A stretch of DNA of 43,386 bases from Marmoricola sp. (lineage in GTDB: Bacteria > Actinomycetota > Actinomycetes > Propionibacteriales > Nocardioidaceae), in NCBI GenBank assembly GCA_025965195.1, contig JAOPXK010000053.1:1-43386 (forward strand). The letters run 5' to 3'. The position numbers and the translations under genes are program-made. Numbering within the stretch: the stretch's first letter is position 1; every line of letters begins with the position of its first letter. The notes under the pieces were generated by a model. It had not been told where the DNA came from. It saw nothing but the letters and a program-made list of their open reading frames with translations, and did not search any database. This document shows positions 1-43,386 of the stretch, in pieces.

Positions 1-102
1 CAGGGACCCGGCGTGAACCCGCTCGGCGATGAGGTTCTCGATGCGCTTGGCGAGTGGTGGCGGAGCGGTCCGTGCGTGGCTCGCCCCGAGGAGGGCGCAT
101 GA
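1..102 (+). CDS. DUF501 family protein, C-terminal end (partial)
   Basis: Frame 1 is open from the window edge to a TGA at 100-102 and encodes 33 residues containing GPGVNPLGDEVLDALGEWW, which resembles the C-terminus of actinobacterial DUF501 proteins. The stop overlaps the next start as ATGA, so the gene is probably translationally coupled to the Ppx/GppA gene. DUF501 followed by ppx is a common actinobacterial order. Only the tail is visible, so the family call rests on this short motif and on context; the function is unknown. Confidence 0.65.
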   Translation, partial: QGPGVNPLGDEVLDALGEWWRSGPCVARPEEGA

Positions 103-1019
103 AGCGCGTCGCAGCCTTCGACTGCGGCACCAACTCGCTGCGGCTGCTGATCACCGATCTCGACCCGGCGGATGGCACGTCGACCGAGCTGGTCCGGGAG
201 ATGCGGATCGTCCGGCTCGGTCAGGGTGTCGACCGGACCGGGCGGATCTCGGAGGCGTCGATGGAGCGGGTGTTCGCCGCACTGGACGAGTACGTTGAGA
301 TGGTGCACGAGCACGACGTCGACGCGATCCGGTTCTGCGCGACGTCGGCGGCCCGCGACGCCGAGAACTCCGCCGAGTTCATGGCCGGCGTCAAGGAGCG
401 GGTCGGGGTCGAGCCCGAGGTGCTTGCCGGCGACGAGGAGGCACGCGTCTCGTACGCCGGCGCCACCCGGTCCCTCGGGGCAGGCCTCGCGGGACCGTTC
501 CTGTTGCTCGACATCGGCGGCGGCTCGACCGAGCTGATCCTCGGCGACGCCGACGGCACGGTTCAGGCCGCGCACTCGCTCGACATCGGGTCGGTGCGGC
601 TGACCGAGCGTCACCTCCACGCCGATCCGCCCACGCAGGAGCAGGTCGACGCGGTGATCGCGGACATCGACGCTGCTCTCGACGGCTGCCGGGTCGACCC
701 TTCGAAGGCCAACGCCGTCATCGGAGTCGCCGGCACGATCACCACCGTTGCGGCAGGGGTGCTCGGCCTTGCGGCGTACGACCGGCAGCTGATCCATCAC
801 GCCGTTCTCGACAAGAGTGCCGTCGAGGGCACCGTCAACGCGCTGCTCGCAATGACGGTCGAGGAGCGCAAGGCACTCGGCTACATGCACCCCGGACGAG
901 CCGACGTGATCGCGGCGGGCGGACTGATCCTGGCCCGCATCCTTCGTCGTACGGCGGTCCAGTCATTGCTCGTTTCGGAGAACGACATCCTCGACGGCAT
1001 CGCGTGGTCGATGGCATGA
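99..1019 (+). CDS. Exopolyphosphatase / pppGpp phosphohydrolase (Ppx/GppA family)
   Basis: A 306-residue protein of the Ppx/GppA branch of the ASKHA (actin/Hsp70-like) ATPase fold. Family members remove terminal phosphate from polyphosphate or from pppGpp in the cytoplasm. The N-terminal phosphate-1 motif AFDCGTNSLRLL is at residues 6-17, and the phosphate-2 motif LLLDIGGGSTELI is near residue 138. The length is that of the short one-module actinobacterial form, which lacks the C-terminal HD-like domain of E. coli Ppx. The ATG at 99 follows a GAGGAGG ribosome site and overlaps the upstream TGA. The sequence cannot tell polyphosphatase from pppGpp phosphatase. Confidence 0.93.
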   Translation: MKRVAAFDCGTNSLRLLITDLDPADGTSTELVREMRIVRLGQGVDRTGRISEASMERVFAALDEYVEMVHEHDVDAIRFCATSAARDAENSAEFMAGVKERVGVEPEVLAGDEEARVSYAGATRSLGAGLAGPFLLLDIGGGSTELILGDADGTVQAAHSLDIGSVRLTERHLHADPPTQEQVDAVIADIDAALDGCRVDPSKANAVIGVAGTITTVAAGVLGLAAYDRQLIHHAVLDKSAVEGTVNALLAMTVEERKALGYMHPGRADVIAAGGLILARILRRTAVQSLLVSENDILDGIAWSMA

Positions 1020-1063
1020 GGGGCTTTCGCAGAGCGGGACAACCAGACAAGGGAGAACCCGAG

Positions 1064-2212
1064 ATGAGCATCCCGGACGAAACACCTGTCGAGACCGAGG
1101 GCAGTGGCGAGGCCGACCGGCCGAGTGCCTTCGACGACTCGAGCGACATCTGGCAGCCCGATCCCACCGAGTTGCCCGAGAACGCCCGGACCAAGGAGCT
1201 CACCAAGCGTTCCTGGTTCTATGTGCTGCGCAAGACCTTCCGCGAGTTCCGCGACGACCAGTGCACGGACCTGGCGGCTGCGCTGACCTACTACTCGGTC
1301 CTCGCGGTCTTCCCAGCCGTGCTCGCGCTGCTGTCCCTGCTGGGCGTCGTCGGGCAGGGCGACAAGGCAGTCCAGAAGATCCTCGACATCCTGGCGCCGC
1401 TGGTCTCCAGCTCGACCATCGACAACAACATCGCGCCAACGCTGCACACGCTGGCGAACTCCCAGGGAGCCTCGGTGACGCTGCTGGTCGGCATCCTCGG
1501 CGCGCTCTGGTCCGCGTCCGGCTACGTCGGCGCGTTCTCGCGGGCGATGAACAAGATCTATGAGGTCGAGGAGGGGCGCCCGTCCTGGAAGCTCCGCCCG
1601 ATCATGCTGCTCGTCACGGTCGCGTCGATCGTGCTGTGCGCCATCGCCCTGGTGATCCTGGTGGTGTCCGGACCGGTTGCGGACTCGATCGGCAAGGAGA
1701 TCGGCGCCGGCGACACGCTCCAGCAGGTCTGGAACATCGCCAAGTGGCCGGCCCTGGCGATCGTGGTCATGATGATCGTCGCGCTGCTCTACTGGGCGAC
1801 GCCGAACGTGAAGCAGGCCAAGTTCCGCTGGCTGTCCATCGGCTCGTTCGTGGCGATCCTGATCTGGCTGCTCGCGTCGACCGGTTTCGCGTTCTACGTC
1901 ATCAACTTCTCGTCGTACAACCAGACCTACGGGTCGGTCGCCGGCGTCGTGGTCGCCCTGCTGTGGCTGTGGCTGACGAACAACGCGCTGCTGTTCGGCG
2001 CCGAGCTCGATGCGGAGCTCGAGCGGGCTCGCGAGCTGCAGGCCGGGGTCGCTGCCGAGGAGACGATTCAGCTGCCCGTCCGCGACAGCAAGGGCATCGA
2101 GAAGAGCCGCCGCCGTCGCGCGAAGGATGTCGAGTCGGGTCGGCAGATCCGCGAGTCGGTCTTCGGTCCCGGAGATCCGCTTGACCGTCCGTTCGGCAAG
2201 AAGTCCCGCTGA
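1064..2212 (+). CDS. YihY/virulence factor BrkB family membrane protein
   Basis: A 382-residue integral membrane protein. Residues 1-60 are acidic and Pro/Ser-rich, probably a cytoplasmic tail. The core has about six hydrophobic helices, beginning with AALTYYSVLAVFPAVLALLS near residues 71-90, and carries features typical of the YihY/BrkB family such as LWSASGYVGAFSRAMNKIYEVEE. The C-terminus is charged (KSRRRRAKDVESGRQIRESVFGPGDP), resembling many actinobacterial members. The chosen ATG at 1064 follows GGGAG. The old name 'ribonuclease BN' is a misattribution; transport is suggested for the family but its substrate is unknown. Confidence 0.92.
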   Translation: MSIPDETPVETEGSGEADRPSAFDDSSDIWQPDPTELPENARTKELTKRSWFYVLRKTFREFRDDQCTDLAAALTYYSVLAVFPAVLALLSLLGVVGQGDKAVQKILDILAPLVSSSTIDNNIAPTLHTLANSQGASVTLLVGILGALWSASGYVGAFSRAMNKIYEVEEGRPSWKLRPIMLLVTVASIVLCAIALVILVVSGPVADSIGKEIGAGDTLQQVWNIAKWPALAIVVMMIVALLYWATPNVKQAKFRWLSIGSFVAILIWLLASTGFAFYVINFSSYNQTYGSVAGVVVALLWLWLTNNALLFGAELDAELERARELQAGVAAEETIQLPVRDSKGIEKSRRRRAKDVESGRQIRESVFGPGDPLDRPFGKKSR

Positions 2213-2216
2213 GTCG

Positions 2217-3092
2217 ATGACCGACCTGCCTCACCCGGTCACCGGACAGCTGTTCCCGAGTCCGGTGCCGGCGGGCACGGGCTGGCCGGACGACCCGGCG
2301 CCAGCGGGTACGCCGGTGGCCCGATCGGCCGCGGACGTCGTCCGCCTTGCAAAGGGCGCGTCGCTCGCCGAGGTCGACGCCCGGGTCTCGGTCTGCTCGG
2401 CCTGTCCCCGGCTGGTGAGATGGCGGGAGGACGTGGCGCGTGACAAGCGGGCGTCGTACGCCGCAGAGCCGTACTGGGGCCGGCCGATCGCCGGCTGGGG
2501 ATCTCCGACCGCCGGGGTCCTGATCATCGGCCTCGCGCCTGCGGCCAACGGCGGCAACCGGACCGGCCGGATCTTCACCGGTGACCGGTCCGGTGACTGG
2601 CTCTTCGCGTCCCTTCATCGAGTCGGCCTGGCCGTCCAGGAGACGTCGATCCACGCCGGCGACGGGCAGGCGCTGATCAACGCGCGAATGGTCGCCACCG
2701 TCCGCTGCGCCCCACCCGACAACAAGCCCACGACGCAGGAGCGCGACACCTGCGCACCCTGGATCACCCGCGAGGTCACCCTGGTCCTGCCGTCGGTCCG
2801 CGCGGTGGTCTGCCTGGGTGGTTACGGCTGGGATGCATCCCTGAAAGCCTTACAGGCCACGGGCTTCGTGATCCCGAAGCCAAAACCGAAGTTCGGCCAC
2901 GGCGCCGAGGTGCAGCTGACCCGCCCCGCTGCCCGAGCAGACCCCGCCGGTGATCGAGCTTGTCGAGATCACACCCTCACCCTGCTCGGCAGCTATCACC
3001 CGTCGCAGCAGAACACCTTCACCGGACGGCTCACCGAGTCGATGCTCGACGACGTCCTCCGGCGCGCAGCAGAGCTCGGTCGGTCGACTTGA
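2217..3092 (+). CDS. Uracil-DNA glycosylase, family 5 type (UdgB-like)
   Basis: A 291-residue DNA repair enzyme predicted to excise uracil and related deaminated bases. Cysteines for a 4Fe-4S cluster are visible as VCSACPRL (Cys60, Cys63) and in the VRCAPPDNKPTTQERDTCAPW stretch (near residues 162-180). The glycosylase motif GLAPAANGGNRTGRIFTGD is at 105-123 and the C-terminal motif GSYHPSQQNTFTGRL is near 262. It starts 4 nt after the yihY stop, so it is probably co-transcribed. Two oddities: codon 212 is the rare TTA (2850-2852), and residues about 240-253 come from an inserted palindromic element (2950-2972) absent from the usual family pattern. Confidence 0.9.
   Translation: MTDLPHPVTGQLFPSPVPAGTGWPDDPAPAGTPVARSAADVVRLAKGASLAEVDARVSVCSACPRLVRWREDVARDKRASYAAEPYWGRPIAGWGSPTAGVLIIGLAPAANGGNRTGRIFTGDRSGDWLFASLHRVGLAVQETSIHAGDGQALINARMVATVRCAPPDNKPTTQERDTCAPWITREVTLVLPSVRAVVCLGGYGWDASLKALQATGFVIPKPKPKFGHGAEVQLTRPAARADPAGDRACRDHTLTLLGSYHPSQQNTFTGRLTESMLDDVLRRAAELGRST
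2950..2972 (+). repeat. 23-bp palindromic element inside udgB
   Basis: GTGATC-N11-GATCAC with core GAGCTTGTCGA. The same 23-bp architecture, with core TCGACARGCTC read on either strand, occurs three times in the GH2 gene at 33125-33225. Here it is read in frame near the C-terminal end of the glycosylase, just before the conserved TLLGSYHPSQQ block. Confidence 0.75.
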
Positions 3093-3129
3093 GCCGATTT
3101 GGCGCGCAAGGACCTATCTTTAGGCCCTT

Positions 3130-3206
3130 GCCCCTGTATCCCAATCGGCAGAGGAAGCGGTCTTAAACACCGTTCAGTGTGGGTTCGACCCCCACCGGGG
3201 GCACCA
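3130..3206 (+). tRNA. tRNA-Leu (anticodon UAA), short variable loop
   Basis: A 77-nt cloverleaf read by eye. The acceptor stem GCCCCTG/CGGGGGC (one U-G pair) has discriminator A73 and an encoded CCA. The D arm is TCCC/AGGA with one mismatch. The anticodon stem GCGGT/ACCGT closes loop CTTAAAC, giving anticodon TAA at 3164-3166. The T arm is GTGGG-TTCGACC-CCCAC. The variable region is only five nt (TCAGT), whereas canonical bacterial leucine tRNAs have a long variable arm. UAA reads the rare UUA codon. A recombinase remnant starts directly 3' of the gene, as expected for a tRNA integration site. Confidence 0.88.
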
Positions 3207-3557
3207 AATTGATCTGGTTCCAACCTGCATGATGTAAGCGTCGTGCAGGTTTGTTCGTTCTGTAGGTCGCCGGGCCGGTCGCTAAGGCCTTCCGCAGATC
3301 TCGTGCCAGAGGAGAGGTCGTCCACTCAGGCGTTTCACAACCTGCTGCACTGACCTCATCGGCGCTCGTCTCGGTTGCGTCCTTCGTCAGGAGATCTCCG
3401 ACATCGACCAGACTTCTGAACGGCTCAGCCAGCTCAGCTCGTACCCCGTCCTCTTCCAGGTACAGCGCCGTGAAGAACGCCTGATTGAACATTCGACGCA
3501 CGGGATCGGGTGCCTGTTCGTAGGCTCGGCCGCAGTCCGTAAGTCTCGTCCAGCTAT
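3207..3557 (-). pseudogene. Serine recombinase (large resolvase/integrase), C-terminal remnant
   Basis: Minus-strand translation from about 3557 down gives TRLTDCGRAYEQAPDPVRRM followed by FNQAFFTALYLEEDGVRAELAEPFRSLVD. The block RRxFNQAFFxxLYxxxDxVxxELAEPF is characteristic of the C-terminal end of actinobacterial large serine recombinases. An in-frame stop lies just upstream (TAA near 3560), and there is no catalytic N-terminal domain, so only about 85-100 recognisable residues remain. The open frame runs on into the complement of the tRNA, where the read-through PPVGVEPT is a familiar artefact and not protein sequence. The remnant marks decay of an element integrated at the tRNA. Confidence 0.75.
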
Positions 3558-3560
3558 TTT

Positions 3561-3829
3561 AACTGTCCAATCGATTTCAACGCTGACCCAGTCGGGCGCG
3601 CCCAGGGGCCGGGCGCACGTCATATCGAACTGTGCCGGGCTAGCGTCGAAAGGCGTCGCGCAATGCCCGTTCGTTCAGACAACTGATGGACTGTCAGTCG
3701 ATATTTCGGGTTCCAATACGAGTCGATTGGAAGGTCGCTATTTGTCGGTTTATGCGGCTTGGTGGCGCACCGGGGGAAACGAGCATGGGCAGAATTTTGG
3801 AAGCTGGTTGTTTTCGGTTGACGAGACGA
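3561..3829. other. Intergenic stretch without recognisable genes
   Basis: About 270 nt between the recombinase remnant and the small gene at 3843. Base composition is visibly more AT-rich than the flanks, with runs such as AGCTATTTTAACTGTCC and GTCGATATTTCGGG. No coding frame, RNA gene or convincing hairpin was found. It is probably debris of the integrated element. Confidence 0.5.
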
Positions 3830-3835
3830 TAGAGT
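3830..3835 (+). promoter_or_regulatory. -10 box of a probable leaderless transcript
   Basis: TAGAGT ends 7 nt before the ATG at 3843, the spacing expected if transcription begins at the start codon. It supports the small gene being real. Confidence 0.45.
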
Positions 3836-3842
3836 AGAGATT

Positions 3843-4142
3843 ATGGCTCTATCGCCCAGAGAACGAATCGGTTCGGCGATTGTACGTGTAGCCCGAGATC
3901 TGGACGCTGATGCGATTGACTCGTATGACGCGGCCGCGGCTCTCGATGGTGAACTGAGCGTTGCTGCGAGGCTCGCGCCAGACGATCGCGAGATAGCGGA
4001 GATGAGCCTGTACGTATCAGCACTCGTTGAAGCAATGCATTCGAATACGCTCTCGTTGGAGGAATCGACGAGTGCGCACTCAAAGTTCGAGCGACTGTTG
4101 CCGAATCTGAGGGCGGGCCGCTTTCAAGTACCTCAAGACTAG
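3843..4142 (+). CDS. Hypothetical protein (99 aa)
   Basis: A small, mostly helical, acidic protein starting MALSPRERIGSAIVRVARDL, with no signal peptide, membrane segment or recognised motif. Its DNA is less GC-rich than the core genes around it, with codons such as TCG ATT GTA, consistent with foreign origin. It begins at ATG 3843, placed 7 nt after a TAGAGT box. It lies between a recombinase remnant and a DNA-binding protein, so it is probably a passenger of the same decayed element. I do not recognise the family and assign no function. Confidence 0.5.
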   Translation: MALSPRERIGSAIVRVARDLDADAIDSYDAAAALDGELSVAARLAPDDREIAEMSLYVSALVEAMHSNTLSLEESTSAHSKFERLLPNLRAGRFQVPQD

Positions 4143-4148
4143 TGGGAC

Positions 4149-4583
4149 TCAGCCAAGTGACGGTCGACCGCGACCTCGCATGACAACACCTCGTTGCAGC
4201 AGGGCCCGACGAACGGTGTCCTGGCCACAGCCCAACTCGCTAGCGAGTTCTCGAAGGCTGGCTCCATCCACGACGTAGCGCTGACACAACTCGGTGATCT
4301 GCTCCCGCGTCATGGCCGGCTTCGGCCGGAGCGCGACGCTGGCTCGTTTCAGGTGAGCCCGGCAGGTTTGCTCGTGGAGGCCGAACTCTCGAGCAACCCC
4401 GGCGATTGATCCGCCAGCTTCGTAGCGCTGCACCAGGGACTCGATCTCACCTGGCGACAGCTTCCGGTTCGGGTGCAGCAGCCGAACCACACCGGAGGAA
4501 CCGACAGGGGTACGTTGTTTGCCCTGTTTTGCCTGGAGCTCCTTTGGTGGACCGAAGTTTGAAAGAGCCCCGAACAGGTGCAC
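4149..4583 (-). CDS. Protein with two helix-turn-helix units, recombinase-associated type
   Basis: A 144-residue basic protein with two tandem resolvase-like HTH units. The first is LSPGEIESLVQRYEAGGSIA followed by GVAREFGLHEQTCRAHLKRA (about residues 42-82); the second is MTREQITELCQRYVVDGASL followed by RELASELGCGQDTVRRALLQ (about 92-131). Such units bind DNA in the C-terminus of Hin-type recombinases and in small proteins near serine recombinases. The chosen start is GTG at 4583, behind a GGAG about nine nt upstream. No catalytic resolvase domain is present. It may be a regulator or directionality factor of the lost element, or a detached fragment of a recombinase. Confidence 0.6.
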   Translation of the reverse strand: MHLFGALSNFGPPKELQAKQGKQRTPVGSSGVVRLLHPNRKLSPGEIESLVQRYEAGGSIAGVAREFGLHEQTCRAHLKRASVALRPKPAMTREQITELCQRYVVDGASLRELASELGCGQDTVRRALLQRGVVMRGRGRPSLG

Positions 4584-4618
4584 CAGGTCATTCTCCAGTG
4601 ACGCTCCAGGTCATTCTC
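4583..4618 (+). repeat. Short direct repeat at the start of the HTH gene
   Basis: CCAGGTCATTCTC occurs at 4583-4595 and 4606-4618, a 23-nt period. It spans the ribosome site and GTG of the minus-strand HTH gene and reaches the cyclase stop codon at 4617-4619. It could be a junction duplication or an autoregulatory site. Confidence 0.5.
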
Positions 4619-5591
4619 AGGCCGGCAGCAGCGGCATGGCCATCGGACGCATCGGCGCGCCAGTCGCCCCACGCAGTTTCAGGCCCGCGCCGATGAAACA
4701 GAATTCATAGAGGTTCTCCTGGGAAAGCTTTTCCAGGTCCACGACCTCCATGATCGTCACGCCGGCTTCTGCAAACAGGTAGGTGTGCACCGGAAGCCAG
4801 TTACCTGGTTCAGTGGACGGAATCTGCTCGAGTGAGAGATTGTCGGCACCGACGACAATGGCGCCGCTCCTGGCCAGGAATTCCGCCCCTTCGCGGGTTA
4901 GTCCGGGCTCATTCCTCATATACGCCGTGGCGTCGTTCCACAAGGTCATCTGACCGGTCCGGACCATCACGACGTCGCCCGGCCTGAGCTGCACATTTTG
5001 AGCCCGAGCCGCGTCACTCAGGTCCTTCTTTCCGATCCCGTAGCTCTCGGGAAGCACGTCGACACCGTGCAGTGCGGCAATGTCGAGAAGGACACCTCTC
5101 GCGATGATCGGCGGCTGCTTGTCGGCTCCGGCGCACATCCAGTGTCGCGCCCCCAGATATTCGTCGGCGTCGAATCCATTCCATATCTTCTTGTGATAGC
5201 CGAAGTGGTTGAGGGTGTCGATGTGCGTTCCGCAATGGGTGTACATCGAGATCGCATCACCCGAGTAGCCCACCAGGTCGTTTTGGTCGGCAAACCCGGT
5301 TGAGTTGTCCACGGCCGTGCCTCGGGGAGTGTTGGTCATGGAGATTTGGTACGGCGGTTGACCTGCTGCCGTAAACGATGGCATGCCCAGGAAATAGTCA
5401 ACGCTCAAATCCAGGGTGTGTCCCGCGTCGGCACGCGAAAGCACTGCGCGCATCGATGCCGGCGTCATCAAGTTGAGCATCCCGATCTCGTCGTCGGTGC
5501 CGAACGGGCTTCTGGTGATCTGCCGGAAGGCAGCGCTGCTCGCCGCAATCTTGGCCGCGGTTTCCGCGTCCACGAACTCTGGTCCACACAT
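4617..5591 (-). CDS. Cyclase family metal-dependent hydrolase (paralog A)
   Basis: A 324-residue member of the cyclase/kynurenine-formamidase-like family (Pfam cyclase, PF04199). Known members are metal-dependent hydrolases that open amides, imides or lactones. The metal-site signature HxGTHxDxxxH appears as H119-CGTH123-I-D125-TLNH129. The ATG at 5591 sits behind a strong AAGGAGG, and longer in-frame extensions lack one. The protein begins MCGPEFVDAET, nearly matching paralog B (12575-13549), which has the same length. It is divergent from the carbon-nitrogen hydrolase gene and shares a 241-nt promoter region carrying the 5738-5763 palindrome. The substrate cannot be read from sequence. Confidence 0.85.
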   Translation of the reverse strand: MCGPEFVDAETAAKIAASSAAFRQITRSPFGTDDEIGMLNLMTPASMRAVLSRADAGHTLDLSVDYFLGMPSFTAAGQPPYQISMTNTPRGTAVDNSTGFADQNDLVGYSGDAISMYTHCGTHIDTLNHFGYHKKIWNGFDADEYLGARHWMCAGADKQPPIIARGVLLDIAALHGVDVLPESYGIGKKDLSDAARAQNVQLRPGDVVMVRTGQMTLWNDATAYMRNEPGLTREGAEFLARSGAIVVGADNLSLEQIPSTEPGNWLPVHTYLFAEAGVTIMEVVDLEKLSQENLYEFCFIGAGLKLRGATGAPMRPMAMPLLPA

Positions 5592-5737
5592 CGGGTCCTC
5601 CTTGGATCGGCTTCGCTGTAGGTCGGCCAGCAACAGGGCCCGGACGCCGCTCCGGACGCCGTTCCGGGCGGCGCTGCCGCCGCCACGGCCCGCCTGAGAG
5701 CGGCTCCCTGAGCCAAATTTCCAACCAACACTGGGCA

Positions 5738-5763
5738 TTGACATGTGGCATGCTACATGTCAA
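5738..5763. promoter_or_regulatory. Palindromic operator in the cyclase/amidase divergent promoter
   Basis: TTGACATGT-N8-ACATGTCAA, with a central GCATGC that is itself palindromic; only one base pair of the 26-bp symmetry is broken. The TTGACA at each end could serve as a -35 in either direction. On the minus strand it reads TGTAGCATGCCACATGTCAA, matching 16 of 20 positions at 20231-20250 beside the GntR gene. It is the probable binding site of the cluster regulator. Confidence 0.75.
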
Positions 5764-5832
5764 CATCATCTCGTTGCATGACGTAGATCACGCTCTGATG
5801 ACGCTCCAGGGCCCTTCGGGATTGAGGTAAAT

Positions 5833-6651
5833 ATGGCCGAGGTATCGGTAGCTGTAGCTCAGTTGGTGGTGGAGCGGGGACGTCCTGATGTCAACCTCCA
5901 GACAGTGACTGACCACCTCGACGGGGCTGCTCGCGAGAACGTGCAACTGATCGTTTTCCCCGAGTGCGCACTGACCGGCTACATGTTCGACTCGCGGGAA
6001 GAGGTCGCGGCGGCCGCGCTGGATCTCGACGGTCCCGAAATCGCCGCGATCATCGAAAAATGCAGCGAGCTGGCGATGTACGTCGTGGTCGGACTCCTGG
6101 AACGTGTCGGCGAAAAGGTCTACAACTCTGCGGCGCTCCTCGGTCCAGAGGGACTGATCGGTGTGTGCCGCAAACGGCACCTTCCGCAAATGGGTGCCGA
6201 CAGGTTCACCGACGAACCAGTCGAGCAGGACCTGCGGCTGTTCGACACCCCGATCGGGCGAATCGGAATCATGATCTGCTACGAGATCAGGTTCCCCGAA
6301 GTAGCGCGGACCATGGCTCTCGGAGGTGCGGACATCATTGCGCTGCCGACGAACTGGCCCGTCGAATCGGCCATTCTCGCGGATCAGTTCACGCGGGTTC
6401 GGGCGGCCGAAAACATGGTGTATCTGCTTGTTTCGAATCGTTGTGATGAAGAGCGGGAAACTCGGTTCCTGGGTTGCAGCCAGATTGTCGATGTCATGGG
6501 TGAGGTCATCGCCCATGCCGGAGTTGACGCGGTGCGTATATCAGCGTCTATCGACCTTGCGCGAGCAAGATCGAAGCACATCGTCCTTAAGGAAGACGAA
6601 GTCCAACTCAGTCCCTGGGATGACCGTCGCCCAGCGACATACCGGGTTTAA
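5833..6651 (+). CDS. Carbon-nitrogen hydrolase (nitrilase superfamily amidase)
   Basis: A 272-residue cytosolic amidase of the nitrilase superfamily, which hydrolyses non-peptide C-N bonds through a covalent thioester. The full catalytic triad is visible: Glu44 in VFPECALTGY, Lys114 in VCRKRHLPQM, and Cys149 in IGIMICYEIRFPE. Length and motifs fit omega-amidase or carbamoylase-type members rather than true nitrilases. The ATG at 5833 follows a GAGGT site. It is the first gene of the rightward cluster, divergent from cyclase A, and is followed 46 nt later by the importer operon. It probably releases ammonia from an imported or ring-opened amide; this role is inferred from context. Confidence 0.88.
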   Translation: MAEVSVAVAQLVVERGRPDVNLQTVTDHLDGAARENVQLIVFPECALTGYMFDSREEVAAAALDLDGPEIAAIIEKCSELAMYVVVGLLERVGEKVYNSAALLGPEGLIGVCRKRHLPQMGADRFTDEPVEQDLRLFDTPIGRIGIMICYEIRFPEVARTMALGGADIIALPTNWPVESAILADQFTRVRAAENMVYLLVSNRCDEERETRFLGCSQIVDVMGEVIAHAGVDAVRISASIDLARARSKHIVLKEDEVQLSPWDDRRPATYRV

Positions 6652-6697
6652 GCGGCAGCGGGCCGCGTTCCGAATTTCCTCGCACTAAGGAGTAACA

Positions 6698-7759
6698 ATG
6701 TCTCGTCCTGTCAACCACCTTTCGAAAATGCGAATGCTCTCCCTGTTCGTCGCACCGGTGCTGGCGGCTACTGCCCTCAGTGGATGTGGCTCGAGCAGCA
6801 GCTCGGGCGGCGCCGGGGGCGGCATCTACCTCGGCCTCAGCAACTCGAGCGTCACGTCCTCGTTCCGCGGCATCATGATCAACTCGTTCAACGCCGAGGC
6901 CAAGACGCTGAAGGCTGCCGGGGAGATCAACAAGTACACCGTGCAGAACGCCGGTGACGATGTCTCGAAGCAGATCCAGCAGATCCACAACATGGTCCAG
7001 TCGGGCGTCAACGTCCTGGTGATCGATGCCCAGTCCTCGACCGGTCTCAACGCCGAGATCGCGGCGGCAGTGGCGAAGGGCGTCACGGTTGTCAGCACGG
7101 ACAACCTGGTGACCACCGACAAGGCGATCAACGTCCAGGTCGACCCGAAGGTCATCGCCGCGAAGACGGCTCAAGGCCTGGTGGACATCATTGGTGGCAA
7201 GGGCAAGGTCGTGATGCTTGAGGGCATCGCAGGCACTCCGGTGAACGAGACCCGAAACCAGCTCGCGAAGGACGTGTTCTCGAAGTACCCCGGCATCAAG
7301 GTGATCGAGGTCAACGTGGACTGGAACCCGGCCACGTCGAAGCAGAAGGTCGCGCAGCTCATCTCGCAGAACCCTGACATCGCCGGAATCTGGGACCAGG
7401 GAGATTCGGCCGGTGGAGCCGCGAATGCCTACATCGATGCGAAGAAGCCGATGCCGCCGATCGTGTTCGACGGAACCACCGACTTCCTGAACATCTGGAA
7501 GAAGAGCATCGCGAGCGGCTACAAGACCGTTGGCGCCCCCCAGCCGCCGGCAGTGGTGGTCGACGCCATCTGGCTCGGGCTCAAGGCGCACAAGGACAAG
7601 TGCACGGCGACGTCGAACCCGATTGCCCTCGACACCCCGCTGCTCACGAACGCCAACATCGACACCGTTTGGAAGGCGGGCATGACCGACGAACCAGGTC
7701 AGTTCGTCAACCCCGTTCCCGTGCCGCGGACTGCGTTGGACAAGTACCTGTCCTGCTAG
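6698..7759 (+). CDS. Ribose-type ABC transporter substrate-binding lipoprotein
   Basis: A 353-residue periplasmic-binding-protein type 1 protein of the RbsB class, which captures a sugar or sugar-like ligand outside the membrane. The N-terminus has a lipoprotein signal: basic residues, a hydrophobic stretch, and lipobox LSGC with Cys30, followed by a Ser/Gly linker. The body shows the RbsB-like pattern ISQNPDIAGIWDQGDSAGGA and a late VFDGTTDFLNIW. The ATG follows AAGGAG. It precedes the ATPase and two permease genes, so the importer is complete. The ligand cannot be deduced; the nearby enzymes point to a polyol, aldonate or lactone-like compound. Confidence 0.9.
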   Translation: MSRPVNHLSKMRMLSLFVAPVLAATALSGCGSSSSSGGAGGGIYLGLSNSSVTSSFRGIMINSFNAEAKTLKAAGEINKYTVQNAGDDVSKQIQQIHNMVQSGVNVLVIDAQSSTGLNAEIAAAVAKGVTVVSTDNLVTTDKAINVQVDPKVIAAKTAQGLVDIIGGKGKVVMLEGIAGTPVNETRNQLAKDVFSKYPGIKVIEVNVDWNPATSKQKVAQLISQNPDIAGIWDQGDSAGGAANAYIDAKKPMPPIVFDGTTDFLNIWKKSIASGYKTVGAPQPPAVVVDAIWLGLKAHKDKCTATSNPIALDTPLLTNANIDTVWKAGMTDEPGQFVNPVPVPRTALDKYLSC

Positions 7760-7838
7760 TCAGCACGTGCATGCCGGGCGGTCGCTGGAGCGGATCACTC
7801 ACTCCAGCGACTGCCCTTCCAACCAGGGAGGCCCCTCG

Positions 7839-9383
7839 ATGACCGATGCATCCGCTACAACACTCGTCCTGCAGAACGTGATGAAGTCCTACGGCAGCAC
7901 CCGGGCGCTGCGTGATGTGTCGCTGTCATTCGAGGCAGGCGAAATCCACACCGTTCTCGGTGAGAACGGCTCCGGTAAGAGCACCTTGGTCAAGATCCTG
8001 TCGGGTATCGCCAGCAAGGACTCCGGTGAGCTCACCCTCGACGGCAGACCGATCACCTGCACATCTCCGACTGTCAGCCGGGCTGACGGCATTGCCACGG
8101 TCTTCCAGGAACTGACGTTCGTCCCCTCCCTGACCTTGGCGGAGAACGTCTTTCTCGGCTCCTACAAGCGGCACTGGACCGGCGTTCTCGACTCGCGCCT
8201 GCTCAATCGGCGCTGTGACGAGCTGATGGATGAGCTCGGTTTCGACCTCGACGGTCGGCAACCGGCAAGTGAGCTCTCCCTGGCACAGCTCCAGCTCGCC
8301 GAGTTTGCGCGTGCTTACGCACGCGAACCGCGGGTCCTGATCCTCGACGAGGCAACCTCAGCGCTGGACCAGCCTGAGGCTGCTGCGCTGATCGGGAATC
8401 TCCGCAAGCTCACGTCTCGGGGCACCACGGTGATCTTCGTGTCTCACCGTCTCGATGAGGTCATCGAGGTCTCCGATCGAATCTCGACCTTGGTCGACGG
8501 GCGGATTGTCTCGACACGTCAAGCCGGAAGCGTGTCACGCGAGAGTCTCCTCAACGAGCTTCTCGGCAACACGATCGACAGCGTTCGCGATGTTGTCCAG
8601 GAGACGGCCGCCATCCTCAAGGAAGCCACCCACGAGGCGAAGACCGTCTTGTTCGAGTGCGAGATCCCAGCCTCCGCGGGGTTCCGTTCCGACATCCGGA
8701 TCACCGCCCGGCGCGGAGAAATAGTCGGCTTGGCCGGCCTGCAAGGCCATGGCCAGAAGCGCGCGCTGCGCATCATCGGCGGCGACCTTCCTGCCAGTGG
8801 CATGCGTCGGACTCTCGCGGATCGTCCGGTCACCGGTCGCAGCCCGCGGGATGCGATTGCGGCCGGGATCTACTACATCCCTGAGGAACGCAAGATCGAG
8901 GGCATCGTCACAGGCCATCCGGTCGCCGCGAACCTGGTGCTGAGCTCGCTGCCCCTGGTCAGTCGCTGGGGCTGGCTGCGCCGGGCACTCGAGCACCGGG
9001 TCGCAGAAGAGATGTGCACCCGACTCGGTGTCCGGTTGGCCAGCGTGCGCCAGCCGATCGACAGTCTCAGCGGCGGCAACCAGCAAAAGGTCGTACTCGG
9101 TCGTGGGCTGTTGTGCGAACCCCAGCTGCTCCTGCTCGACGACTCGATGCGTGGCATCGACGTCCGGGCCAAGAACGAGATCTACCAGCACCTCGTCGAC
9201 TTCACCGAAGCTGGCGCGGCGGTGCTCCTCAACTCGACCGAGATTCCCGAACTGATCCGGCTGTGCTCGAGGGTCATCGTCTTTCACGACCAGGACGTTT
9301 CTGCGGAACTCACCGGTGACGACGTGAACGAGGCCGCTGTACTCCGGGCAATGTTTGGACAGAGGAAGGCACCTGCGGCATGA
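7839..9383 (+). CDS. Ribose-type ABC importer ATPase, two nucleotide-binding domains
   Basis: A 514-residue fused double ATPase of the RbsA/MglA type. NBD1 has a canonical Walker A (LGENGSGKST) and Walker B (VLILDEATSALD). NBD2 has the usual degenerate Walker A (GLAGLQGHGQKRALRIIGGD) and a good signature (LSGGNQQKVVLGRGLL). Two departures from the usual pattern are an NBD1 signature of LSLAQLQLAEFARAY and an NBD2 Walker B of LLLLDDSMRGIDV, where most relatives have LDEPTRGID. The ATG at 7839 follows AGGGAGG, while the longer reading frame lacks a ribosome site. The gene overlaps the first permease as ATGA, implying coupled translation. Confidence 0.9.
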   Translation: MTDASATTLVLQNVMKSYGSTRALRDVSLSFEAGEIHTVLGENGSGKSTLVKILSGIASKDSGELTLDGRPITCTSPTVSRADGIATVFQELTFVPSLTLAENVFLGSYKRHWTGVLDSRLLNRRCDELMDELGFDLDGRQPASELSLAQLQLAEFARAYAREPRVLILDEATSALDQPEAAALIGNLRKLTSRGTTVIFVSHRLDEVIEVSDRISTLVDGRIVSTRQAGSVSRESLLNELLGNTIDSVRDVVQETAAILKEATHEAKTVLFECEIPASAGFRSDIRITARRGEIVGLAGLQGHGQKRALRIIGGDLPASGMRRTLADRPVTGRSPRDAIAAGIYYIPEERKIEGIVTGHPVAANLVLSSLPLVSRWGWLRRALEHRVAEEMCTRLGVRLASVRQPIDSLSGGNQQKVVLGRGLLCEPQLLLLDDSMRGIDVRAKNEIYQHLVDFTEAGAAVLLNSTEIPELIRLCSRVIVFHDQDVSAELTGDDVNEAAVLRAMFGQRKAPAA

Positions 9384-10345
9384 CAAAGCTACGCACCTCG
9401 GGCGGCTATTCGATTCGGCTGAGTGACCTCACCATCTATGTGGTCCTCATCGCCCTGGTCATCATCAATACGGTTCTTCAGCCGAACTTCATCGAACCGC
9501 TGAACTTGTACTACGTGCTCGGTACGGCGATGCCGCTCATCTTTGCGTCTGCCGCCCAGGGCATGGTCATCCTGATCTCGTCGATCGACCTCGCCACCGG
9601 AAGCGTGGTGAGCCTGGTCAACGTGCTGGTGGTGACGCTGATTGGTCGCGGGTCCTTTGTGGCGATCTGCCTGGCAATCCTCGCGGGGATAGCGATGGGG
9701 CTCATCGCCGGACTCATCACCACCTTGCTTCGGCTGCCGGCAATCATCGCCACCCTGGCGCTCTCGTCAGTGTGGGCAGGACTGGCGCTCTACGTCCTCC
9801 CGACGCCCAAGGGCGGGCTGCCTGACTGGTTCCAGACGGTGCTCGCCGGAAGCCGGCCACTGTGGATCCTGGTCGGCATGATCCTGCTCTGGCAATGGTT
9901 CTCCCGAACCAAGCAGGGCAAGCACATGTACGCGATTGGTGCCAACGAGAACGCCGCCTATATGAGTGGTGTGCCCATCTTGAAGACCCGCTTGCTGGTG
10001 TTTGCCATCTCGGGACTCCTGCTCGCCCTGAGTGCGTTGTCCCTTTCGGCCACCACAGGTGGAGGGGACCCGTTGAGCGGAACGGCGTTGACGCTCCAGT
10101 CGATCGCAGCGGCCGTTCTCGGCGGAATCCACTTCAAGGGAGGCTCGGGCTCCATCGTGGGCGCGATAGCCGGCGCGATCGTTCTGGCCCTCATCACCAA
10201 CGTTGTCTATTACACGGGCGCCTCGGCCTTCTATCAGGGCGTGGTCTATGGGCTGCTACTCATTCTTGCCCTGTCGCTGTCCCGTTTGACCGGGGACCGG
10301 AAAGCAACCTTCCGTCGTTCCCTCAAGCCGAGGATGTCCATCTGA
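9380..10345 (+). CDS. Ribose-type ABC importer permease 1 (RbsC-like)
   Basis: A 321-residue polytopic inner-membrane protein of the RbsC/BPD_transp_2 family. It has a short cytoplasmic N-terminus and about eight to ten hydrophobic helices. Recognisable family blocks are GMVILISSIDLATGSVVSL (near residues 60-78) and the C-terminal LGGIHFKGGSGSIVGAIAGA (the G-G-I-x-x-x-G-G-x-G pattern). The start overlaps the ATPase stop and the stop overlaps the next permease start, so all three are translationally linked. With the second permease it probably forms a heterodimeric channel. Confidence 0.9.
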   Translation: MTKLRTSGGYSIRLSDLTIYVVLIALVIINTVLQPNFIEPLNLYYVLGTAMPLIFASAAQGMVILISSIDLATGSVVSLVNVLVVTLIGRGSFVAICLAILAGIAMGLIAGLITTLLRLPAIIATLALSSVWAGLALYVLPTPKGGLPDWFQTVLAGSRPLWILVGMILLWQWFSRTKQGKHMYAIGANENAAYMSGVPILKTRLLVFAISGLLLALSALSLSATTGGGDPLSGTALTLQSIAAAVLGGIHFKGGSGSIVGAIAGAIVLALITNVVYYTGASAFYQGVVYGLLLILALSLSRLTGDRKATFRRSLKPRMSI

Positions 10346-11340
10346 TGACGCAAACGTCCACCACAGCCAGCGAGACCATTCCCGAGCTGAGCGAAGGACC
10401 CGCGTCGAAATGGCGCCTTGCCCTGAACCCGGTCGTCCTGGCCTACGGCGCCGTCTTGTTGCTCGCGGCGGTCGGCGGAATCCTGGATCGGAACTTCCTC
10501 GCGTCCGACCACCTGTTCACGATGGTCAACCTGGGCGCGGTCCTGGGCATCGTCGCGGCGGGGCAGACGATTGTGATCGTCACCGGCGGCATCGACTTGT
10601 CTGTCGCGGGTGTTCTCACGTTCGCCCAGGTCATGACGCCTTTCTGGATCGACGGGCAGAGTGGCCGGTGGCCGCTCATCATCGTCATTCTCGGCATTGC
10701 GCTGCTGATCGGTGCAGTGAATGCGTTCGGCGTCAGTGTGCTGCGAGTGCAGCCAATGATCATGACTCTTGGCGTCGGCGCAGTCATATCTGCGGCGGTG
10801 CTGATTCTCACGAACGGGAGTTCCACGGGCGGACCGCCCAAGTTCCTGGTCACCACCATGACCCGTCAGGGCGCCCTGTCCGGTCTCCTGCTGATGTGGA
10901 TAGTCGTCAGCATCGTCACCTACGTCCTGTTGCACGAGTCGAGCTTCGGCCGCAAGGTCTTCGCCTACGGTGCGAGCGCCCGGACAGCAAGGCTTGCCGG
11001 GCTCCGATCCGGCACCGCGATCTTGGGCACGTACTGCTTCAGCGCGGTTACGGCCGCGATGGCGGGCATCGCTCTCGCTGGATACACCGGCAGCGGTGAC
11101 TTCGGCATCGGCGACACCTACCTGTTCCCGTCGATCGGCGCGGTGGTGATCGGCGGAACATCCATCATGGGTGGCCGCGGGAACTACCTCGGCACGATTG
11201 CCGGGGTGCTGATCCTGACCGTGCTGGAAGCGATCCTGATCGTCTTGAACATTGCAGCAGCCGGCCGCCAGATCGCCGAGGGGCTCGCCATCCTGATCAT
11301 CCTGATCGCCTATGCCCGCGAGCGCAGGTTGCGACAGTAA
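10345..11340 (+). CDS. Ribose-type ABC importer permease 2 (RbsC-like)
   Basis: A 331-residue RbsC-family permease with a 30-residue hydrophilic N-terminus and many hydrophobic helices. Family blocks include AAGQTIVIVTGGIDLSVAGV (about residues 71-90) and IGGTSIMGGRGNYLGTIAGV near 270. I chose the ATG at 10345 because it overlaps the previous TGA; longer in-frame readings would run through the middle of permease 1. It is the last importer gene, followed by 63 nt and then the enolase-superfamily gene. Confidence 0.9.
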   Translation: MTQTSTTASETIPELSEGPASKWRLALNPVVLAYGAVLLLAAVGGILDRNFLASDHLFTMVNLGAVLGIVAAGQTIVIVTGGIDLSVAGVLTFAQVMTPFWIDGQSGRWPLIIVILGIALLIGAVNAFGVSVLRVQPMIMTLGVGAVISAAVLILTNGSSTGGPPKFLVTTMTRQGALSGLLLMWIVVSIVTYVLLHESSFGRKVFAYGASARTARLAGLRSGTAILGTYCFSAVTAAMAGIALAGYTGSGDFGIGDTYLFPSIGAVVIGGTSIMGGRGNYLGTIAGVLILTVLEAILIVLNIAAAGRQIAEGLAILIILIAYARERRLRQ

Positions 11341-11403
11341 TTCGACCCGTCGCACCCACATTGAATTTTTCAGCAACCATCAATTTCAGAATGAAGGTCA
11401 GAA

Positions 11404-12543
11404 ATGCCACTCACCTCCGTCATCGCTCGTGCGATCCGGATTCCGGTCAGCCGTCCGACACGGATGTCCACTCGGGACCTCAACCAACGTGACTACCTGC
11501 TCGTGGAGGTGCGCTCGTCAGACACCGACGAGGTCGGCATCGGCTACGCCTACACGGGAACGTCCGGCGGTCCGATGGTCGCCGACGCCGTCACGGACAT
11601 GCTTGCTCCGCTTCTCGTCGGGCGTGACTCGGACGCGATCGTCTCGCACTGGGAACGGATGTACCAGGAGACCCTGCTGGTCGGCCGCCGCGGCGGCGTA
11701 CTCCGGGCGATGTCCGCTGTTGACCTCGCGCTCTGGGACCTGAGCGCCAAGCGCCGGAAGACGCCCCTTGCGGTGCTCCTTGGTGGCGGGCTTGCCCCGA
11801 TCCCGGCGTACGCGTCCGGTGGGTACTACCGGTCCGACGACGGTCCATGGGTTGAAGCCGTGACCAAGGAGATCCAGTTCAACGCGTCGCTTGGTTTCCG
11901 GGACCACAAGATCAAGGTGGGTGGCCTGCCGATCGCCCAGGACGCCCTTCGCGTCGAGGCAGCGGTCGCTGCTGCTGGTCCGGATGGACGTGTCGCGCTG
12001 GATGCAAACAACGCCTATCGAAACGTTCCTGACGCCTTGAAGGCGCTCCGCTCGTTCGAAGCGGCTGCGGGGAGCCAGGGGCTGTGGTGGTTCGAGGAGC
12101 CGATGGCCGCAGATGACATCGAAGGTCACGCCGAGCTGAACCGTCGGTCGGACACCACCATCGCAACCGGTGAGATCCACCAGACGCGGTGGGACTTCCA
12201 GGCGCTGCTCGACCGCCGGGCGTGTGGGCTGCTCCAGCCCGATGTCGCCGTCATTGGTGGCGTCACCGAGTACATGAGGGTGGCCCACGCCGCCGAACTC
12301 GCCGGCGTTCCCACTGCGCCGCACTGGCATGCGAACGCGCACGTGCATGTGGCAGCGGCGACCCCAGGCTGCATCGCGGTCGAGCACTTCGCGCTCGAGA
12401 AGGACATCTACAACTTCGAGATGCTGCTCGACCCCGCCAGCCGGCTGGTGGTTCGCGACGGCCATGCCGAGCTGTCGGAGCTCCCAGGTCTCGGCATCGT
12501 CATTGATGAGGCCGCAGTTCAAAAGTACGAACTGACCCGCTGA
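11404..12543 (+). CDS. Mandelate racemase/muconate lactonizing enzyme family protein
   Basis: A 379-residue enolase-superfamily enzyme, which abstracts a proton alpha to a carboxylate and then racemises, dehydrates or cycloisomerises. The barrel shows KxK (Lys169, Lys171 in HKIKVGG), Mg ligands Asp200 (ALDANNAY), Glu231 (WFEEPM) and Glu257 (ATGEIHQ), the second-base dyad Asp280 and His307 (TAPHWHANAHVH), and Glu327. The KxK plus His-Asp pair places it in the mandelate racemase subgroup, which includes many acid-sugar dehydratases. The ATG follows GAAGG. Next to importer, cyclase and IlvD genes, an acid-sugar dehydratase or epimerase is the best guess; exact chemistry is open. Confidence 0.9.
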   Translation: MPLTSVIARAIRIPVSRPTRMSTRDLNQRDYLLVEVRSSDTDEVGIGYAYTGTSGGPMVADAVTDMLAPLLVGRDSDAIVSHWERMYQETLLVGRRGGVLRAMSAVDLALWDLSAKRRKTPLAVLLGGGLAPIPAYASGGYYRSDDGPWVEAVTKEIQFNASLGFRDHKIKVGGLPIAQDALRVEAAVAAAGPDGRVALDANNAYRNVPDALKALRSFEAAAGSQGLWWFEEPMAADDIEGHAELNRRSDTTIATGEIHQTRWDFQALLDRRACGLLQPDVAVIGGVTEYMRVAHAAELAGVPTAPHWHANAHVHVAAATPGCIAVEHFALEKDIYNFEMLLDPASRLVVRDGHAELSELPGLGIVIDEAAVQKYELTR

Positions 12544-12574
12544 CCCGGCGCCATCTGCTCATAGGAGGAACGAC

Positions 12575-13549
12575 ATGTGCGGCCCAATGCTGATCGACGC
12601 CGAGACCCGGGACAAGATCGCAGCGCGAAACGCGACCTTTCGTCAGGTTTCCGCGAGCCCATTCGGCACGGATGACGAGATCGGGATGCTCAACCTCATC
12701 GATGCGTCGTCGCGTCGAGCCCTGATCTCCTCGACAGATGCTGGAAAGGTGTTCGACCTGTCGACCGACTACTTCGTCGGGATGCCTTCGTGGGCGCAGG
12801 GCGGGGATCCCGCCTTCAACATGTGGATGACCCACACGCCCACGGGAACGATCGTCGATGACATCACCGGAGTCGGGACCGAACAGAATGAGCTCGTCAC
12901 CTACTCCGGGGACGCGTTCTCGATGTACACCCACTGCGGCACCCATGTGGACACGCTGAACCACTTTGGCTACCACGGCGAGGTCTGGAACAACTTCAAG
13001 GCGAGTGAACATCTCGGCAGCCGTCATTGGAACGTGGGTGGCGCAGACAAGCATCCGCCCGTCCTGGCACGTGGCGTGCTGTTGGACGTTCCGGCGATGC
13101 TCGGGATCGACATGCTGCCACCGAGCTACGGCATTGGCGAGAAGGACCTTGCTGACTGCCTCAAGCGTCAGGAAGTCGAGTTGCGGCCCGGTGACGTTGC
13201 GCTGGTGCGGACCGGCCGGATGCAGGCCTGGCCGGATCCCGTTGCCTACATGTCGAACGGCCCCGGACTCAACCGCGAGGGTGCCCAGTTCCTGGCCGAG
13301 GCCGGCGCGGTCACCATCGGTGCCGACACCGTCGGACTGGAGCAGGGACCTTCTGCGGATGAGGAGAACTGGCAGGTCGTCCACACCTACCTGCTCGCCG
13401 AAGCAGGAGTGCCGATCCTTGAGGTCGCGAACTGTGAAGAGCTCTCCCAGGAGGAGATCTATGAGTTCGCGTTCTTCGGTGCGTGCATCAGGTTGCGAGG
13501 AGCAACCGGATCGCCCATGCGTCCGATTGCGATGCCGTTGAAGCGTTGA
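12575..13549 (+). CDS. Cyclase family metal-dependent hydrolase (paralog B)
   Basis: A 324-residue paralog of the protein at 4617-5591, with the same length and a near-matching start (MCGPMLIDAETRDKIAARNA). Metal-site residues are H120-CGTH124-V-D126-TLNH130. Other shared blocks are SPFGTDDEIGMLNL, YSGDAFSMYTHCGTH, GVLLD, LRPGDV and LRGATGSPMRP. The ATG follows TAGGAGGAAC. Two cyclases of one type in one cluster suggest related ring substrates, such as two stereoisomers, or successive ring openings; neither can be proven here. It lies between the enolase-superfamily and IlvD genes, inside the rightward operon. Confidence 0.87.
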   Translation: MCGPMLIDAETRDKIAARNATFRQVSASPFGTDDEIGMLNLIDASSRRALISSTDAGKVFDLSTDYFVGMPSWAQGGDPAFNMWMTHTPTGTIVDDITGVGTEQNELVTYSGDAFSMYTHCGTHVDTLNHFGYHGEVWNNFKASEHLGSRHWNVGGADKHPPVLARGVLLDVPAMLGIDMLPPSYGIGEKDLADCLKRQEVELRPGDVALVRTGRMQAWPDPVAYMSNGPGLNREGAQFLAEAGAVTIGADTVGLEQGPSADEENWQVVHTYLLAEAGVPILEVANCEELSQEEIYEFAFFGACIRLRGATGSPMRPIAMPLKR

Positions 13550-13580
13550 GACCACAGACCGGCATGACGCAGCTCGCCGA

Positions 13581-13599
13581 TTCAGTTCGGCGAACTGAA
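13581..13599. promoter_or_regulatory. Perfect inverted repeat upstream of the ilvD-type gene
   Basis: TTCAGTTCG-G-CGAACTGAA, a perfect 9-bp inverted repeat about a single central G, in the gap between cyclase B and the IlvD-type gene. As RNA it gives a hairpin of about seven pairs. It may be an operator for an internal promoter, or an mRNA processing or stability element. There is no T-run, so a terminator is unlikely. Confidence 0.5.
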
Positions 13600-13623
13600 G
13601 ACACATACCTATGGAGGAGTCAG

Positions 13624-13740
13624 GTGCAGATCGATACACCACGACCGGGGCTGGTAGACACCAACCCCGGCCGGTTGAAGACAGGGTCATCGGGGTCATC
13701 GGGCCCGACGGGCACCACACCCGGACCAGGTGCGGCATGA
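13624..13740 (+). CDS. Possible 38-residue leader peptide ahead of the ilvD-type gene
   Basis: GTG at 13624 lies behind a strong GGAGG (13614-13618) and opens a short frame starting VQIDTPRPGLVDTNPG and rich in Gly, Pro, Ser and Thr. Its TGA overlaps the ilvD-type start as ATGA. The ilvD-type gene has no ribosome site of its own, so it may depend on translation of this leader. The alternative is an N-terminal extension of the dehydratase from ATG 13611, but that part matches nothing in the family. The peptide itself looks unstructured and may have no role. Confidence 0.35.
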   Translation: MQIDTPRPGLVDTNPGRLKTGSSGSSGPTGTTPGPGAA

Positions 13741-15449
13741 GCGCGGACGCTGACGCTGCCGGCAACTCAGCGCCTCCGACAGGCATCGACAGAAGCCTGA
13801 CGTCGTACGGCGACGAGGGCTTCAGCAGATATCTGCGCAAGGCCTTCCTGGCCGGCGCGGGCTACGACTCGACCGATCTCGACAAGCCGATCATCGGTAT
13901 CGCGAACCTCTTCTCGGACTACAACCCCTGTCATCGACTGATGCCCGGCATGGTTGAGCAGGTGCAGCGCGGGGTGCTTGAGGCGGGTGGCCTGCCGATG
14001 GTCTTCCCGACGATGAGTCTGCACGAGAGCTTCTCGGCGCCGACATCGATGTTTCTCCGGAATCTGCTCGCGATCGAGACCGAAGAGCTGATCAAGGCCC
14101 AGCCGATGGATGCGGTCGTCCTGCTCGGTGGCTGCGACAAGACGGTGCCGGCACAGCTCATGGCCGCGGCCGTCTCGGAGGTTCCCGTCATCCTCGATGT
14201 CGTCGGACCGATGATGACCGGGTCATGGCGCGGTGAGCGGTTGGGTGCCTGCACCGACTGCCGGCGCTTCTGGTCGGCCTACCGGGGTGGCGAGCTCTCC
14301 GATCAGGAGATCCATGAGGTCGAGGGAGAGCTGGTCAACACCTCGGGCACCTGCATGGTGATGGGCACGGCCTCCACGATGGCTTCGATTACCGAGACCC
14401 TCGGGATGATGCTGCCCGGTGGTGCCACCCCGACGGCTCCCTCGGGTGCGCGGCTGCGGCACGCCACGGCCACCGGTCGCCGAGCTGTCGAGCTTGCCCG
14501 GAACCCGGTGCTGCCGCGCGAGATCATGACTCGCGCTGCGTTCGAAAATGCCCTCACCGTGCTCGCGGCGCTGGGCGGATCGACGAACGCGATCATTCAC
14601 GTCCTGGCGATAGCTCGGCGAGCGGGAGTGGACCTGGTGCTGGACGATTTCGACCGCGTCTCCAGCACGGTTCCGCTGCTCGTTGATCTCAAGCCTTCCG
14701 GGACCGGGTACATGCAGGAGTTCCACAACGCAGGCGGCGTTCCTGTTCTCCTGAAAGCCCTCGAGTCGCGGCTGGATCTTGACCAGGTCGGCGTCGCCGG
14801 TCAGCCGCTGGGCGAGCTCCTCAAGGATGTGGCGCCGCCGGCATCGTGGCAGCAGGTCGTCCGGACTCTGGAAGACCCGGTCGGGCCAGTGGGGGCACTT
14901 GCCGTCCTTCGAGGGACGTTGGCTCCTGACGGCGCGGTCATCAAGGTCTCGGCAGCTACCCAAAGCCTGTTGAGCCATGAAGGTCCTGCCTTGGTCTTCA
15001 ACTCGCCCGAGGACGCTGCTCAGCGACTGGACGATCCGGACCTCGACGTCACCGCAGACCATGTCCTGGTGCTGCGCAACGCGGGTCCGATCGCCTGCGG
15101 AATGCCCGAGGCTGGATCGCTCCCGATCCCGCGGCGCCTTGCGGAGCAAGGGATCCGCGACATGGTTCGGGTATCCGACGCGCGGATGAGCGGCACGTCG
15201 TACGGCACCGTCGTGCTCCACTGCGCACCGGAGAGTGCAGCCGGCGGTCCACTTGCCTTCGTTCGCGATGGCGACATGATTCGCCTCGACGTTCCGGGGC
15301 GACGGATTGACCTGCTGGTGAGCAGTGAGGAGCTCGAGTCGCGAATGAAGGGCTTCGAGCCACCCGCCCTTCCCGCGCGAGGGTTCCAACGACTTCACGC
15401 GGAGTCGGTGCTGCAGGCAAACGAGGGCGGCGACTTCCGATTCCTCTGA
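13737..15449 (+). CDS. IlvD/Edd family dehydratase (dihydroxyacid or sugar-acid dehydratase)
   Basis: A 570-residue Fe-S dehydratase that removes water from a 2,3-dihydroxy acid to give a 2-keto-3-deoxy acid. The three cluster cysteines are present in NPCHRLM, GGCDKTVP and GTCMVMGTASTM. The N-terminus SLTSYGDEGFSRYLRKAF matches the family start pattern, which supports ATG 13737. A cluster of this type plus transporter and aldolase genes favours an aldonate dehydratase over branched-chain amino-acid biosynthesis. Coupled by ATGA overlap to a short upstream frame. The LarA-like gene follows after a 44-nt gap with a hairpin. Confidence 0.9.
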   Translation: MSADADAAGNSAPPTGIDRSLTSYGDEGFSRYLRKAFLAGAGYDSTDLDKPIIGIANLFSDYNPCHRLMPGMVEQVQRGVLEAGGLPMVFPTMSLHESFSAPTSMFLRNLLAIETEELIKAQPMDAVVLLGGCDKTVPAQLMAAAVSEVPVILDVVGPMMTGSWRGERLGACTDCRRFWSAYRGGELSDQEIHEVEGELVNTSGTCMVMGTASTMASITETLGMMLPGGATPTAPSGARLRHATATGRRAVELARNPVLPREIMTRAAFENALTVLAALGGSTNAIIHVLAIARRAGVDLVLDDFDRVSSTVPLLVDLKPSGTGYMQEFHNAGGVPVLLKALESRLDLDQVGVAGQPLGELLKDVAPPASWQQVVRTLEDPVGPVGALAVLRGTLAPDGAVIKVSAATQSLLSHEGPALVFNSPEDAAQRLDDPDLDVTADHVLVLRNAGPIACGMPEAGSLPIPRRLAEQGIRDMVRVSDARMSGTSYGTVVLHCAPESAAGGPLAFVRDGDMIRLDVPGRRIDLLVSSEELESRMKGFEPPALPARGFQRLHAESVLQANEGGDFRFL

Positions 15450-15460
15450 CCGACTCGGCT

Positions 15461-15486
15461 GACGGAGCTGCCCCAGCGGCTCCGTC
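15461..15486 (+). promoter_or_regulatory. Intercistronic hairpin before the LarA-like gene
   Basis: GACGGAGC-N10-GCTCCGTC, extendable by two outer pairs, ends 7 nt before the TTG start at 15494, where no ribosome site is visible. It could limit ribosome entry or mark an RNA processing point. There is no T-run after it. Confidence 0.45.
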
Positions 15487-15493
15487 GGTCTCG

Positions 15494-16801
15494 TTGCGAC
15501 TCGAACCCAAGGCGTTGGGCATCGAGGAGATCTTGCGTCGACCGGCGTCCTTGCCCAGCTTCTACCGGGTACGACGACCGCATCGAGTCGAGACCCCCGT
15601 CGATGCTGCGCTGCTGACTGCGCAAGCACTGGGCCCGCAGCTGTCCGGAGTCCAGCCCGGCCAGCGAATCGCGATCGCCGTGGGCAGCAGAGGAATCTCG
15701 CAGATTGCTGTCGTCGTGCAGTGCTGTGTCCGACTGCTCAAGGAGATCGGCGCCGAGCCCTTCATCGTGCCGGCGATGGGTTCCCACGGGGGCGCAACCG
15801 CCGAAGGGCAGACTGCAATACTGGCGGGCCTTGGCATCCGTGAAGACACTGTGGGGGCTCCGATCCTGGCGACCATGGACACCGTTGACCTTGTCGAGGT
15901 CGCGCCGGGTCTGCATGCCCATCTTGATGCCGCTGCGGCGGCTGCTGACGGCATCCTGCTCGTGAACCGGATCAAGGGCCATACCTCGTTCGACGGTCCA
16001 ATCGAGAGCGGCCTGGCGAAGATGACCGCAATCGGACTCGGCAAGCAGCGTGGTGCCGAGCAGCTGCACCAGCGCGGACCGGCGCAGATCTCGGACCGCA
16101 TCCGCACGGTGGCCAGGGCCGTCATCAGCCGGAGTCCGGTGATCGGAGGGCTGGGACTGGTTGAAGGCCCCACCCACGAGCTGCACCGTGTTGCCTTCCT
16201 GCATCCTGAGGAGATCGGCGAAGCAGCAGAAGTCGCCCTGCTCGAGGAGGCGAAGGCATTGGAACCCCGGATTCCGATCGTCGACATCGACGTCCTGATC
16301 GTCGATGCGATCGGGAAGGACAAGTCGGGGACCGGGATGGACACCAATGTCGTTGGCCGTCGAATGATCCGGGGAACAGCCGAGCCCCTGACTCCGAGGG
16401 TGACCAACATCGTGGCCCTTGGTCTTACTCCTGCTTCGGGCGGCAATGCGATAGGCATCGGACTCGCTGACTTCGTGCCGGCGACAGTGGTCGACCAGAT
16501 CGACCTGGTCAGCACCTACGCAAATGCACTGACTGCCGGCTTGCAAGGAGTCCAGCGCGCACAGATCCCGATCGTCCTGGCGACGGACAGGGACGCAGTG
16601 ATGGCGGCTCTGTTGACGGCTTCATTGTCAGACACCGGGACGGCCAGAATTGTGCGCATCCGGGACACGCTGACCCTCGACGACCTCATGGTCAGTGAGG
16701 CGCTGCTTGCGGAATGCATTCAGGCTGGATTCGAGATCGACACGGAAATAGACGGATCATCCATGGGATTCACCGACGATGGAGCAATTACAAGATGGTG
16801 A
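15494..16801 (+). CDS. LarA-like protein (DUF2088, lactate racemase N-terminal domain)
   Basis: A 435-residue protein of the DUF2088/LarA-like superfamily. Characteristic blocks are FIVPAMGSHGGATAEGQ (about residues 92-108), LVNRIKGHTSFDGPIESGLAKM (about 156-177) and a C-terminal IPIVLATDRDAVMAALL. LarA is a nickel-pincer lactate racemase, and related proteins epimerise other 2-hydroxy acids. No nickel-pincer synthesis genes (larB, larC, larE) are in this window. The start is uncertain: TTG 15494 is the first start codon in a frame with no start inside ilvD, and it lacks a clear ribosome site. An epimerase for a hydroxy-acid intermediate fits the cluster but is inference. Confidence 0.8.
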   Translation: MRLEPKALGIEEILRRPASLPSFYRVRRPHRVETPVDAALLTAQALGPQLSGVQPGQRIAIAVGSRGISQIAVVVQCCVRLLKEIGAEPFIVPAMGSHGGATAEGQTAILAGLGIREDTVGAPILATMDTVDLVEVAPGLHAHLDAAAAAADGILLVNRIKGHTSFDGPIESGLAKMTAIGLGKQRGAEQLHQRGPAQISDRIRTVARAVISRSPVIGGLGLVEGPTHELHRVAFLHPEEIGEAAEVALLEEAKALEPRIPIVDIDVLIVDAIGKDKSGTGMDTNVVGRRMIRGTAEPLTPRVTNIVALGLTPASGGNAIGIGLADFVPATVVDQIDLVSTYANALTAGLQGVQRAQIPIVLATDRDAVMAALLTASLSDTGTARIVRIRDTLTLDDLMVSEALLAECIQAGFEIDTEIDGSSMGFTDDGAITRW

Positions 16802-16859
16802 CGGCACCACTGCCCTCGCAGCACAACCCCGGTTCTGAACAGCGGCTGGAAGGCTCGAA

Positions 16860-17750
16860 GTGACAGGTTTTGCGCGAGGTGTCTGGGGCGTGCTGGCCAC
16901 ACCTTTCCACGGAGAACACGCAGAGGTTGACCGTGAGTCGCTGCGTCGAGCTGTCGAGCTCTATGAATCTGCCGGAGCAGTCGGTGTTGTCGCTCTCGGG
17001 GTCTTCGGTGAAGCTGCCCGTCTGACCGTCCAGGAACGGGCCCTGGTTGTGCACGAGGTGGTCGAGGCGACCAGCTCCTGCGCTGTTGTGGTCGGCTTGA
17101 CGGCGATCGACACGGAGGACGCCTGCCTGGAGGCCGAACAGGCCATGGCCGCCTCGTCAGGTCGAATCAGTGCGGTGATGGTGCAGGCAAACTCCAGCGC
17201 GGTATCGGAGTTGCGCAGTCATCTCGAAGCTGTTCATCGTGCCTGCGACCTGCCGATCGTGCTCCAGGACTACCCCGTTGCGAGCGGTGTGCGTGTCAGC
17301 ACCGATGTCATTGCCGATGCGGCGAGCCTTGACTGCGTGGTGGCTGTCAAGTGCGAGAGTCCACCGACCTCGCCAGCCATCGCGAGCCTGGCGGCGTTGA
17401 CCGATGTGCCGCTGTTCGGTGGTCTGGGTGGCATCGGTCTCCTCGACGAGCTGCAGGCCGGCGCAGCTGGCGCCATGACCGGGTTCTCCTACCCGGAGGC
17501 CCTCGAGAGCGTCATCTCCGCATGGAGTGCTGGGGGATATGAGGCAGCACGCGAGGCGATCCTCCCGTGGCTGCCGCTGATCAACTTTGAAGCTCAAATC
17601 GGAGTGGGGTTGGCGATCCGCAAGGAGAACCTTCGCCGGCGCGGTGTCCTCTCGGACGCTCGTGTCAGGCCGCCCGGTCTTCCGCTTCCGAACGCCCTGC
17701 TCGATCTGGTCGCCGCGCACGGTCGCGGCATCGAAGGAATGGTGGACTGA
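16860..17750 (+). CDS. Dihydrodipicolinate synthase (DapA) family lyase/aldolase
   Basis: A 296-residue class I TIM-barrel enzyme of the DapA/NanA family, which uses a Schiff-base lysine to join or cleave 2-keto acids. The catalytic Lys164 (AVKCESPPT) and Tyr138 (LQDYPVA) are present. The usual GTTGE phosphate/carboxylate loop is altered to GVFGEAA (residues 47-53), which suggests a different substrate from DapA. GTG 16860 follows GGAAGG. A 2-keto-3-deoxy-acid aldolase or dehydratase is the most fitting role next to IlvD/Edd and an enolase-superfamily dehydratase. The stop is immediately followed by the SDR start (TGAATG). Confidence 0.88.
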   Translation: MTGFARGVWGVLATPFHGEHAEVDRESLRRAVELYESAGAVGVVALGVFGEAARLTVQERALVVHEVVEATSSCAVVVGLTAIDTEDACLEAEQAMAASSGRISAVMVQANSSAVSELRSHLEAVHRACDLPIVLQDYPVASGVRVSTDVIADAASLDCVVAVKCESPPTSPAIASLAALTDVPLFGGLGGIGLLDELQAGAAGAMTGFSYPEALESVISAWSAGGYEAAREAILPWLPLINFEAQIGVGLAIRKENLRRRGVLSDARVRPPGLPLPNALLDLVAAHGRGIEGMVD

Positions 17751-18524
17751 ATGGATCTCGGACTAACTGGCAAGGTCGCCCTGGTTGCGGGCGCCACAAG
17801 CGGTCTCGGGCTGGCAACGGCACGAGCGCTCTCCGCCGAGGGCGCGCACGTGGCGTTCTGCGGACGCAGGGAGGAACTCGCCCTCGCCGAGGCCTCCCGC
17901 TGCCAGAATGCGATCGGCGTCGGACTCGACCTGATGGAGGAGGGCTCCTCGGCAGCAGCAACGTCGAGGGTCGTCGAACAACTTGGCCCGATTGACATCC
18001 TGATCCTCAATGGAGGGGGCCCGCCAGCGGCGAATGCCGTCGACGTGGACGCCGAGCAGGGGCGACGTTCGGCCGAGCTCCTGGTTCATTCGCAGGTGAC
18101 CCTGGTTTCCCAATGCCTCGCCGGGATGCGCGAGCGTCAATGGGGCCGGGTACTGGCGATCGGGTCGAGCGCTGTCCAACAGCCAATCCCGACACTTGCC
18201 ACGTCCAGCATGTTCCGTGCTGCACTCGCGGCCTACCTGAAGCTCCTTGCTGAGGACGTCGCTGCAGACGGTGTGACCGTGAACATGGTGCATCCGGGGC
18301 GCATCGCCACAGATCGCATCGAACAGCTGGACAGCCTGCGGGCCGAGAAGGCCGGACAGGCCCTCGATGAGGTACGCCGTGCGTCGGAAGGCACCATTCC
18401 GATGCGGCGCTACGGCCGTCCCGACGAGCTTGCAGCGGCGGTGACGTTCCTCTGCGGAGAGCCCGCGTCGTACATCACTGGCGAGCAGCTTCGTGTCGAC
18501 GGCGGTCTCGTCCGTGGCCTCTGA
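17751..18524 (+). CDS. SDR family protein lacking the catalytic Tyr and Lys
   Basis: A 257-residue short-chain dehydrogenase/reductase fold. The cofactor loop GATSGLG is at 14-20, the structural NGGG is at 87-90 (NNAG in classical members), and the C-terminal MRRYGRPDELAAAVTFLCGE and ITGEQLRVDGG are typical. The active site is unusual: after Ser139-Ser140 the YxxxK motif is replaced by TSSMF (Thr151, Phe155). A divergent SDR subgroup with this change exists to my knowledge. NAD(P) may still bind, but classical hydride transfer is doubtful. The start abuts the upstream stop and the end overlaps the next gene, so it is tightly coupled. Confidence 0.85.
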   Translation: MDLGLTGKVALVAGATSGLGLATARALSAEGAHVAFCGRREELALAEASRCQNAIGVGLDLMEEGSSAAATSRVVEQLGPIDILILNGGGPPAANAVDVDAEQGRRSAELLVHSQVTLVSQCLAGMRERQWGRVLAIGSSAVQQPIPTLATSSMFRAALAAYLKLLAEDVAADGVTVNMVHPGRIATDRIEQLDSLRAEKAGQALDEVRRASEGTIPMRRYGRPDELAAAVTFLCGEPASYITGEQLRVDGGLVRGL

Positions 18525-19323
18525 GAGCCCGAGAGTTACCGAGTTCAGCGAGTCGCAAGTGCAGGCGTGGATCGATCTCACCCAGGAACGCATTGATCCC
18601 CTGCGAGCCGACATCGAGTCAGTCGGAGGACGGTCAGCAGCGGTGACGGGTGAGCTGGTCCCCGATCCGCAAGCTGCTCCGTTCGGGGCGTTCATGATCG
18701 CGTGGCCAGAAGCGGACGGGTCGGGGTTCGCGATCCAGCACCTTGGGAGCGCGGAGTTCTTCCTTCGGATCCTCGAGCTCTGCTACGCGCCGGTGATCTC
18801 GCGCAAGCCCGGCCTGGCCGGCGCCCTGTACGACGGCTCCAGGCTGGAGCTGGCAATCTCCAACGATGTCCTTCAGGTGCAGGCGTTGGGTCCGTCGGGC
18901 CACTACAGCATGATCCGTCATCACGCGTTGATGCATTTCGCGGCCAACAACTGGCTCGCGCAGCCCTCTCGTGGGCTGTGGACACAGATCTACGAAGGCA
19001 TGGCCCAACATCTGATGAGCGACCGAGCTCAGCCACCTGGAGCCGCTGAGCTCGACGAGTGCGAACTCGCAGCCTTTGCGGACTTTCGCCGCCTTGCGCC
19101 CAGGACAGCTGATCCCGACAGCAGGCGAGAGCTGCTCCTCGACGCCGGCGAGTTCAAGAACATCCTTCAATATCAGGCGTATGCAGCCGTCGCGATCGCT
19201 GTCCTTCAGCGCGTGCACGACGGTCTGCCTGCGGACCAGAGGTCCGGCTGGTTCACCAACTTCATGTGCACGTCCTACCTCGAGCCGGACTGTCTGCTCG
19301 AGGAATGGCAACGGGTGCTGTGA
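18493..19323 (+). CDS. Uncharacterised protein, possible inactive gluzincin-like fold
   Basis: About 270-276 residues, cytosolic, with no signal peptide. I do not recognise a family. Residues 143-148 read HHALMH, and 19 residues later comes IYEGMAQHL. This spacing resembles gluzincin metallopeptidases (HExxH, then W-x-x-EGxAxY), but the catalytic Glu of HExxH is Ala, so peptidase activity is not expected. The start is unclear: GTG 18493 overlaps the SDR gene by 32 nt, while GTG 18514 overlaps by 11 nt. It is the last gene of the rightward run and convergent with the GntR gene. It could be a substrate-binding or regulatory partner of the pathway. Confidence 0.7.
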   Translation: MSTAVSSVASESPRVTEFSESQVQAWIDLTQERIDPLRADIESVGGRSAAVTGELVPDPQAAPFGAFMIAWPEADGSGFAIQHLGSAEFFLRILELCYAPVISRKPGLAGALYDGSRLELAISNDVLQVQALGPSGHYSMIRHHALMHFAANNWLAQPSRGLWTQIYEGMAQHLMSDRAQPPGAAELDECELAAFADFRRLAPRTADPDSRRELLLDAGEFKNILQYQAYAAVAIAVLQRVHDGLPADQRSGWFTNFMCTSYLEPDCLLEEWQRVL

Positions 19324-19346
19324 GTCGCTGACCTGTCCGGAATCCG

Positions 19347-20102
19347 CTACAGCCGAGGTGGCGCTTGGGGAGCCGATACGTTGTTCGCGGTGAACATGTC
19401 CAGCCAGGACAGGTCAAAGCGCGGCGCGCTGCCCACGTCGCCGGCCTCTTGGGCGAGGAGCAGGCGCGCAGTCAGCGCGATGTGGTTCTTCATCGCAGCA
19501 GCAGCGCCCGCCGCATCGCCTGCCGTGATCCGCTCGTAGATGTCGAGGTGGTCCTGATAGACGTCCTGGAAGTCTCGCGTGACCCCCACCGTCGAGGCGC
19601 CCCTGACCTGCTGAAGGTCGCGCAGGGTGTCGATGAAGTTCGCGAGCCGCTGGTTTCCCGAGGCCTTCATGATCACGCGGTGAAAGCGCGCGTCGCACTC
19701 GAGGTGGTCCCGCGCGCTGCTCTTGGGATCTTCAGGTCTCAACTCGTTGAGGGCGTCCAGCGCCTGGCGAAGCTGTCGACGGTCGCTTGCCACAAACTGG
19801 TCGGTGGCTCGGAACGTGGCCGGGACCTCCAGGAGAAGTCGCAGCGAGAAGATCTCTTCAAGATCGTGAATGGTCGTCAGCAGGATCCGGATCCCCCGGT
19901 TGCGCTCGAAGCGCACCATGCCCTGATCCGCGAGTTTGATCAGGGCTTCGCGAACGGGGGTTCGCGAGACATGAAGCTCTGCCGCGAAGTGATACATCGA
20001 GTGCAGGCTGCCCGGGATGAGTTCGCCGAGGATGATCGCGTCGCGAATGGACTCGTAGACCTGGTCTGCCAGACTCTCGCGATCTGCCGGGATCTCTTTC
20101 AC
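19347..20102 (-). CDS. GntR family transcriptional regulator, FadR/FCD type
   Basis: A 251-residue ligand-responsive repressor-type regulator. The N-terminal winged helix (about residues 10-75) contains SLADQVYESIRDAIILGELI and VSRTPVREALIKLADQGMV. The C-terminal FCD domain keeps likely metal ligands in DARFHRVI, YQDHLDIY and MKNHIAL, so it probably binds a carboxylate ligand through a metal. I chose GTG 20102, which follows GGGGAAG; the frame opens to GTG 20165, adding 21 residues without a clear ribosome site. It is divergent from the dehydrogenase gene. A palindrome at 20231-20250 matches one at the amidase promoter, so it probably controls itself and the cluster. Confidence 0.9.
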   Translation of the reverse strand: MKEIPADRESLADQVYESIRDAIILGELIPGSLHSMYHFAAELHVSRTPVREALIKLADQGMVRFERNRGIRILLTTIHDLEEIFSLRLLLEVPATFRATDQFVASDRRQLRQALDALNELRPEDPKSSARDHLECDARFHRVIMKASGNQRLANFIDTLRDLQQVRGASTVGVTRDFQDVYQDHLDIYERITAGDAAGAAAAMKNHIALTARLLLAQEAGDVGSAPRFDLSWLDMFTANNVSAPQAPPRL

Positions 20103-20135
20103 TTGACGCTTCCCCGATCTGGTGTGGTCGTTCCA

Positions 20136-20149
20136 TCTGGCGCGCCAGA
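20136..20149. promoter_or_regulatory. 14-bp perfect palindrome upstream of the GntR gene
   Basis: TCTGGCG-CGCCAGA lies 34 nt upstream of the chosen GTG at 20102. It could be an operator or a small mRNA hairpin. If translation starts at GTG 20165 it is coding and may be chance. Confidence 0.35.
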
Positions 20150-20230
20150 CTGGATGGGGCGCCACGCGATGTTACCTGTACGCGCGTGGGCCGCACTCGC
20201 CATTCCGAAGTTGCGCCGACGGTTCCAGAG

Positions 20231-20250
20231 TGTAGCATGCGACGTGTGAC
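20231..20250. promoter_or_regulatory. Second copy of the cluster operator, overlapping a -10 box
   Basis: TGTAGCATGCGACGTGTGAC matches the minus-strand reading of the 5738-5763 site at 16 of 20 positions, including TGTAGCATGC. It contains TAGCAT (20233-20238), which ends 7 nt before GTG 20246, so bound regulator would cover the dehydrogenase promoter. Confidence 0.7.
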
Positions 20251-21217
20251 GTACAAGCGGTCCGACGACGAGGAATTCGCGACACAGCCGGCCGTCGACG
20301 TCGCCCAGCCCGCGCTCTATGTGGGCCCGGAGCCGCGGTCCGCGATCTTGGCCGCGGTCGTCGCTGGTGGTGCGCGAGTCGTCACCGATCCGGCGGAGGC
20401 CGCGGCGGTTATCTGGACCGGCAAGGGCGTGGAAGATCTGATGCGTCTGTTGCACGACGGCATCGGCTGGGTCCAGTTGCCCGACGCAGGCGTGGAGCGG
20501 TGGCTCACCGCAGGGATCCTGGACGGCCGCAGGACGGTCACCTCCGCACGCGGATGCTTTGGTCCCCAGGTTGCCGAGCACGCGATTGCGCTGCTGCTTG
20601 CCGGATCCAGACGACTGCAGTTCGCGGCACGCGCCAACTCATGGCCCGAGGACCGCGTGTGGGGGACGACTCTGCGCGGGCGCGACGTGGTGATCCTCGG
20701 TGGAGGCGATGTCGGTCGGCACCTGGCGCGAATGCTGGTTCCGTTCGGCGCGAGTACGACCGTCGTCACTCGACGCGGGCTCCCGGTGCCCGATGCGACC
20801 AGGACCATCCCCGTGGACCGTCTGCACGAAGGGTTGCTGGATGCGGCGGCGCTGGTCGTTGCTGCGCCGGCGACACCGGAGACGCGACATCTGATCGGTG
20901 AGCGGGAACTGGGGTGCTTGCGGCCCGGCGCCGTACTCGTCAACGTTGCGCGGGGAAGCCTGGTGGATCCCGTGGCGCTGTTGGCCGCACTGGACACCGG
21001 ACAGCTGGGCGCCGCTGCCCTTGATGTGACCGAACCCGAACCTCTCCCAACGGGGCATCCGCTCTGGGAGCACCCACGTGTGTTGATCACACCTCACGTT
21101 GCGAATCCTCCGGAAACCAAGGAGCAGGGGCTCGCCGAGCTTGTCCGAGAGAACACCCTGAGATTCGTCGATCGCCAAGAGCTGTTGGCGGTTGTGGACC
21201 CCACCCGAGGCTACTGA
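20246..21217 (+). CDS. D-isomer-specific 2-hydroxyacid dehydrogenase
   Basis: A 323-residue NAD(P)-dependent oxidoreductase. The Rossmann motif ILGGGDVGRHLARM is near the middle. The catalytic Arg is in NVARGSLVDPVALLAALD, the Glu in ALDVTEPEPLP, and the His in ITPHVANPPE, all as in glyoxylate/hydroxypyruvate reductases. I place the start at GTG 20246 because TAGCAT lies 7 nt upstream, a leaderless layout; ATG 20237 is the alternative. The first gene of the second rightward run, it is followed 20 nt later by the FAH-family gene. Near hydroxypyruvate isomerase and GarR genes, reduction of hydroxypyruvate or glyoxylate is a reasonable guess. Confidence 0.88.
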   Translation: MTYKRSDDEEFATQPAVDVAQPALYVGPEPRSAILAAVVAGGARVVTDPAEAAAVIWTGKGVEDLMRLLHDGIGWVQLPDAGVERWLTAGILDGRRTVTSARGCFGPQVAEHAIALLLAGSRRLQFAARANSWPEDRVWGTTLRGRDVVILGGGDVGRHLARMLVPFGASTTVVTRRGLPVPDATRTIPVDRLHEGLLDAAALVVAAPATPETRHLIGERELGCLRPGAVLVNVARGSLVDPVALLAALDTGQLGAAALDVTEPEPLPTGHPLWEHPRVLITPHVANPPETKEQGLAELVRENTLRFVDRQELLAVVDPTRGY

Positions 21218-21237
21218 CCTCTGAGCAAGGAGAAGAC

Positions 21238-22086
21238 ATGCGTCTGTGCACCGTACGAACACCAACTGGCCCGGAGGCCGCCGTTCAGGTTCCTGGGTAC
21301 GGCGTCGTGCTGACCCGGGATCTCCTCGGACGAGAGTCCGGTGACCTCTTTGACCACCTGGTCAAGGAAGAGCTGGGGCTCATCAGCCAGGCATTGGAGG
21401 CGTGGTCACCTACCGGGCCGGCGATGAAGGACCCGATTTTCGAGGCTCCGTATCGACGTCCACGCAAGATCCTCGGCATCGGGCTCAACTACCGGGCGCA
21501 TGCGGGAGATCTCGGCGCGGACGCTCCTCGAAGCACGCCGGCATCGTTCCTGAAGGGCGACCACACGATCATTGGGCCGGGCGACGACATCCGGCTTCCA
21601 GCAGACGTGGGGCGGGTGACGGCAGAGGCCGAGCTCGGTCTGGTCATCGGTCGGGAGTGCTATCAGGTCAGCGAGGAAGAGGCGATGTCCTACGTCGCGG
21701 GAGTGTGCGCCGTCCTCGACCAGACGGCAGAGGCGGTCCTCCTCGAGAACCCCCGCTACCTGACGCGGGTCAAGAACTATCCAACCTTCTTCTCCTTCGG
21801 GCCGAACATCATCACGATGGACGAAGTGCTCGCCGCGGTCGGCGACCTGGACAAGCTCACCGTCGCAACGATCCACAACTCCGTGGTCCACCGCCAGGAC
21901 GAGGTGGTCGGAATGACGTTCTCACCGGCGGCACTGCTCAGCTTCCACAGTCACGTGATGCCGTTGTACCCGGGCGATATCTTGTCCACGGGCACCCCTG
22001 GTGCGGTGCCGATCACGGCGGGCGACCAGGTCTCCTGCGATCTTGGCGGCGGACTCGAAGTCCTCAGCAACGGAGTCGTCGACTGA
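21238..22086 (+). CDS. Fumarylacetoacetate hydrolase (FAH) family protein
   Basis: A 282-residue metal-dependent hydrolase or decarboxylase of 2-oxo or acylpyruvate compounds. Visible are ILGIGLNYRAHAGDL (about residues 78-92), the metal ligands Glu-x-Glu in VTAEAELGLVIGR, an Asp in CAVLDQTAEAV, the Lys of RVKNYPTFFSFGP, and the C-terminal LYPGDILSTGTPGAV. The equivalent of the common NDVSxRDxQ block is changed to LDQTAEAVLLEN, which suggests an unusual substrate. The ATG follows AAGGAG. In known oxidative aldonate pathways an FAH member hydrolyses a diketo-deoxy acid, which matches the cluster logic but is not proven. Confidence 0.88.
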   Translation: MRLCTVRTPTGPEAAVQVPGYGVVLTRDLLGRESGDLFDHLVKEELGLISQALEAWSPTGPAMKDPIFEAPYRRPRKILGIGLNYRAHAGDLGADAPRSTPASFLKGDHTIIGPGDDIRLPADVGRVTAEAELGLVIGRECYQVSEEEAMSYVAGVCAVLDQTAEAVLLENPRYLTRVKNYPTFFSFGPNIITMDEVLAAVGDLDKLTVATIHNSVVHRQDEVVGMTFSPAALLSFHSHVMPLYPGDILSTGTPGAVPITAGDQVSCDLGGGLEVLSNGVVD

Positions 22087-22142
22087 CGGCGTACGCCGCC
22101 TTAGCCGGACCGGGCACCAACACGATCAACAGGAGGCATGGC

Positions 22143-22967
22143 ATGACGCATTCGCTGCCGTACGCGGTCAACTGCTCCATTCTGTTCACCGAGCTGCCGA
22201 TTCTCGAGCGTCCAGCCGCTGCCAGGAGTGCGGGCTTCGATGCCGTTGAGTTCTGGTGGCCGTTCGCAAGCGTCGTACCGGCTGACACCGAGGTCGACGC
22301 CTTCACCCGAGCAGTCGAGGAGGCGGGCGTGCAGCTCGTCGGTCTCAACTTCGCCGCCGGCGACATGCCTGCGGGGGACCGCGGGTTGTTGTCCCAGCCG
22401 GCGAGGTCGAAGGAGTTCCGCGACAACGTCGCGGTGACCGTGGGGATCGGGGACCAGCTCGGCTGCCGGGTGTTCAACGCGCTCTACGGCAACCGCGTGG
22501 CAGGCGTCGTCGCCGAGGAGCAGGACGAGCTGGCGGCGGAGAACCTGGTCCTCGCCGCCCAGGCCGCGGCGCAGATCGGTGCCCAGGTGGTCATCGAACC
22601 GATCAGTGGCGCGGAGCACTACCCGCTTCTCACCGCTACGGATGCCTTTGCCGTGATCGACCGGGTCCACGCCCGGTCCGGCCTCGACAACCTCGCGCTT
22701 CTCGCCGATCTCTACCATCTGTCCGTGAACGGCGAGGACCTCGACGCGCTCATTGCCGAGCACGTGGACCGGATCGGACACGTGCAGATCGCAGATGCAC
22801 CCGGCCGAAACCAGCCCGGCACCGGCATCCTGGCGATTGACAGCTACCTTCTCAGCCTCGAGCAACACGGGTACGCCGGCTGGGTCGGGCTCGAGTACAA
22901 GCCGCTCGGCGCGAGCTCCGACAGCTTCGGCTGGGTCGCGCCGAATCGCCGCAGCGCAGGACGCTGA
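22143..22967 (+). CDS. hyi: Hydroxypyruvate isomerase (Hyi-like)
   Basis: A 274-residue xylose-isomerase-like TIM barrel. Blocks typical of Hyi are YAVNCSILFTELPILERPAA (residues 6-25), FDAVEFWWPF, the characteristic FNALYGNR near 120, and the metal site around VIEPIS and HVQIADAPGRNQPGTG. The family interconverts hydroxypyruvate and tartronate semialdehyde. ATG 22143 follows AGGAGG; an earlier ATG six nt upstream is too close to the ribosome site. It is followed 22 nt later by the GarR-type reductase, the usual partner that reduces tartronate semialdehyde. No glyoxylate carboligase gene is in the window. Confidence 0.88.
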   Translation: MTHSLPYAVNCSILFTELPILERPAAARSAGFDAVEFWWPFASVVPADTEVDAFTRAVEEAGVQLVGLNFAAGDMPAGDRGLLSQPARSKEFRDNVAVTVGIGDQLGCRVFNALYGNRVAGVVAEEQDELAAENLVLAAQAAAQIGAQVVIEPISGAEHYPLLTATDAFAVIDRVHARSGLDNLALLADLYHLSVNGEDLDALIAEHVDRIGHVQIADAPGRNQPGTGILAIDSYLLSLEQHGYAGWVGLEYKPLGASSDSFGWVAPNRRSAGR

Positions 22968-22989
22968 TCCAATCCCTCAGGAGAGCACG

Positions 22990-23868
22990 ATGACGAAAAT
23001 CGCATTCATTGGCCTTGGCATCATGGGAAGCCCGATGTCGGTCCACCTGGCCCGCGCAGGTCATGAGGTCAGGGGCTTCAACCGGACCCCGGACAAGGTC
23101 CAGCCACTGGTCGACGCAGGAGGCAGGGCCGCGACCTCGATCGCTGATGCCGTGGAAGGCGCCGACGTCGTGGCGTTGATGCTGCCCGACTCACCTGATG
23201 TTCGCGAGGTGCTGGCCGGAGAAGCAGGAGTGTTCGCGCACGCCCGACCCGGCGCATTGATCATCGACTTCTCGAGCATCAGGCCCGACGTCACCGTCGA
23301 ACTGGCGGAGCAGGCGAAGCAGGCTCAGCTGCGCCTCCTTGATGCGCCCGTCTCCGGCGGGCAGGCCGGTGCGCGCGCGGCCGAGCTGTCCATCATGGTT
23401 GGCGGTGCCGAGAAGGACTTCGCGGAGGCCAAGCCGCTCCTCGACGTCGTTGGCAAGACGGTGGTCCACGTCGGGCCGACCGGATCCGGGCAGACCGTCA
23501 AGGCCGCAAACCAGCTGATGGTTGCAGGTCATATCGAGCTGCTCGCCGAGGCCATCGTGTTCCTGGAGGCATACGGCGTCGACACCGCGGCCGCACTGAC
23601 GGTCCTCGCGGGCGGACTGGCCGGCTCGAAGGTGCTCGAGCAGAAGCGGGAGAACATGTTGACCCGATCGTTCGACCCGGGCTTCCGGATCGCCCTGCAC
23701 CACAAGGACATGGGCATAGTCAGCGATGCTGCTCGCGAAGCCGGGGTGATCATCCCGGTCGGTGCTCTGGTCGCCCAGCTGATGGCGTCAGCCAAGGCGT
23801 TGGGCGATGGTGACCTCGACCATTCGGCGCTGCTGAAGGGTGTCGAGCGGCTGTCCGGCCGCAGCTGA
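22990..23868 (+). CDS. 2-hydroxy-3-oxopropionate (tartronate semialdehyde) reductase, beta-hydroxyacid dehydrogenase family
   Basis: A 292-residue NAD(P)-dependent beta-hydroxyacid dehydrogenase. The cofactor motif FIGLGIMGSPMSVHLARAGH is at residues 5-24. The substrate block DAPVSGGQAGARAAELSIMVGG is near 121, and the catalytic Lys lies in GSGQTVKAANQLMVAG near 172. The C-terminal ALHHKDMGIVSDAARE is typical of GarR/GlxR. The ATG follows AGGAG. Paired with Hyi it would convert hydroxypyruvate to D-glycerate via tartronate semialdehyde. This is the last gene of the cluster; a hairpin separates it from the convergent MFS gene. Confidence 0.88.
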   Translation: MTKIAFIGLGIMGSPMSVHLARAGHEVRGFNRTPDKVQPLVDAGGRAATSIADAVEGADVVALMLPDSPDVREVLAGEAGVFAHARPGALIIDFSSIRPDVTVELAEQAKQAQLRLLDAPVSGGQAGARAAELSIMVGGAEKDFAEAKPLLDVVGKTVVHVGPTGSGQTVKAANQLMVAGHIELLAEAIVFLEAYGVDTAAALTVLAGGLAGSKVLEQKRENMLTRSFDPGFRIALHHKDMGIVSDAAREAGVIIPVGALVAQLMASAKALGDGDLDHSALLKGVERLSGRS

Positions 23869-23879
23869 CCAACCGTTGC

Positions 23880-23894
23880 ACCGGTAGGACCGGT
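23880..23894. terminator. Possible convergent terminator hairpin
   Basis: ACCGGT-AGG-ACCGGT gives a six-pair stem, framed by TGCACC and GGTGCA, in the 37-nt gap between the GarR-type gene and the minus-strand MFS gene. The loop is small and there is no T-run, so the call is tentative. Confidence 0.4.
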
Positions 23895-23905
23895 TCAGGT
23901 GCAGC

Positions 23906-25360
23906 TCACGAATCGGCGGCGTGCTGGGTCTCGTACGGGATGAACAGTGCGGCGACCGCGGCGAGGGCCGCCGACACGGCACAGATCGCGAACAGCATCC
24001 GGTACGCGCCGAGGGTGGGCAGCTCGAAGCCGTCGAGCGTCATCGTCGCCGAGACCAGGATGCTGCCGCCGATCGCGCTGGCCAGCGAGGTGCCGAGGCT
24101 GCGCGCGAGGGAGTTGAGCCCGTTGGCGGCGGAGATCTCGGTCGTTGGCGTGTTCGCATTGATCAGCGCTGGCATGGCGGCGTACCCGATGCCGGTGCCC
24201 GCGCCGATGATCGTGCTGCCGAGGATGATCTCCCACAGCGACGAGGTCGCCGCGATGCGAGTGACCCAGCCGAGCCCGACGATGACGGCACCGACAGCCA
24301 GCGTCCGGTGGCCGCCCCAGGCGCCGATCAGCCGCGCTGCCAGGGGAGCCAGCGCCAGCATGCAGATGCCGCTGGGCAGTAGGCACAGGCCGCCGACCAC
24401 GATCGACGAGCCGAAGCCGTAGCCCGAAGCGACCGGCGCCTCGACGTACGCCGCAGTCCCGATCAGCGAGGCGAACAAGGCGAACCCGAACAGCACCGAG
24501 GCGAGATTGGTCAGCACGATCGGCGTACGCCGGAGCGCGACCATGTCGACCAGGGGTTCACGGATCCGCACCTGCGACCAGCCGAACACCACAATGAGCA
24601 CGACAGCCAGCACCAACAGGCCGATCACCCGGTCCGATCCCCAGCCCCAGGTCGGGCCTTGCGCAAGGGGAAGCAACAGCGAGACAAGGGCAGCGGTGAG
24701 CAACAGTGAGCCCACGATGTCGATCTTGCCGCCGGTGCGCGCCGGCGACTCCGGGACCACGAGAATCGTGCTGACGAACGCGACTCCGCCGGCAACGGCG
24801 GTGACCCAGAACAGCACGTGGAAGTCCGCATGCTCGCCAATGAAACCGGCCAACGGGAGGCCGAGGGCGCCTCCGACGCCGAGCATCGCGCTGATCACTG
24901 CGATCGCGGAGGCGACCCGATCGCGGGGCAGGAGCGAGCTCAGCAGGCTGATTCCGAGCGGGATCGCGGCCATCGAAACGCCCTGGATGGCGCGGCCGAG
25001 GATCAGCACCGCGACGTTGCTGGTTACGGCCGTCAGCAGCGAGCCCACCACCAGCGCAGTCAGGGCGAAGAGCAGCATCCGGCGCTTGCCAAACATGTCG
25101 CCGAGCCGGCCGAGGACGGGCACCGAGACGGCTCCGACAAGGAGGGTCGAGGTGAGCAGCCACTCGACGTTGCTCGGCGAGGTGTGCAAGTCGTCGGGAA
25201 GGATCCCGAGGATCGGCACCAGCATCGACTGGGACAGTGACACGGAGAGCGCGCCGAGGCCGATGACGAGAAGTTCGAGTCGGGCACGCCCAGGGGTGGT
25301 GTGCGCCCGGATCTCCTCTTCCGCTGTCGCTGGTTGGGATGCGACGAGTTTCTCGGTCAC
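23906..25360 (-). CDS. MFS drug transporter, DHA2 (EmrB/QacA-like) type
   Basis: A 484-residue polytopic membrane antiporter-type protein, with hydrophobic segments fitting about 12-14 helices. Motif A is visible as GRLGDMFGKRRML between helices 2 and 3, followed by RAIQGVSMAAIPLGISLLSSLL, typical of the DHA2 drug:H+ family. The start is GTG 25360, overlapping the MarR stop as GTGA, so the two are translationally coupled. The partner regulator suggests induction by an exported toxic compound. Substrate cannot be told from sequence. It is separate from the catabolic cluster by orientation. Confidence 0.9.
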   Translation of the reverse strand: MTEKLVASQPATAEEEIRAHTTPGRARLELLVIGLGALSVSLSQSMLVPILGILPDDLHTSPSNVEWLLTSTLLVGAVSVPVLGRLGDMFGKRRMLLFALTALVVGSLLTAVTSNVAVLILGRAIQGVSMAAIPLGISLLSSLLPRDRVASAIAVISAMLGVGGALGLPLAGFIGEHADFHVLFWVTAVAGGVAFVSTILVVPESPARTGGKIDIVGSLLLTAALVSLLLPLAQGPTWGWGSDRVIGLLVLAVVLIVVFGWSQVRIREPLVDMVALRRTPIVLTNLASVLFGFALFASLIGTAAYVEAPVASGYGFGSSIVVGGLCLLPSGICMLALAPLAARLIGAWGGHRTLAVGAVIVGLGWVTRIAATSSLWEIILGSTIIGAGTGIGYAAMPALINANTPTTEISAANGLNSLARSLGTSLASAIGGSILVSATMTLDGFELPTLGAYRMLFAICAVSAALAAVAALFIPYETQHAADS

Positions 25361-25839
25361 GCGAGCTGGTCCTGTCGGTTCGTGAGGGCAGTGACATGGG
25401 CGGCCAGGTCGTCGCGCTGGACGAACCGGCTGAACAGCTTGATGAAGGTGGCTCGATCCTCGGCCGACCAGTCACTGAGGCCGTCGCGAAGGTTGCCCCG
25501 GCGTTCGACCTCGGCCTTCTCGAGCAGTTCGGCCGCGTGGTCGGTCAGGCTCACCAGCACCGCGCGCCGGTCGGCCGGATCAGGTTCGCGGCGTACCAGC
25601 CCCCGGGACTCGAGGTCGTCGAGGTGGCGCGTGACGGTCGTCGAGTCGAGGTCCAGCGCGCAGGCCAGATCCTTGACGCGCAACGGTCCCGTACGCCGCA
25701 GCCTGAGCAACGGCATCGCCGCGCCCCGACGCAGCCCGGGAGAGATCGACGCAGCGAAGTCGGAGAGGTAGGTCTCACCATGAGCGGTGAGCTCGACGAA
25801 GGCGGCGTGCAGCACGTCCTCGAGCTGTACGTCGGCCAT
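25357..25839 (-). CDS. MarR family transcriptional regulator
   Basis: A 160-residue winged-helix repressor. The DNA-binding core runs from PLLRLRRTGPLRVKDLACAL through the recognition helix DSTTVTRHLDDLESRGLVRR to the wing EPDPADRRAVLVSLTDHA. The ATG at 25839 follows GGGGAG; longer in-frame readings extend through the operator region and lack support. It overlaps the MFS gene by four nt, so it is the first gene of a regulator-pump operon. A palindrome inside its promoter suggests autorepression. Confidence 0.9.
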   Translation of the reverse strand: MADVQLEDVLHAAFVELTAHGETYLSDFAASISPGLRRGAAMPLLRLRRTGPLRVKDLACALDLDSTTVTRHLDDLESRGLVRREPDPADRRAVLVSLTDHAAELLEKAEVERRGNLRDGLSDWSAEDRATFIKLFSRFVQRDDLAAHVTALTNRQDQLA

Positions 25840-25874
25840 GGCACTCCCCTGAGCGATGTGCGGCGAATTTGCGC

Positions 25875-25902
25875 GTAATAGATGTAGGCATACATATATC
25901 AA
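25875..25902 (-). promoter_or_regulatory. marR-MFS promoter with embedded operator
   Basis: On the minus strand, TTGATA (25902-25897) and TATTAC (25880-25875) are separated by 16 nt. The spacer holds the palindrome ATGTA-N4-TACAT (25882-25895), where bound MarR would block RNA polymerase. This predicts autorepression of the operon. Confidence 0.65.
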
Positions 25903-26010
25903 GGGATGGCCTCAGAACACGAACCGGGATCACCACAAGCCTCAAGAAGCTCGCCACCAATGGCAGGAACAGCGGGACTCGGCCGTGCGTTCACACCATG
26001 AGCAAGTCGC

Positions 26011-26016
26011 TAGACT
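26011..26016 (+). promoter_or_regulatory. -10 box upstream of the Bax inhibitor-1-like gene
   Basis: TAGACT lies 57 nt before ATG 26074. A -35 is not clear. Unlike most core genes here, this gene also has a strong ribosome site, so it likely has a short 5' leader. Confidence 0.4.
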
Positions 26017-26073
26017 CGAGTCACCATGTGGCCGCCATTTCGGTGGGTCGCACCGGCCTCCAAGGAGGAGACC

Positions 26074-26922
26074 ATGCAGAGCAAGAACCCCGTCTTCACA
26101 CGATCCAGTGAGTTCAACGGCAAGGGCGGCAGCTATGCCACCTCGCCGTCTCAGTGGAGCGTCGGCACCCCTGGCCTGCCGGGCACGCACCAGGAGGTCG
26201 GCACCGGACCGATGACGATCGACTCGGTCGTCCAGAAGACCGGCATCACGCTTGGCGTCGTCATCCTGGCCGCCGCGATCACCTGGCTGGTCACCGGTGA
26301 CCCGTCCACCGTGGACGTGAACGGCCAGAACACCGCGATCGGCACCCTCTACGTGCTGTCGATGATCGGCGCCTTCGGTGGCTTCGCGCTGTCGCTGGTC
26401 AACTCGTTCAAGAAGGTCATCAGCCCCGCGCTGGTCATCGGGTACGCCGCTCTCGAGGGCGTCTTCATCGGCGCGTTCAGCAAGGTGATCGGTGCCCAGT
26501 TCGGCACCGACGGCAACGGCATGGGCATCATCATGGGCGCGGTGCTCGGCACCGTGGCTGCGACCGCGGGCACACTCGCGGCGTACAAGTTCCTGAACAT
26601 CCAGGTCAACGACAAGTTCCGCAAGTGGGTCACCGCGATGATGTTCGGCTTCGTCGCCGTCTCGTTGCTCGACCTCGTGCTGAGCATGTTCCACAGCAGC
26701 TTCGGCTTCAACGGCTTTGGCACGATGGGCCTGCTGTCCAGCGTCGTCGGCCTCGGCATCGGCGTACTCATGCTGATCATGGACTTCGACTTCGTCGAGC
26801 GGGGCATCGCGGCCGGGCTTCCGGAGCGGGAGTCGTGGCGGGCAGCGTTCGGCCTCACCGTGACGATCGTCTGGATCTACATCGAGCTGCTCCGCATCCT
26901 GGCGATCCTGAACCGCCGCTGA
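26074..26922 (+). CDS. Bax inhibitor-1 / YccA family membrane protein
   Basis: A 282-residue protein with a hydrophilic N-terminus of about 60 residues, followed by about seven transmembrane helices. The order and spacing fit actinobacterial Bax inhibitor-1-like proteins; typical parts are YVLSMIGAFGGFALSLV, AALEGVFIGAFSKV and the last helices with IMDFDFVERGIAAGLPERES. The family is proposed to act in ion (Ca2+) leak or in protease control, and the bacterial role is poorly known. The ATG follows AAGGAGGAG. Its stop codon TGA (26920-26922) lies inside the first unit of a repeat array. Confidence 0.9.
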   Translation: MQSKNPVFTRSSEFNGKGGSYATSPSQWSVGTPGLPGTHQEVGTGPMTIDSVVQKTGITLGVVILAAAITWLVTGDPSTVDVNGQNTAIGTLYVLSMIGAFGGFALSLVNSFKKVISPALVIGYAALEGVFIGAFSKVIGAQFGTDGNGMGIIMGAVLGTVAATAGTLAAYKFLNIQVNDKFRKWVTAMMFGFVAVSLLDLVLSMFHSSFGFNGFGTMGLLSSVVGLGIGVLMLIMDFDFVERGIAAGLPERESWRAAFGLTVTIVWIYIELLRILAILNRR

Positions 26923-27110
26923 CCCGGCGCGTCGGTGCGGTTTTTACGCTGACCCGGCGCGGATGCGCAGTTTCTCCACCCTGACCCGGCGCGTGTGGAC
27001 GCGCCGGGTCAGGGTGCTCAGCACGAACGTATGAGCCGGGTCAGCGCCAGAAAGCTGCACCCAAGAGCCGGGTCAGCGTAAAAAACTTGTACCCATGAGC
27101 CGGGTCGGCG
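26917..27110. repeat. Array of seven inverted and direct repeats between convergent genes
   Basis: A core GACCCGGC(G/T)C recurs about every 30-32 nt. Plus-strand units start near 26917, 26947 and 26979 (CTGACCCGGCGCG). Four units are in inverse orientation near 27000, 27031, 27063 and 27095 (GAGCCGGGTCAGCG or close). Spacers are also alike: when right-hand units are reversed, most units read GACCCGGC..., then GGTGC or similar, then a TTTTTACGCT-like tail. The array fills the space between the Bax-inhibitor-1-like stop and the SGNH hydrolase stop and contains the first of these. Confidence 0.8.
26977..27016. terminator. 18-bp perfect hairpin at the centre of the repeat array
   Basis: CACCCTGACCCGGCGCGT, loop GTGG, then the exact reverse complement. 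It is formed by the two central repeat units meeting head to head. Its stability and place between convergent genes suggest a bidirectional terminator. Confidence 0.7.
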
Positions 27111-28130
27111 TCAGGAACCGTCCTCGTCGTCCGGCTCCTCGCCGGGCGCCGAAGCATCCGCATGGGCGTGTCGGCGGCGACGCATCAACATCACCCAACG
27201 ACCACCCGCACCGCGGTTGGAGCCGCCGACCTCGGTGCCGCCGAGTTCGGTGCCGGGGTTCTTCGATGCCTCCACGGCGGCAAAGCTGATCGGCAACACG
27301 CCTTCGCCGCGGAGGGCGACGGGCTCGGCCTCGTCGTCGTCGATCAGGCCGAGGGCGGCCAGCGTGGATGGAATGAGTACGGCGGCCATGGCCGCATAGC
27401 CCGTCGCGGACGGATGGAAGTGGTCCGGCCCGAAGAGCACGGCCGGGGCCGCAGCGAACTCGGGACCGAGGATCGAGCCGAGGGAGACCGTCCGGCCACC
27501 GGCCTCGACAACCGCGATCGTCTGGGCGGCGGCGAGTCGCCGCGACCAGGACCGCGCGACCTGACGCAGCGGCTGGGGGATGGGTTGCACCGTGCCGAGG
27601 TCGGGACACGTTCCCACCAGGACGGCGACATCGGCGTCCTGCAGCCGGCGTACCGCCTCGGAAAGGTGCCGGACGGACGCGGAGGGCAGAATCGCATGGG
27701 TGACGTCGTTGGCGCCGATCAGGATGACCGCGACATCGGGCTCGATCAGTAGTGCTGCCTCGACCTGTCCGGGGAGCTCGCTCGAGAGAGCTCCGACCCG
27801 GCAGAACTCGTGCAGATGCACCCGACGGTTCGCCTTCTCGGCGATCCCTGAGCCGAGCAGGGCGCCCGGCGTCTGCTCGACGGTGTCGACTCCGTAGCCG
27901 GCCGCGCTCGAGTCACCGAGAAGCACGACCTTGATGGCAGGTCCGGGTCGACTGCGGCCGTACCAGCCGCTCGCGTCCGGCACCCGGTTGCCGTTGACGC
28001 CGATGATCCGGCGTGCGACCCGTGCCTCGGCCCTGAGTACGCCGTACAACGAAGCGCCCAGTACGGAGAGGCCGCCACCGCCAAAGGCAGCAGCAGCGGC
28101 GAGTTTCCTTGCAGCCTTGGCTTTTCCCAC
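27111..28130 (-). CDS. SGNH/GDSL hydrolase family protein
   Basis: A 339-residue esterase-type SGNH hydrolase. The N-terminus (residues 1-30) is basic then Ala/Gly-rich and hydrophobic, suggesting a membrane anchor or weak signal. Catalytic blocks are LLGDSSAAGYG (Ser, block I, about residues 70-80), Gly and Asn in IGANDVTHA (about 138), and Asp/His in FGPDHFHPSATGY (about 235). The C-terminal 60 residues are basic then acidic and seem disordered. GTG 28130 lies 6 nt after TAGAGT (minus strand), a leaderless layout. It is divergent from cystathionine beta-synthase with only 47 nt between starts. Confidence 0.88.
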   Translation of the reverse strand: MGKAKAARKLAAAAAFGGGGLSVLGASLYGVLRAEARVARRIIGVNGNRVPDASGWYGRSRPGPAIKVVLLGDSSAAGYGVDTVEQTPGALLGSGIAEKANRRVHLHEFCRVGALSSELPGQVEAALLIEPDVAVILIGANDVTHAILPSASVRHLSEAVRRLQDADVAVLVGTCPDLGTVQPIPQPLRQVARSWSRRLAAAQTIAVVEAGGRTVSLGSILGPEFAAAPAVLFGPDHFHPSATGYAAMAAVLIPSTLAALGLIDDDEAEPVALRGEGVLPISFAAVEASKNPGTELGGTEVGGSNRGAGGRWVMLMRRRRHAHADASAPGEEPDDEDGS

Positions 28131-28136
28131 ACCGAC

Positions 28137-28142
28137 ACTCTA
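28137..28142 (-). promoter_or_regulatory. -10 box of the SGNH hydrolase gene (leaderless)
   Basis: TAGAGT on the minus strand ends 6 nt before GTG 28130. Confidence 0.5.
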
Positions 28143-28164
28143 CGAATGCCGACTGGCCGACTAC

Positions 28165-28170
28165 TAATGT
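28165..28170 (+). promoter_or_regulatory. -10 box of the cystathionine beta-synthase gene (leaderless)
   Basis: TAATGT ends 7 nt before ATG 28178. The divergent SGNH -10 box is only 22 nt away, so the two promoters overlap in their upstream parts. Confidence 0.55.
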
Positions 28171-28177
28171 GGCGTCC

Positions 28178-29557
28178 ATGCAATACGCGAACTCACTCCT
28201 CGACCTGATCGGCAACACCCCGCTGGTCAAGCTCGACCGGACCTTGTACAGGGGAGCCGAGACCACCCGCTCTCTCGTCCTCGCCAAGGTCGAGTACCTC
28301 AACCCGGGCGGCTCGGTGAAGGACCGGATCGCGGTCCGGATGATTGACGCCGCGGAGAAGTCGGGCGAGCTCCAGCCCGGCGGCACGATCGTCGAGCCGA
28401 CCTCGGGCAACACCGGCGTCGGCCTCGCGCTGGTTGCCCAGCAGCGGGGCTACAAGTGCATCTTCGTGTGCCCCGACAAGGTCAGCGAGGACAAGCGCAA
28501 CGTCCTCAAGGCGTACGGCGCGGAGGTGGTCGTCTGCCCGACCGCGGTCGCTCCGGAGCACCCCGACTCCTACTACAACGTCTCGGACCGGCTGGCCTCG
28601 CAGCCCGGCGCTTGGAAGCCCGACCAGTACTCCAATCCGAACAACCCGCGCTCCCACTACGAGACAACTGGTCCCGAGCTGTGGGCACAGACGGATGGCA
28701 AGATCACCCACTTCGTTGCCGGCGTCGGCACCGGAGGCACGATCAGCGGCATCGGCCGCTACCTCAAGGAACAGAACCCGGACGTCCAGATCGTCGGCGC
28801 CGACCCCGCTGGGTCCGTGTACTCCGGCGGCACCGGACGCCCGTACCTGGTTGAAGGCGTCGGCGAGGACTTCTGGCCGGAGACCTACGACCGTGACATC
28901 GCCGACCGGATCATCGAGGTCAGCGACGCCGACTCGTTCAACATGACGCGCCGGCTCGCTCGCGAGGACGGGATGCTCGTGGGTGGGTCTTCAGGGATGG
29001 CAGCATTCGCCGCGATCCAGCTCGCCCATGAGCTCAATGACCCGGACGCCGTGATCGTCGTGCTGCTCCCGGACTCGGGTCGCGGCTATCTGACGAAGGT
29101 CTTCAACGACGACTGGCTGGCGCAGTACGGCTTCCTTGCCGCAGGCGACTCCGAGCAGACCGTCGGCGAGGTGCTCCGGGCGAAGCGGGGCGACATCCCG
29201 GCGCTGGTGCACACGCACCCGACCGAGACGATCGCCGAGGCGGTGCACATCCTTCAGGAGTACGGCGTCTCGCAGATGCCCGTCGTCCGGGCGGAGCCGC
29301 CGATCATGGCCGCCGAGGTCGCCGGATCGGTCTCCGAACGAGTCCTCCTCGACGCGCTGTACGCCGGCAAGGCGCGCCTGGCCGACCCGGTCGAGGACCA
29401 CATGAGCGCTCCGCTGCCGGCGATCGGTGGCACCGTCGCGGTCTCCGAGGCGGTTGCCGCTCTCAAGGACGCCGATGCCCTGCTGGTCCAGGAGGACGGC
29501 CGGCCCGTCGGCGTGCTCACACGGCAGGACCTGTTGTCATTCCTCGCCCGCGTCTGA
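28178..29557 (+). CDS. Cystathionine beta-synthase
   Basis: A 459-residue PLP enzyme that condenses serine (or O-acetylserine) with homocysteine or sulfide. The fold type II domain has Lys48 in NPGGSVKDRIAVRM, the substrate loop PTSGNTGVGLA, and the phosphate cup GVGTGGTISGIGRYL. Residues about 335-459 form two CBS domains (RGDIPALVHTHPTETIAEAV and VEDHMSAPLPAIGGTVAVSE), so this is the CBS form rather than CysK/CysM. Cystathionine gamma-synthase/lyase-type gene at 35976 completes a transsulfuration pair in the region. Start chosen from the -10 box 7 nt upstream. Confidence 0.93.
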   Translation: MQYANSLLDLIGNTPLVKLDRTLYRGAETTRSLVLAKVEYLNPGGSVKDRIAVRMIDAAEKSGELQPGGTIVEPTSGNTGVGLALVAQQRGYKCIFVCPDKVSEDKRNVLKAYGAEVVVCPTAVAPEHPDSYYNVSDRLASQPGAWKPDQYSNPNNPRSHYETTGPELWAQTDGKITHFVAGVGTGGTISGIGRYLKEQNPDVQIVGADPAGSVYSGGTGRPYLVEGVGEDFWPETYDRDIADRIIEVSDADSFNMTRRLAREDGMLVGGSSGMAAFAAIQLAHELNDPDAVIVVLLPDSGRGYLTKVFNDDWLAQYGFLAAGDSEQTVGEVLRAKRGDIPALVHTHPTETIAEAVHILQEYGVSQMPVVRAEPPIMAAEVAGSVSERVLLDALYAGKARLADPVEDHMSAPLPAIGGTVAVSEAVAALKDADALLVQEDGRPVGVLTRQDLLSFLARV

Positions 29558-29652
29558 CTGCGGCGCTATTGTGGGGGCGAACGGCTCGGCGTTTGCGTGG
29601 CACTCCCAACCCCTCGGGGTTCCCTCCACAGTCGCGCGAATATGGGGTCGTG

Positions 29653-29685
29653 GTGGCGGGGTGCCCTGCGCCGGGCCCCCGCCAC
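29653..29685. terminator. GC-rich hairpin between convergent genes
   Basis: GTGGCGGGG-T-GCCC, loop TGCGCC, then GGGC-CCCCGCCAC: 13 pairs with one bulged T. It lies between the ends of the cystathionine beta-synthase gene and the BtuF-like gene. No strong T-run follows, as is usual for actinobacterial terminators. Confidence 0.6.
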
Positions 29686-29695
29686 ACCCCTTCTC

Positions 29696-30577
29696 TCAGG
29701 CCCTGATGAGGCGAGCGCCGTCGATCCGGTTGCCGGCCGGGCCGTGGAAGATCGCGGCCAGTGCCTCGACGCCGTCGACGAGGCGTGGACCGGGCCGGGC
29801 GTAGGACGCGTTCGCGTCGACGGCCCACACCGGGATGCCTGCCGGAACCTCCCCGCTCGCGATCAGCGCCATCGCCAGCTCGGAAGCGCCCTCGAGGTGG
29901 TAGCCGCACGGGGCACAGACGATCAGGTCCGGCTGTTCCGCACGGATCGAGTCCCAGGTGACCCGGACCGACTTCTCGCCCGATCGGCCGAGGACCGGCT
30001 CGCCCCCGGCCCGGGTGATCATCTCGGGCACCCAGTGTCCCGGGGCGTACGGCGGATCGGTCCACTCGAGCAGCATCACGCGAGGTTTCGCCTTGCCTGC
30101 AACGGAATTCTCTACGATCTGGAGTCGAGCCTTCAGTGCGTCGACGAGCTCGCCCGTGGCCCGGTCCGTCGCATCGCCGAGAGTCGTGATCGATGCGAGC
30201 ACCTCGTCGAGCGTGTGCGGGTCGATGGTCAACACCTCCGCCGTACAACCCAGATGCGCGAGCGCGTCGTCGACCACGGAGACATCGACGGCGCAGACCG
30301 CGCAGAGGTCCTGGGTGACGACCAGGTCGGCATCGAGGCCGGACAGCGCTCCCTCGTCGAGGTGGTAGAGATCGTCGCCACGCTTCATCGCCTCGACCAC
30401 GAACGTGTCAATCTCCTTGCTGGACAGGCCTTCCGGGATCGCAGTGGTCGACACGATCCGCCGCTCGCGCGCCTCGACCGGGTAGTCGCACTCGAAGGTC
30501 ACCCCGACCACGTCCTCCCCGGCTCCGATCGCGAACAGGATCTCGGTCGTCGACGGGAGCAGGGAGACGATGCGCAT
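29696..30577 (-). CDS. BtuF-like periplasmic-binding-fold protein (cobalamin/helical backbone metal receptor family)
   Basis: A 293-residue protein of the BtuF/FepB-like binding fold. The N-terminus MRIVSLLPSTTEILFAIGAG is the conserved first strand and helix of the domain, so there is no signal peptide or lipobox, and the protein should be cytosolic. Other blocks are VTQDLCAVCAV, VMLLEWTDPPYAPGHWVPEM and PDLIVCAPCGYHLEGA. Related stand-alone cytosolic proteins are annotated as cobalamin-binding. No ABC permease genes are adjacent. ATG 30577 is 6 nt from TACGAT. A MutL-type protein of the B12-dependent mutase world lies 7 kb away, but a link is only speculative. Confidence 0.82.
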   Translation of the reverse strand: MRIVSLLPSTTEILFAIGAGEDVVGVTFECDYPVEARERRIVSTTAIPEGLSSKEIDTFVVEAMKRGDDLYHLDEGALSGLDADLVVTQDLCAVCAVDVSVVDDALAHLGCTAEVLTIDPHTLDEVLASITTLGDATDRATGELVDALKARLQIVENSVAGKAKPRVMLLEWTDPPYAPGHWVPEMITRAGGEPVLGRSGEKSVRVTWDSIRAEQPDLIVCAPCGYHLEGASELAMALIASGEVPAGIPVWAVDANASYARPGPRLVDGVEALAAIFHGPAGNRIDGARLIRA

Positions 30578-30583
30578 GACCCC

Positions 30584-30589
30584 ATCGTA
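30584..30589 (-). promoter_or_regulatory. -10 box of the BtuF-like gene (leaderless)
   Basis: TACGAT on the minus strand ends 6 nt before ATG 30577. Confidence 0.5.
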
Positions 30590-30610
30590 GGAAGTGGTTG
30601 AATCGCCAGG

Positions 30611-31243
30611 GTGTCCCGGACCGCGTACCTGACCATCGCGCGAGACGGCTCCGCCGAGGTCGAAGTGGATCGGTCGCGGTTCCTCTGCACCCTGGTGCGA
30701 ACCGAGGAGGAGCCGCTGGCTCGAGCCACTACGGAGGCGGCCCGCAAAGACCACTGGGAGGCGGGACACCACTGCTCCGCCTTTCGGATCGGGCCCGACG
30801 GCGAGGTCGAGCGCTCCAACGACGACGGCGAGCCATCCGGTACGGCGGGTGCGCCGATGCTGGCCGTGCTCCGCGGCCGGGAGGTCAGTGATGTCGTCGC
30901 CGTCGTGACGCGCTGGTTCGGCGGCGTACTCCTCGGAACCGGTGGCCTGGCCAGGGCGTACGCCGATGCGGTGCGGAGTGCGCTCGACGAGGTCGGCACG
31001 CTGGAGCGTCGGCTGCTCGAGGACTGCTCGGTCCGGATCGACCATGCAGGAGTCGGCCGGCTGCAGCACGATCTGCGCAGCCGGGGAGTCACGGTCGTGG
31101 GCGTCGACTATGAGGACCAGGCGATCCTCCGGCTCGCGACCTCGCCGGATGCCCATGAGCAGACTGTCAGCCTGCTCGCCGAGCTGACTGCCGGCGATGG
31201 CGTCGTCAGCTGGCACGGGAGTCGCTGGGTCGATGCGTCGTAA
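30611..31243 (+). CDS. YigZ/IMPACT family protein
   Basis: A 210-residue protein of the YigZ/IMPACT (UPF0029) family. The conserved block RSRFLCTLVRTEEEPLA is near residues 20-36, DHWEAGHHCSAFRIG near 50, and the signature DDGEPSGTAGAPMLAVLRG near 75, followed by TRWFGGVLLGTGGLARAYADAV. The C-terminal domain has a ferredoxin-like (EF-G domain IV-like) pattern. The family is linked to translation control or RNA binding; the biochemical role is unclear. GTG 30611 is preceded by a weak TTGAAT box at 7 nt. It is divergent from the BtuF-like gene, with 33 nt between them. Confidence 0.9.
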   Translation: MSRTAYLTIARDGSAEVEVDRSRFLCTLVRTEEEPLARATTEAARKDHWEAGHHCSAFRIGPDGEVERSNDDGEPSGTAGAPMLAVLRGREVSDVVAVVTRWFGGVLLGTGGLARAYADAVRSALDEVGTLERRLLEDCSVRIDHAGVGRLQHDLRSRGVTVVGVDYEDQAILRLATSPDAHEQTVSLLAELTAGDGVVSWHGSRWVDAS

Positions 31244-31249
31244 GGCCCG

Positions 31250-31255
31250 TACGGT
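31250..31255 (+). promoter_or_regulatory. -10 box of the VOC gene (leaderless)
   Basis: TACGGT ends 7 nt before ATG 31263. Confidence 0.5.
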
Positions 31256-31262
31256 TGGCGAG

Positions 31263-32009
31263 ATGGAGATCCCCTGGGTGACAGCCTTCCTCGACTTTCC
31301 TGCATCGGTCCACGGTGCCGGGGTCGAGTTCTGGACCGCGGCGACAGGACAGACGTTGTCGGCCCCGCGTGGCCCGAACGACGAGGTAGCGACCCTGGTG
31401 CCGGTTGAGGGCGACGACTACCTCCGGGTGCAGAGGATCCAAGACGGACCCGCGCGCATCCACCTCGACCTGCACACCGCAGCCGGAGTCGCGGTCGGGC
31501 GCTTTGCGGAGAACCTCGGCGCGCGGCTGATCGCGAGCACCGACTACTCGACGTACCTCTCGCCTGGTGGGTTGCCGTTCTGCGTGGTGGGCACGCCCAA
31601 CTCGGTGCAGACGCCGCCCGTCCGCTGGGGACGCCACACCTCGCTCGTCGACCAGGTCTGCATCGACATCCCGGACGAGCTGTTCGAGAGCGAGACCGAG
31701 TTCTGGGCCGAGCTGCTCGGATTCAAGGTGAAGCCGTCGTGGAGCCATCACGAGTTCGCGTCGCTGGTCGGACCCGATGTGCACCAGCTGCGGCTGCTGA
31801 TGCAACGACTCGAAGATGACGAAGGCCCGGTCCGGGCCCACCTCGACCTCGCGACCGACGACAGACCCGCCGAGGTCGCCCGCCTTGCCCGCCTGGGCGC
31901 GGAGACCGTCCGAAGGACGTCGCACTGGACGACCATGCGCGATCCCGCCGGAATGGAGTTCTGCGTTACGGACCGCGACCCCATCACCGGATTGCCGGGC
32001 GGCCACTGA
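31263..32009 (+). CDS. VOC superfamily (glyoxalase-like) protein
   Basis: A 248-residue protein with two vicinal-oxygen-chelate modules in tandem. The first (about 5-120) has VTAFLDFPASVHGAGVEFWT and ends GGLPFCVVG; the second (about 130-240) has DQVCIDIPDELFESETEFWA and ends MRDPAGMEFCVTDRDP. Such actinobacterial proteins often bind small ligands or give resistance, but some metal ligands are not obvious here. ATG 31263 lies after TACGGT. It is convergent with the GH2 glycosidase across a large hairpin. Function unassigned. Confidence 0.85.
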   Translation: MEIPWVTAFLDFPASVHGAGVEFWTAATGQTLSAPRGPNDEVATLVPVEGDDYLRVQRIQDGPARIHLDLHTAAGVAVGRFAENLGARLIASTDYSTYLSPGGLPFCVVGTPNSVQTPPVRWGRHTSLVDQVCIDIPDELFESETEFWAELLGFKVKPSWSHHEFASLVGPDVHQLRLLMQRLEDDEGPVRAHLDLATDDRPAEVARLARLGAETVRRTSHWTTMRDPAGMEFCVTDRDPITGLPGGH

Positions 32010-32012
32010 GGA

Positions 32013-32080
32013 CGGATAGTCCGAGACGTTCTGGCCCCTGAAACGCCCCTGATTGGGGCCAAAACGTCTCGGACTATCCG
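32013..32080. terminator. Large bidirectional hairpin between convergent genes
   Basis: CGGATAGTCCGAGACGTT at 32013-32030 pairs perfectly over 18 bp with 32063-32080. Inside it, GGCCCC pairs with GGGGCC. On the plus strand the inner arm is GGGGCCAAAACGTC. The GH2 stop codon TAG (32074-32076, minus strand) lies inside the stem. The VOC stop is 4 nt to the left. Confidence 0.75.
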
Positions 32081-33846
32081 AAATTCAGGGTCGAGAGGGT
32101 GCGGCGGACCAGGTCCGGGTCGAGCTTGAGGACTTCGCGGTCCCAGGTCAGCAGGCCGTTGAGCTCGTCCTCGACATCGCTCAGCTGGGTGTAGACGGTC
32201 GCGCTGAGACCTCTCGGGATCGGCGGCGCTATCCGGGTCCGGTGCAGCTCCTCGAACGCGGCGGCGAGCTCGGCCGTGGTCGTGAACCTGCGATAGCCGA
32301 ACTCGCGATCGCTCCAGTCATGGCCGTCGACGCGCAAGCTGTAGCCGCCGTACTCCGTGAGAGCGAGCACGCGCTTGTCGCGCCAGCGGCGACTCGGCAG
32401 CCGGAACGGCTTCAGATAGCTGTGGAAGCTCCGGATGTCGCCGCCGCCCTGGTCGATCCAGCCGCTGACGTGGTTGACCTGCCGCGTCGGGTCCAGCTCG
32501 GCGACCTCCGCGGCGATGTCGTTCGCGTCGAACTGACCCCAGCCCTCGTTGAACGGCACCCAGACCGCGACGCAGGCCGTGTTGCGCAACAGCTCGACGG
32601 TTTGCCGGACCTCGTCACGGAACTCGGTACGTGCTGCCGCGCTCCGGCGAAAGAAGAGGTCATACCGCTTGTCCGAGAGACGCACTGGCCGCGTCGCCGG
32701 CAGGTCCGCAACCAGGTGCCGGTAGCGCCCGCCGCCGTTGACCATGTCCTGCCAGACGAGCATGCCGAGCCGGTCGCAGTGGTGGTACCAGCGCAGCGGC
32801 TCGACCTTCACATGCTTGCGCAACATCGTGAAGCCGAGGTCCTTCATCGTCTCGATGTCGTGCACCATCGCAGCGTCGCTCGGAGCGGTGAGCAGGCCGT
32901 CGGGCCAGTAGCCCTGGTCGAGTACGCCGACATGCGCATACGGCTTGCCGTTGAGGAGCAGCCGTCGTTGTCCGGCCTCGTCCTCGCCGATGCCGAAGCT
33001 CCGCATCCCGACGTACGACGTGACGAAGTCATCGCCCAGCCGCACCTCGATGTCGTAGAGGAACGGGTCCTCCGGACTCCAGGGTCGTACGTCGGGGATG
33101 GCGATCCGGGTGGCCGCGCCGGCCGTGGTCGAGCCTGTCGAGACCACCTTCCCCGAGGCGGACACCGTGAACTCGACAGGCTCGATCACCGAAGCGGACA
33201 CCGTGATCTCGACAGGCTCGATCACCGAGACGGTCACCTCGAGCACCCCGGCTTCGAGATCGGGGACGAGCGAGAGCGAGTCGATGTACTCCCGAGGGAC
33301 GGTCTCCAGCCAGACGGTCTGCCAGATGCCCGACTGTGCGGTGTACCAGATCCGGCCACGGTCCAGGCGCTGCTTGCCGCGGGCGTGGAACCCGGTCTCC
33401 GAGAGGTCGCGAACCCGGACCTCGAGGGTGTTCTCGTCCTGTAGGTGATCGGTGACCTCAAAGGTGAAAGGCAGATACCCACCGGTGTGCGAGCCCACCT
33501 CGGAGCCGTTCAGGAGGACGGTGCACGACTGGTCCACGGCGCCGAAGTGCAACAGCACCCGGCCCCCGGTCCGGGACGTTGGTGCGTCGAAGTGCCGGCG
33601 GTACCAGAGCCACTCGTCCGGCTGGAGCTGCCGGCCGACCCCGGAGAGGACGGTCTCGGGGGAGAACGGGACGATGATCTCGCCCTGATAGCCGGCGGGC
33701 GTCTCTCCGGCGGCCGCGAACGCGAATTCCCAACGCCCGTTGAGGTTCAGCCAGTTGTCCCGGACGAGCTGAGGGCGGGGATACTCCGGCCACGGATGGT
33801 CCGGATCCAGCTCGCGACCCCACCGGGTCAGCCCGTCCCACGTCAC
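32074..33846 (-). CDS. Glycoside hydrolase family 2 protein
   Basis: A 590-residue beta-glycosidase (galactosidase, glucuronidase or mannosidase type). The N-terminal jelly-roll has NWLNLNGRWEFAFA and the block DRGRIWYTAQSGIWQTVWLE. A beta-sandwich follows, then the TIM barrel with LRKHVKVEPLRWYHHCDRLG, acid/base Glu in VWVPFNEGWGQFD (about residue 427) and nucleophile Glu in ALTEYGGYSLR (about 500). There is no signal peptide, so it should be cytosolic. GTG 33846 lies 6 nt after TAAGGT. The sandwich domain carries an odd in-frame stretch (about residues 207-241) formed by three palindromic repeats with the duplicated unit SVIEPVE(I/F)TVSA. Substrate unknown. Confidence 0.9.
   Translation of the reverse strand: MTWDGLTRWGRELDPDHPWPEYPRPQLVRDNWLNLNGRWEFAFAAAGETPAGYQGEIIVPFSPETVLSGVGRQLQPDEWLWYRRHFDAPTSRTGGRVLLHFGAVDQSCTVLLNGSEVGSHTGGYLPFTFEVTDHLQDENTLEVRVRDLSETGFHARGKQRLDRGRIWYTAQSGIWQTVWLETVPREYIDSLSLVPDLEAGVLEVTVSVIEPVEITVSASVIEPVEFTVSASGKVVSTGSTTAGAATRIAIPDVRPWSPEDPFLYDIEVRLGDDFVTSYVGMRSFGIGEDEAGQRRLLLNGKPYAHVGVLDQGYWPDGLLTAPSDAAMVHDIETMKDLGFTMLRKHVKVEPLRWYHHCDRLGMLVWQDMVNGGGRYRHLVADLPATRPVRLSDKRYDLFFRRSAAARTEFRDEVRQTVELLRNTACVAVWVPFNEGWGQFDANDIAAEVAELDPTRQVNHVSGWIDQGGGDIRSFHSYLKPFRLPSRRWRDKRVLALTEYGGYSLRVDGHDWSDREFGYRRFTTTAELAAAFEELHRTRIAPPIPRGLSATVYTQLSDVEDELNGLLTWDREVLKLDPDLVRRTLSTLNFG
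33125..33225. repeat. Three 23-bp palindromic elements inside the GH2 gene
   Basis: Copies at 33125-33147 (GTGGTC-N11-GACCAC), 33167-33189 (GTGAAC-N11-GATCAC) and 33203-33225 (GTGATC-N11-GATCAC), each with core TCGACAGGCTC on one strand. The second and third form a 36-bp tandem duplication, keeping frame and adding 12 residues. A fourth copy lies in udgB at 2950-2972. Confidence 0.8.
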
Positions 33847-33852
33847 CGCGCG

Positions 33853-33858
33853 ACCTTA
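33853..33858 (-). promoter_or_regulatory. -10 box of the GH2 gene (leaderless)
   Basis: TAAGGT on the minus strand ends 6 nt before GTG 33846. It lies just past the DUF3140 stop, so GH2 has its own promoter. Confidence 0.5.
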
Positions 33859-34197
33859 GCGGTCGGCACGTAGCGGGTCGTGGCCCCAGTTGAGCAGCGA
33901 GTAACGCCAGCGGGTGTCGGTGATGTCTCCGGTCGGCCGCTGCGCGAGGTGGCGGCGGATGAACCCGACGGTCTTGCGGACGTGGCGCCAGTCGTCCTCG
34001 GACAGGTCCTCGCGGCCGACCTGGAGCAGCCCGACGATCCGCCGACCACTCGCATGACCGACCGACTCCTCGCCGTACTCCTTGAAGCCGACCGACCAGG
34101 ACTCGTCGGTCTCGAGCCAGTCCTCGAGTTCAGCCGGTGTGAGGTTGACCAGCGCGGTCCAGCGCTGCCAGATCGTGTCGGAGTCGACCGGACTCAA
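33856..34197 (-). CDS. DUF3140 family protein
   Basis: A 113-residue soluble protein. The pattern LTPAELEDWLETDESWSVG, then GEESVGHASGRRIVGLLQ, then HVRKTVGFIRRHLAQRPTGD and DTRWRYSLLNWGHDPLR matches DUF3140, sometimes annotated as DNA-binding protein. The only suitable start is TTG 34197, overlapping the msrA stop as TTGA, so translation probably depends on msrA. The molecular role is not known. Confidence 0.8.
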   Translation of the reverse strand: MSPVDSDTIWQRWTALVNLTPAELEDWLETDESWSVGFKEYGEESVGHASGRRIVGLLQVGREDLSEDDWRHVRKTVGFIRRHLAQRPTGDITDTRWRYSLLNWGHDPLRADR

Positions 34198-34835
34198 CGC
34201 GGGACCGGCACCCCGGTGGCCGAGTGACAGCGGTAGCCGAGCGGGTTCTTGAGGAGGTACTGCTGGTGGGGATCCTCGGCATAGTAGTAAGGCTGCTCGG
34301 GCTTGATCTCGGTGGTGATCGGACCGTAGGCGCGCCGGCTCAGCTCCACCTGGTAGCGCTCGGTGACCTCGTGCGCGACCTTCTCCTGCTCGGGCGTCGT
34401 GAAATAGATCGCGGAGCGGTACTGGGTGCCGACGTCGTTGCCCTGTCGCATGCCCTGGGTCGGGTCGTGCACCTCGTAGAAGGCGGCGACCAGGTCGGCG
34501 TACGCCACCTTGGCCGGGTCATAGACGACGCGGACGGCCTCGGTGTGGCCGGTGCGACCAGAACAGACCTCTTCGTACGTCGGGTTCGGCGTGGTGCCGC
34601 CGGCGTACCCGACAGAGGTCGACCAGACGCCCGGGATCTGCCAGAAGATCTCCTCGGCACCCCAGAAGCAGCCGAGGCCGAAGATCGCGACCTCGTAGCC
34701 CTCGGGCACCTCGTCGGTGACCAGCGGAGCATCGAGTGCGCGGTGCCGCTCGGCCAGCTTGAAGGGGCTTTCGTCGCGCCCCTTGAGGGCATTCTCCGGA
34801 GCAACGATCTCTGTCTTCGCACGGCTGAACATCAT
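34194..34835 (-). CDS. msrA: Peptide-methionine (S)-S-oxide reductase MsrA
   Basis: A 213-residue thiol reductase that repairs the S-epimer of methionine sulfoxide. The catalytic motif GCFWGAEEIFW holds Cys56, and the following blocks VGYAGGTTPNPTYEEVCSGRTGHTEAV and FYEVHDPTQGMRQGNDVGTQYRSAIY are classic. The C-terminus YLLKNPLGYRCHSATGVPVP contains the recycling cysteine. Two ATGs are in tandem (34835 and 34832). TACCGT is 7 nt upstream, a leaderless layout. An N-terminal tail of about 45 residues before the core is common in actinobacterial MsrA. Confidence 0.95.
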   Translation of the reverse strand: MMFSRAKTEIVAPENALKGRDESPFKLAERHRALDAPLVTDEVPEGYEVAIFGLGCFWGAEEIFWQIPGVWSTSVGYAGGTTPNPTYEEVCSGRTGHTEAVRVVYDPAKVAYADLVAAFYEVHDPTQGMRQGNDVGTQYRSAIYFTTPEQEKVAHEVTERYQVELSRRAYGPITTEIKPEQPYYYAEDPHQQYLLKNPLGYRCHSATGVPVPR

Positions 34836-34842
34836 GTGTTCA

Positions 34843-34848
34843 ACGGTA
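34843..34848 (-). promoter_or_regulatory. -10 box of msrA (leaderless)
   Basis: TACCGT on the minus strand ends 7 nt before ATG 34835. Confidence 0.55.
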
Positions 34849-34897
34849 CTTGGCCGGACAACTTCGAGCACCGGCCAATTCTTACGAAGTGCTGATC

Positions 34898-35803
34898 TCA
34901 GCCGTGATGGGTGGCGCACCAGTTGTCGCGGGTCTGGGAGTTGGGAGTCGCGAAGAGCGCCCTGATCATCACGGCCTGGGTGGTCGCATAGTTCTCGATG
35001 ATCTGCTCAGCCAGCATCTTCTCGAACGGGGTCTTCGCGAGCACGAGTCTCTCCGCGTTGCGCCAGACCATCTCGCGCCAACCGCGCATGATCACGCCGA
35101 CCGTGGTGTCGTCGAGCGTGCCGAGGTCGAAGTCGTCGAAGGTCGGGTCGAAGCGGGCAGCCTCTTCGGTGAAGACCGGGATGTAGAGCGCGTCGAGCCG
35201 GGGGTTGTACGCGTTGTGGTCGGCCTTGTGCGAGGTGCCGTCCTTCGCGGTGAGGCCGACCTCAGCGAGCACGTAGGAGAAGTCCCGGTTGATGTGCGCG
35301 TTCATCGCAAGCATGAAGCTGCCGAGCCCGCTGACGGAACGGTCCTCGGAGGCCTGCAGCGCGATCTGCCACGCCTGCGGCACGGCCTTCTTGTTGCCGC
35401 TCCGCCAGGCGTCGAGGGTGTCGAAGTACTTGTGTGCGAAGTTGGCGTCGACCTGGCTGAGCCAGGTCCGGTCGGCGAAGTGGCCGGCGTCCATCGCGTC
35501 GCGGACGTCCTCCGTCACGCGGAGGTAGGCAAGGGAGAAGACGGCGTCGTGGCTGCAGGTGGGCGCGAGCATGGCCAGCCGGCGCTTCATCTCGGCAATG
35601 GTCGTGTCGATGCAGCTGCGCGCACCGGTCGGGCAGGCAGCCCCGGTGTAGGGGACGTAGGGCGCCGGAACCGGCCCAAGCAGGTTGATGATCGGGTCGA
35701 GCGGGTTCGGACTGGTCGTCGCTCGGGCGGGCGCCGCCACGCCTGTCAGACCGATCACGAGCGCGCCGGCGAACGCCAGCCGGCGGAATCCGTAGGTGGT
35801 CAC
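34898..35803 (-). CDS. DUF5995 family secreted protein
   Basis: A 301-residue protein with a Sec-type signal peptide: basic start, hydrophobic LAFAGALVIGLTGVAAP, and a likely cleavage after ARA near residue 28. The mature part begins TTSPNPLDPIINLLG and has a CPTGARSC pair that may form a disulfide. Blocks such as DRTWLSQVDANFAHKYFDTLDAW, AMNAHINRDFSYVLAEVGL and IMRGWREMVWRNAERL are typical of DUF5995, a helical family without known function. GTG 35803 has no clear ribosome site or -10 box. It is upstream of msrA in the same direction, 62 nt apart. Confidence 0.82.
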   Translation of the reverse strand: MTTYGFRRLAFAGALVIGLTGVAAPARATTSPNPLDPIINLLGPVPAPYVPYTGAACPTGARSCIDTTIAEMKRRLAMLAPTCSHDAVFSLAYLRVTEDVRDAMDAGHFADRTWLSQVDANFAHKYFDTLDAWRSGNKKAVPQAWQIALQASEDRSVSGLGSFMLAMNAHINRDFSYVLAEVGLTAKDGTSHKADHNAYNPRLDALYIPVFTEEAARFDPTFDDFDLGTLDDTTVGVIMRGWREMVWRNAERLVLAKTPFEKMLAEQIIENYATTQAVMIRALFATPNSQTRDNWCATHHG

Positions 35804-35962
35804 GGGGGATCAACGACCGGGCGCAGCTCCGGTTAGGCGTCCAGTGACTCGCGCAAAGGCGGACCCAAGTCCTGGCTCCGGGTCCGGAGGGAGCCGAAGC
35901 CGGCACTTCGGTCCACCTTTCTGCGGTACGCCGGCTGGTCACCGGGTGACACCGCGGGCGAG

Positions 35963-35968
35963 TAGCCT
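35963..35968 (+). promoter_or_regulatory. -10 box of the cystathionine gamma-synthase gene (leaderless)
   Basis: TAGCCT ends 7 nt before GTG 35976. A GGAGG directly abuts the GTG but is too close to act as a ribosome site, which favours leaderless translation. Confidence 0.5.
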
Positions 35969-35975
35969 CCGGAGG

Positions 35976-37136
35976 GTGACTCAGGAACACCGCAGCAAGT
36001 CAGGTTTCGAGACCCGAGCCATCCACGCCGGCTATGAGCCGGATCCGCTGACAGGGGCGGTGATTCCGCCGATCTATGCGACCTCGACGTACAAGCAGGA
36101 CGGCGTCGGCGGGATGCGCGGCGGTTATGAGTACAGCCGCTCCGGGAACCCCACCCGCACCGCACTCGAGGGCAACCTGGCGGCACTCGAGGAGGGCGAG
36201 CGCGGATTCGCGTTCGCCTCTGGACTGGCCGCCGAGGACACCCTGCTGCGGACGATCCTCAAGCCCGGCGACCACGCGGTCATCCCTGACGATGCGTACG
36301 GCGGCACCTTCCGCCAGTTCGACAAGGTGCACAAGCTCTGGGGGATTGCGCACAGCCCGGCCGCAGTCTCCGACGTCGACGCGGTCCGCGCGGCGATCCA
36401 GCCCGGCAAGACCAAGGTCGTCTGGATCGAGACGCCGACCAACCCGCTGCTCAACATCGGTGACATCGAGGCACTCGCAGGCGTGGCGCACGAAGCCGGG
36501 GCGCTGCTCGTCGTCGACAACACCTTCGCCTCTCCCTATCTCCAGCAGCCGATCCCGCTCGGGGCCGATGTGGTCGTGCACTCGACGACGAAGTACTGCG
36601 GTGGCCACTCGGATGTGGTCGGCGGGGCCCTCGTCGTACGCGAGCTCGAGCTGTCCGAGCAGATCGCCTTCCACCAGAACTCGATCGGTGGCATCGCGGG
36701 ACCGTTCGACGCGTGGCTGGTGCTGCGCGGGCTGAAGACCCTCGGGGTGCGGATGGACAGGCACTGTGACAACGCCGAGAAGGTGGTCGAATTCCTGACC
36801 TCACACTCCGCCGTGAGCCAGGTGATCTACCCAGGCCTCGAGGAGCACCCCGGGCACGTGATCGCGGGCAAGCAGATGAAGAGGTACGGCGGGATCGTGT
36901 CGTTCCGCGTCACCGGCGGGGAGGCGCATGCGCTGGACGTGTGCGCGAAGGCGGAGGTCTTCACGCTCGGTGAGTCGCTCGGCGGTGTCGAGTCGCTGAT
37001 CGAGCACCCCGGCCGGATGACACACGCGTCGGTCGCGGGCACCGACCTCGAGGTCCCGTCCGACCTGATCCGGCTCAGTGTCGGCATCGAGACGGCCGAG
37101 GACCTGCTCGCCGACCTGGACCGGGCTCTTGGCTGA
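35976..37136 (+). CDS. Cystathionine gamma-synthase / gamma-lyase type PLP enzyme
   Basis: A 386-residue Cys/Met metabolism PLP enzyme. The N-terminal block FETRAIHAGYEPDPLTGAVI leads to YEYSRSGNPTRTALEGNLAALE. The PLP Lys is in VHSTTKYCGGHSDVVGG near residue 205, and the C-terminal ESLGGVESLIEHPGRMTHAS and RLSVGIETAEDLLADLDRAL are typical. Synthase and lyase are not reliably separable by sequence. The upstream 180 nt is open in frame but is not family-like, so GTG 35976 is preferred. Forms a pathway with the cystathionine beta-synthase at 28178. The DUF202 gene overlaps its end. Confidence 0.92.
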   Translation: MTQEHRSKSGFETRAIHAGYEPDPLTGAVIPPIYATSTYKQDGVGGMRGGYEYSRSGNPTRTALEGNLAALEEGERGFAFASGLAAEDTLLRTILKPGDHAVIPDDAYGGTFRQFDKVHKLWGIAHSPAAVSDVDAVRAAIQPGKTKVVWIETPTNPLLNIGDIEALAGVAHEAGALLVVDNTFASPYLQQPIPLGADVVVHSTTKYCGGHSDVVGGALVVRELELSEQIAFHQNSIGGIAGPFDAWLVLRGLKTLGVRMDRHCDNAEKVVEFLTSHSAVSQVIYPGLEEHPGHVIAGKQMKRYGGIVSFRVTGGEAHALDVCAKAEVFTLGESLGGVESLIEHPGRMTHASVAGTDLEVPSDLIRLSVGIETAEDLLADLDRALG

Positions 37137-37458
37137 GCAGACGGATCCCGACGTTCGCTTCAGCCTGGCGAACGAACGGACCCTGCTCGCCTACCAGCGC
37201 ACCTCGATCGGGCTGATCGCGGCGGCGATCACGGTCGCGCACTTCTTCGGCGACGGCGCGATCGTGGTGACGCTCTCCCTCGGGTTGCTCGTCGCGGGGG
37301 CGATCGCCGGCGTCGGTGGCTACCTGCGGTTCCGTGCGGTCGACGAGGCGATTCGCGAGGGTAGGCCGATGCCCGGATCGATGTCGCCGCATGTGCTGTC
37401 GATCGTGATCGTGGTCTGCGTCGTCCTCGCCGCGATCTATGTCGTGGTGAAGGCCTAG
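37129..37458 (+). CDS. DUF202 family membrane protein
   Basis: About 109 residues: a cytosolic start RFSLANERTLLAYQRTS, then three hydrophobic helices. The block SLANERTxLAYxRTS is the DUF202 hallmark. The start codon is uncertain: TTG 37129 overlaps the upstream gene by 8 nt and gives a family-like N-terminus, while GTG 37078 would add a tail unlike the family. It is probably co-transcribed with the cystathionine gamma-synthase gene. Function unknown. Confidence 0.8.
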   Translation: MAEQTDPDVRFSLANERTLLAYQRTSIGLIAAAITVAHFFGDGAIVVTLSLGLLVAGAIAGVGGYLRFRAVDEAIREGRPMPGSMSPHVLSIVIVVCVVLAAIYVVVKA

Positions 37459-37499
37459 TCTTCGGACGATCTCGACCCGGTCGGCCTCCCTCGTGCCCC

Positions 37500-37505
37500 T
37501 AGGGT
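37500..37505 (+). promoter_or_regulatory. -10 box of the MutL-type gene (leaderless)
   Basis: TAGGGT ends 7 nt before ATG 37513. Confidence 0.5.
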
Positions 37506-37512
37506 GGTCGCC

Positions 37513-38880
37513 ATGAGGCTGGCCTGCTGCGTCGACTTCGGTTCGACGTACACAAAGGCGGCCCTGGTCGACACCTCCACAGGCGCACTGCTGGCCACCG
37601 CCTCGCACCGTACGACGATCGACACCGATGTCCTCGACGGGTACGACGCCTGCCTTTCCTCGCTGGAGAAACAGCACCCGGGAGCCGCGCGGGCCGAGGT
37701 GCTCGCCTGCTCGTCGGCCGGAGGCGGCCTGCGGATCGCGGTGATCGGCAACGAGGAGCTGGTCACCGCCGAAGCCGGGCGGCGGGTCGCACTGAGCAGC
37801 GGCGGCAAGGTCGTGGCGGTGCTCAGTCGACCGCATCGGCCGGACGCGTTCGTCGAGCTGGTTCAGACGACCCGGCCCGACGTCGTGCTGCTCACCGGAG
37901 GCACCGACGGTGGCAACGCCCAAGTCCTTCTCGACGCGTCGCGCGAGCTCGTCGCGAGCGGCTGGTCCGGACCGGTCGTGGTCGCCGGCAACGTGGATAC
38001 CCAGGTCCAGGTCGCCGATGTGCTCAAGGACATCCCGCACGCGATCGCGGCCAACGTGGTGCCGAAGATCGGCGTGCTCGCTCCCGAGTCCGCCCGACGA
38101 GCGATCCGCGAGATGTTCCTCGCCCACGTGATCGGTGGCAAGCAGCTGAGCAAGCGCGCGGACTTCACCGCGATGGTCCGTGGCGCGACTCCCGATCTCG
38201 TGCTCACCGGCGTCGAGCTGCTGGCCGAGTCGGCCGGCGATGTCGTGGTGGTCGATGTGGGGGGTGCCACGACCGATGTGCACTCGGTGGTCGAGCTGGT
38301 CTCCGAGGACACCACGACCGGTTCGGGCCCGGGCCTCTCGCGCGAGGTCGTCGCGACGACTCCCGTCACGCGGACGGTCGAGGGCGACCTCGGGATGCGC
38401 TGGAGCGCGGTCACCACGGCCGATGCTGCGATCGAGGCCGGCCTGGCTGACGAGGCGCTCCGCGCCCATGCCGTACGTCGCCAGGCTGATCCGGCCTTCC
38501 TGCCTGCGACCGCCGATGACGAGCAGGTCGACCAGCAGCTCGCCACTGCGGCAGTCGTGCTCGCGGTCAGGAGGCACGTCGGCCGTTCCCAGGTCGTGAT
38601 CGGGCCCGATGGCCGGATCGTCGAGCGCACCGGCAAGGACCTCCGCGAGGTCGACGTACTCATCGGCTCGGGCGGGGTGCTCCGCAACAACCGCAATGCG
38701 ATCGCGATCCTCGAGGCTGCCACCGGGCCGACAACCGAGGGCTGGCAACAGCCGGAGCACCCGCTGATCGTGATCGACCGGAACCACGTCCTCGCGGCAG
38801 CCGGCCTCCTCAAGGATCGTTACCCGGAAGCCGCCCTCGTGCTGGCGCGCTCGGCCGTGGCTGACCAGCAAGCCCACTAA
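37513..38880 (+). CDS. Glutamate mutase MutL family protein (ASKHA fold)
   Basis: A 455-residue protein of the MutL family that accompanies B12-dependent glutamate and ornithine mutases in clostridia. It is unrelated to the mismatch-repair MutL. The actin-like ATPase start CVDFGSTYTKAALVDTSTG is at residues 5-23, CSSAGGGLRIAVIGNEELV near 64-82, LLTGGTDGGNA near 126, and the phosphate-2 motif VVVVDVGGATTDVHSVVEL near 248. A possible role is repair or activation of a B12 enzyme. No mutase subunit gene is present here, so it is an orphan. ATG 37513 follows TAGGGT by 7 nt; the longer frame starting at 37504 is less likely. Confidence 0.88.
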   Translation: MRLACCVDFGSTYTKAALVDTSTGALLATASHRTTIDTDVLDGYDACLSSLEKQHPGAARAEVLACSSAGGGLRIAVIGNEELVTAEAGRRVALSSGGKVVAVLSRPHRPDAFVELVQTTRPDVVLLTGGTDGGNAQVLLDASRELVASGWSGPVVVAGNVDTQVQVADVLKDIPHAIAANVVPKIGVLAPESARRAIREMFLAHVIGGKQLSKRADFTAMVRGATPDLVLTGVELLAESAGDVVVVDVGGATTDVHSVVELVSEDTTTGSGPGLSREVVATTPVTRTVEGDLGMRWSAVTTADAAIEAGLADEALRAHAVRRQADPAFLPATADDEQVDQQLATAAVVLAVRRHVGRSQVVIGPDGRIVERTGKDLREVDVLIGSGGVLRNNRNAIAILEAATGPTTEGWQQPEHPLIVIDRNHVLAAAGLLKDRYPEAALVLARSAVADQQAH

Positions 38881-38883
38881 CCT
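38878..38883 (+). promoter_or_regulatory. -10 box of the AI-2E family transporter gene (leaderless)
   Basis: TAACCT ends 6 nt before GTG 38890. Its first three bases are the stop codon of the MutL-type gene. Confidence 0.5.
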
Positions 38884-38889
38884 GTCGGA

Positions 38890-40284
38890 GTGACAAAGAA
38901 GTCCGGCGGTTTCCTGGATCGAGTCCGTGCCCGCCTCGGGCGTCGTGACGAGCGTGCCGAGCGGGCGGCCGACCGCGCGGCCGAGAGGGTGGCCAGGCGG
39001 CGCCAGCCCCAAGCCGCGCCTGCGCCCGTGACACAGGCCGAATCCGATGAACGCCTCCGCGAGCGGATCGCCCAGCAGTGGGCCGTGGTCAGGGCATCGA
39101 GGAGGCACGACGAACCGGTGATCGAAGCCGGTGCGTCGAACTTCTCCCGCGCGGAGGTCCCCTGGGCCGTCGACCTCGCGGCCGCGTGGGCCTGGCGGTT
39201 CGTGATCATCGTCATCGCCGTCGGGATCGTGCTGTTCCTGATCCAGTTCTTCGCGGTGATCATGCTGCCCCTGGTCATCGCCTTGTTCGTTGCGGCACTG
39301 ATGGCCCCCGTGGTCAACGCGATCCACGGCATCGGCGTACCCCGAAAGCTGGCGGCGCTGGTGGTCGTCCTCGGTGGTGTTGCGTTGATCGCCTTGCTGC
39401 TGACCTTCATCGGCACCCAGGTCTCCCAAGGCATCGACGACCTGTCGCAACAGGTGGTCGACGGCCTCGGCAAGATCCGCGACTGGCTGCAGACCGGACC
39501 GTTGCACGCGAGTGACTCGCAGATCGACAAGTACGTGAAGAGCGCCCAGGACTTCATCCAGAAACAGGGCACCGGCGCGGACATCATCGGCAACGTGACG
39601 ACGGTCGGCAAGGCGGCTGCCGACATCCTGGCCGGGTTCTTCATCATCTTGTTCTCGAGCTACTTCTTCCTCGCCGACGGCAAGCTGATCTGGGCCTGGG
39701 TGGTGCGGCTCTTCCCCCGCGCAGCCCGGCTCAGGGTCGACTCGTCAGGTCGGGTCGCGTGGCACTCGCTGACGCAGTTCGTCCGGGCGACGGTCCTGGT
39801 CGCGGGCACCGACGCGATCGGCGTCATGATCATCGCGGCGATCCTCAAGGTCCCGTTCGTGAGTGCGATCGGTGTGCTGGTGTTCATCGGCGCGTTCATC
39901 CCGCTGATCGGCGCGACGCTGTCCGGCACGGTTGCGGTCCTGGTCGCGCTCGTCGCACACGGACCGGTCGTTGCGCTGATCATGCTCGGCGGCGTGGTCC
40001 TGGTGCAGCAGATCGAGGCGCACGTGTTGCAACCGTTCCTGATGGGCCGGTTCGTCTCCGTGCATCCGCTCGGCGTGATCGTGGCGATCGCGGCCGGCGT
40101 GATCGTTGCGGGCATCCCGGGCGCGTTGATCGCCGTACCCCTGACTGCTGCGCTCAACGCGGTCGTGCAGCACCTCGCCTCGTTCACCGCCGTCGGCGAG
40201 GACTCGCTCGAGGCCGCGGCGGACGATCCGGAGCCAGATCCGATGATCGCGGCCGATGCCGATGCCGACGCCGCCGACGACTGA
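38890..40284 (+). CDS. AI-2E family transporter (TqsA/PerM-like)
   Basis: A 464-residue membrane protein of the AI-2E (UPF0118) family. The N-terminus (1-90) is basic and helical, followed by about eight transmembrane segments, among them FVIIVIAVGIVLFLIQFFAV and IMLPLVIALFVAALMAPVV. The amphipathic middle (about 180-235) and the late block FIGAFIPLIGATLSGTVAVL with VLVQQIEAHVLQPFLMGRFV are diagnostic. The C-terminus is highly acidic. Members have been linked to AI-2 export, Na+/H+ antiport or other transport, so the substrate is open. GTG 38890 follows TAACCT by 6 nt. Confidence 0.9.
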   Translation: MTKKSGGFLDRVRARLGRRDERAERAADRAAERVARRRQPQAAPAPVTQAESDERLRERIAQQWAVVRASRRHDEPVIEAGASNFSRAEVPWAVDLAAAWAWRFVIIVIAVGIVLFLIQFFAVIMLPLVIALFVAALMAPVVNAIHGIGVPRKLAALVVVLGGVALIALLLTFIGTQVSQGIDDLSQQVVDGLGKIRDWLQTGPLHASDSQIDKYVKSAQDFIQKQGTGADIIGNVTTVGKAAADILAGFFIILFSSYFFLADGKLIWAWVVRLFPRAARLRVDSSGRVAWHSLTQFVRATVLVAGTDAIGVMIIAAILKVPFVSAIGVLVFIGAFIPLIGATLSGTVAVLVALVAHGPVVALIMLGGVVLVQQIEAHVLQPFLMGRFVSVHPLGVIVAIAAGVIVAGIPGALIAVPLTAALNAVVQHLASFTAVGEDSLEAAADDPEPDPMIAADADADAADD

Positions 40285-40294
40285 CTCTGCCCCC

Positions 40295-40300
40295 TAGGGT
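40295..40300 (+). promoter_or_regulatory. -10 box of the threonine ammonia-lyase gene (leaderless)
   Basis: TAGGGT ends 6 nt before ATG 40307. Confidence 0.5.
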
Positions 40301-40306
40301 GAAGGC

Positions 40307-41524
40307 ATGACGATCGAGATCCCGCGGGTGACCTACGACGACATCACGTCGGCCGCCGACCTCCTTCGTGGCGTCGCCATCACGACCCCGATGGAGGAGT
40401 CCCGCTGGCTCTCGGCAATTGTCGATGGGCAGGTCCTGCTGAAGTGCGAGAACCTCCAACGGACCGGCTCGTTCAAGATCCGTGGCGCCTATGTCCGGAT
40501 GGCGCGGCTGTCCGACGAGGAGCGAGCCGGTGGCGTCGTCGCCGCTTCGGCCGGCAACCACGCGCAAGGGGTGGCGCTGGCCGCGCAGATGCTCGGCATC
40601 AAGGCGACCGTCTTCATGCCCGAAGGCGCACCCATCCCGAAGCTCAACGCCACCAGGGCGTACGGCGCCGAGGTGATCTTCCACGGCGCCACGATCGATG
40701 AGGCTCTCGTCGCGGCGAAGGGCTTTGCCGACGAGACCGGCGCGGTGCTGATCCACCCCTTCGACCACTCCGACATCGTGGCCGGCCAGGGCACCTGTGG
40801 CCTGGAGATCCTCGAGCAGGCGCCCGAGGCCGCGACCGTGTTGATTCCGTGTGGTGGCGGCGGGTTCATCGCCGGTATTGCCACCGCGATCAAGGCGAAG
40901 CGCCCCGACGTACACGTCATCGGGGTGCAGGCCGAGACTGCTGCCGCGTACCCCGAGTCGCTCAAGCAGGGCCGGCCGGTGCCGCTCGCGTCAATGAGCA
41001 CGATGGCCGACGGCATCGCGGTCGGGCGGCCGGGCGACGTACCGTTCGCTGCGATCCAGGAGTACGTCGATGACGTCATCACCGTCTCCGAGGAGTCCCT
41101 GTCACGGGCTCTGGTGCTGCTCCTCGAGCGCGCCAAGATGGTCGTCGAGCCGGCCGGTGGGGCCGCCGTTGCGGCCATCCTCGACAACCCGCACGCGTTC
41201 GCGACGCCGGCGGTCGCCGTGCTGTCCGGCGGCAACGTGGACCCGCTGCTTCTCGGCAAGCTGATCCGGCACGGCATGGCGGCAGCGGGCCGCTACCTGA
41301 ACCTGCGCGTGCGGATCCCGGACCGCCCGGGCGGCCTCGCGCGGCTGGTCACCGAGCTCGCCGACGCCGGAGCGAACGTGCTGGAGGTGGTGCACGAGCG
41401 CATCTCCACGACGCTCAGCCTCGATGAGGTCGAGGTGCACGTCCAGCTCGAGACGCGCGGCACCTCGCATGCAGAAGCCGTGCTCTCACGACTGCGCGCG
41501 CACGGCTACCAGGTCATCGAATGA
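40307..41524 (+). CDS. Threonine ammonia-lyase (threonine dehydratase) with ACT domain
   Basis: A 405-residue PLP fold type II enzyme that deaminates threonine to 2-oxobutanoate. The PLP Lys57 is in RTGSFKIRGAY, the substrate loop is ASAGNHAQGVALAA (about 78-91), and the phosphate cup is PCGGGGFIAGIATA. The C-terminal 75 residues (about 330-405) form one ACT domain beginning LRVRIPDRPGGLARLVTELA. One short ACT domain resembles catabolic-type or CTN-type enzymes rather than biosynthetic IlvA with two ACT-like units. ATG 40307 follows TAGGGT. It is convergent with greA, 28 nt between the stops. Confidence 0.93.
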   Translation: MTIEIPRVTYDDITSAADLLRGVAITTPMEESRWLSAIVDGQVLLKCENLQRTGSFKIRGAYVRMARLSDEERAGGVVAASAGNHAQGVALAAQMLGIKATVFMPEGAPIPKLNATRAYGAEVIFHGATIDEALVAAKGFADETGAVLIHPFDHSDIVAGQGTCGLEILEQAPEAATVLIPCGGGGFIAGIATAIKAKRPDVHVIGVQAETAAAYPESLKQGRPVPLASMSTMADGIAVGRPGDVPFAAIQEYVDDVITVSEESLSRALVLLLERAKMVVEPAGGAAVAAILDNPHAFATPAVAVLSGGNVDPLLLGKLIRHGMAAAGRYLNLRVRIPDRPGGLARLVTELADAGANVLEVVHERISTTLSLDEVEVHVQLETRGTSHAEAVLSRLRAHGYQVIE

Positions 41525-41552
41525 CGGCCCGGCCGGTCGTGCCGTCGAGGCC

Positions 41553-42047
41553 TCAGCCTGCGTAGGGCGCTGCTTCGACGATCTCGACCTTGAGGGTCTT
41601 GCCGTTGGGGGCGTTGTAGGCGACCGTGTCGCCGACCCGGGCGCCGATGATCGCGGAGCCCAGCGGTGACTGCGGTGAGAACACCTGGATGTCGTCGGTC
41701 GCCATCTCGCGGGCACCGAGCAGGAAGGTCTCGACGTCGTCGTCACCGGCGAACTTGTAGCTGACCCTCATGCCGGGGCTGACCCGTCCGTCATTGGTCA
41801 CCTCACCGACCTGGGCGCGCTCGAGCATGTCGACCAGCTGGGCGATCCGGCCGTCGAGCTTGCCGAGCTCCTCGCGAGCCGCGTGATAGCCGCCGTTCTC
41901 CTTCAGGTCCCCCTCGTCGCGGGCGGCACTCACCTTGGCAACGACGTCGGCACGACCGGGTCCGCGCAGCTCCTCCAGCTCGGCCTGCAGCTGGTCGAAC
42001 TTGGCCTGCGTGAGCCAGACGACATCGCGTTCACTCGACTGCGTCAT
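41553..42047 (-). CDS. greA: Transcription elongation factor GreA
   Basis: A 164-residue factor that stimulates transcript cleavage in backtracked RNA polymerase. The N-terminal coiled coil (about 12-85) has WLTQAKFDQLQAELEELRGP and ARDEGDLKENGGYHAAREEL, which holds the acidic tip (Asp/Glu in GDLKEN). The C-terminal FKBP-like domain has SPQSPLGSAIIGARVGDTVAYNAPNG. ATG 42047 follows AGGAG, so unlike most neighbours it has a leader. That leader can fold into a long structured element (42064-42129). Confidence 0.95.
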   Translation of the reverse strand: MTQSSERDVVWLTQAKFDQLQAELEELRGPGRADVVAKVSAARDEGDLKENGGYHAAREELGKLDGRIAQLVDMLERAQVGEVTNDGRVSPGMRVSYKFAGDDDVETFLLGAREMATDDIQVFSPQSPLGSAIIGARVGDTVAYNAPNGKTLKVEIVEAAPYAG

Positions 42048-42063
42048 GGGGAGAACTCCTGAA

Positions 42064-42129
42064 CTACTTGGGGTACGACGCCCTGTGGCCGGGTCATCGA
42101 AGGTGAGCCACCCGCCAGAGGGCAAGTAG
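42064..42129 (-). promoter_or_regulatory. Structured 5' leader upstream of greA
   Basis: On the minus strand, CTACTTG (42129-42123) pairs with CAAGTAG (42070-42064). Inside, CCCT-C-TGGC-GGGT pairs with ACCC-g-GCCA-C-AGGG, leaving a 15-nt loop. This gives 19 pairs in 66 nt with one mismatch and one bulge. The element ends 17 nt before the greA start. Confidence 0.5.
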
Positions 42130-42148
42130 CCAACACTAACAACCGGTG

Positions 42149-42556
42149 TCAGCGCGGACGGTTCTGGTGCGGCGTCGTGCATCCGATCAGCTCGAGGGAG
42201 GTCGCCTTGCGTTCGGTGCGCACCGACTTCTTGACGGTCACGTCCTTGCCCCGTCCCTGCGGCACCGCGAACGTCATCTCGCCGACGACGGTGTGGTCCG
42301 CAGCGTAGGCCCGGAGCAGGCAGCTGCCGGTGACCGTGGCCGACCGGATGCGGAGCTCGATGGTGGCGTCGACGCTGTGCGCATCGATCACGTCGTAGGA
42401 CGCAAGGGAGGACGCGACGTCCGGGGTGGCCTGGAACCAGGCGGCCCAGCCCAGCCAGGTCAGCGCGACCAGCCCGACGATCGCGGACACCGCGATCAGC
42501 GTCACGCGCTGCACGGGGCGATGCGTCCCGTAGCGGTCGGTCATCAGGTCGGTCAC
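42149..42556 (-). CDS. DUF4307 family membrane protein
   Basis: A 135-residue protein with one transmembrane helix ([22 protein letters not shown], in two parts about 19-40) after a short cytosolic tail, then an extracytoplasmic beta-rich domain with [17 protein letters not shown] and [20 protein letters not shown]. This layout, and its place between greA and mca, fits actinobacterial DUF4307. GTG 42556 has a GAGAAT box 6 nt upstream; ATG 42544 is the alternative. Function unknown. Confidence 0.85.
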
Positions 42557-42562
42557 CAGCAG

Positions 42563-42568
42563 ATTCTC
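42563..42568 (-). promoter_or_regulatory. Weak -10 box of the DUF4307 gene
   Basis: GAGAAT on the minus strand ends 6 nt before GTG 42556. It lacks the first T of a good -10 box. Confidence 0.3.
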
Positions 42569-42606
42569 CCATGCGGCGCGGTGCAGTTCGCGCTCGGGCG
42601 CTCTCC

Positions 42607-42612
42607 TAGGAT
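42607..42612 (+). promoter_or_regulatory. -10 box of mca (leaderless)
   Basis: TAGGAT ends 7 nt before ATG 42620. Confidence 0.55.
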
Positions 42613-42619
42613 GGTGGTC

Positions 42620-43386
42620 ATGTTGCGCCTGATGCATGTGCACGCCCATCCCGATGACGAGTCGAGCAAGGGCGCTGCGTCGACGGCGAAGTACATCGCC
42701 GAAGGGGTCGACGTCCACGTCGTCACCTGCACGGGCGGCGAGCGCGGATCCGTGCTCAATCCGCAGATGGACCGGCCCGACGTACTCGCCAACATCACCG
42801 AGATTCGCCGCAAGGAGATGGAGCGGGCGCGCGACATCCTCGGCATTCGCCAGGACTGGCTCGGGTTCGTCGACTCCGGCTGGCCCGAGGGTGACCCGAA
42901 GCCGCCGTTGCCCGAGGGGTGCTTCGCACTCGTGCCGGTCGAAGTCGCAGCCGAGCGGCTGGTCAGGTTCATCCGCTCGTTCCGGCCGCACGTGATGACG
43001 ACGTACGACGAGAGGGGCGGCTATCCCCACCCCGACCACGTGATGTGCCACCAGGTATCGGTCGCGGCGTTCGAAGCGGCCGGCGACGCGAGCCGCTATC
43101 CCGACGCGGGGGAGCCGTGGCAGCCGCTCAAGCTCTACTACCACCACGGCTGGAGCTGGGCGAAGACCAACGCCCTGCACGAGGCGATGCTCGCCCACGG
43201 CCTCGAGTCGCCCTATGCCGAGCGCCTGGAGAAGTGGGACCGCGAGCCCGAGTGGGACGACCGGATCACCACCAAGGTGCCGTGCGGTGACTACTTCGGG
43301 GTCCGCGACCAGGCCCTGCTGGCTCACGCGACGCAGATCGACCCGGACGGCATGTGGTTCGCCATCCCGCGCGAGATCCAGCAGAA
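42620..43386 (+). CDS. mca: Mycothiol S-conjugate amidase Mca (partial, runs off the window)
   Basis: The first 255 residues are visible, out of about 290 expected. Mca is a zinc amidase that cleaves mycothiol adducts of toxins to a mercapturate for export. The LmbE/PIG-L fold signature [11 protein letters not shown] (about residues 8-18) carries metal ligands His, Asp and Asp, with the later ligand in [13 protein letters not shown]. The similar deacetylase MshB is the main alternative, but the stretch [20 protein letters not shown] and the greA-DUF4307 neighbours favour Mca. ATG 42620 follows TAGGAT by 7 nt. Mycothiol use confirms an actinobacterium. Confidence 0.9.

Follow-up and report, generated by a model that had tools for sequence, protein, structure and literature searches.

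A gene cluster on a tRNA-Leu island of Marmoricola sp. as a candidate GntR-controlled regulon for an amide of a polyhydroxy acid

Which compound is broken down by the 18 catabolic genes between positions 4617 and 23868 of the Marmoricola sp. contig analysed here (the window, 43,386 nucleotides), and do these genes serve one pathway or several? The initial annotation had listed two cyclase-type hydrolases, an amidase, a ribose-type importer, two unrelated acid-sugar dehydratases, a LarA-like protein, a DapA-family lyase, an odd SDR, an FAH hydrolase, Hyi and GarR; every one of these parts was recovered by profile search, and three further cluster genes, hadh, gntR and duf, were missing from that list. 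The cluster sits as cargo in a tRNA-Leu hotspot, on a genomic island that adjoins tRNA-Leu(TAA) (3130-3206, plus strand). Two of the seven relatives compared have almost nothing at this hotspot; of 18 genomes of the genus in which udg was matched, eight were taken for this comparison and one (L091, ending at a contig end) was left out. A search of the window for a repeat of the 3' end of this tRNA found none, and scans for promoters and terminators gave fewer sites than shuffled sequences.

The hydrolytic part of the cluster comprises two PF04199 cyclase-type metal hydrolases, candidates for the opening of a cyclic amide or lactone, and one candidate amide hydrolase. CycA (4617-5591, minus strand, Pfam 91 bits; the probable start lies within an ORF beginning at 5744) and CycB (12575-13549, plus strand, 89 bits), the latter inside the sugar-acid operon, share 63% identity, and both carry the PF04199 metal motif HxG[T/A]HxDxxxH, which in CycA reads HCGTHIDTLNH. 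Their Leu-Asn-His differs from the published Pro-x-His, but the same Leu-Asn-His occurs in the ring-opening candidate cyclase of the nicotine plasmid pAO1, which is 50% identical to CycA and CycB. CycB shows 63% identity to a Rhizobium and 62% to an Aminobacter plasmid protein, and other cyclase relatives lie in CoA-type catabolic neighbourhoods. The carbon-nitrogen hydrolase Nit (5833-6651, plus strand, PF00795 159 bits) has the Glu-Lys-Cys positions of its family and is 51, 46 and 43% identical to proteins of Shinella, Ponticoccus and Agrobacterium, respectively.

The neighbourhoods of these relatives bear on whether ring and amide hydrolysis is coupled to non-phosphorylative acid-sugar enzymes, as the initial annotation had suggested, and they lend this coupling new support. 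In Ponticoccus and Agrobacterium, the Nit relatives adjoin kdgD-type aldarate genes, an aldehyde dehydrogenase and an HpaI-type aldolase, while in Shinella the relative adjoins an L-2-hydroxyglutarate oxidase (545 bits, cut-off 299). The gntR-nit-lhgO-ABC-cyclase cluster of Shinella sumterensis resembles the present one in its regulator (44% identity), amidase (51%), cyclase (about 60%) and a half-site pattern before nit, but it has another type of ABC importer and the L-2-hydroxyglutarate oxidase in place of sugar-acid enzymes. Judged by sequence, the regulator-amidase-cyclase module is conserved between the two. Plasmid pAO1 likewise combines a PF04199 cyclase (PKC) and a CN-hydrolase (the omega-amidase NIT) in one cluster, the role of the cyclase being one proposed in the part of PMC6214936 consulted; however, the 20.9-kb stretch compared contains no sugar-acid genes, and the pAO1 CN-hydrolase shares just 26% identity with Nit, which falls short of orthology with NIT. 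HpoH/HpoI of 2-hydroxypyridine breakdown, described in the same part of PMC6214936, rank with the pAO1 pair among the closest known systems; the identities given here are those to the pAO1 proteins.

Downstream of nit lie a putative ribose-type importer and the enzymes expected to act on sugar acids. The importer consists of a sugar-type substrate-binding protein (6698-7759, plus strand, PF13407 Peripla_BP_4, 151 bits), whose best solved relatives are CUT2-type, an ATPase with two ABC domains (7839-9383, plus strand, two PF00005 stretches) and two PF02653 (BPD_transp_2) permeases (9380-10345 and 10345-11340, both plus strand, 99.5 and 84 bits). Two predicted acid-sugar dehydratases follow. Enol (11404-12543, plus strand) has the motifs of the mandelate-racemase group of the enolase superfamily (MR_MLE), with L-talarate/galactarate dehydratase as its best model at 211 bits, below the cut-off of 500; IlvD (13737-15449, plus strand, ORF open from 13611) scores 770 bits with PRK06131 (cut-off 539) and belongs to the IlvD/Edd type. 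DapA (16860-17750, plus strand, PF00701 70 bits), a probable lyase or dehydratase of the DHDPS family, retains the Lys and Tyr positions. The SDR (17751-18524, plus strand) was called odd in the initial annotation, and this is borne out: in one alignment with three ordinary SDRs, Ser and Arg stand in place of Tyr and Lys. The FAH-family protein (21238-22086, plus strand, PF01557 146 bits) has a His-x-x-Asp motif. At the putative C3 end, a member of the D-2-hydroxyacid dehydrogenase family, HadH (20186-21217, plus strand, start uncertain, PF02826 156 bits), and a hydroxypyruvate-isomerase-like protein, Hyi (22143-22967, plus strand, TIGR03234 275 bits, below the cut-off of 353), accompany GarR (22990-23868, plus strand, TIGR01505 365 bits, cut-off 341), a predicted 2-hydroxy-3-oxopropionate (tartronate semialdehyde) reductase.

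This enzyme set invites a plainer reading, in which an aldonate or its lactone enters non-phosphorylative Route I or III, the cyclases are lactonases, the amidase is incidental, and a 2,4-diketo acid is formed and then cleaved to pyruvate and glycolate, lactate or glycerate by SDR and FAH. Route III, described for L-fucose, L-rhamnose and pentoses (PMC6336799, PMC11199699, both consulted in part), also clusters acid-sugar dehydratase, SDR and FAH families with an ABC importer and a regulator, and its acid-sugar dehydratase has counterparts here in the enolase and IlvD families, recognised by motifs or cut-off. LarA is moreover accompanied by relatives of Enol, SDR and FAH at a locus of an actinobacterial genome (L070; 44, 43 and 51% identity) and at one of an archaeon (L077; 36, 35 and 49%). 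Yet the Ser-Tyr-Lys triad, of which the cluster SDR lacks Tyr and Lys, is called "completely conserved" in that portion of PMC11199699, and the Asp of the cluster FAH stands, judged by spacing, where the hydrolase described in PMC6336799 has its catalytic Glu86 next to His83. We lowered a straight Route III because of these two residue checks. No aldose dehydrogenase is evident in the cluster, which differs from Route III also by the additional LarA, cyclases and amidase, and the conserved regulator module is that of amidase and cyclase, leaving this reading rather unlikely.

Other known routes do not fit either. A Weimberg-type (Route II) pathway, in which IlvD and the DapA-family dehydratase would carry L-arabinonate or a similar pentonate towards 2-oxoglutarate, could draw on the presence of L-arabinonate dehydratase and L-2-keto-3-deoxyarabonate dehydratase among the nearest solved relatives of IlvD and DapA, respectively. 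Against it, IlvD reaches 666 bits with the L-arabinonate dehydratase model (cut-off 882), and hyi, garR, hadh, the cyclases and the amidase would be left unexplained; we rejected this route because no member of the aldehyde dehydrogenase family, including 2-oxoglutarate semialdehyde dehydrogenase, is found among the 18 cluster genes, and regard it as very improbable. The galactarate/glucarate (Gar) pathway shares GarR, above its cut-off, with the cluster, and L-talarate/galactarate dehydratase is the model nearest to Enol, at a score below cut-off, but a DapA-family protein stands here instead of the GarL (HpaI-type) aldolase, which is not encoded by any of the 18 genes, and LarA, cyclases and amidase are extra. 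The classical gcl-hyi-garR glyoxylate route was rejected because no Gcl exceeds the cut-off, the best match in the whole genome (98% complete) reaching 339 of 711 bits. Three further kinds of substrate, pantothenate, opines (agropine) and iminosugar lactams, were considered and dropped as seemingly a poor match to these genes. The enzymes are thus of known kinds, and their combination fits none of the pathways compared, so that the earlier statement that the set matches no familiar pathway holds for these pathways after the checks of SDR triad, Gcl, aldehyde dehydrogenase and GarL. Literature on imidases or half-amidases with sugar acids, on LarA homologues with sugar-acid dehydratases and on SDRs without Tyr yielded nothing on this gene set.

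The LarA-like protein (15494-16801, plus strand) belongs, according to its profile (NF052515, 461 bits, cut-off 400), to nickel-pincer isomerase group 22 and is a candidate for the epimerisation of a hydroxyacid at C2. Its residues H98, H163, K176 and H192 were invariant in 17 sequences, and we tentatively take H98 and H163 to be catalytic histidines, K176 the cofactor lysine and H192 the nickel-ligand histidine. Their spacings of 65/13/16 compare with 66/10/16 in LarA, whose key residues are given as H108, H174, K184 and H200 (PMC7583248, consulted in part), a comparison by spacing. Neither the LarA protein nor the LarA profile retrieved any LarA from the PDB, and the sole match of the profile, a repeat protein, was taken for an artefact. 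Genes for the cofactor are present in the genome, as indicated by LarC (426 bits), LarE (268 bits, cut-off 150) and, beside larC, a LarB-like ORF 44% identical to an annotated larB. The protein shares the nickel-pincer family with GntE, MAR, HGR and other members of the LarA superfamily, of which GntE is known to epimerise D-gluconate/D-mannonate at C2 (PMC7583248 and PMC11770544, both in the parts consulted), but it differs from them in belonging to group 22. The main texts of the LarA literature examined contain no mention of LarAH22 or "group 22", and we found no assigned reaction for the group in that literature.

A search for related loci with LarA gave two loci. Among LarA22 loci that were not hand-picked, 28 of 33 contain an acid-sugar dehydratase, compared with 0 of 20 other loci, which had originally been fetched for other purposes, span 2.6 to 35 kb and include one of the three Shinella loci. 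This count leaves out L077, L078 and L079, fetched after co-located matches had been noticed, and its GarD/UxaA queries were derived from LarA loci themselves (L045, L074, L079); of the 35 LarA places above cut-off other than the window's own, 25 were taken, plus the broken one of G077, and 16 of these come from a single genus (g28). The five loci without a dehydratase belong to four of 11 genera. LarA22 is, by this genomic context, linked to acid-sugar dehydratases.

Between the SDR and the regulator lies duf (18493-19323, plus strand), an orphan of no known family, which matches nothing in NCBIfam or, up to E 0.1, in Pfam. Its relatives were found solely in the same genome and none outside it in overlapping samples of 394, 396 and 148 genomes; no plasmid match was obtained, and a low-confidence predicted model (mean pLDDT 61.5) matched no other fold at E 0.001.

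Whether all these genes belong together can be approached through their regulation. The FCD-type GntR regulator (19347-20165, minus strand, start uncertain), 44% identical to that of Shinella, would be the candidate, and the divergent cycA/nit promoter contains a near-perfect palindrome (5738-5763, arms of 13 nt, 92% complementary) that is found again, with two mismatches, in the gntR/hadh promoter (20230-20245). With up to two mismatches the palindrome occurs at four places in the 3.97-Mb genome, two of which are these divergent promoters (backward control, 0), and the shared palindrome has a P of 0.0002 (first-order random model, 20,000 draws); in the window alone and at three mismatches, the first pattern gave a weak two matches against 1.14 expected. 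The half-site pattern is matched without a mismatch in front of nit in Shinella (where 0.09 matches would be expected even with three mismatches allowed), absent from loci L072 and L073, and matched once, at three mismatches, in locus L105. We consider both sites to be operator candidates, presumably bound by GntR. The genes from nit to duf are all on the plus strand with intergenic gaps of -32 to 187 bp. The cluster thus looks like one joint regulon, in agreement with the earlier view of a coherent gene set, which appears to be co-regulated through the palindrome common to two divergent promoters.

The alternative is that two pathways are merely adjacent on the island, an N-heterocycle or amide module made up of gntR, nit and the cyclases, and a module for sugar acids made up of the importer and the genes enol to duf and hadh to garR. 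In Shinella, sugar-acid genes are missing from the neighbourhood of the module, and the LarA/enol/SDR/FAH loci L070 and L077 are without cyclase and nit; the two halves can therefore exist separately. In addition, the pair dapA-sdr recurs in a further context on Arthrobacter and Rhodococcus plasmids (51/55% and 49/47% identity). In the present cluster, however, cycB is flanked by enol and ilvD at distances of 31 and 187 bp, respectively, nit heads the long gene run, and the operator candidate also precedes hadh-fah-hyi-garR, all of which makes mere adjacency quite improbable.

We therefore favour one GntR-controlled catabolic regulon on the tRNA-Leu island, directed at a cyclic amide or omega-amide of a polyhydroxy acid, with a probability of roughly 0.4. 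It builds on features legible in the sequence (the families, the common palindrome, the island, the conserved regulator-amidase-cyclase module, the association of LarA22 with acid-sugar dehydratases and the cofactor genes); we infer the substrate, the order of steps, all catalytic activities, the role of the SDR and the binding of GntR to this operator. The ribose-type ABC importer would take up a polyhydroxylated acid derivative with an omega-amide or a cyclic amide of the lactam or imide type, the cyclases would open the ring, and the CN-hydrolase would release ammonia to yield a free, aldarate- or aldonate-like polyhydroxy acid. Using a nickel-pincer cofactor, LarA22 may then invert C2 and enable both dehydratases, the enolase-family and IlvD enzymes, to form 2-keto-3-deoxy acids, which the DapA-family lyase, the non-canonical SDR and FAH would split or remodel to pyruvate and a C3 fragment. 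Finally, Hyi, the hydroxyacid dehydrogenase and GarR could convert hydroxypyruvate or tartronate semialdehyde to D-glycerate, to be taken up by the two glycerate kinases encoded elsewhere in the genome. The new substrate proposed in the initial annotation is likewise something we infer, because the cluster is a mosaic whose modules are also found separately. A more specific version is tentative and rather doubtful, namely an undescribed pathway in which an aldaric-type cyclic imide or lactam would be opened (PKC/HpoH-type), deamidated, C2-epimerised by LarA22, dehydrated and then handled by an SDR clade without Tyr-Lys, helped by a protein family so far observed in no other genome.

The analysis provides LarA group 22 with a testable role: in Actinomycetota, Pseudomonadota and haloarchaea, where it stands beside dehydratases, it may epimerise acid sugars at C2. 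It also draws attention to a clade of SDRs that lack the usual catalytic pair and are found with enolase-family dehydratases, FAH proteins and LarA. The candidate regulator-operator pair is common to two phyla and could be used for finding the inducer. Should a sugar acid in cyclic amide form prove to be the substrate, the cluster would join N-heterocycle ring opening to non-phosphorylative sugar catabolism.

Profile searches placed 18 genes between 4617 and 23868 and recovered all gene families listed in the initial annotation, together with three genes absent from that list, namely a GntR/FCD regulator (gntR), a D-2-hydroxyacid dehydrogenase (hadh) and duf (18493-19323), which belongs to no known family. 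The first gene, cycA, lies on the minus strand and is followed on the plus strand by nit, a four-gene ribose-type ABC importer, enol, cycB, ilvD, larA, dapA, sdr and duf, with intergenic gaps from nit to duf of -32 to 187 bp, then by gntR on the minus strand and by hadh, fah, hyi and garR on the plus strand. As most equivalog models scored far under their cut-offs, the gene names used here are family names; among the matches inspected, larA passed NF052515 (461 bits, cut-off 400), garR TIGR01505 (365 bits, cut-off 341) and ilvD the broad IlvD subfamily PRK06131 (770, cut-off 539). By eye, Enol, DapA and Nit carry the motif residues expected of their families.

The cycA/nit divergent promoter contains a 26-bp palindrome (5738-5763) with 13-nt arms that are 92% complementary, and a second copy of its core, ATGTNGCATGCNACAT, with two mismatches, was found in the divergent gntR/hadh region (20230-20245). 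Since the core pattern was derived from the first site, the second site alone counts as a test, with P = 0.0002 for an equally good match in the 150-bp region around it under a first-order random model. Within the window, two matches with up to three mismatches were observed versus 1.14 expected, which is weak taken alone. Across the 3.97-Mb genome, the core occurs with up to two mismatches in four places, two of which are the cluster's two divergent promoters, while the third (contig C43) lies within an ORF and the fourth on contig C195; the backward-read control pattern had no match in this genome at the same threshold. The pattern TGACATGTNNCATGCTAC, located at 5739-5756, gave three matches in the window versus 0.08 expected, two of them representing both strands of one palindrome. 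The 18-gene set looks like one regulon.

A related arrangement occurs in a bacterium of another phylum, Shinella sumterensis (locus L103), where the GntR regulator is 44% identical to gntR over the alignment (47% over 231 aa), with the greatest likeness, by eye, in the DNA-binding part. Its gene is divergent from an adjoining nit relative (51%), and a cyclase (about 60%) is encoded some 8 kb beyond. TGACATGTNNCATGCTAC is present exactly in this nit promoter (22807-22824 of L103), with one more match at three mismatches in the locus (0.09 expected at up to three). Exact copies were found in four out of 109 loci, the window's own short locus and three Shinella records, which are close kin and were counted once; loci L072 and L073 had no match to the pattern, and L105 had one at three mismatches. 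Judging from this co-occurrence, the regulator, the amidase and cyclase near it and the operator pattern appear to form a single module conserved between Shinella and the window. The Shinella gene directly after nit encodes an L-2-hydroxyglutarate oxidase (545 bits against a cut-off of 299), suggesting that the pair yields a 2-hydroxy acid.

The cyclase of the nicotine operon on plasmid pAO1 is 50% identical to CycA and CycB (PF04199) and is taken to be PKC, which, according to the hypothesis in an excerpt of PMC6214936, opens 2,3,6-trihydroxypyridine to 2-ketoglutaramate, subsequently converted to 2-ketoglutarate by the amidase NIT. The CN-hydrolase of the pAO1 cluster shares only 26% identity with Nit, which is therefore not its ortholog. 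The breakdown of nicotinate in Aspergillus, from 3-hydroxypiperidine-2,6-dione via hydroxyglutaramate to hydroxyglutarate, is chemically similar but uses enzymes from other families (excerpt of PMC9304392). Nit kin in Ponticoccus (46%) and Agrobacterium (43%) are located beside aldarate genes (HpaI-type aldolase, aldehyde dehydrogenase and kdgD). Taken together, the Shinella oxidase neighbor, the Aspergillus analogy and these aldarate neighbors suggest Nit as a candidate amidase, which would free ammonia from the amide of a hydroxylated acid, the acid then entering acid-sugar breakdown. Other cyclase kin occur with CoA transferases and similar genes, which counts against the amide reading and marks the cyclase family as broad. 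A close cyclase relative (62%) is encoded on the Aminobacter plasmid pUSP2 (L073, 2078-18258) in a further cyclase-amidase-importer set, comprising a CUT2-like importer, an amidase, an isopropylmalate-dehydrogenase-type enzyme and an aldehyde dehydrogenase.

The genomic context of duf gives a further hint to the substrate. The protein matched no Pfam or NCBIfam model, and relatives outside its own genome were found neither in overlapping sets of 394 genomes from the class, 396 from the phylum and 148 near relatives nor in plasmids. A second copy in the own genome (41% identity; L067, G000:C151:56000-68892) adjoins both a hydroxyacid dehydrogenase (37%) and an allantoinase/hydantoinase-type amidohydrolase (233 bits, under the allantoinase cut-off of 358), followed by a 68-aa hyi-like stretch, with urease-like ORFs, named by eye, farther away. 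ABC-transporter ORFs are also present in this locus. Both copies of duf have ring-opening amide hydrolases as well as a hydroxyacid dehydrogenase in their vicinity, which supports a nitrogen-bearing ring as substrate, although two instances in a single genome make a small sample.

In LarA22, the group 22 nickel-pincer isomerase encoded by larA, H98, H163, K176 and H192 are invariant in 17 aligned group members. Compared by residue numbers only, they are spaced much like H108, H174, K184 and H200 in lactate racemase LarA (residues listed in PMC7583248), which makes them candidate counterparts. The own genome encodes LarC, LarE and a LarB-like ORF. The main texts of four LarA papers mention neither 'LarAH22' nor 'group 22'. 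Counting IlvD, enolase-family and GarD/UxaA proteins as acid-sugar dehydratases within about 10 kb on each side, 31 out of 36 LarA22 loci had one (28 out of 33 without three hand-picked loci), versus 0 out of 20 other loci. One genus supplies 16 of the 36 loci, and ilvD adjoins larA in all 16; per genus, leaving out hand-picked loci, a dehydratase was present in 7 out of 11, the exceptions being g84, g77 and two MAGs. A conserved cluster of one genus (L036, L037, L040-L046, L048, L054-L059) comprises a GarD/UxaA-type dehydratase, an FAH-type protein, IlvD, LarA22, a U32-like protein and a GlcD-type oxidase, with an aldehyde dehydrogenase seen in L045. In this genus, LarA22 may be part of an acid-sugar pathway. 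On a Rubrobacter plasmid (L074, 12667-16260), the LarA22 gene comes after those for a four-carbon acid sugar kinase and PdxA, suggesting a putative tetronate epimerase. In the same-family genome G077 (L047, 9997-11176), the LarA22 gene is split in two pieces.

For the lower pathway, an alignment (A4) revealed Ser and Arg in the SDR at the positions of the canonical Tyr and Lys, as in all four of its kin, from Arthrobacter (L080, 12903-13676), Rhodococcus (L081, 12912-13685), an archaeon (L077, 12955-13740) and L070 (3086-3919). The three ordinary SDRs included in A4 keep Tyr and Lys. Ser-Tyr-Lys is described as completely conserved in SDRs in an excerpt of PMC11199699. The Ser/Arg clade spans archaea and actinobacteria, with enolase-family, FAH, LarA or DapA genes as neighbors; enol, SDR, FAH and LarA co-occur in one archaeon and one actinobacterial genome. 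Judged by spacing, FAH has Asp in place of the Glu of the hydrolase from Route III, a non-phosphorylative sugar-acid pathway. An assignment of the SDR/FAH pair to Route III thus fails two tests, the SDR without Tyr and Lys and this Asp for Glu. Because no Gcl scored above cut-off in the genome (best 339 of 711), Hyi and GarR are unlikely to act in the usual glyoxylate route. The above-cut-off match of GarR, together with two glycerate kinases in the own genome, is consistent with a C3 fragment leaving the pathway as glycerate.

In 7 out of 7 same-genus relatives with a complete stretch (L088-L090, L092-L095), udg and baxI flank tRNA-Leu(TAA). The udg-baxI interval measures about 0.2 kb in two relatives and 2-3 kb in another two, whereas in the remaining three it extends over 9-14 kb and contains other genes. 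In the window, the interval spans 23 kb (3092-26026, ends from alignments), with a G+C content of 64% versus 68-69% on both flanks. It is a variable site in the genus, each filled one examined carrying different cargo. Among sampled same-genus genomes, only the window's own group 22 match was above cut-off, and close cyclase matches occurred in 6 out of 148 relatives, own genome counted. Considering the variable interval, the G+C drop and this rarity, the cluster is most readily interpreted as cargo of an island; a repeat of the tRNA end was not found in the window. Between tRNA and cycA (3860-4600), a small ORF and a minus-strand frame with repeated helix-turn-helix-like stretches were seen by eye, the latter perhaps a mobile-element remnant. 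An EmrB-like MFS transporter gene (23906-25360, minus strand) follows garR within the island, its regulon membership not being clear.

The initial annotation had proposed a nitrogen-bearing or lactone/lactam sugar-acid derivative as substrate, of which the nitrogen-bearing or lactam form has gained support but is still a hypothesis. The kinds of enzyme in this cluster are already known, and their combination makes a new variant. The function of LarA22, the clade of Ser/Arg SDRs and the orphan protein Duf are likeliest to be new in kind.
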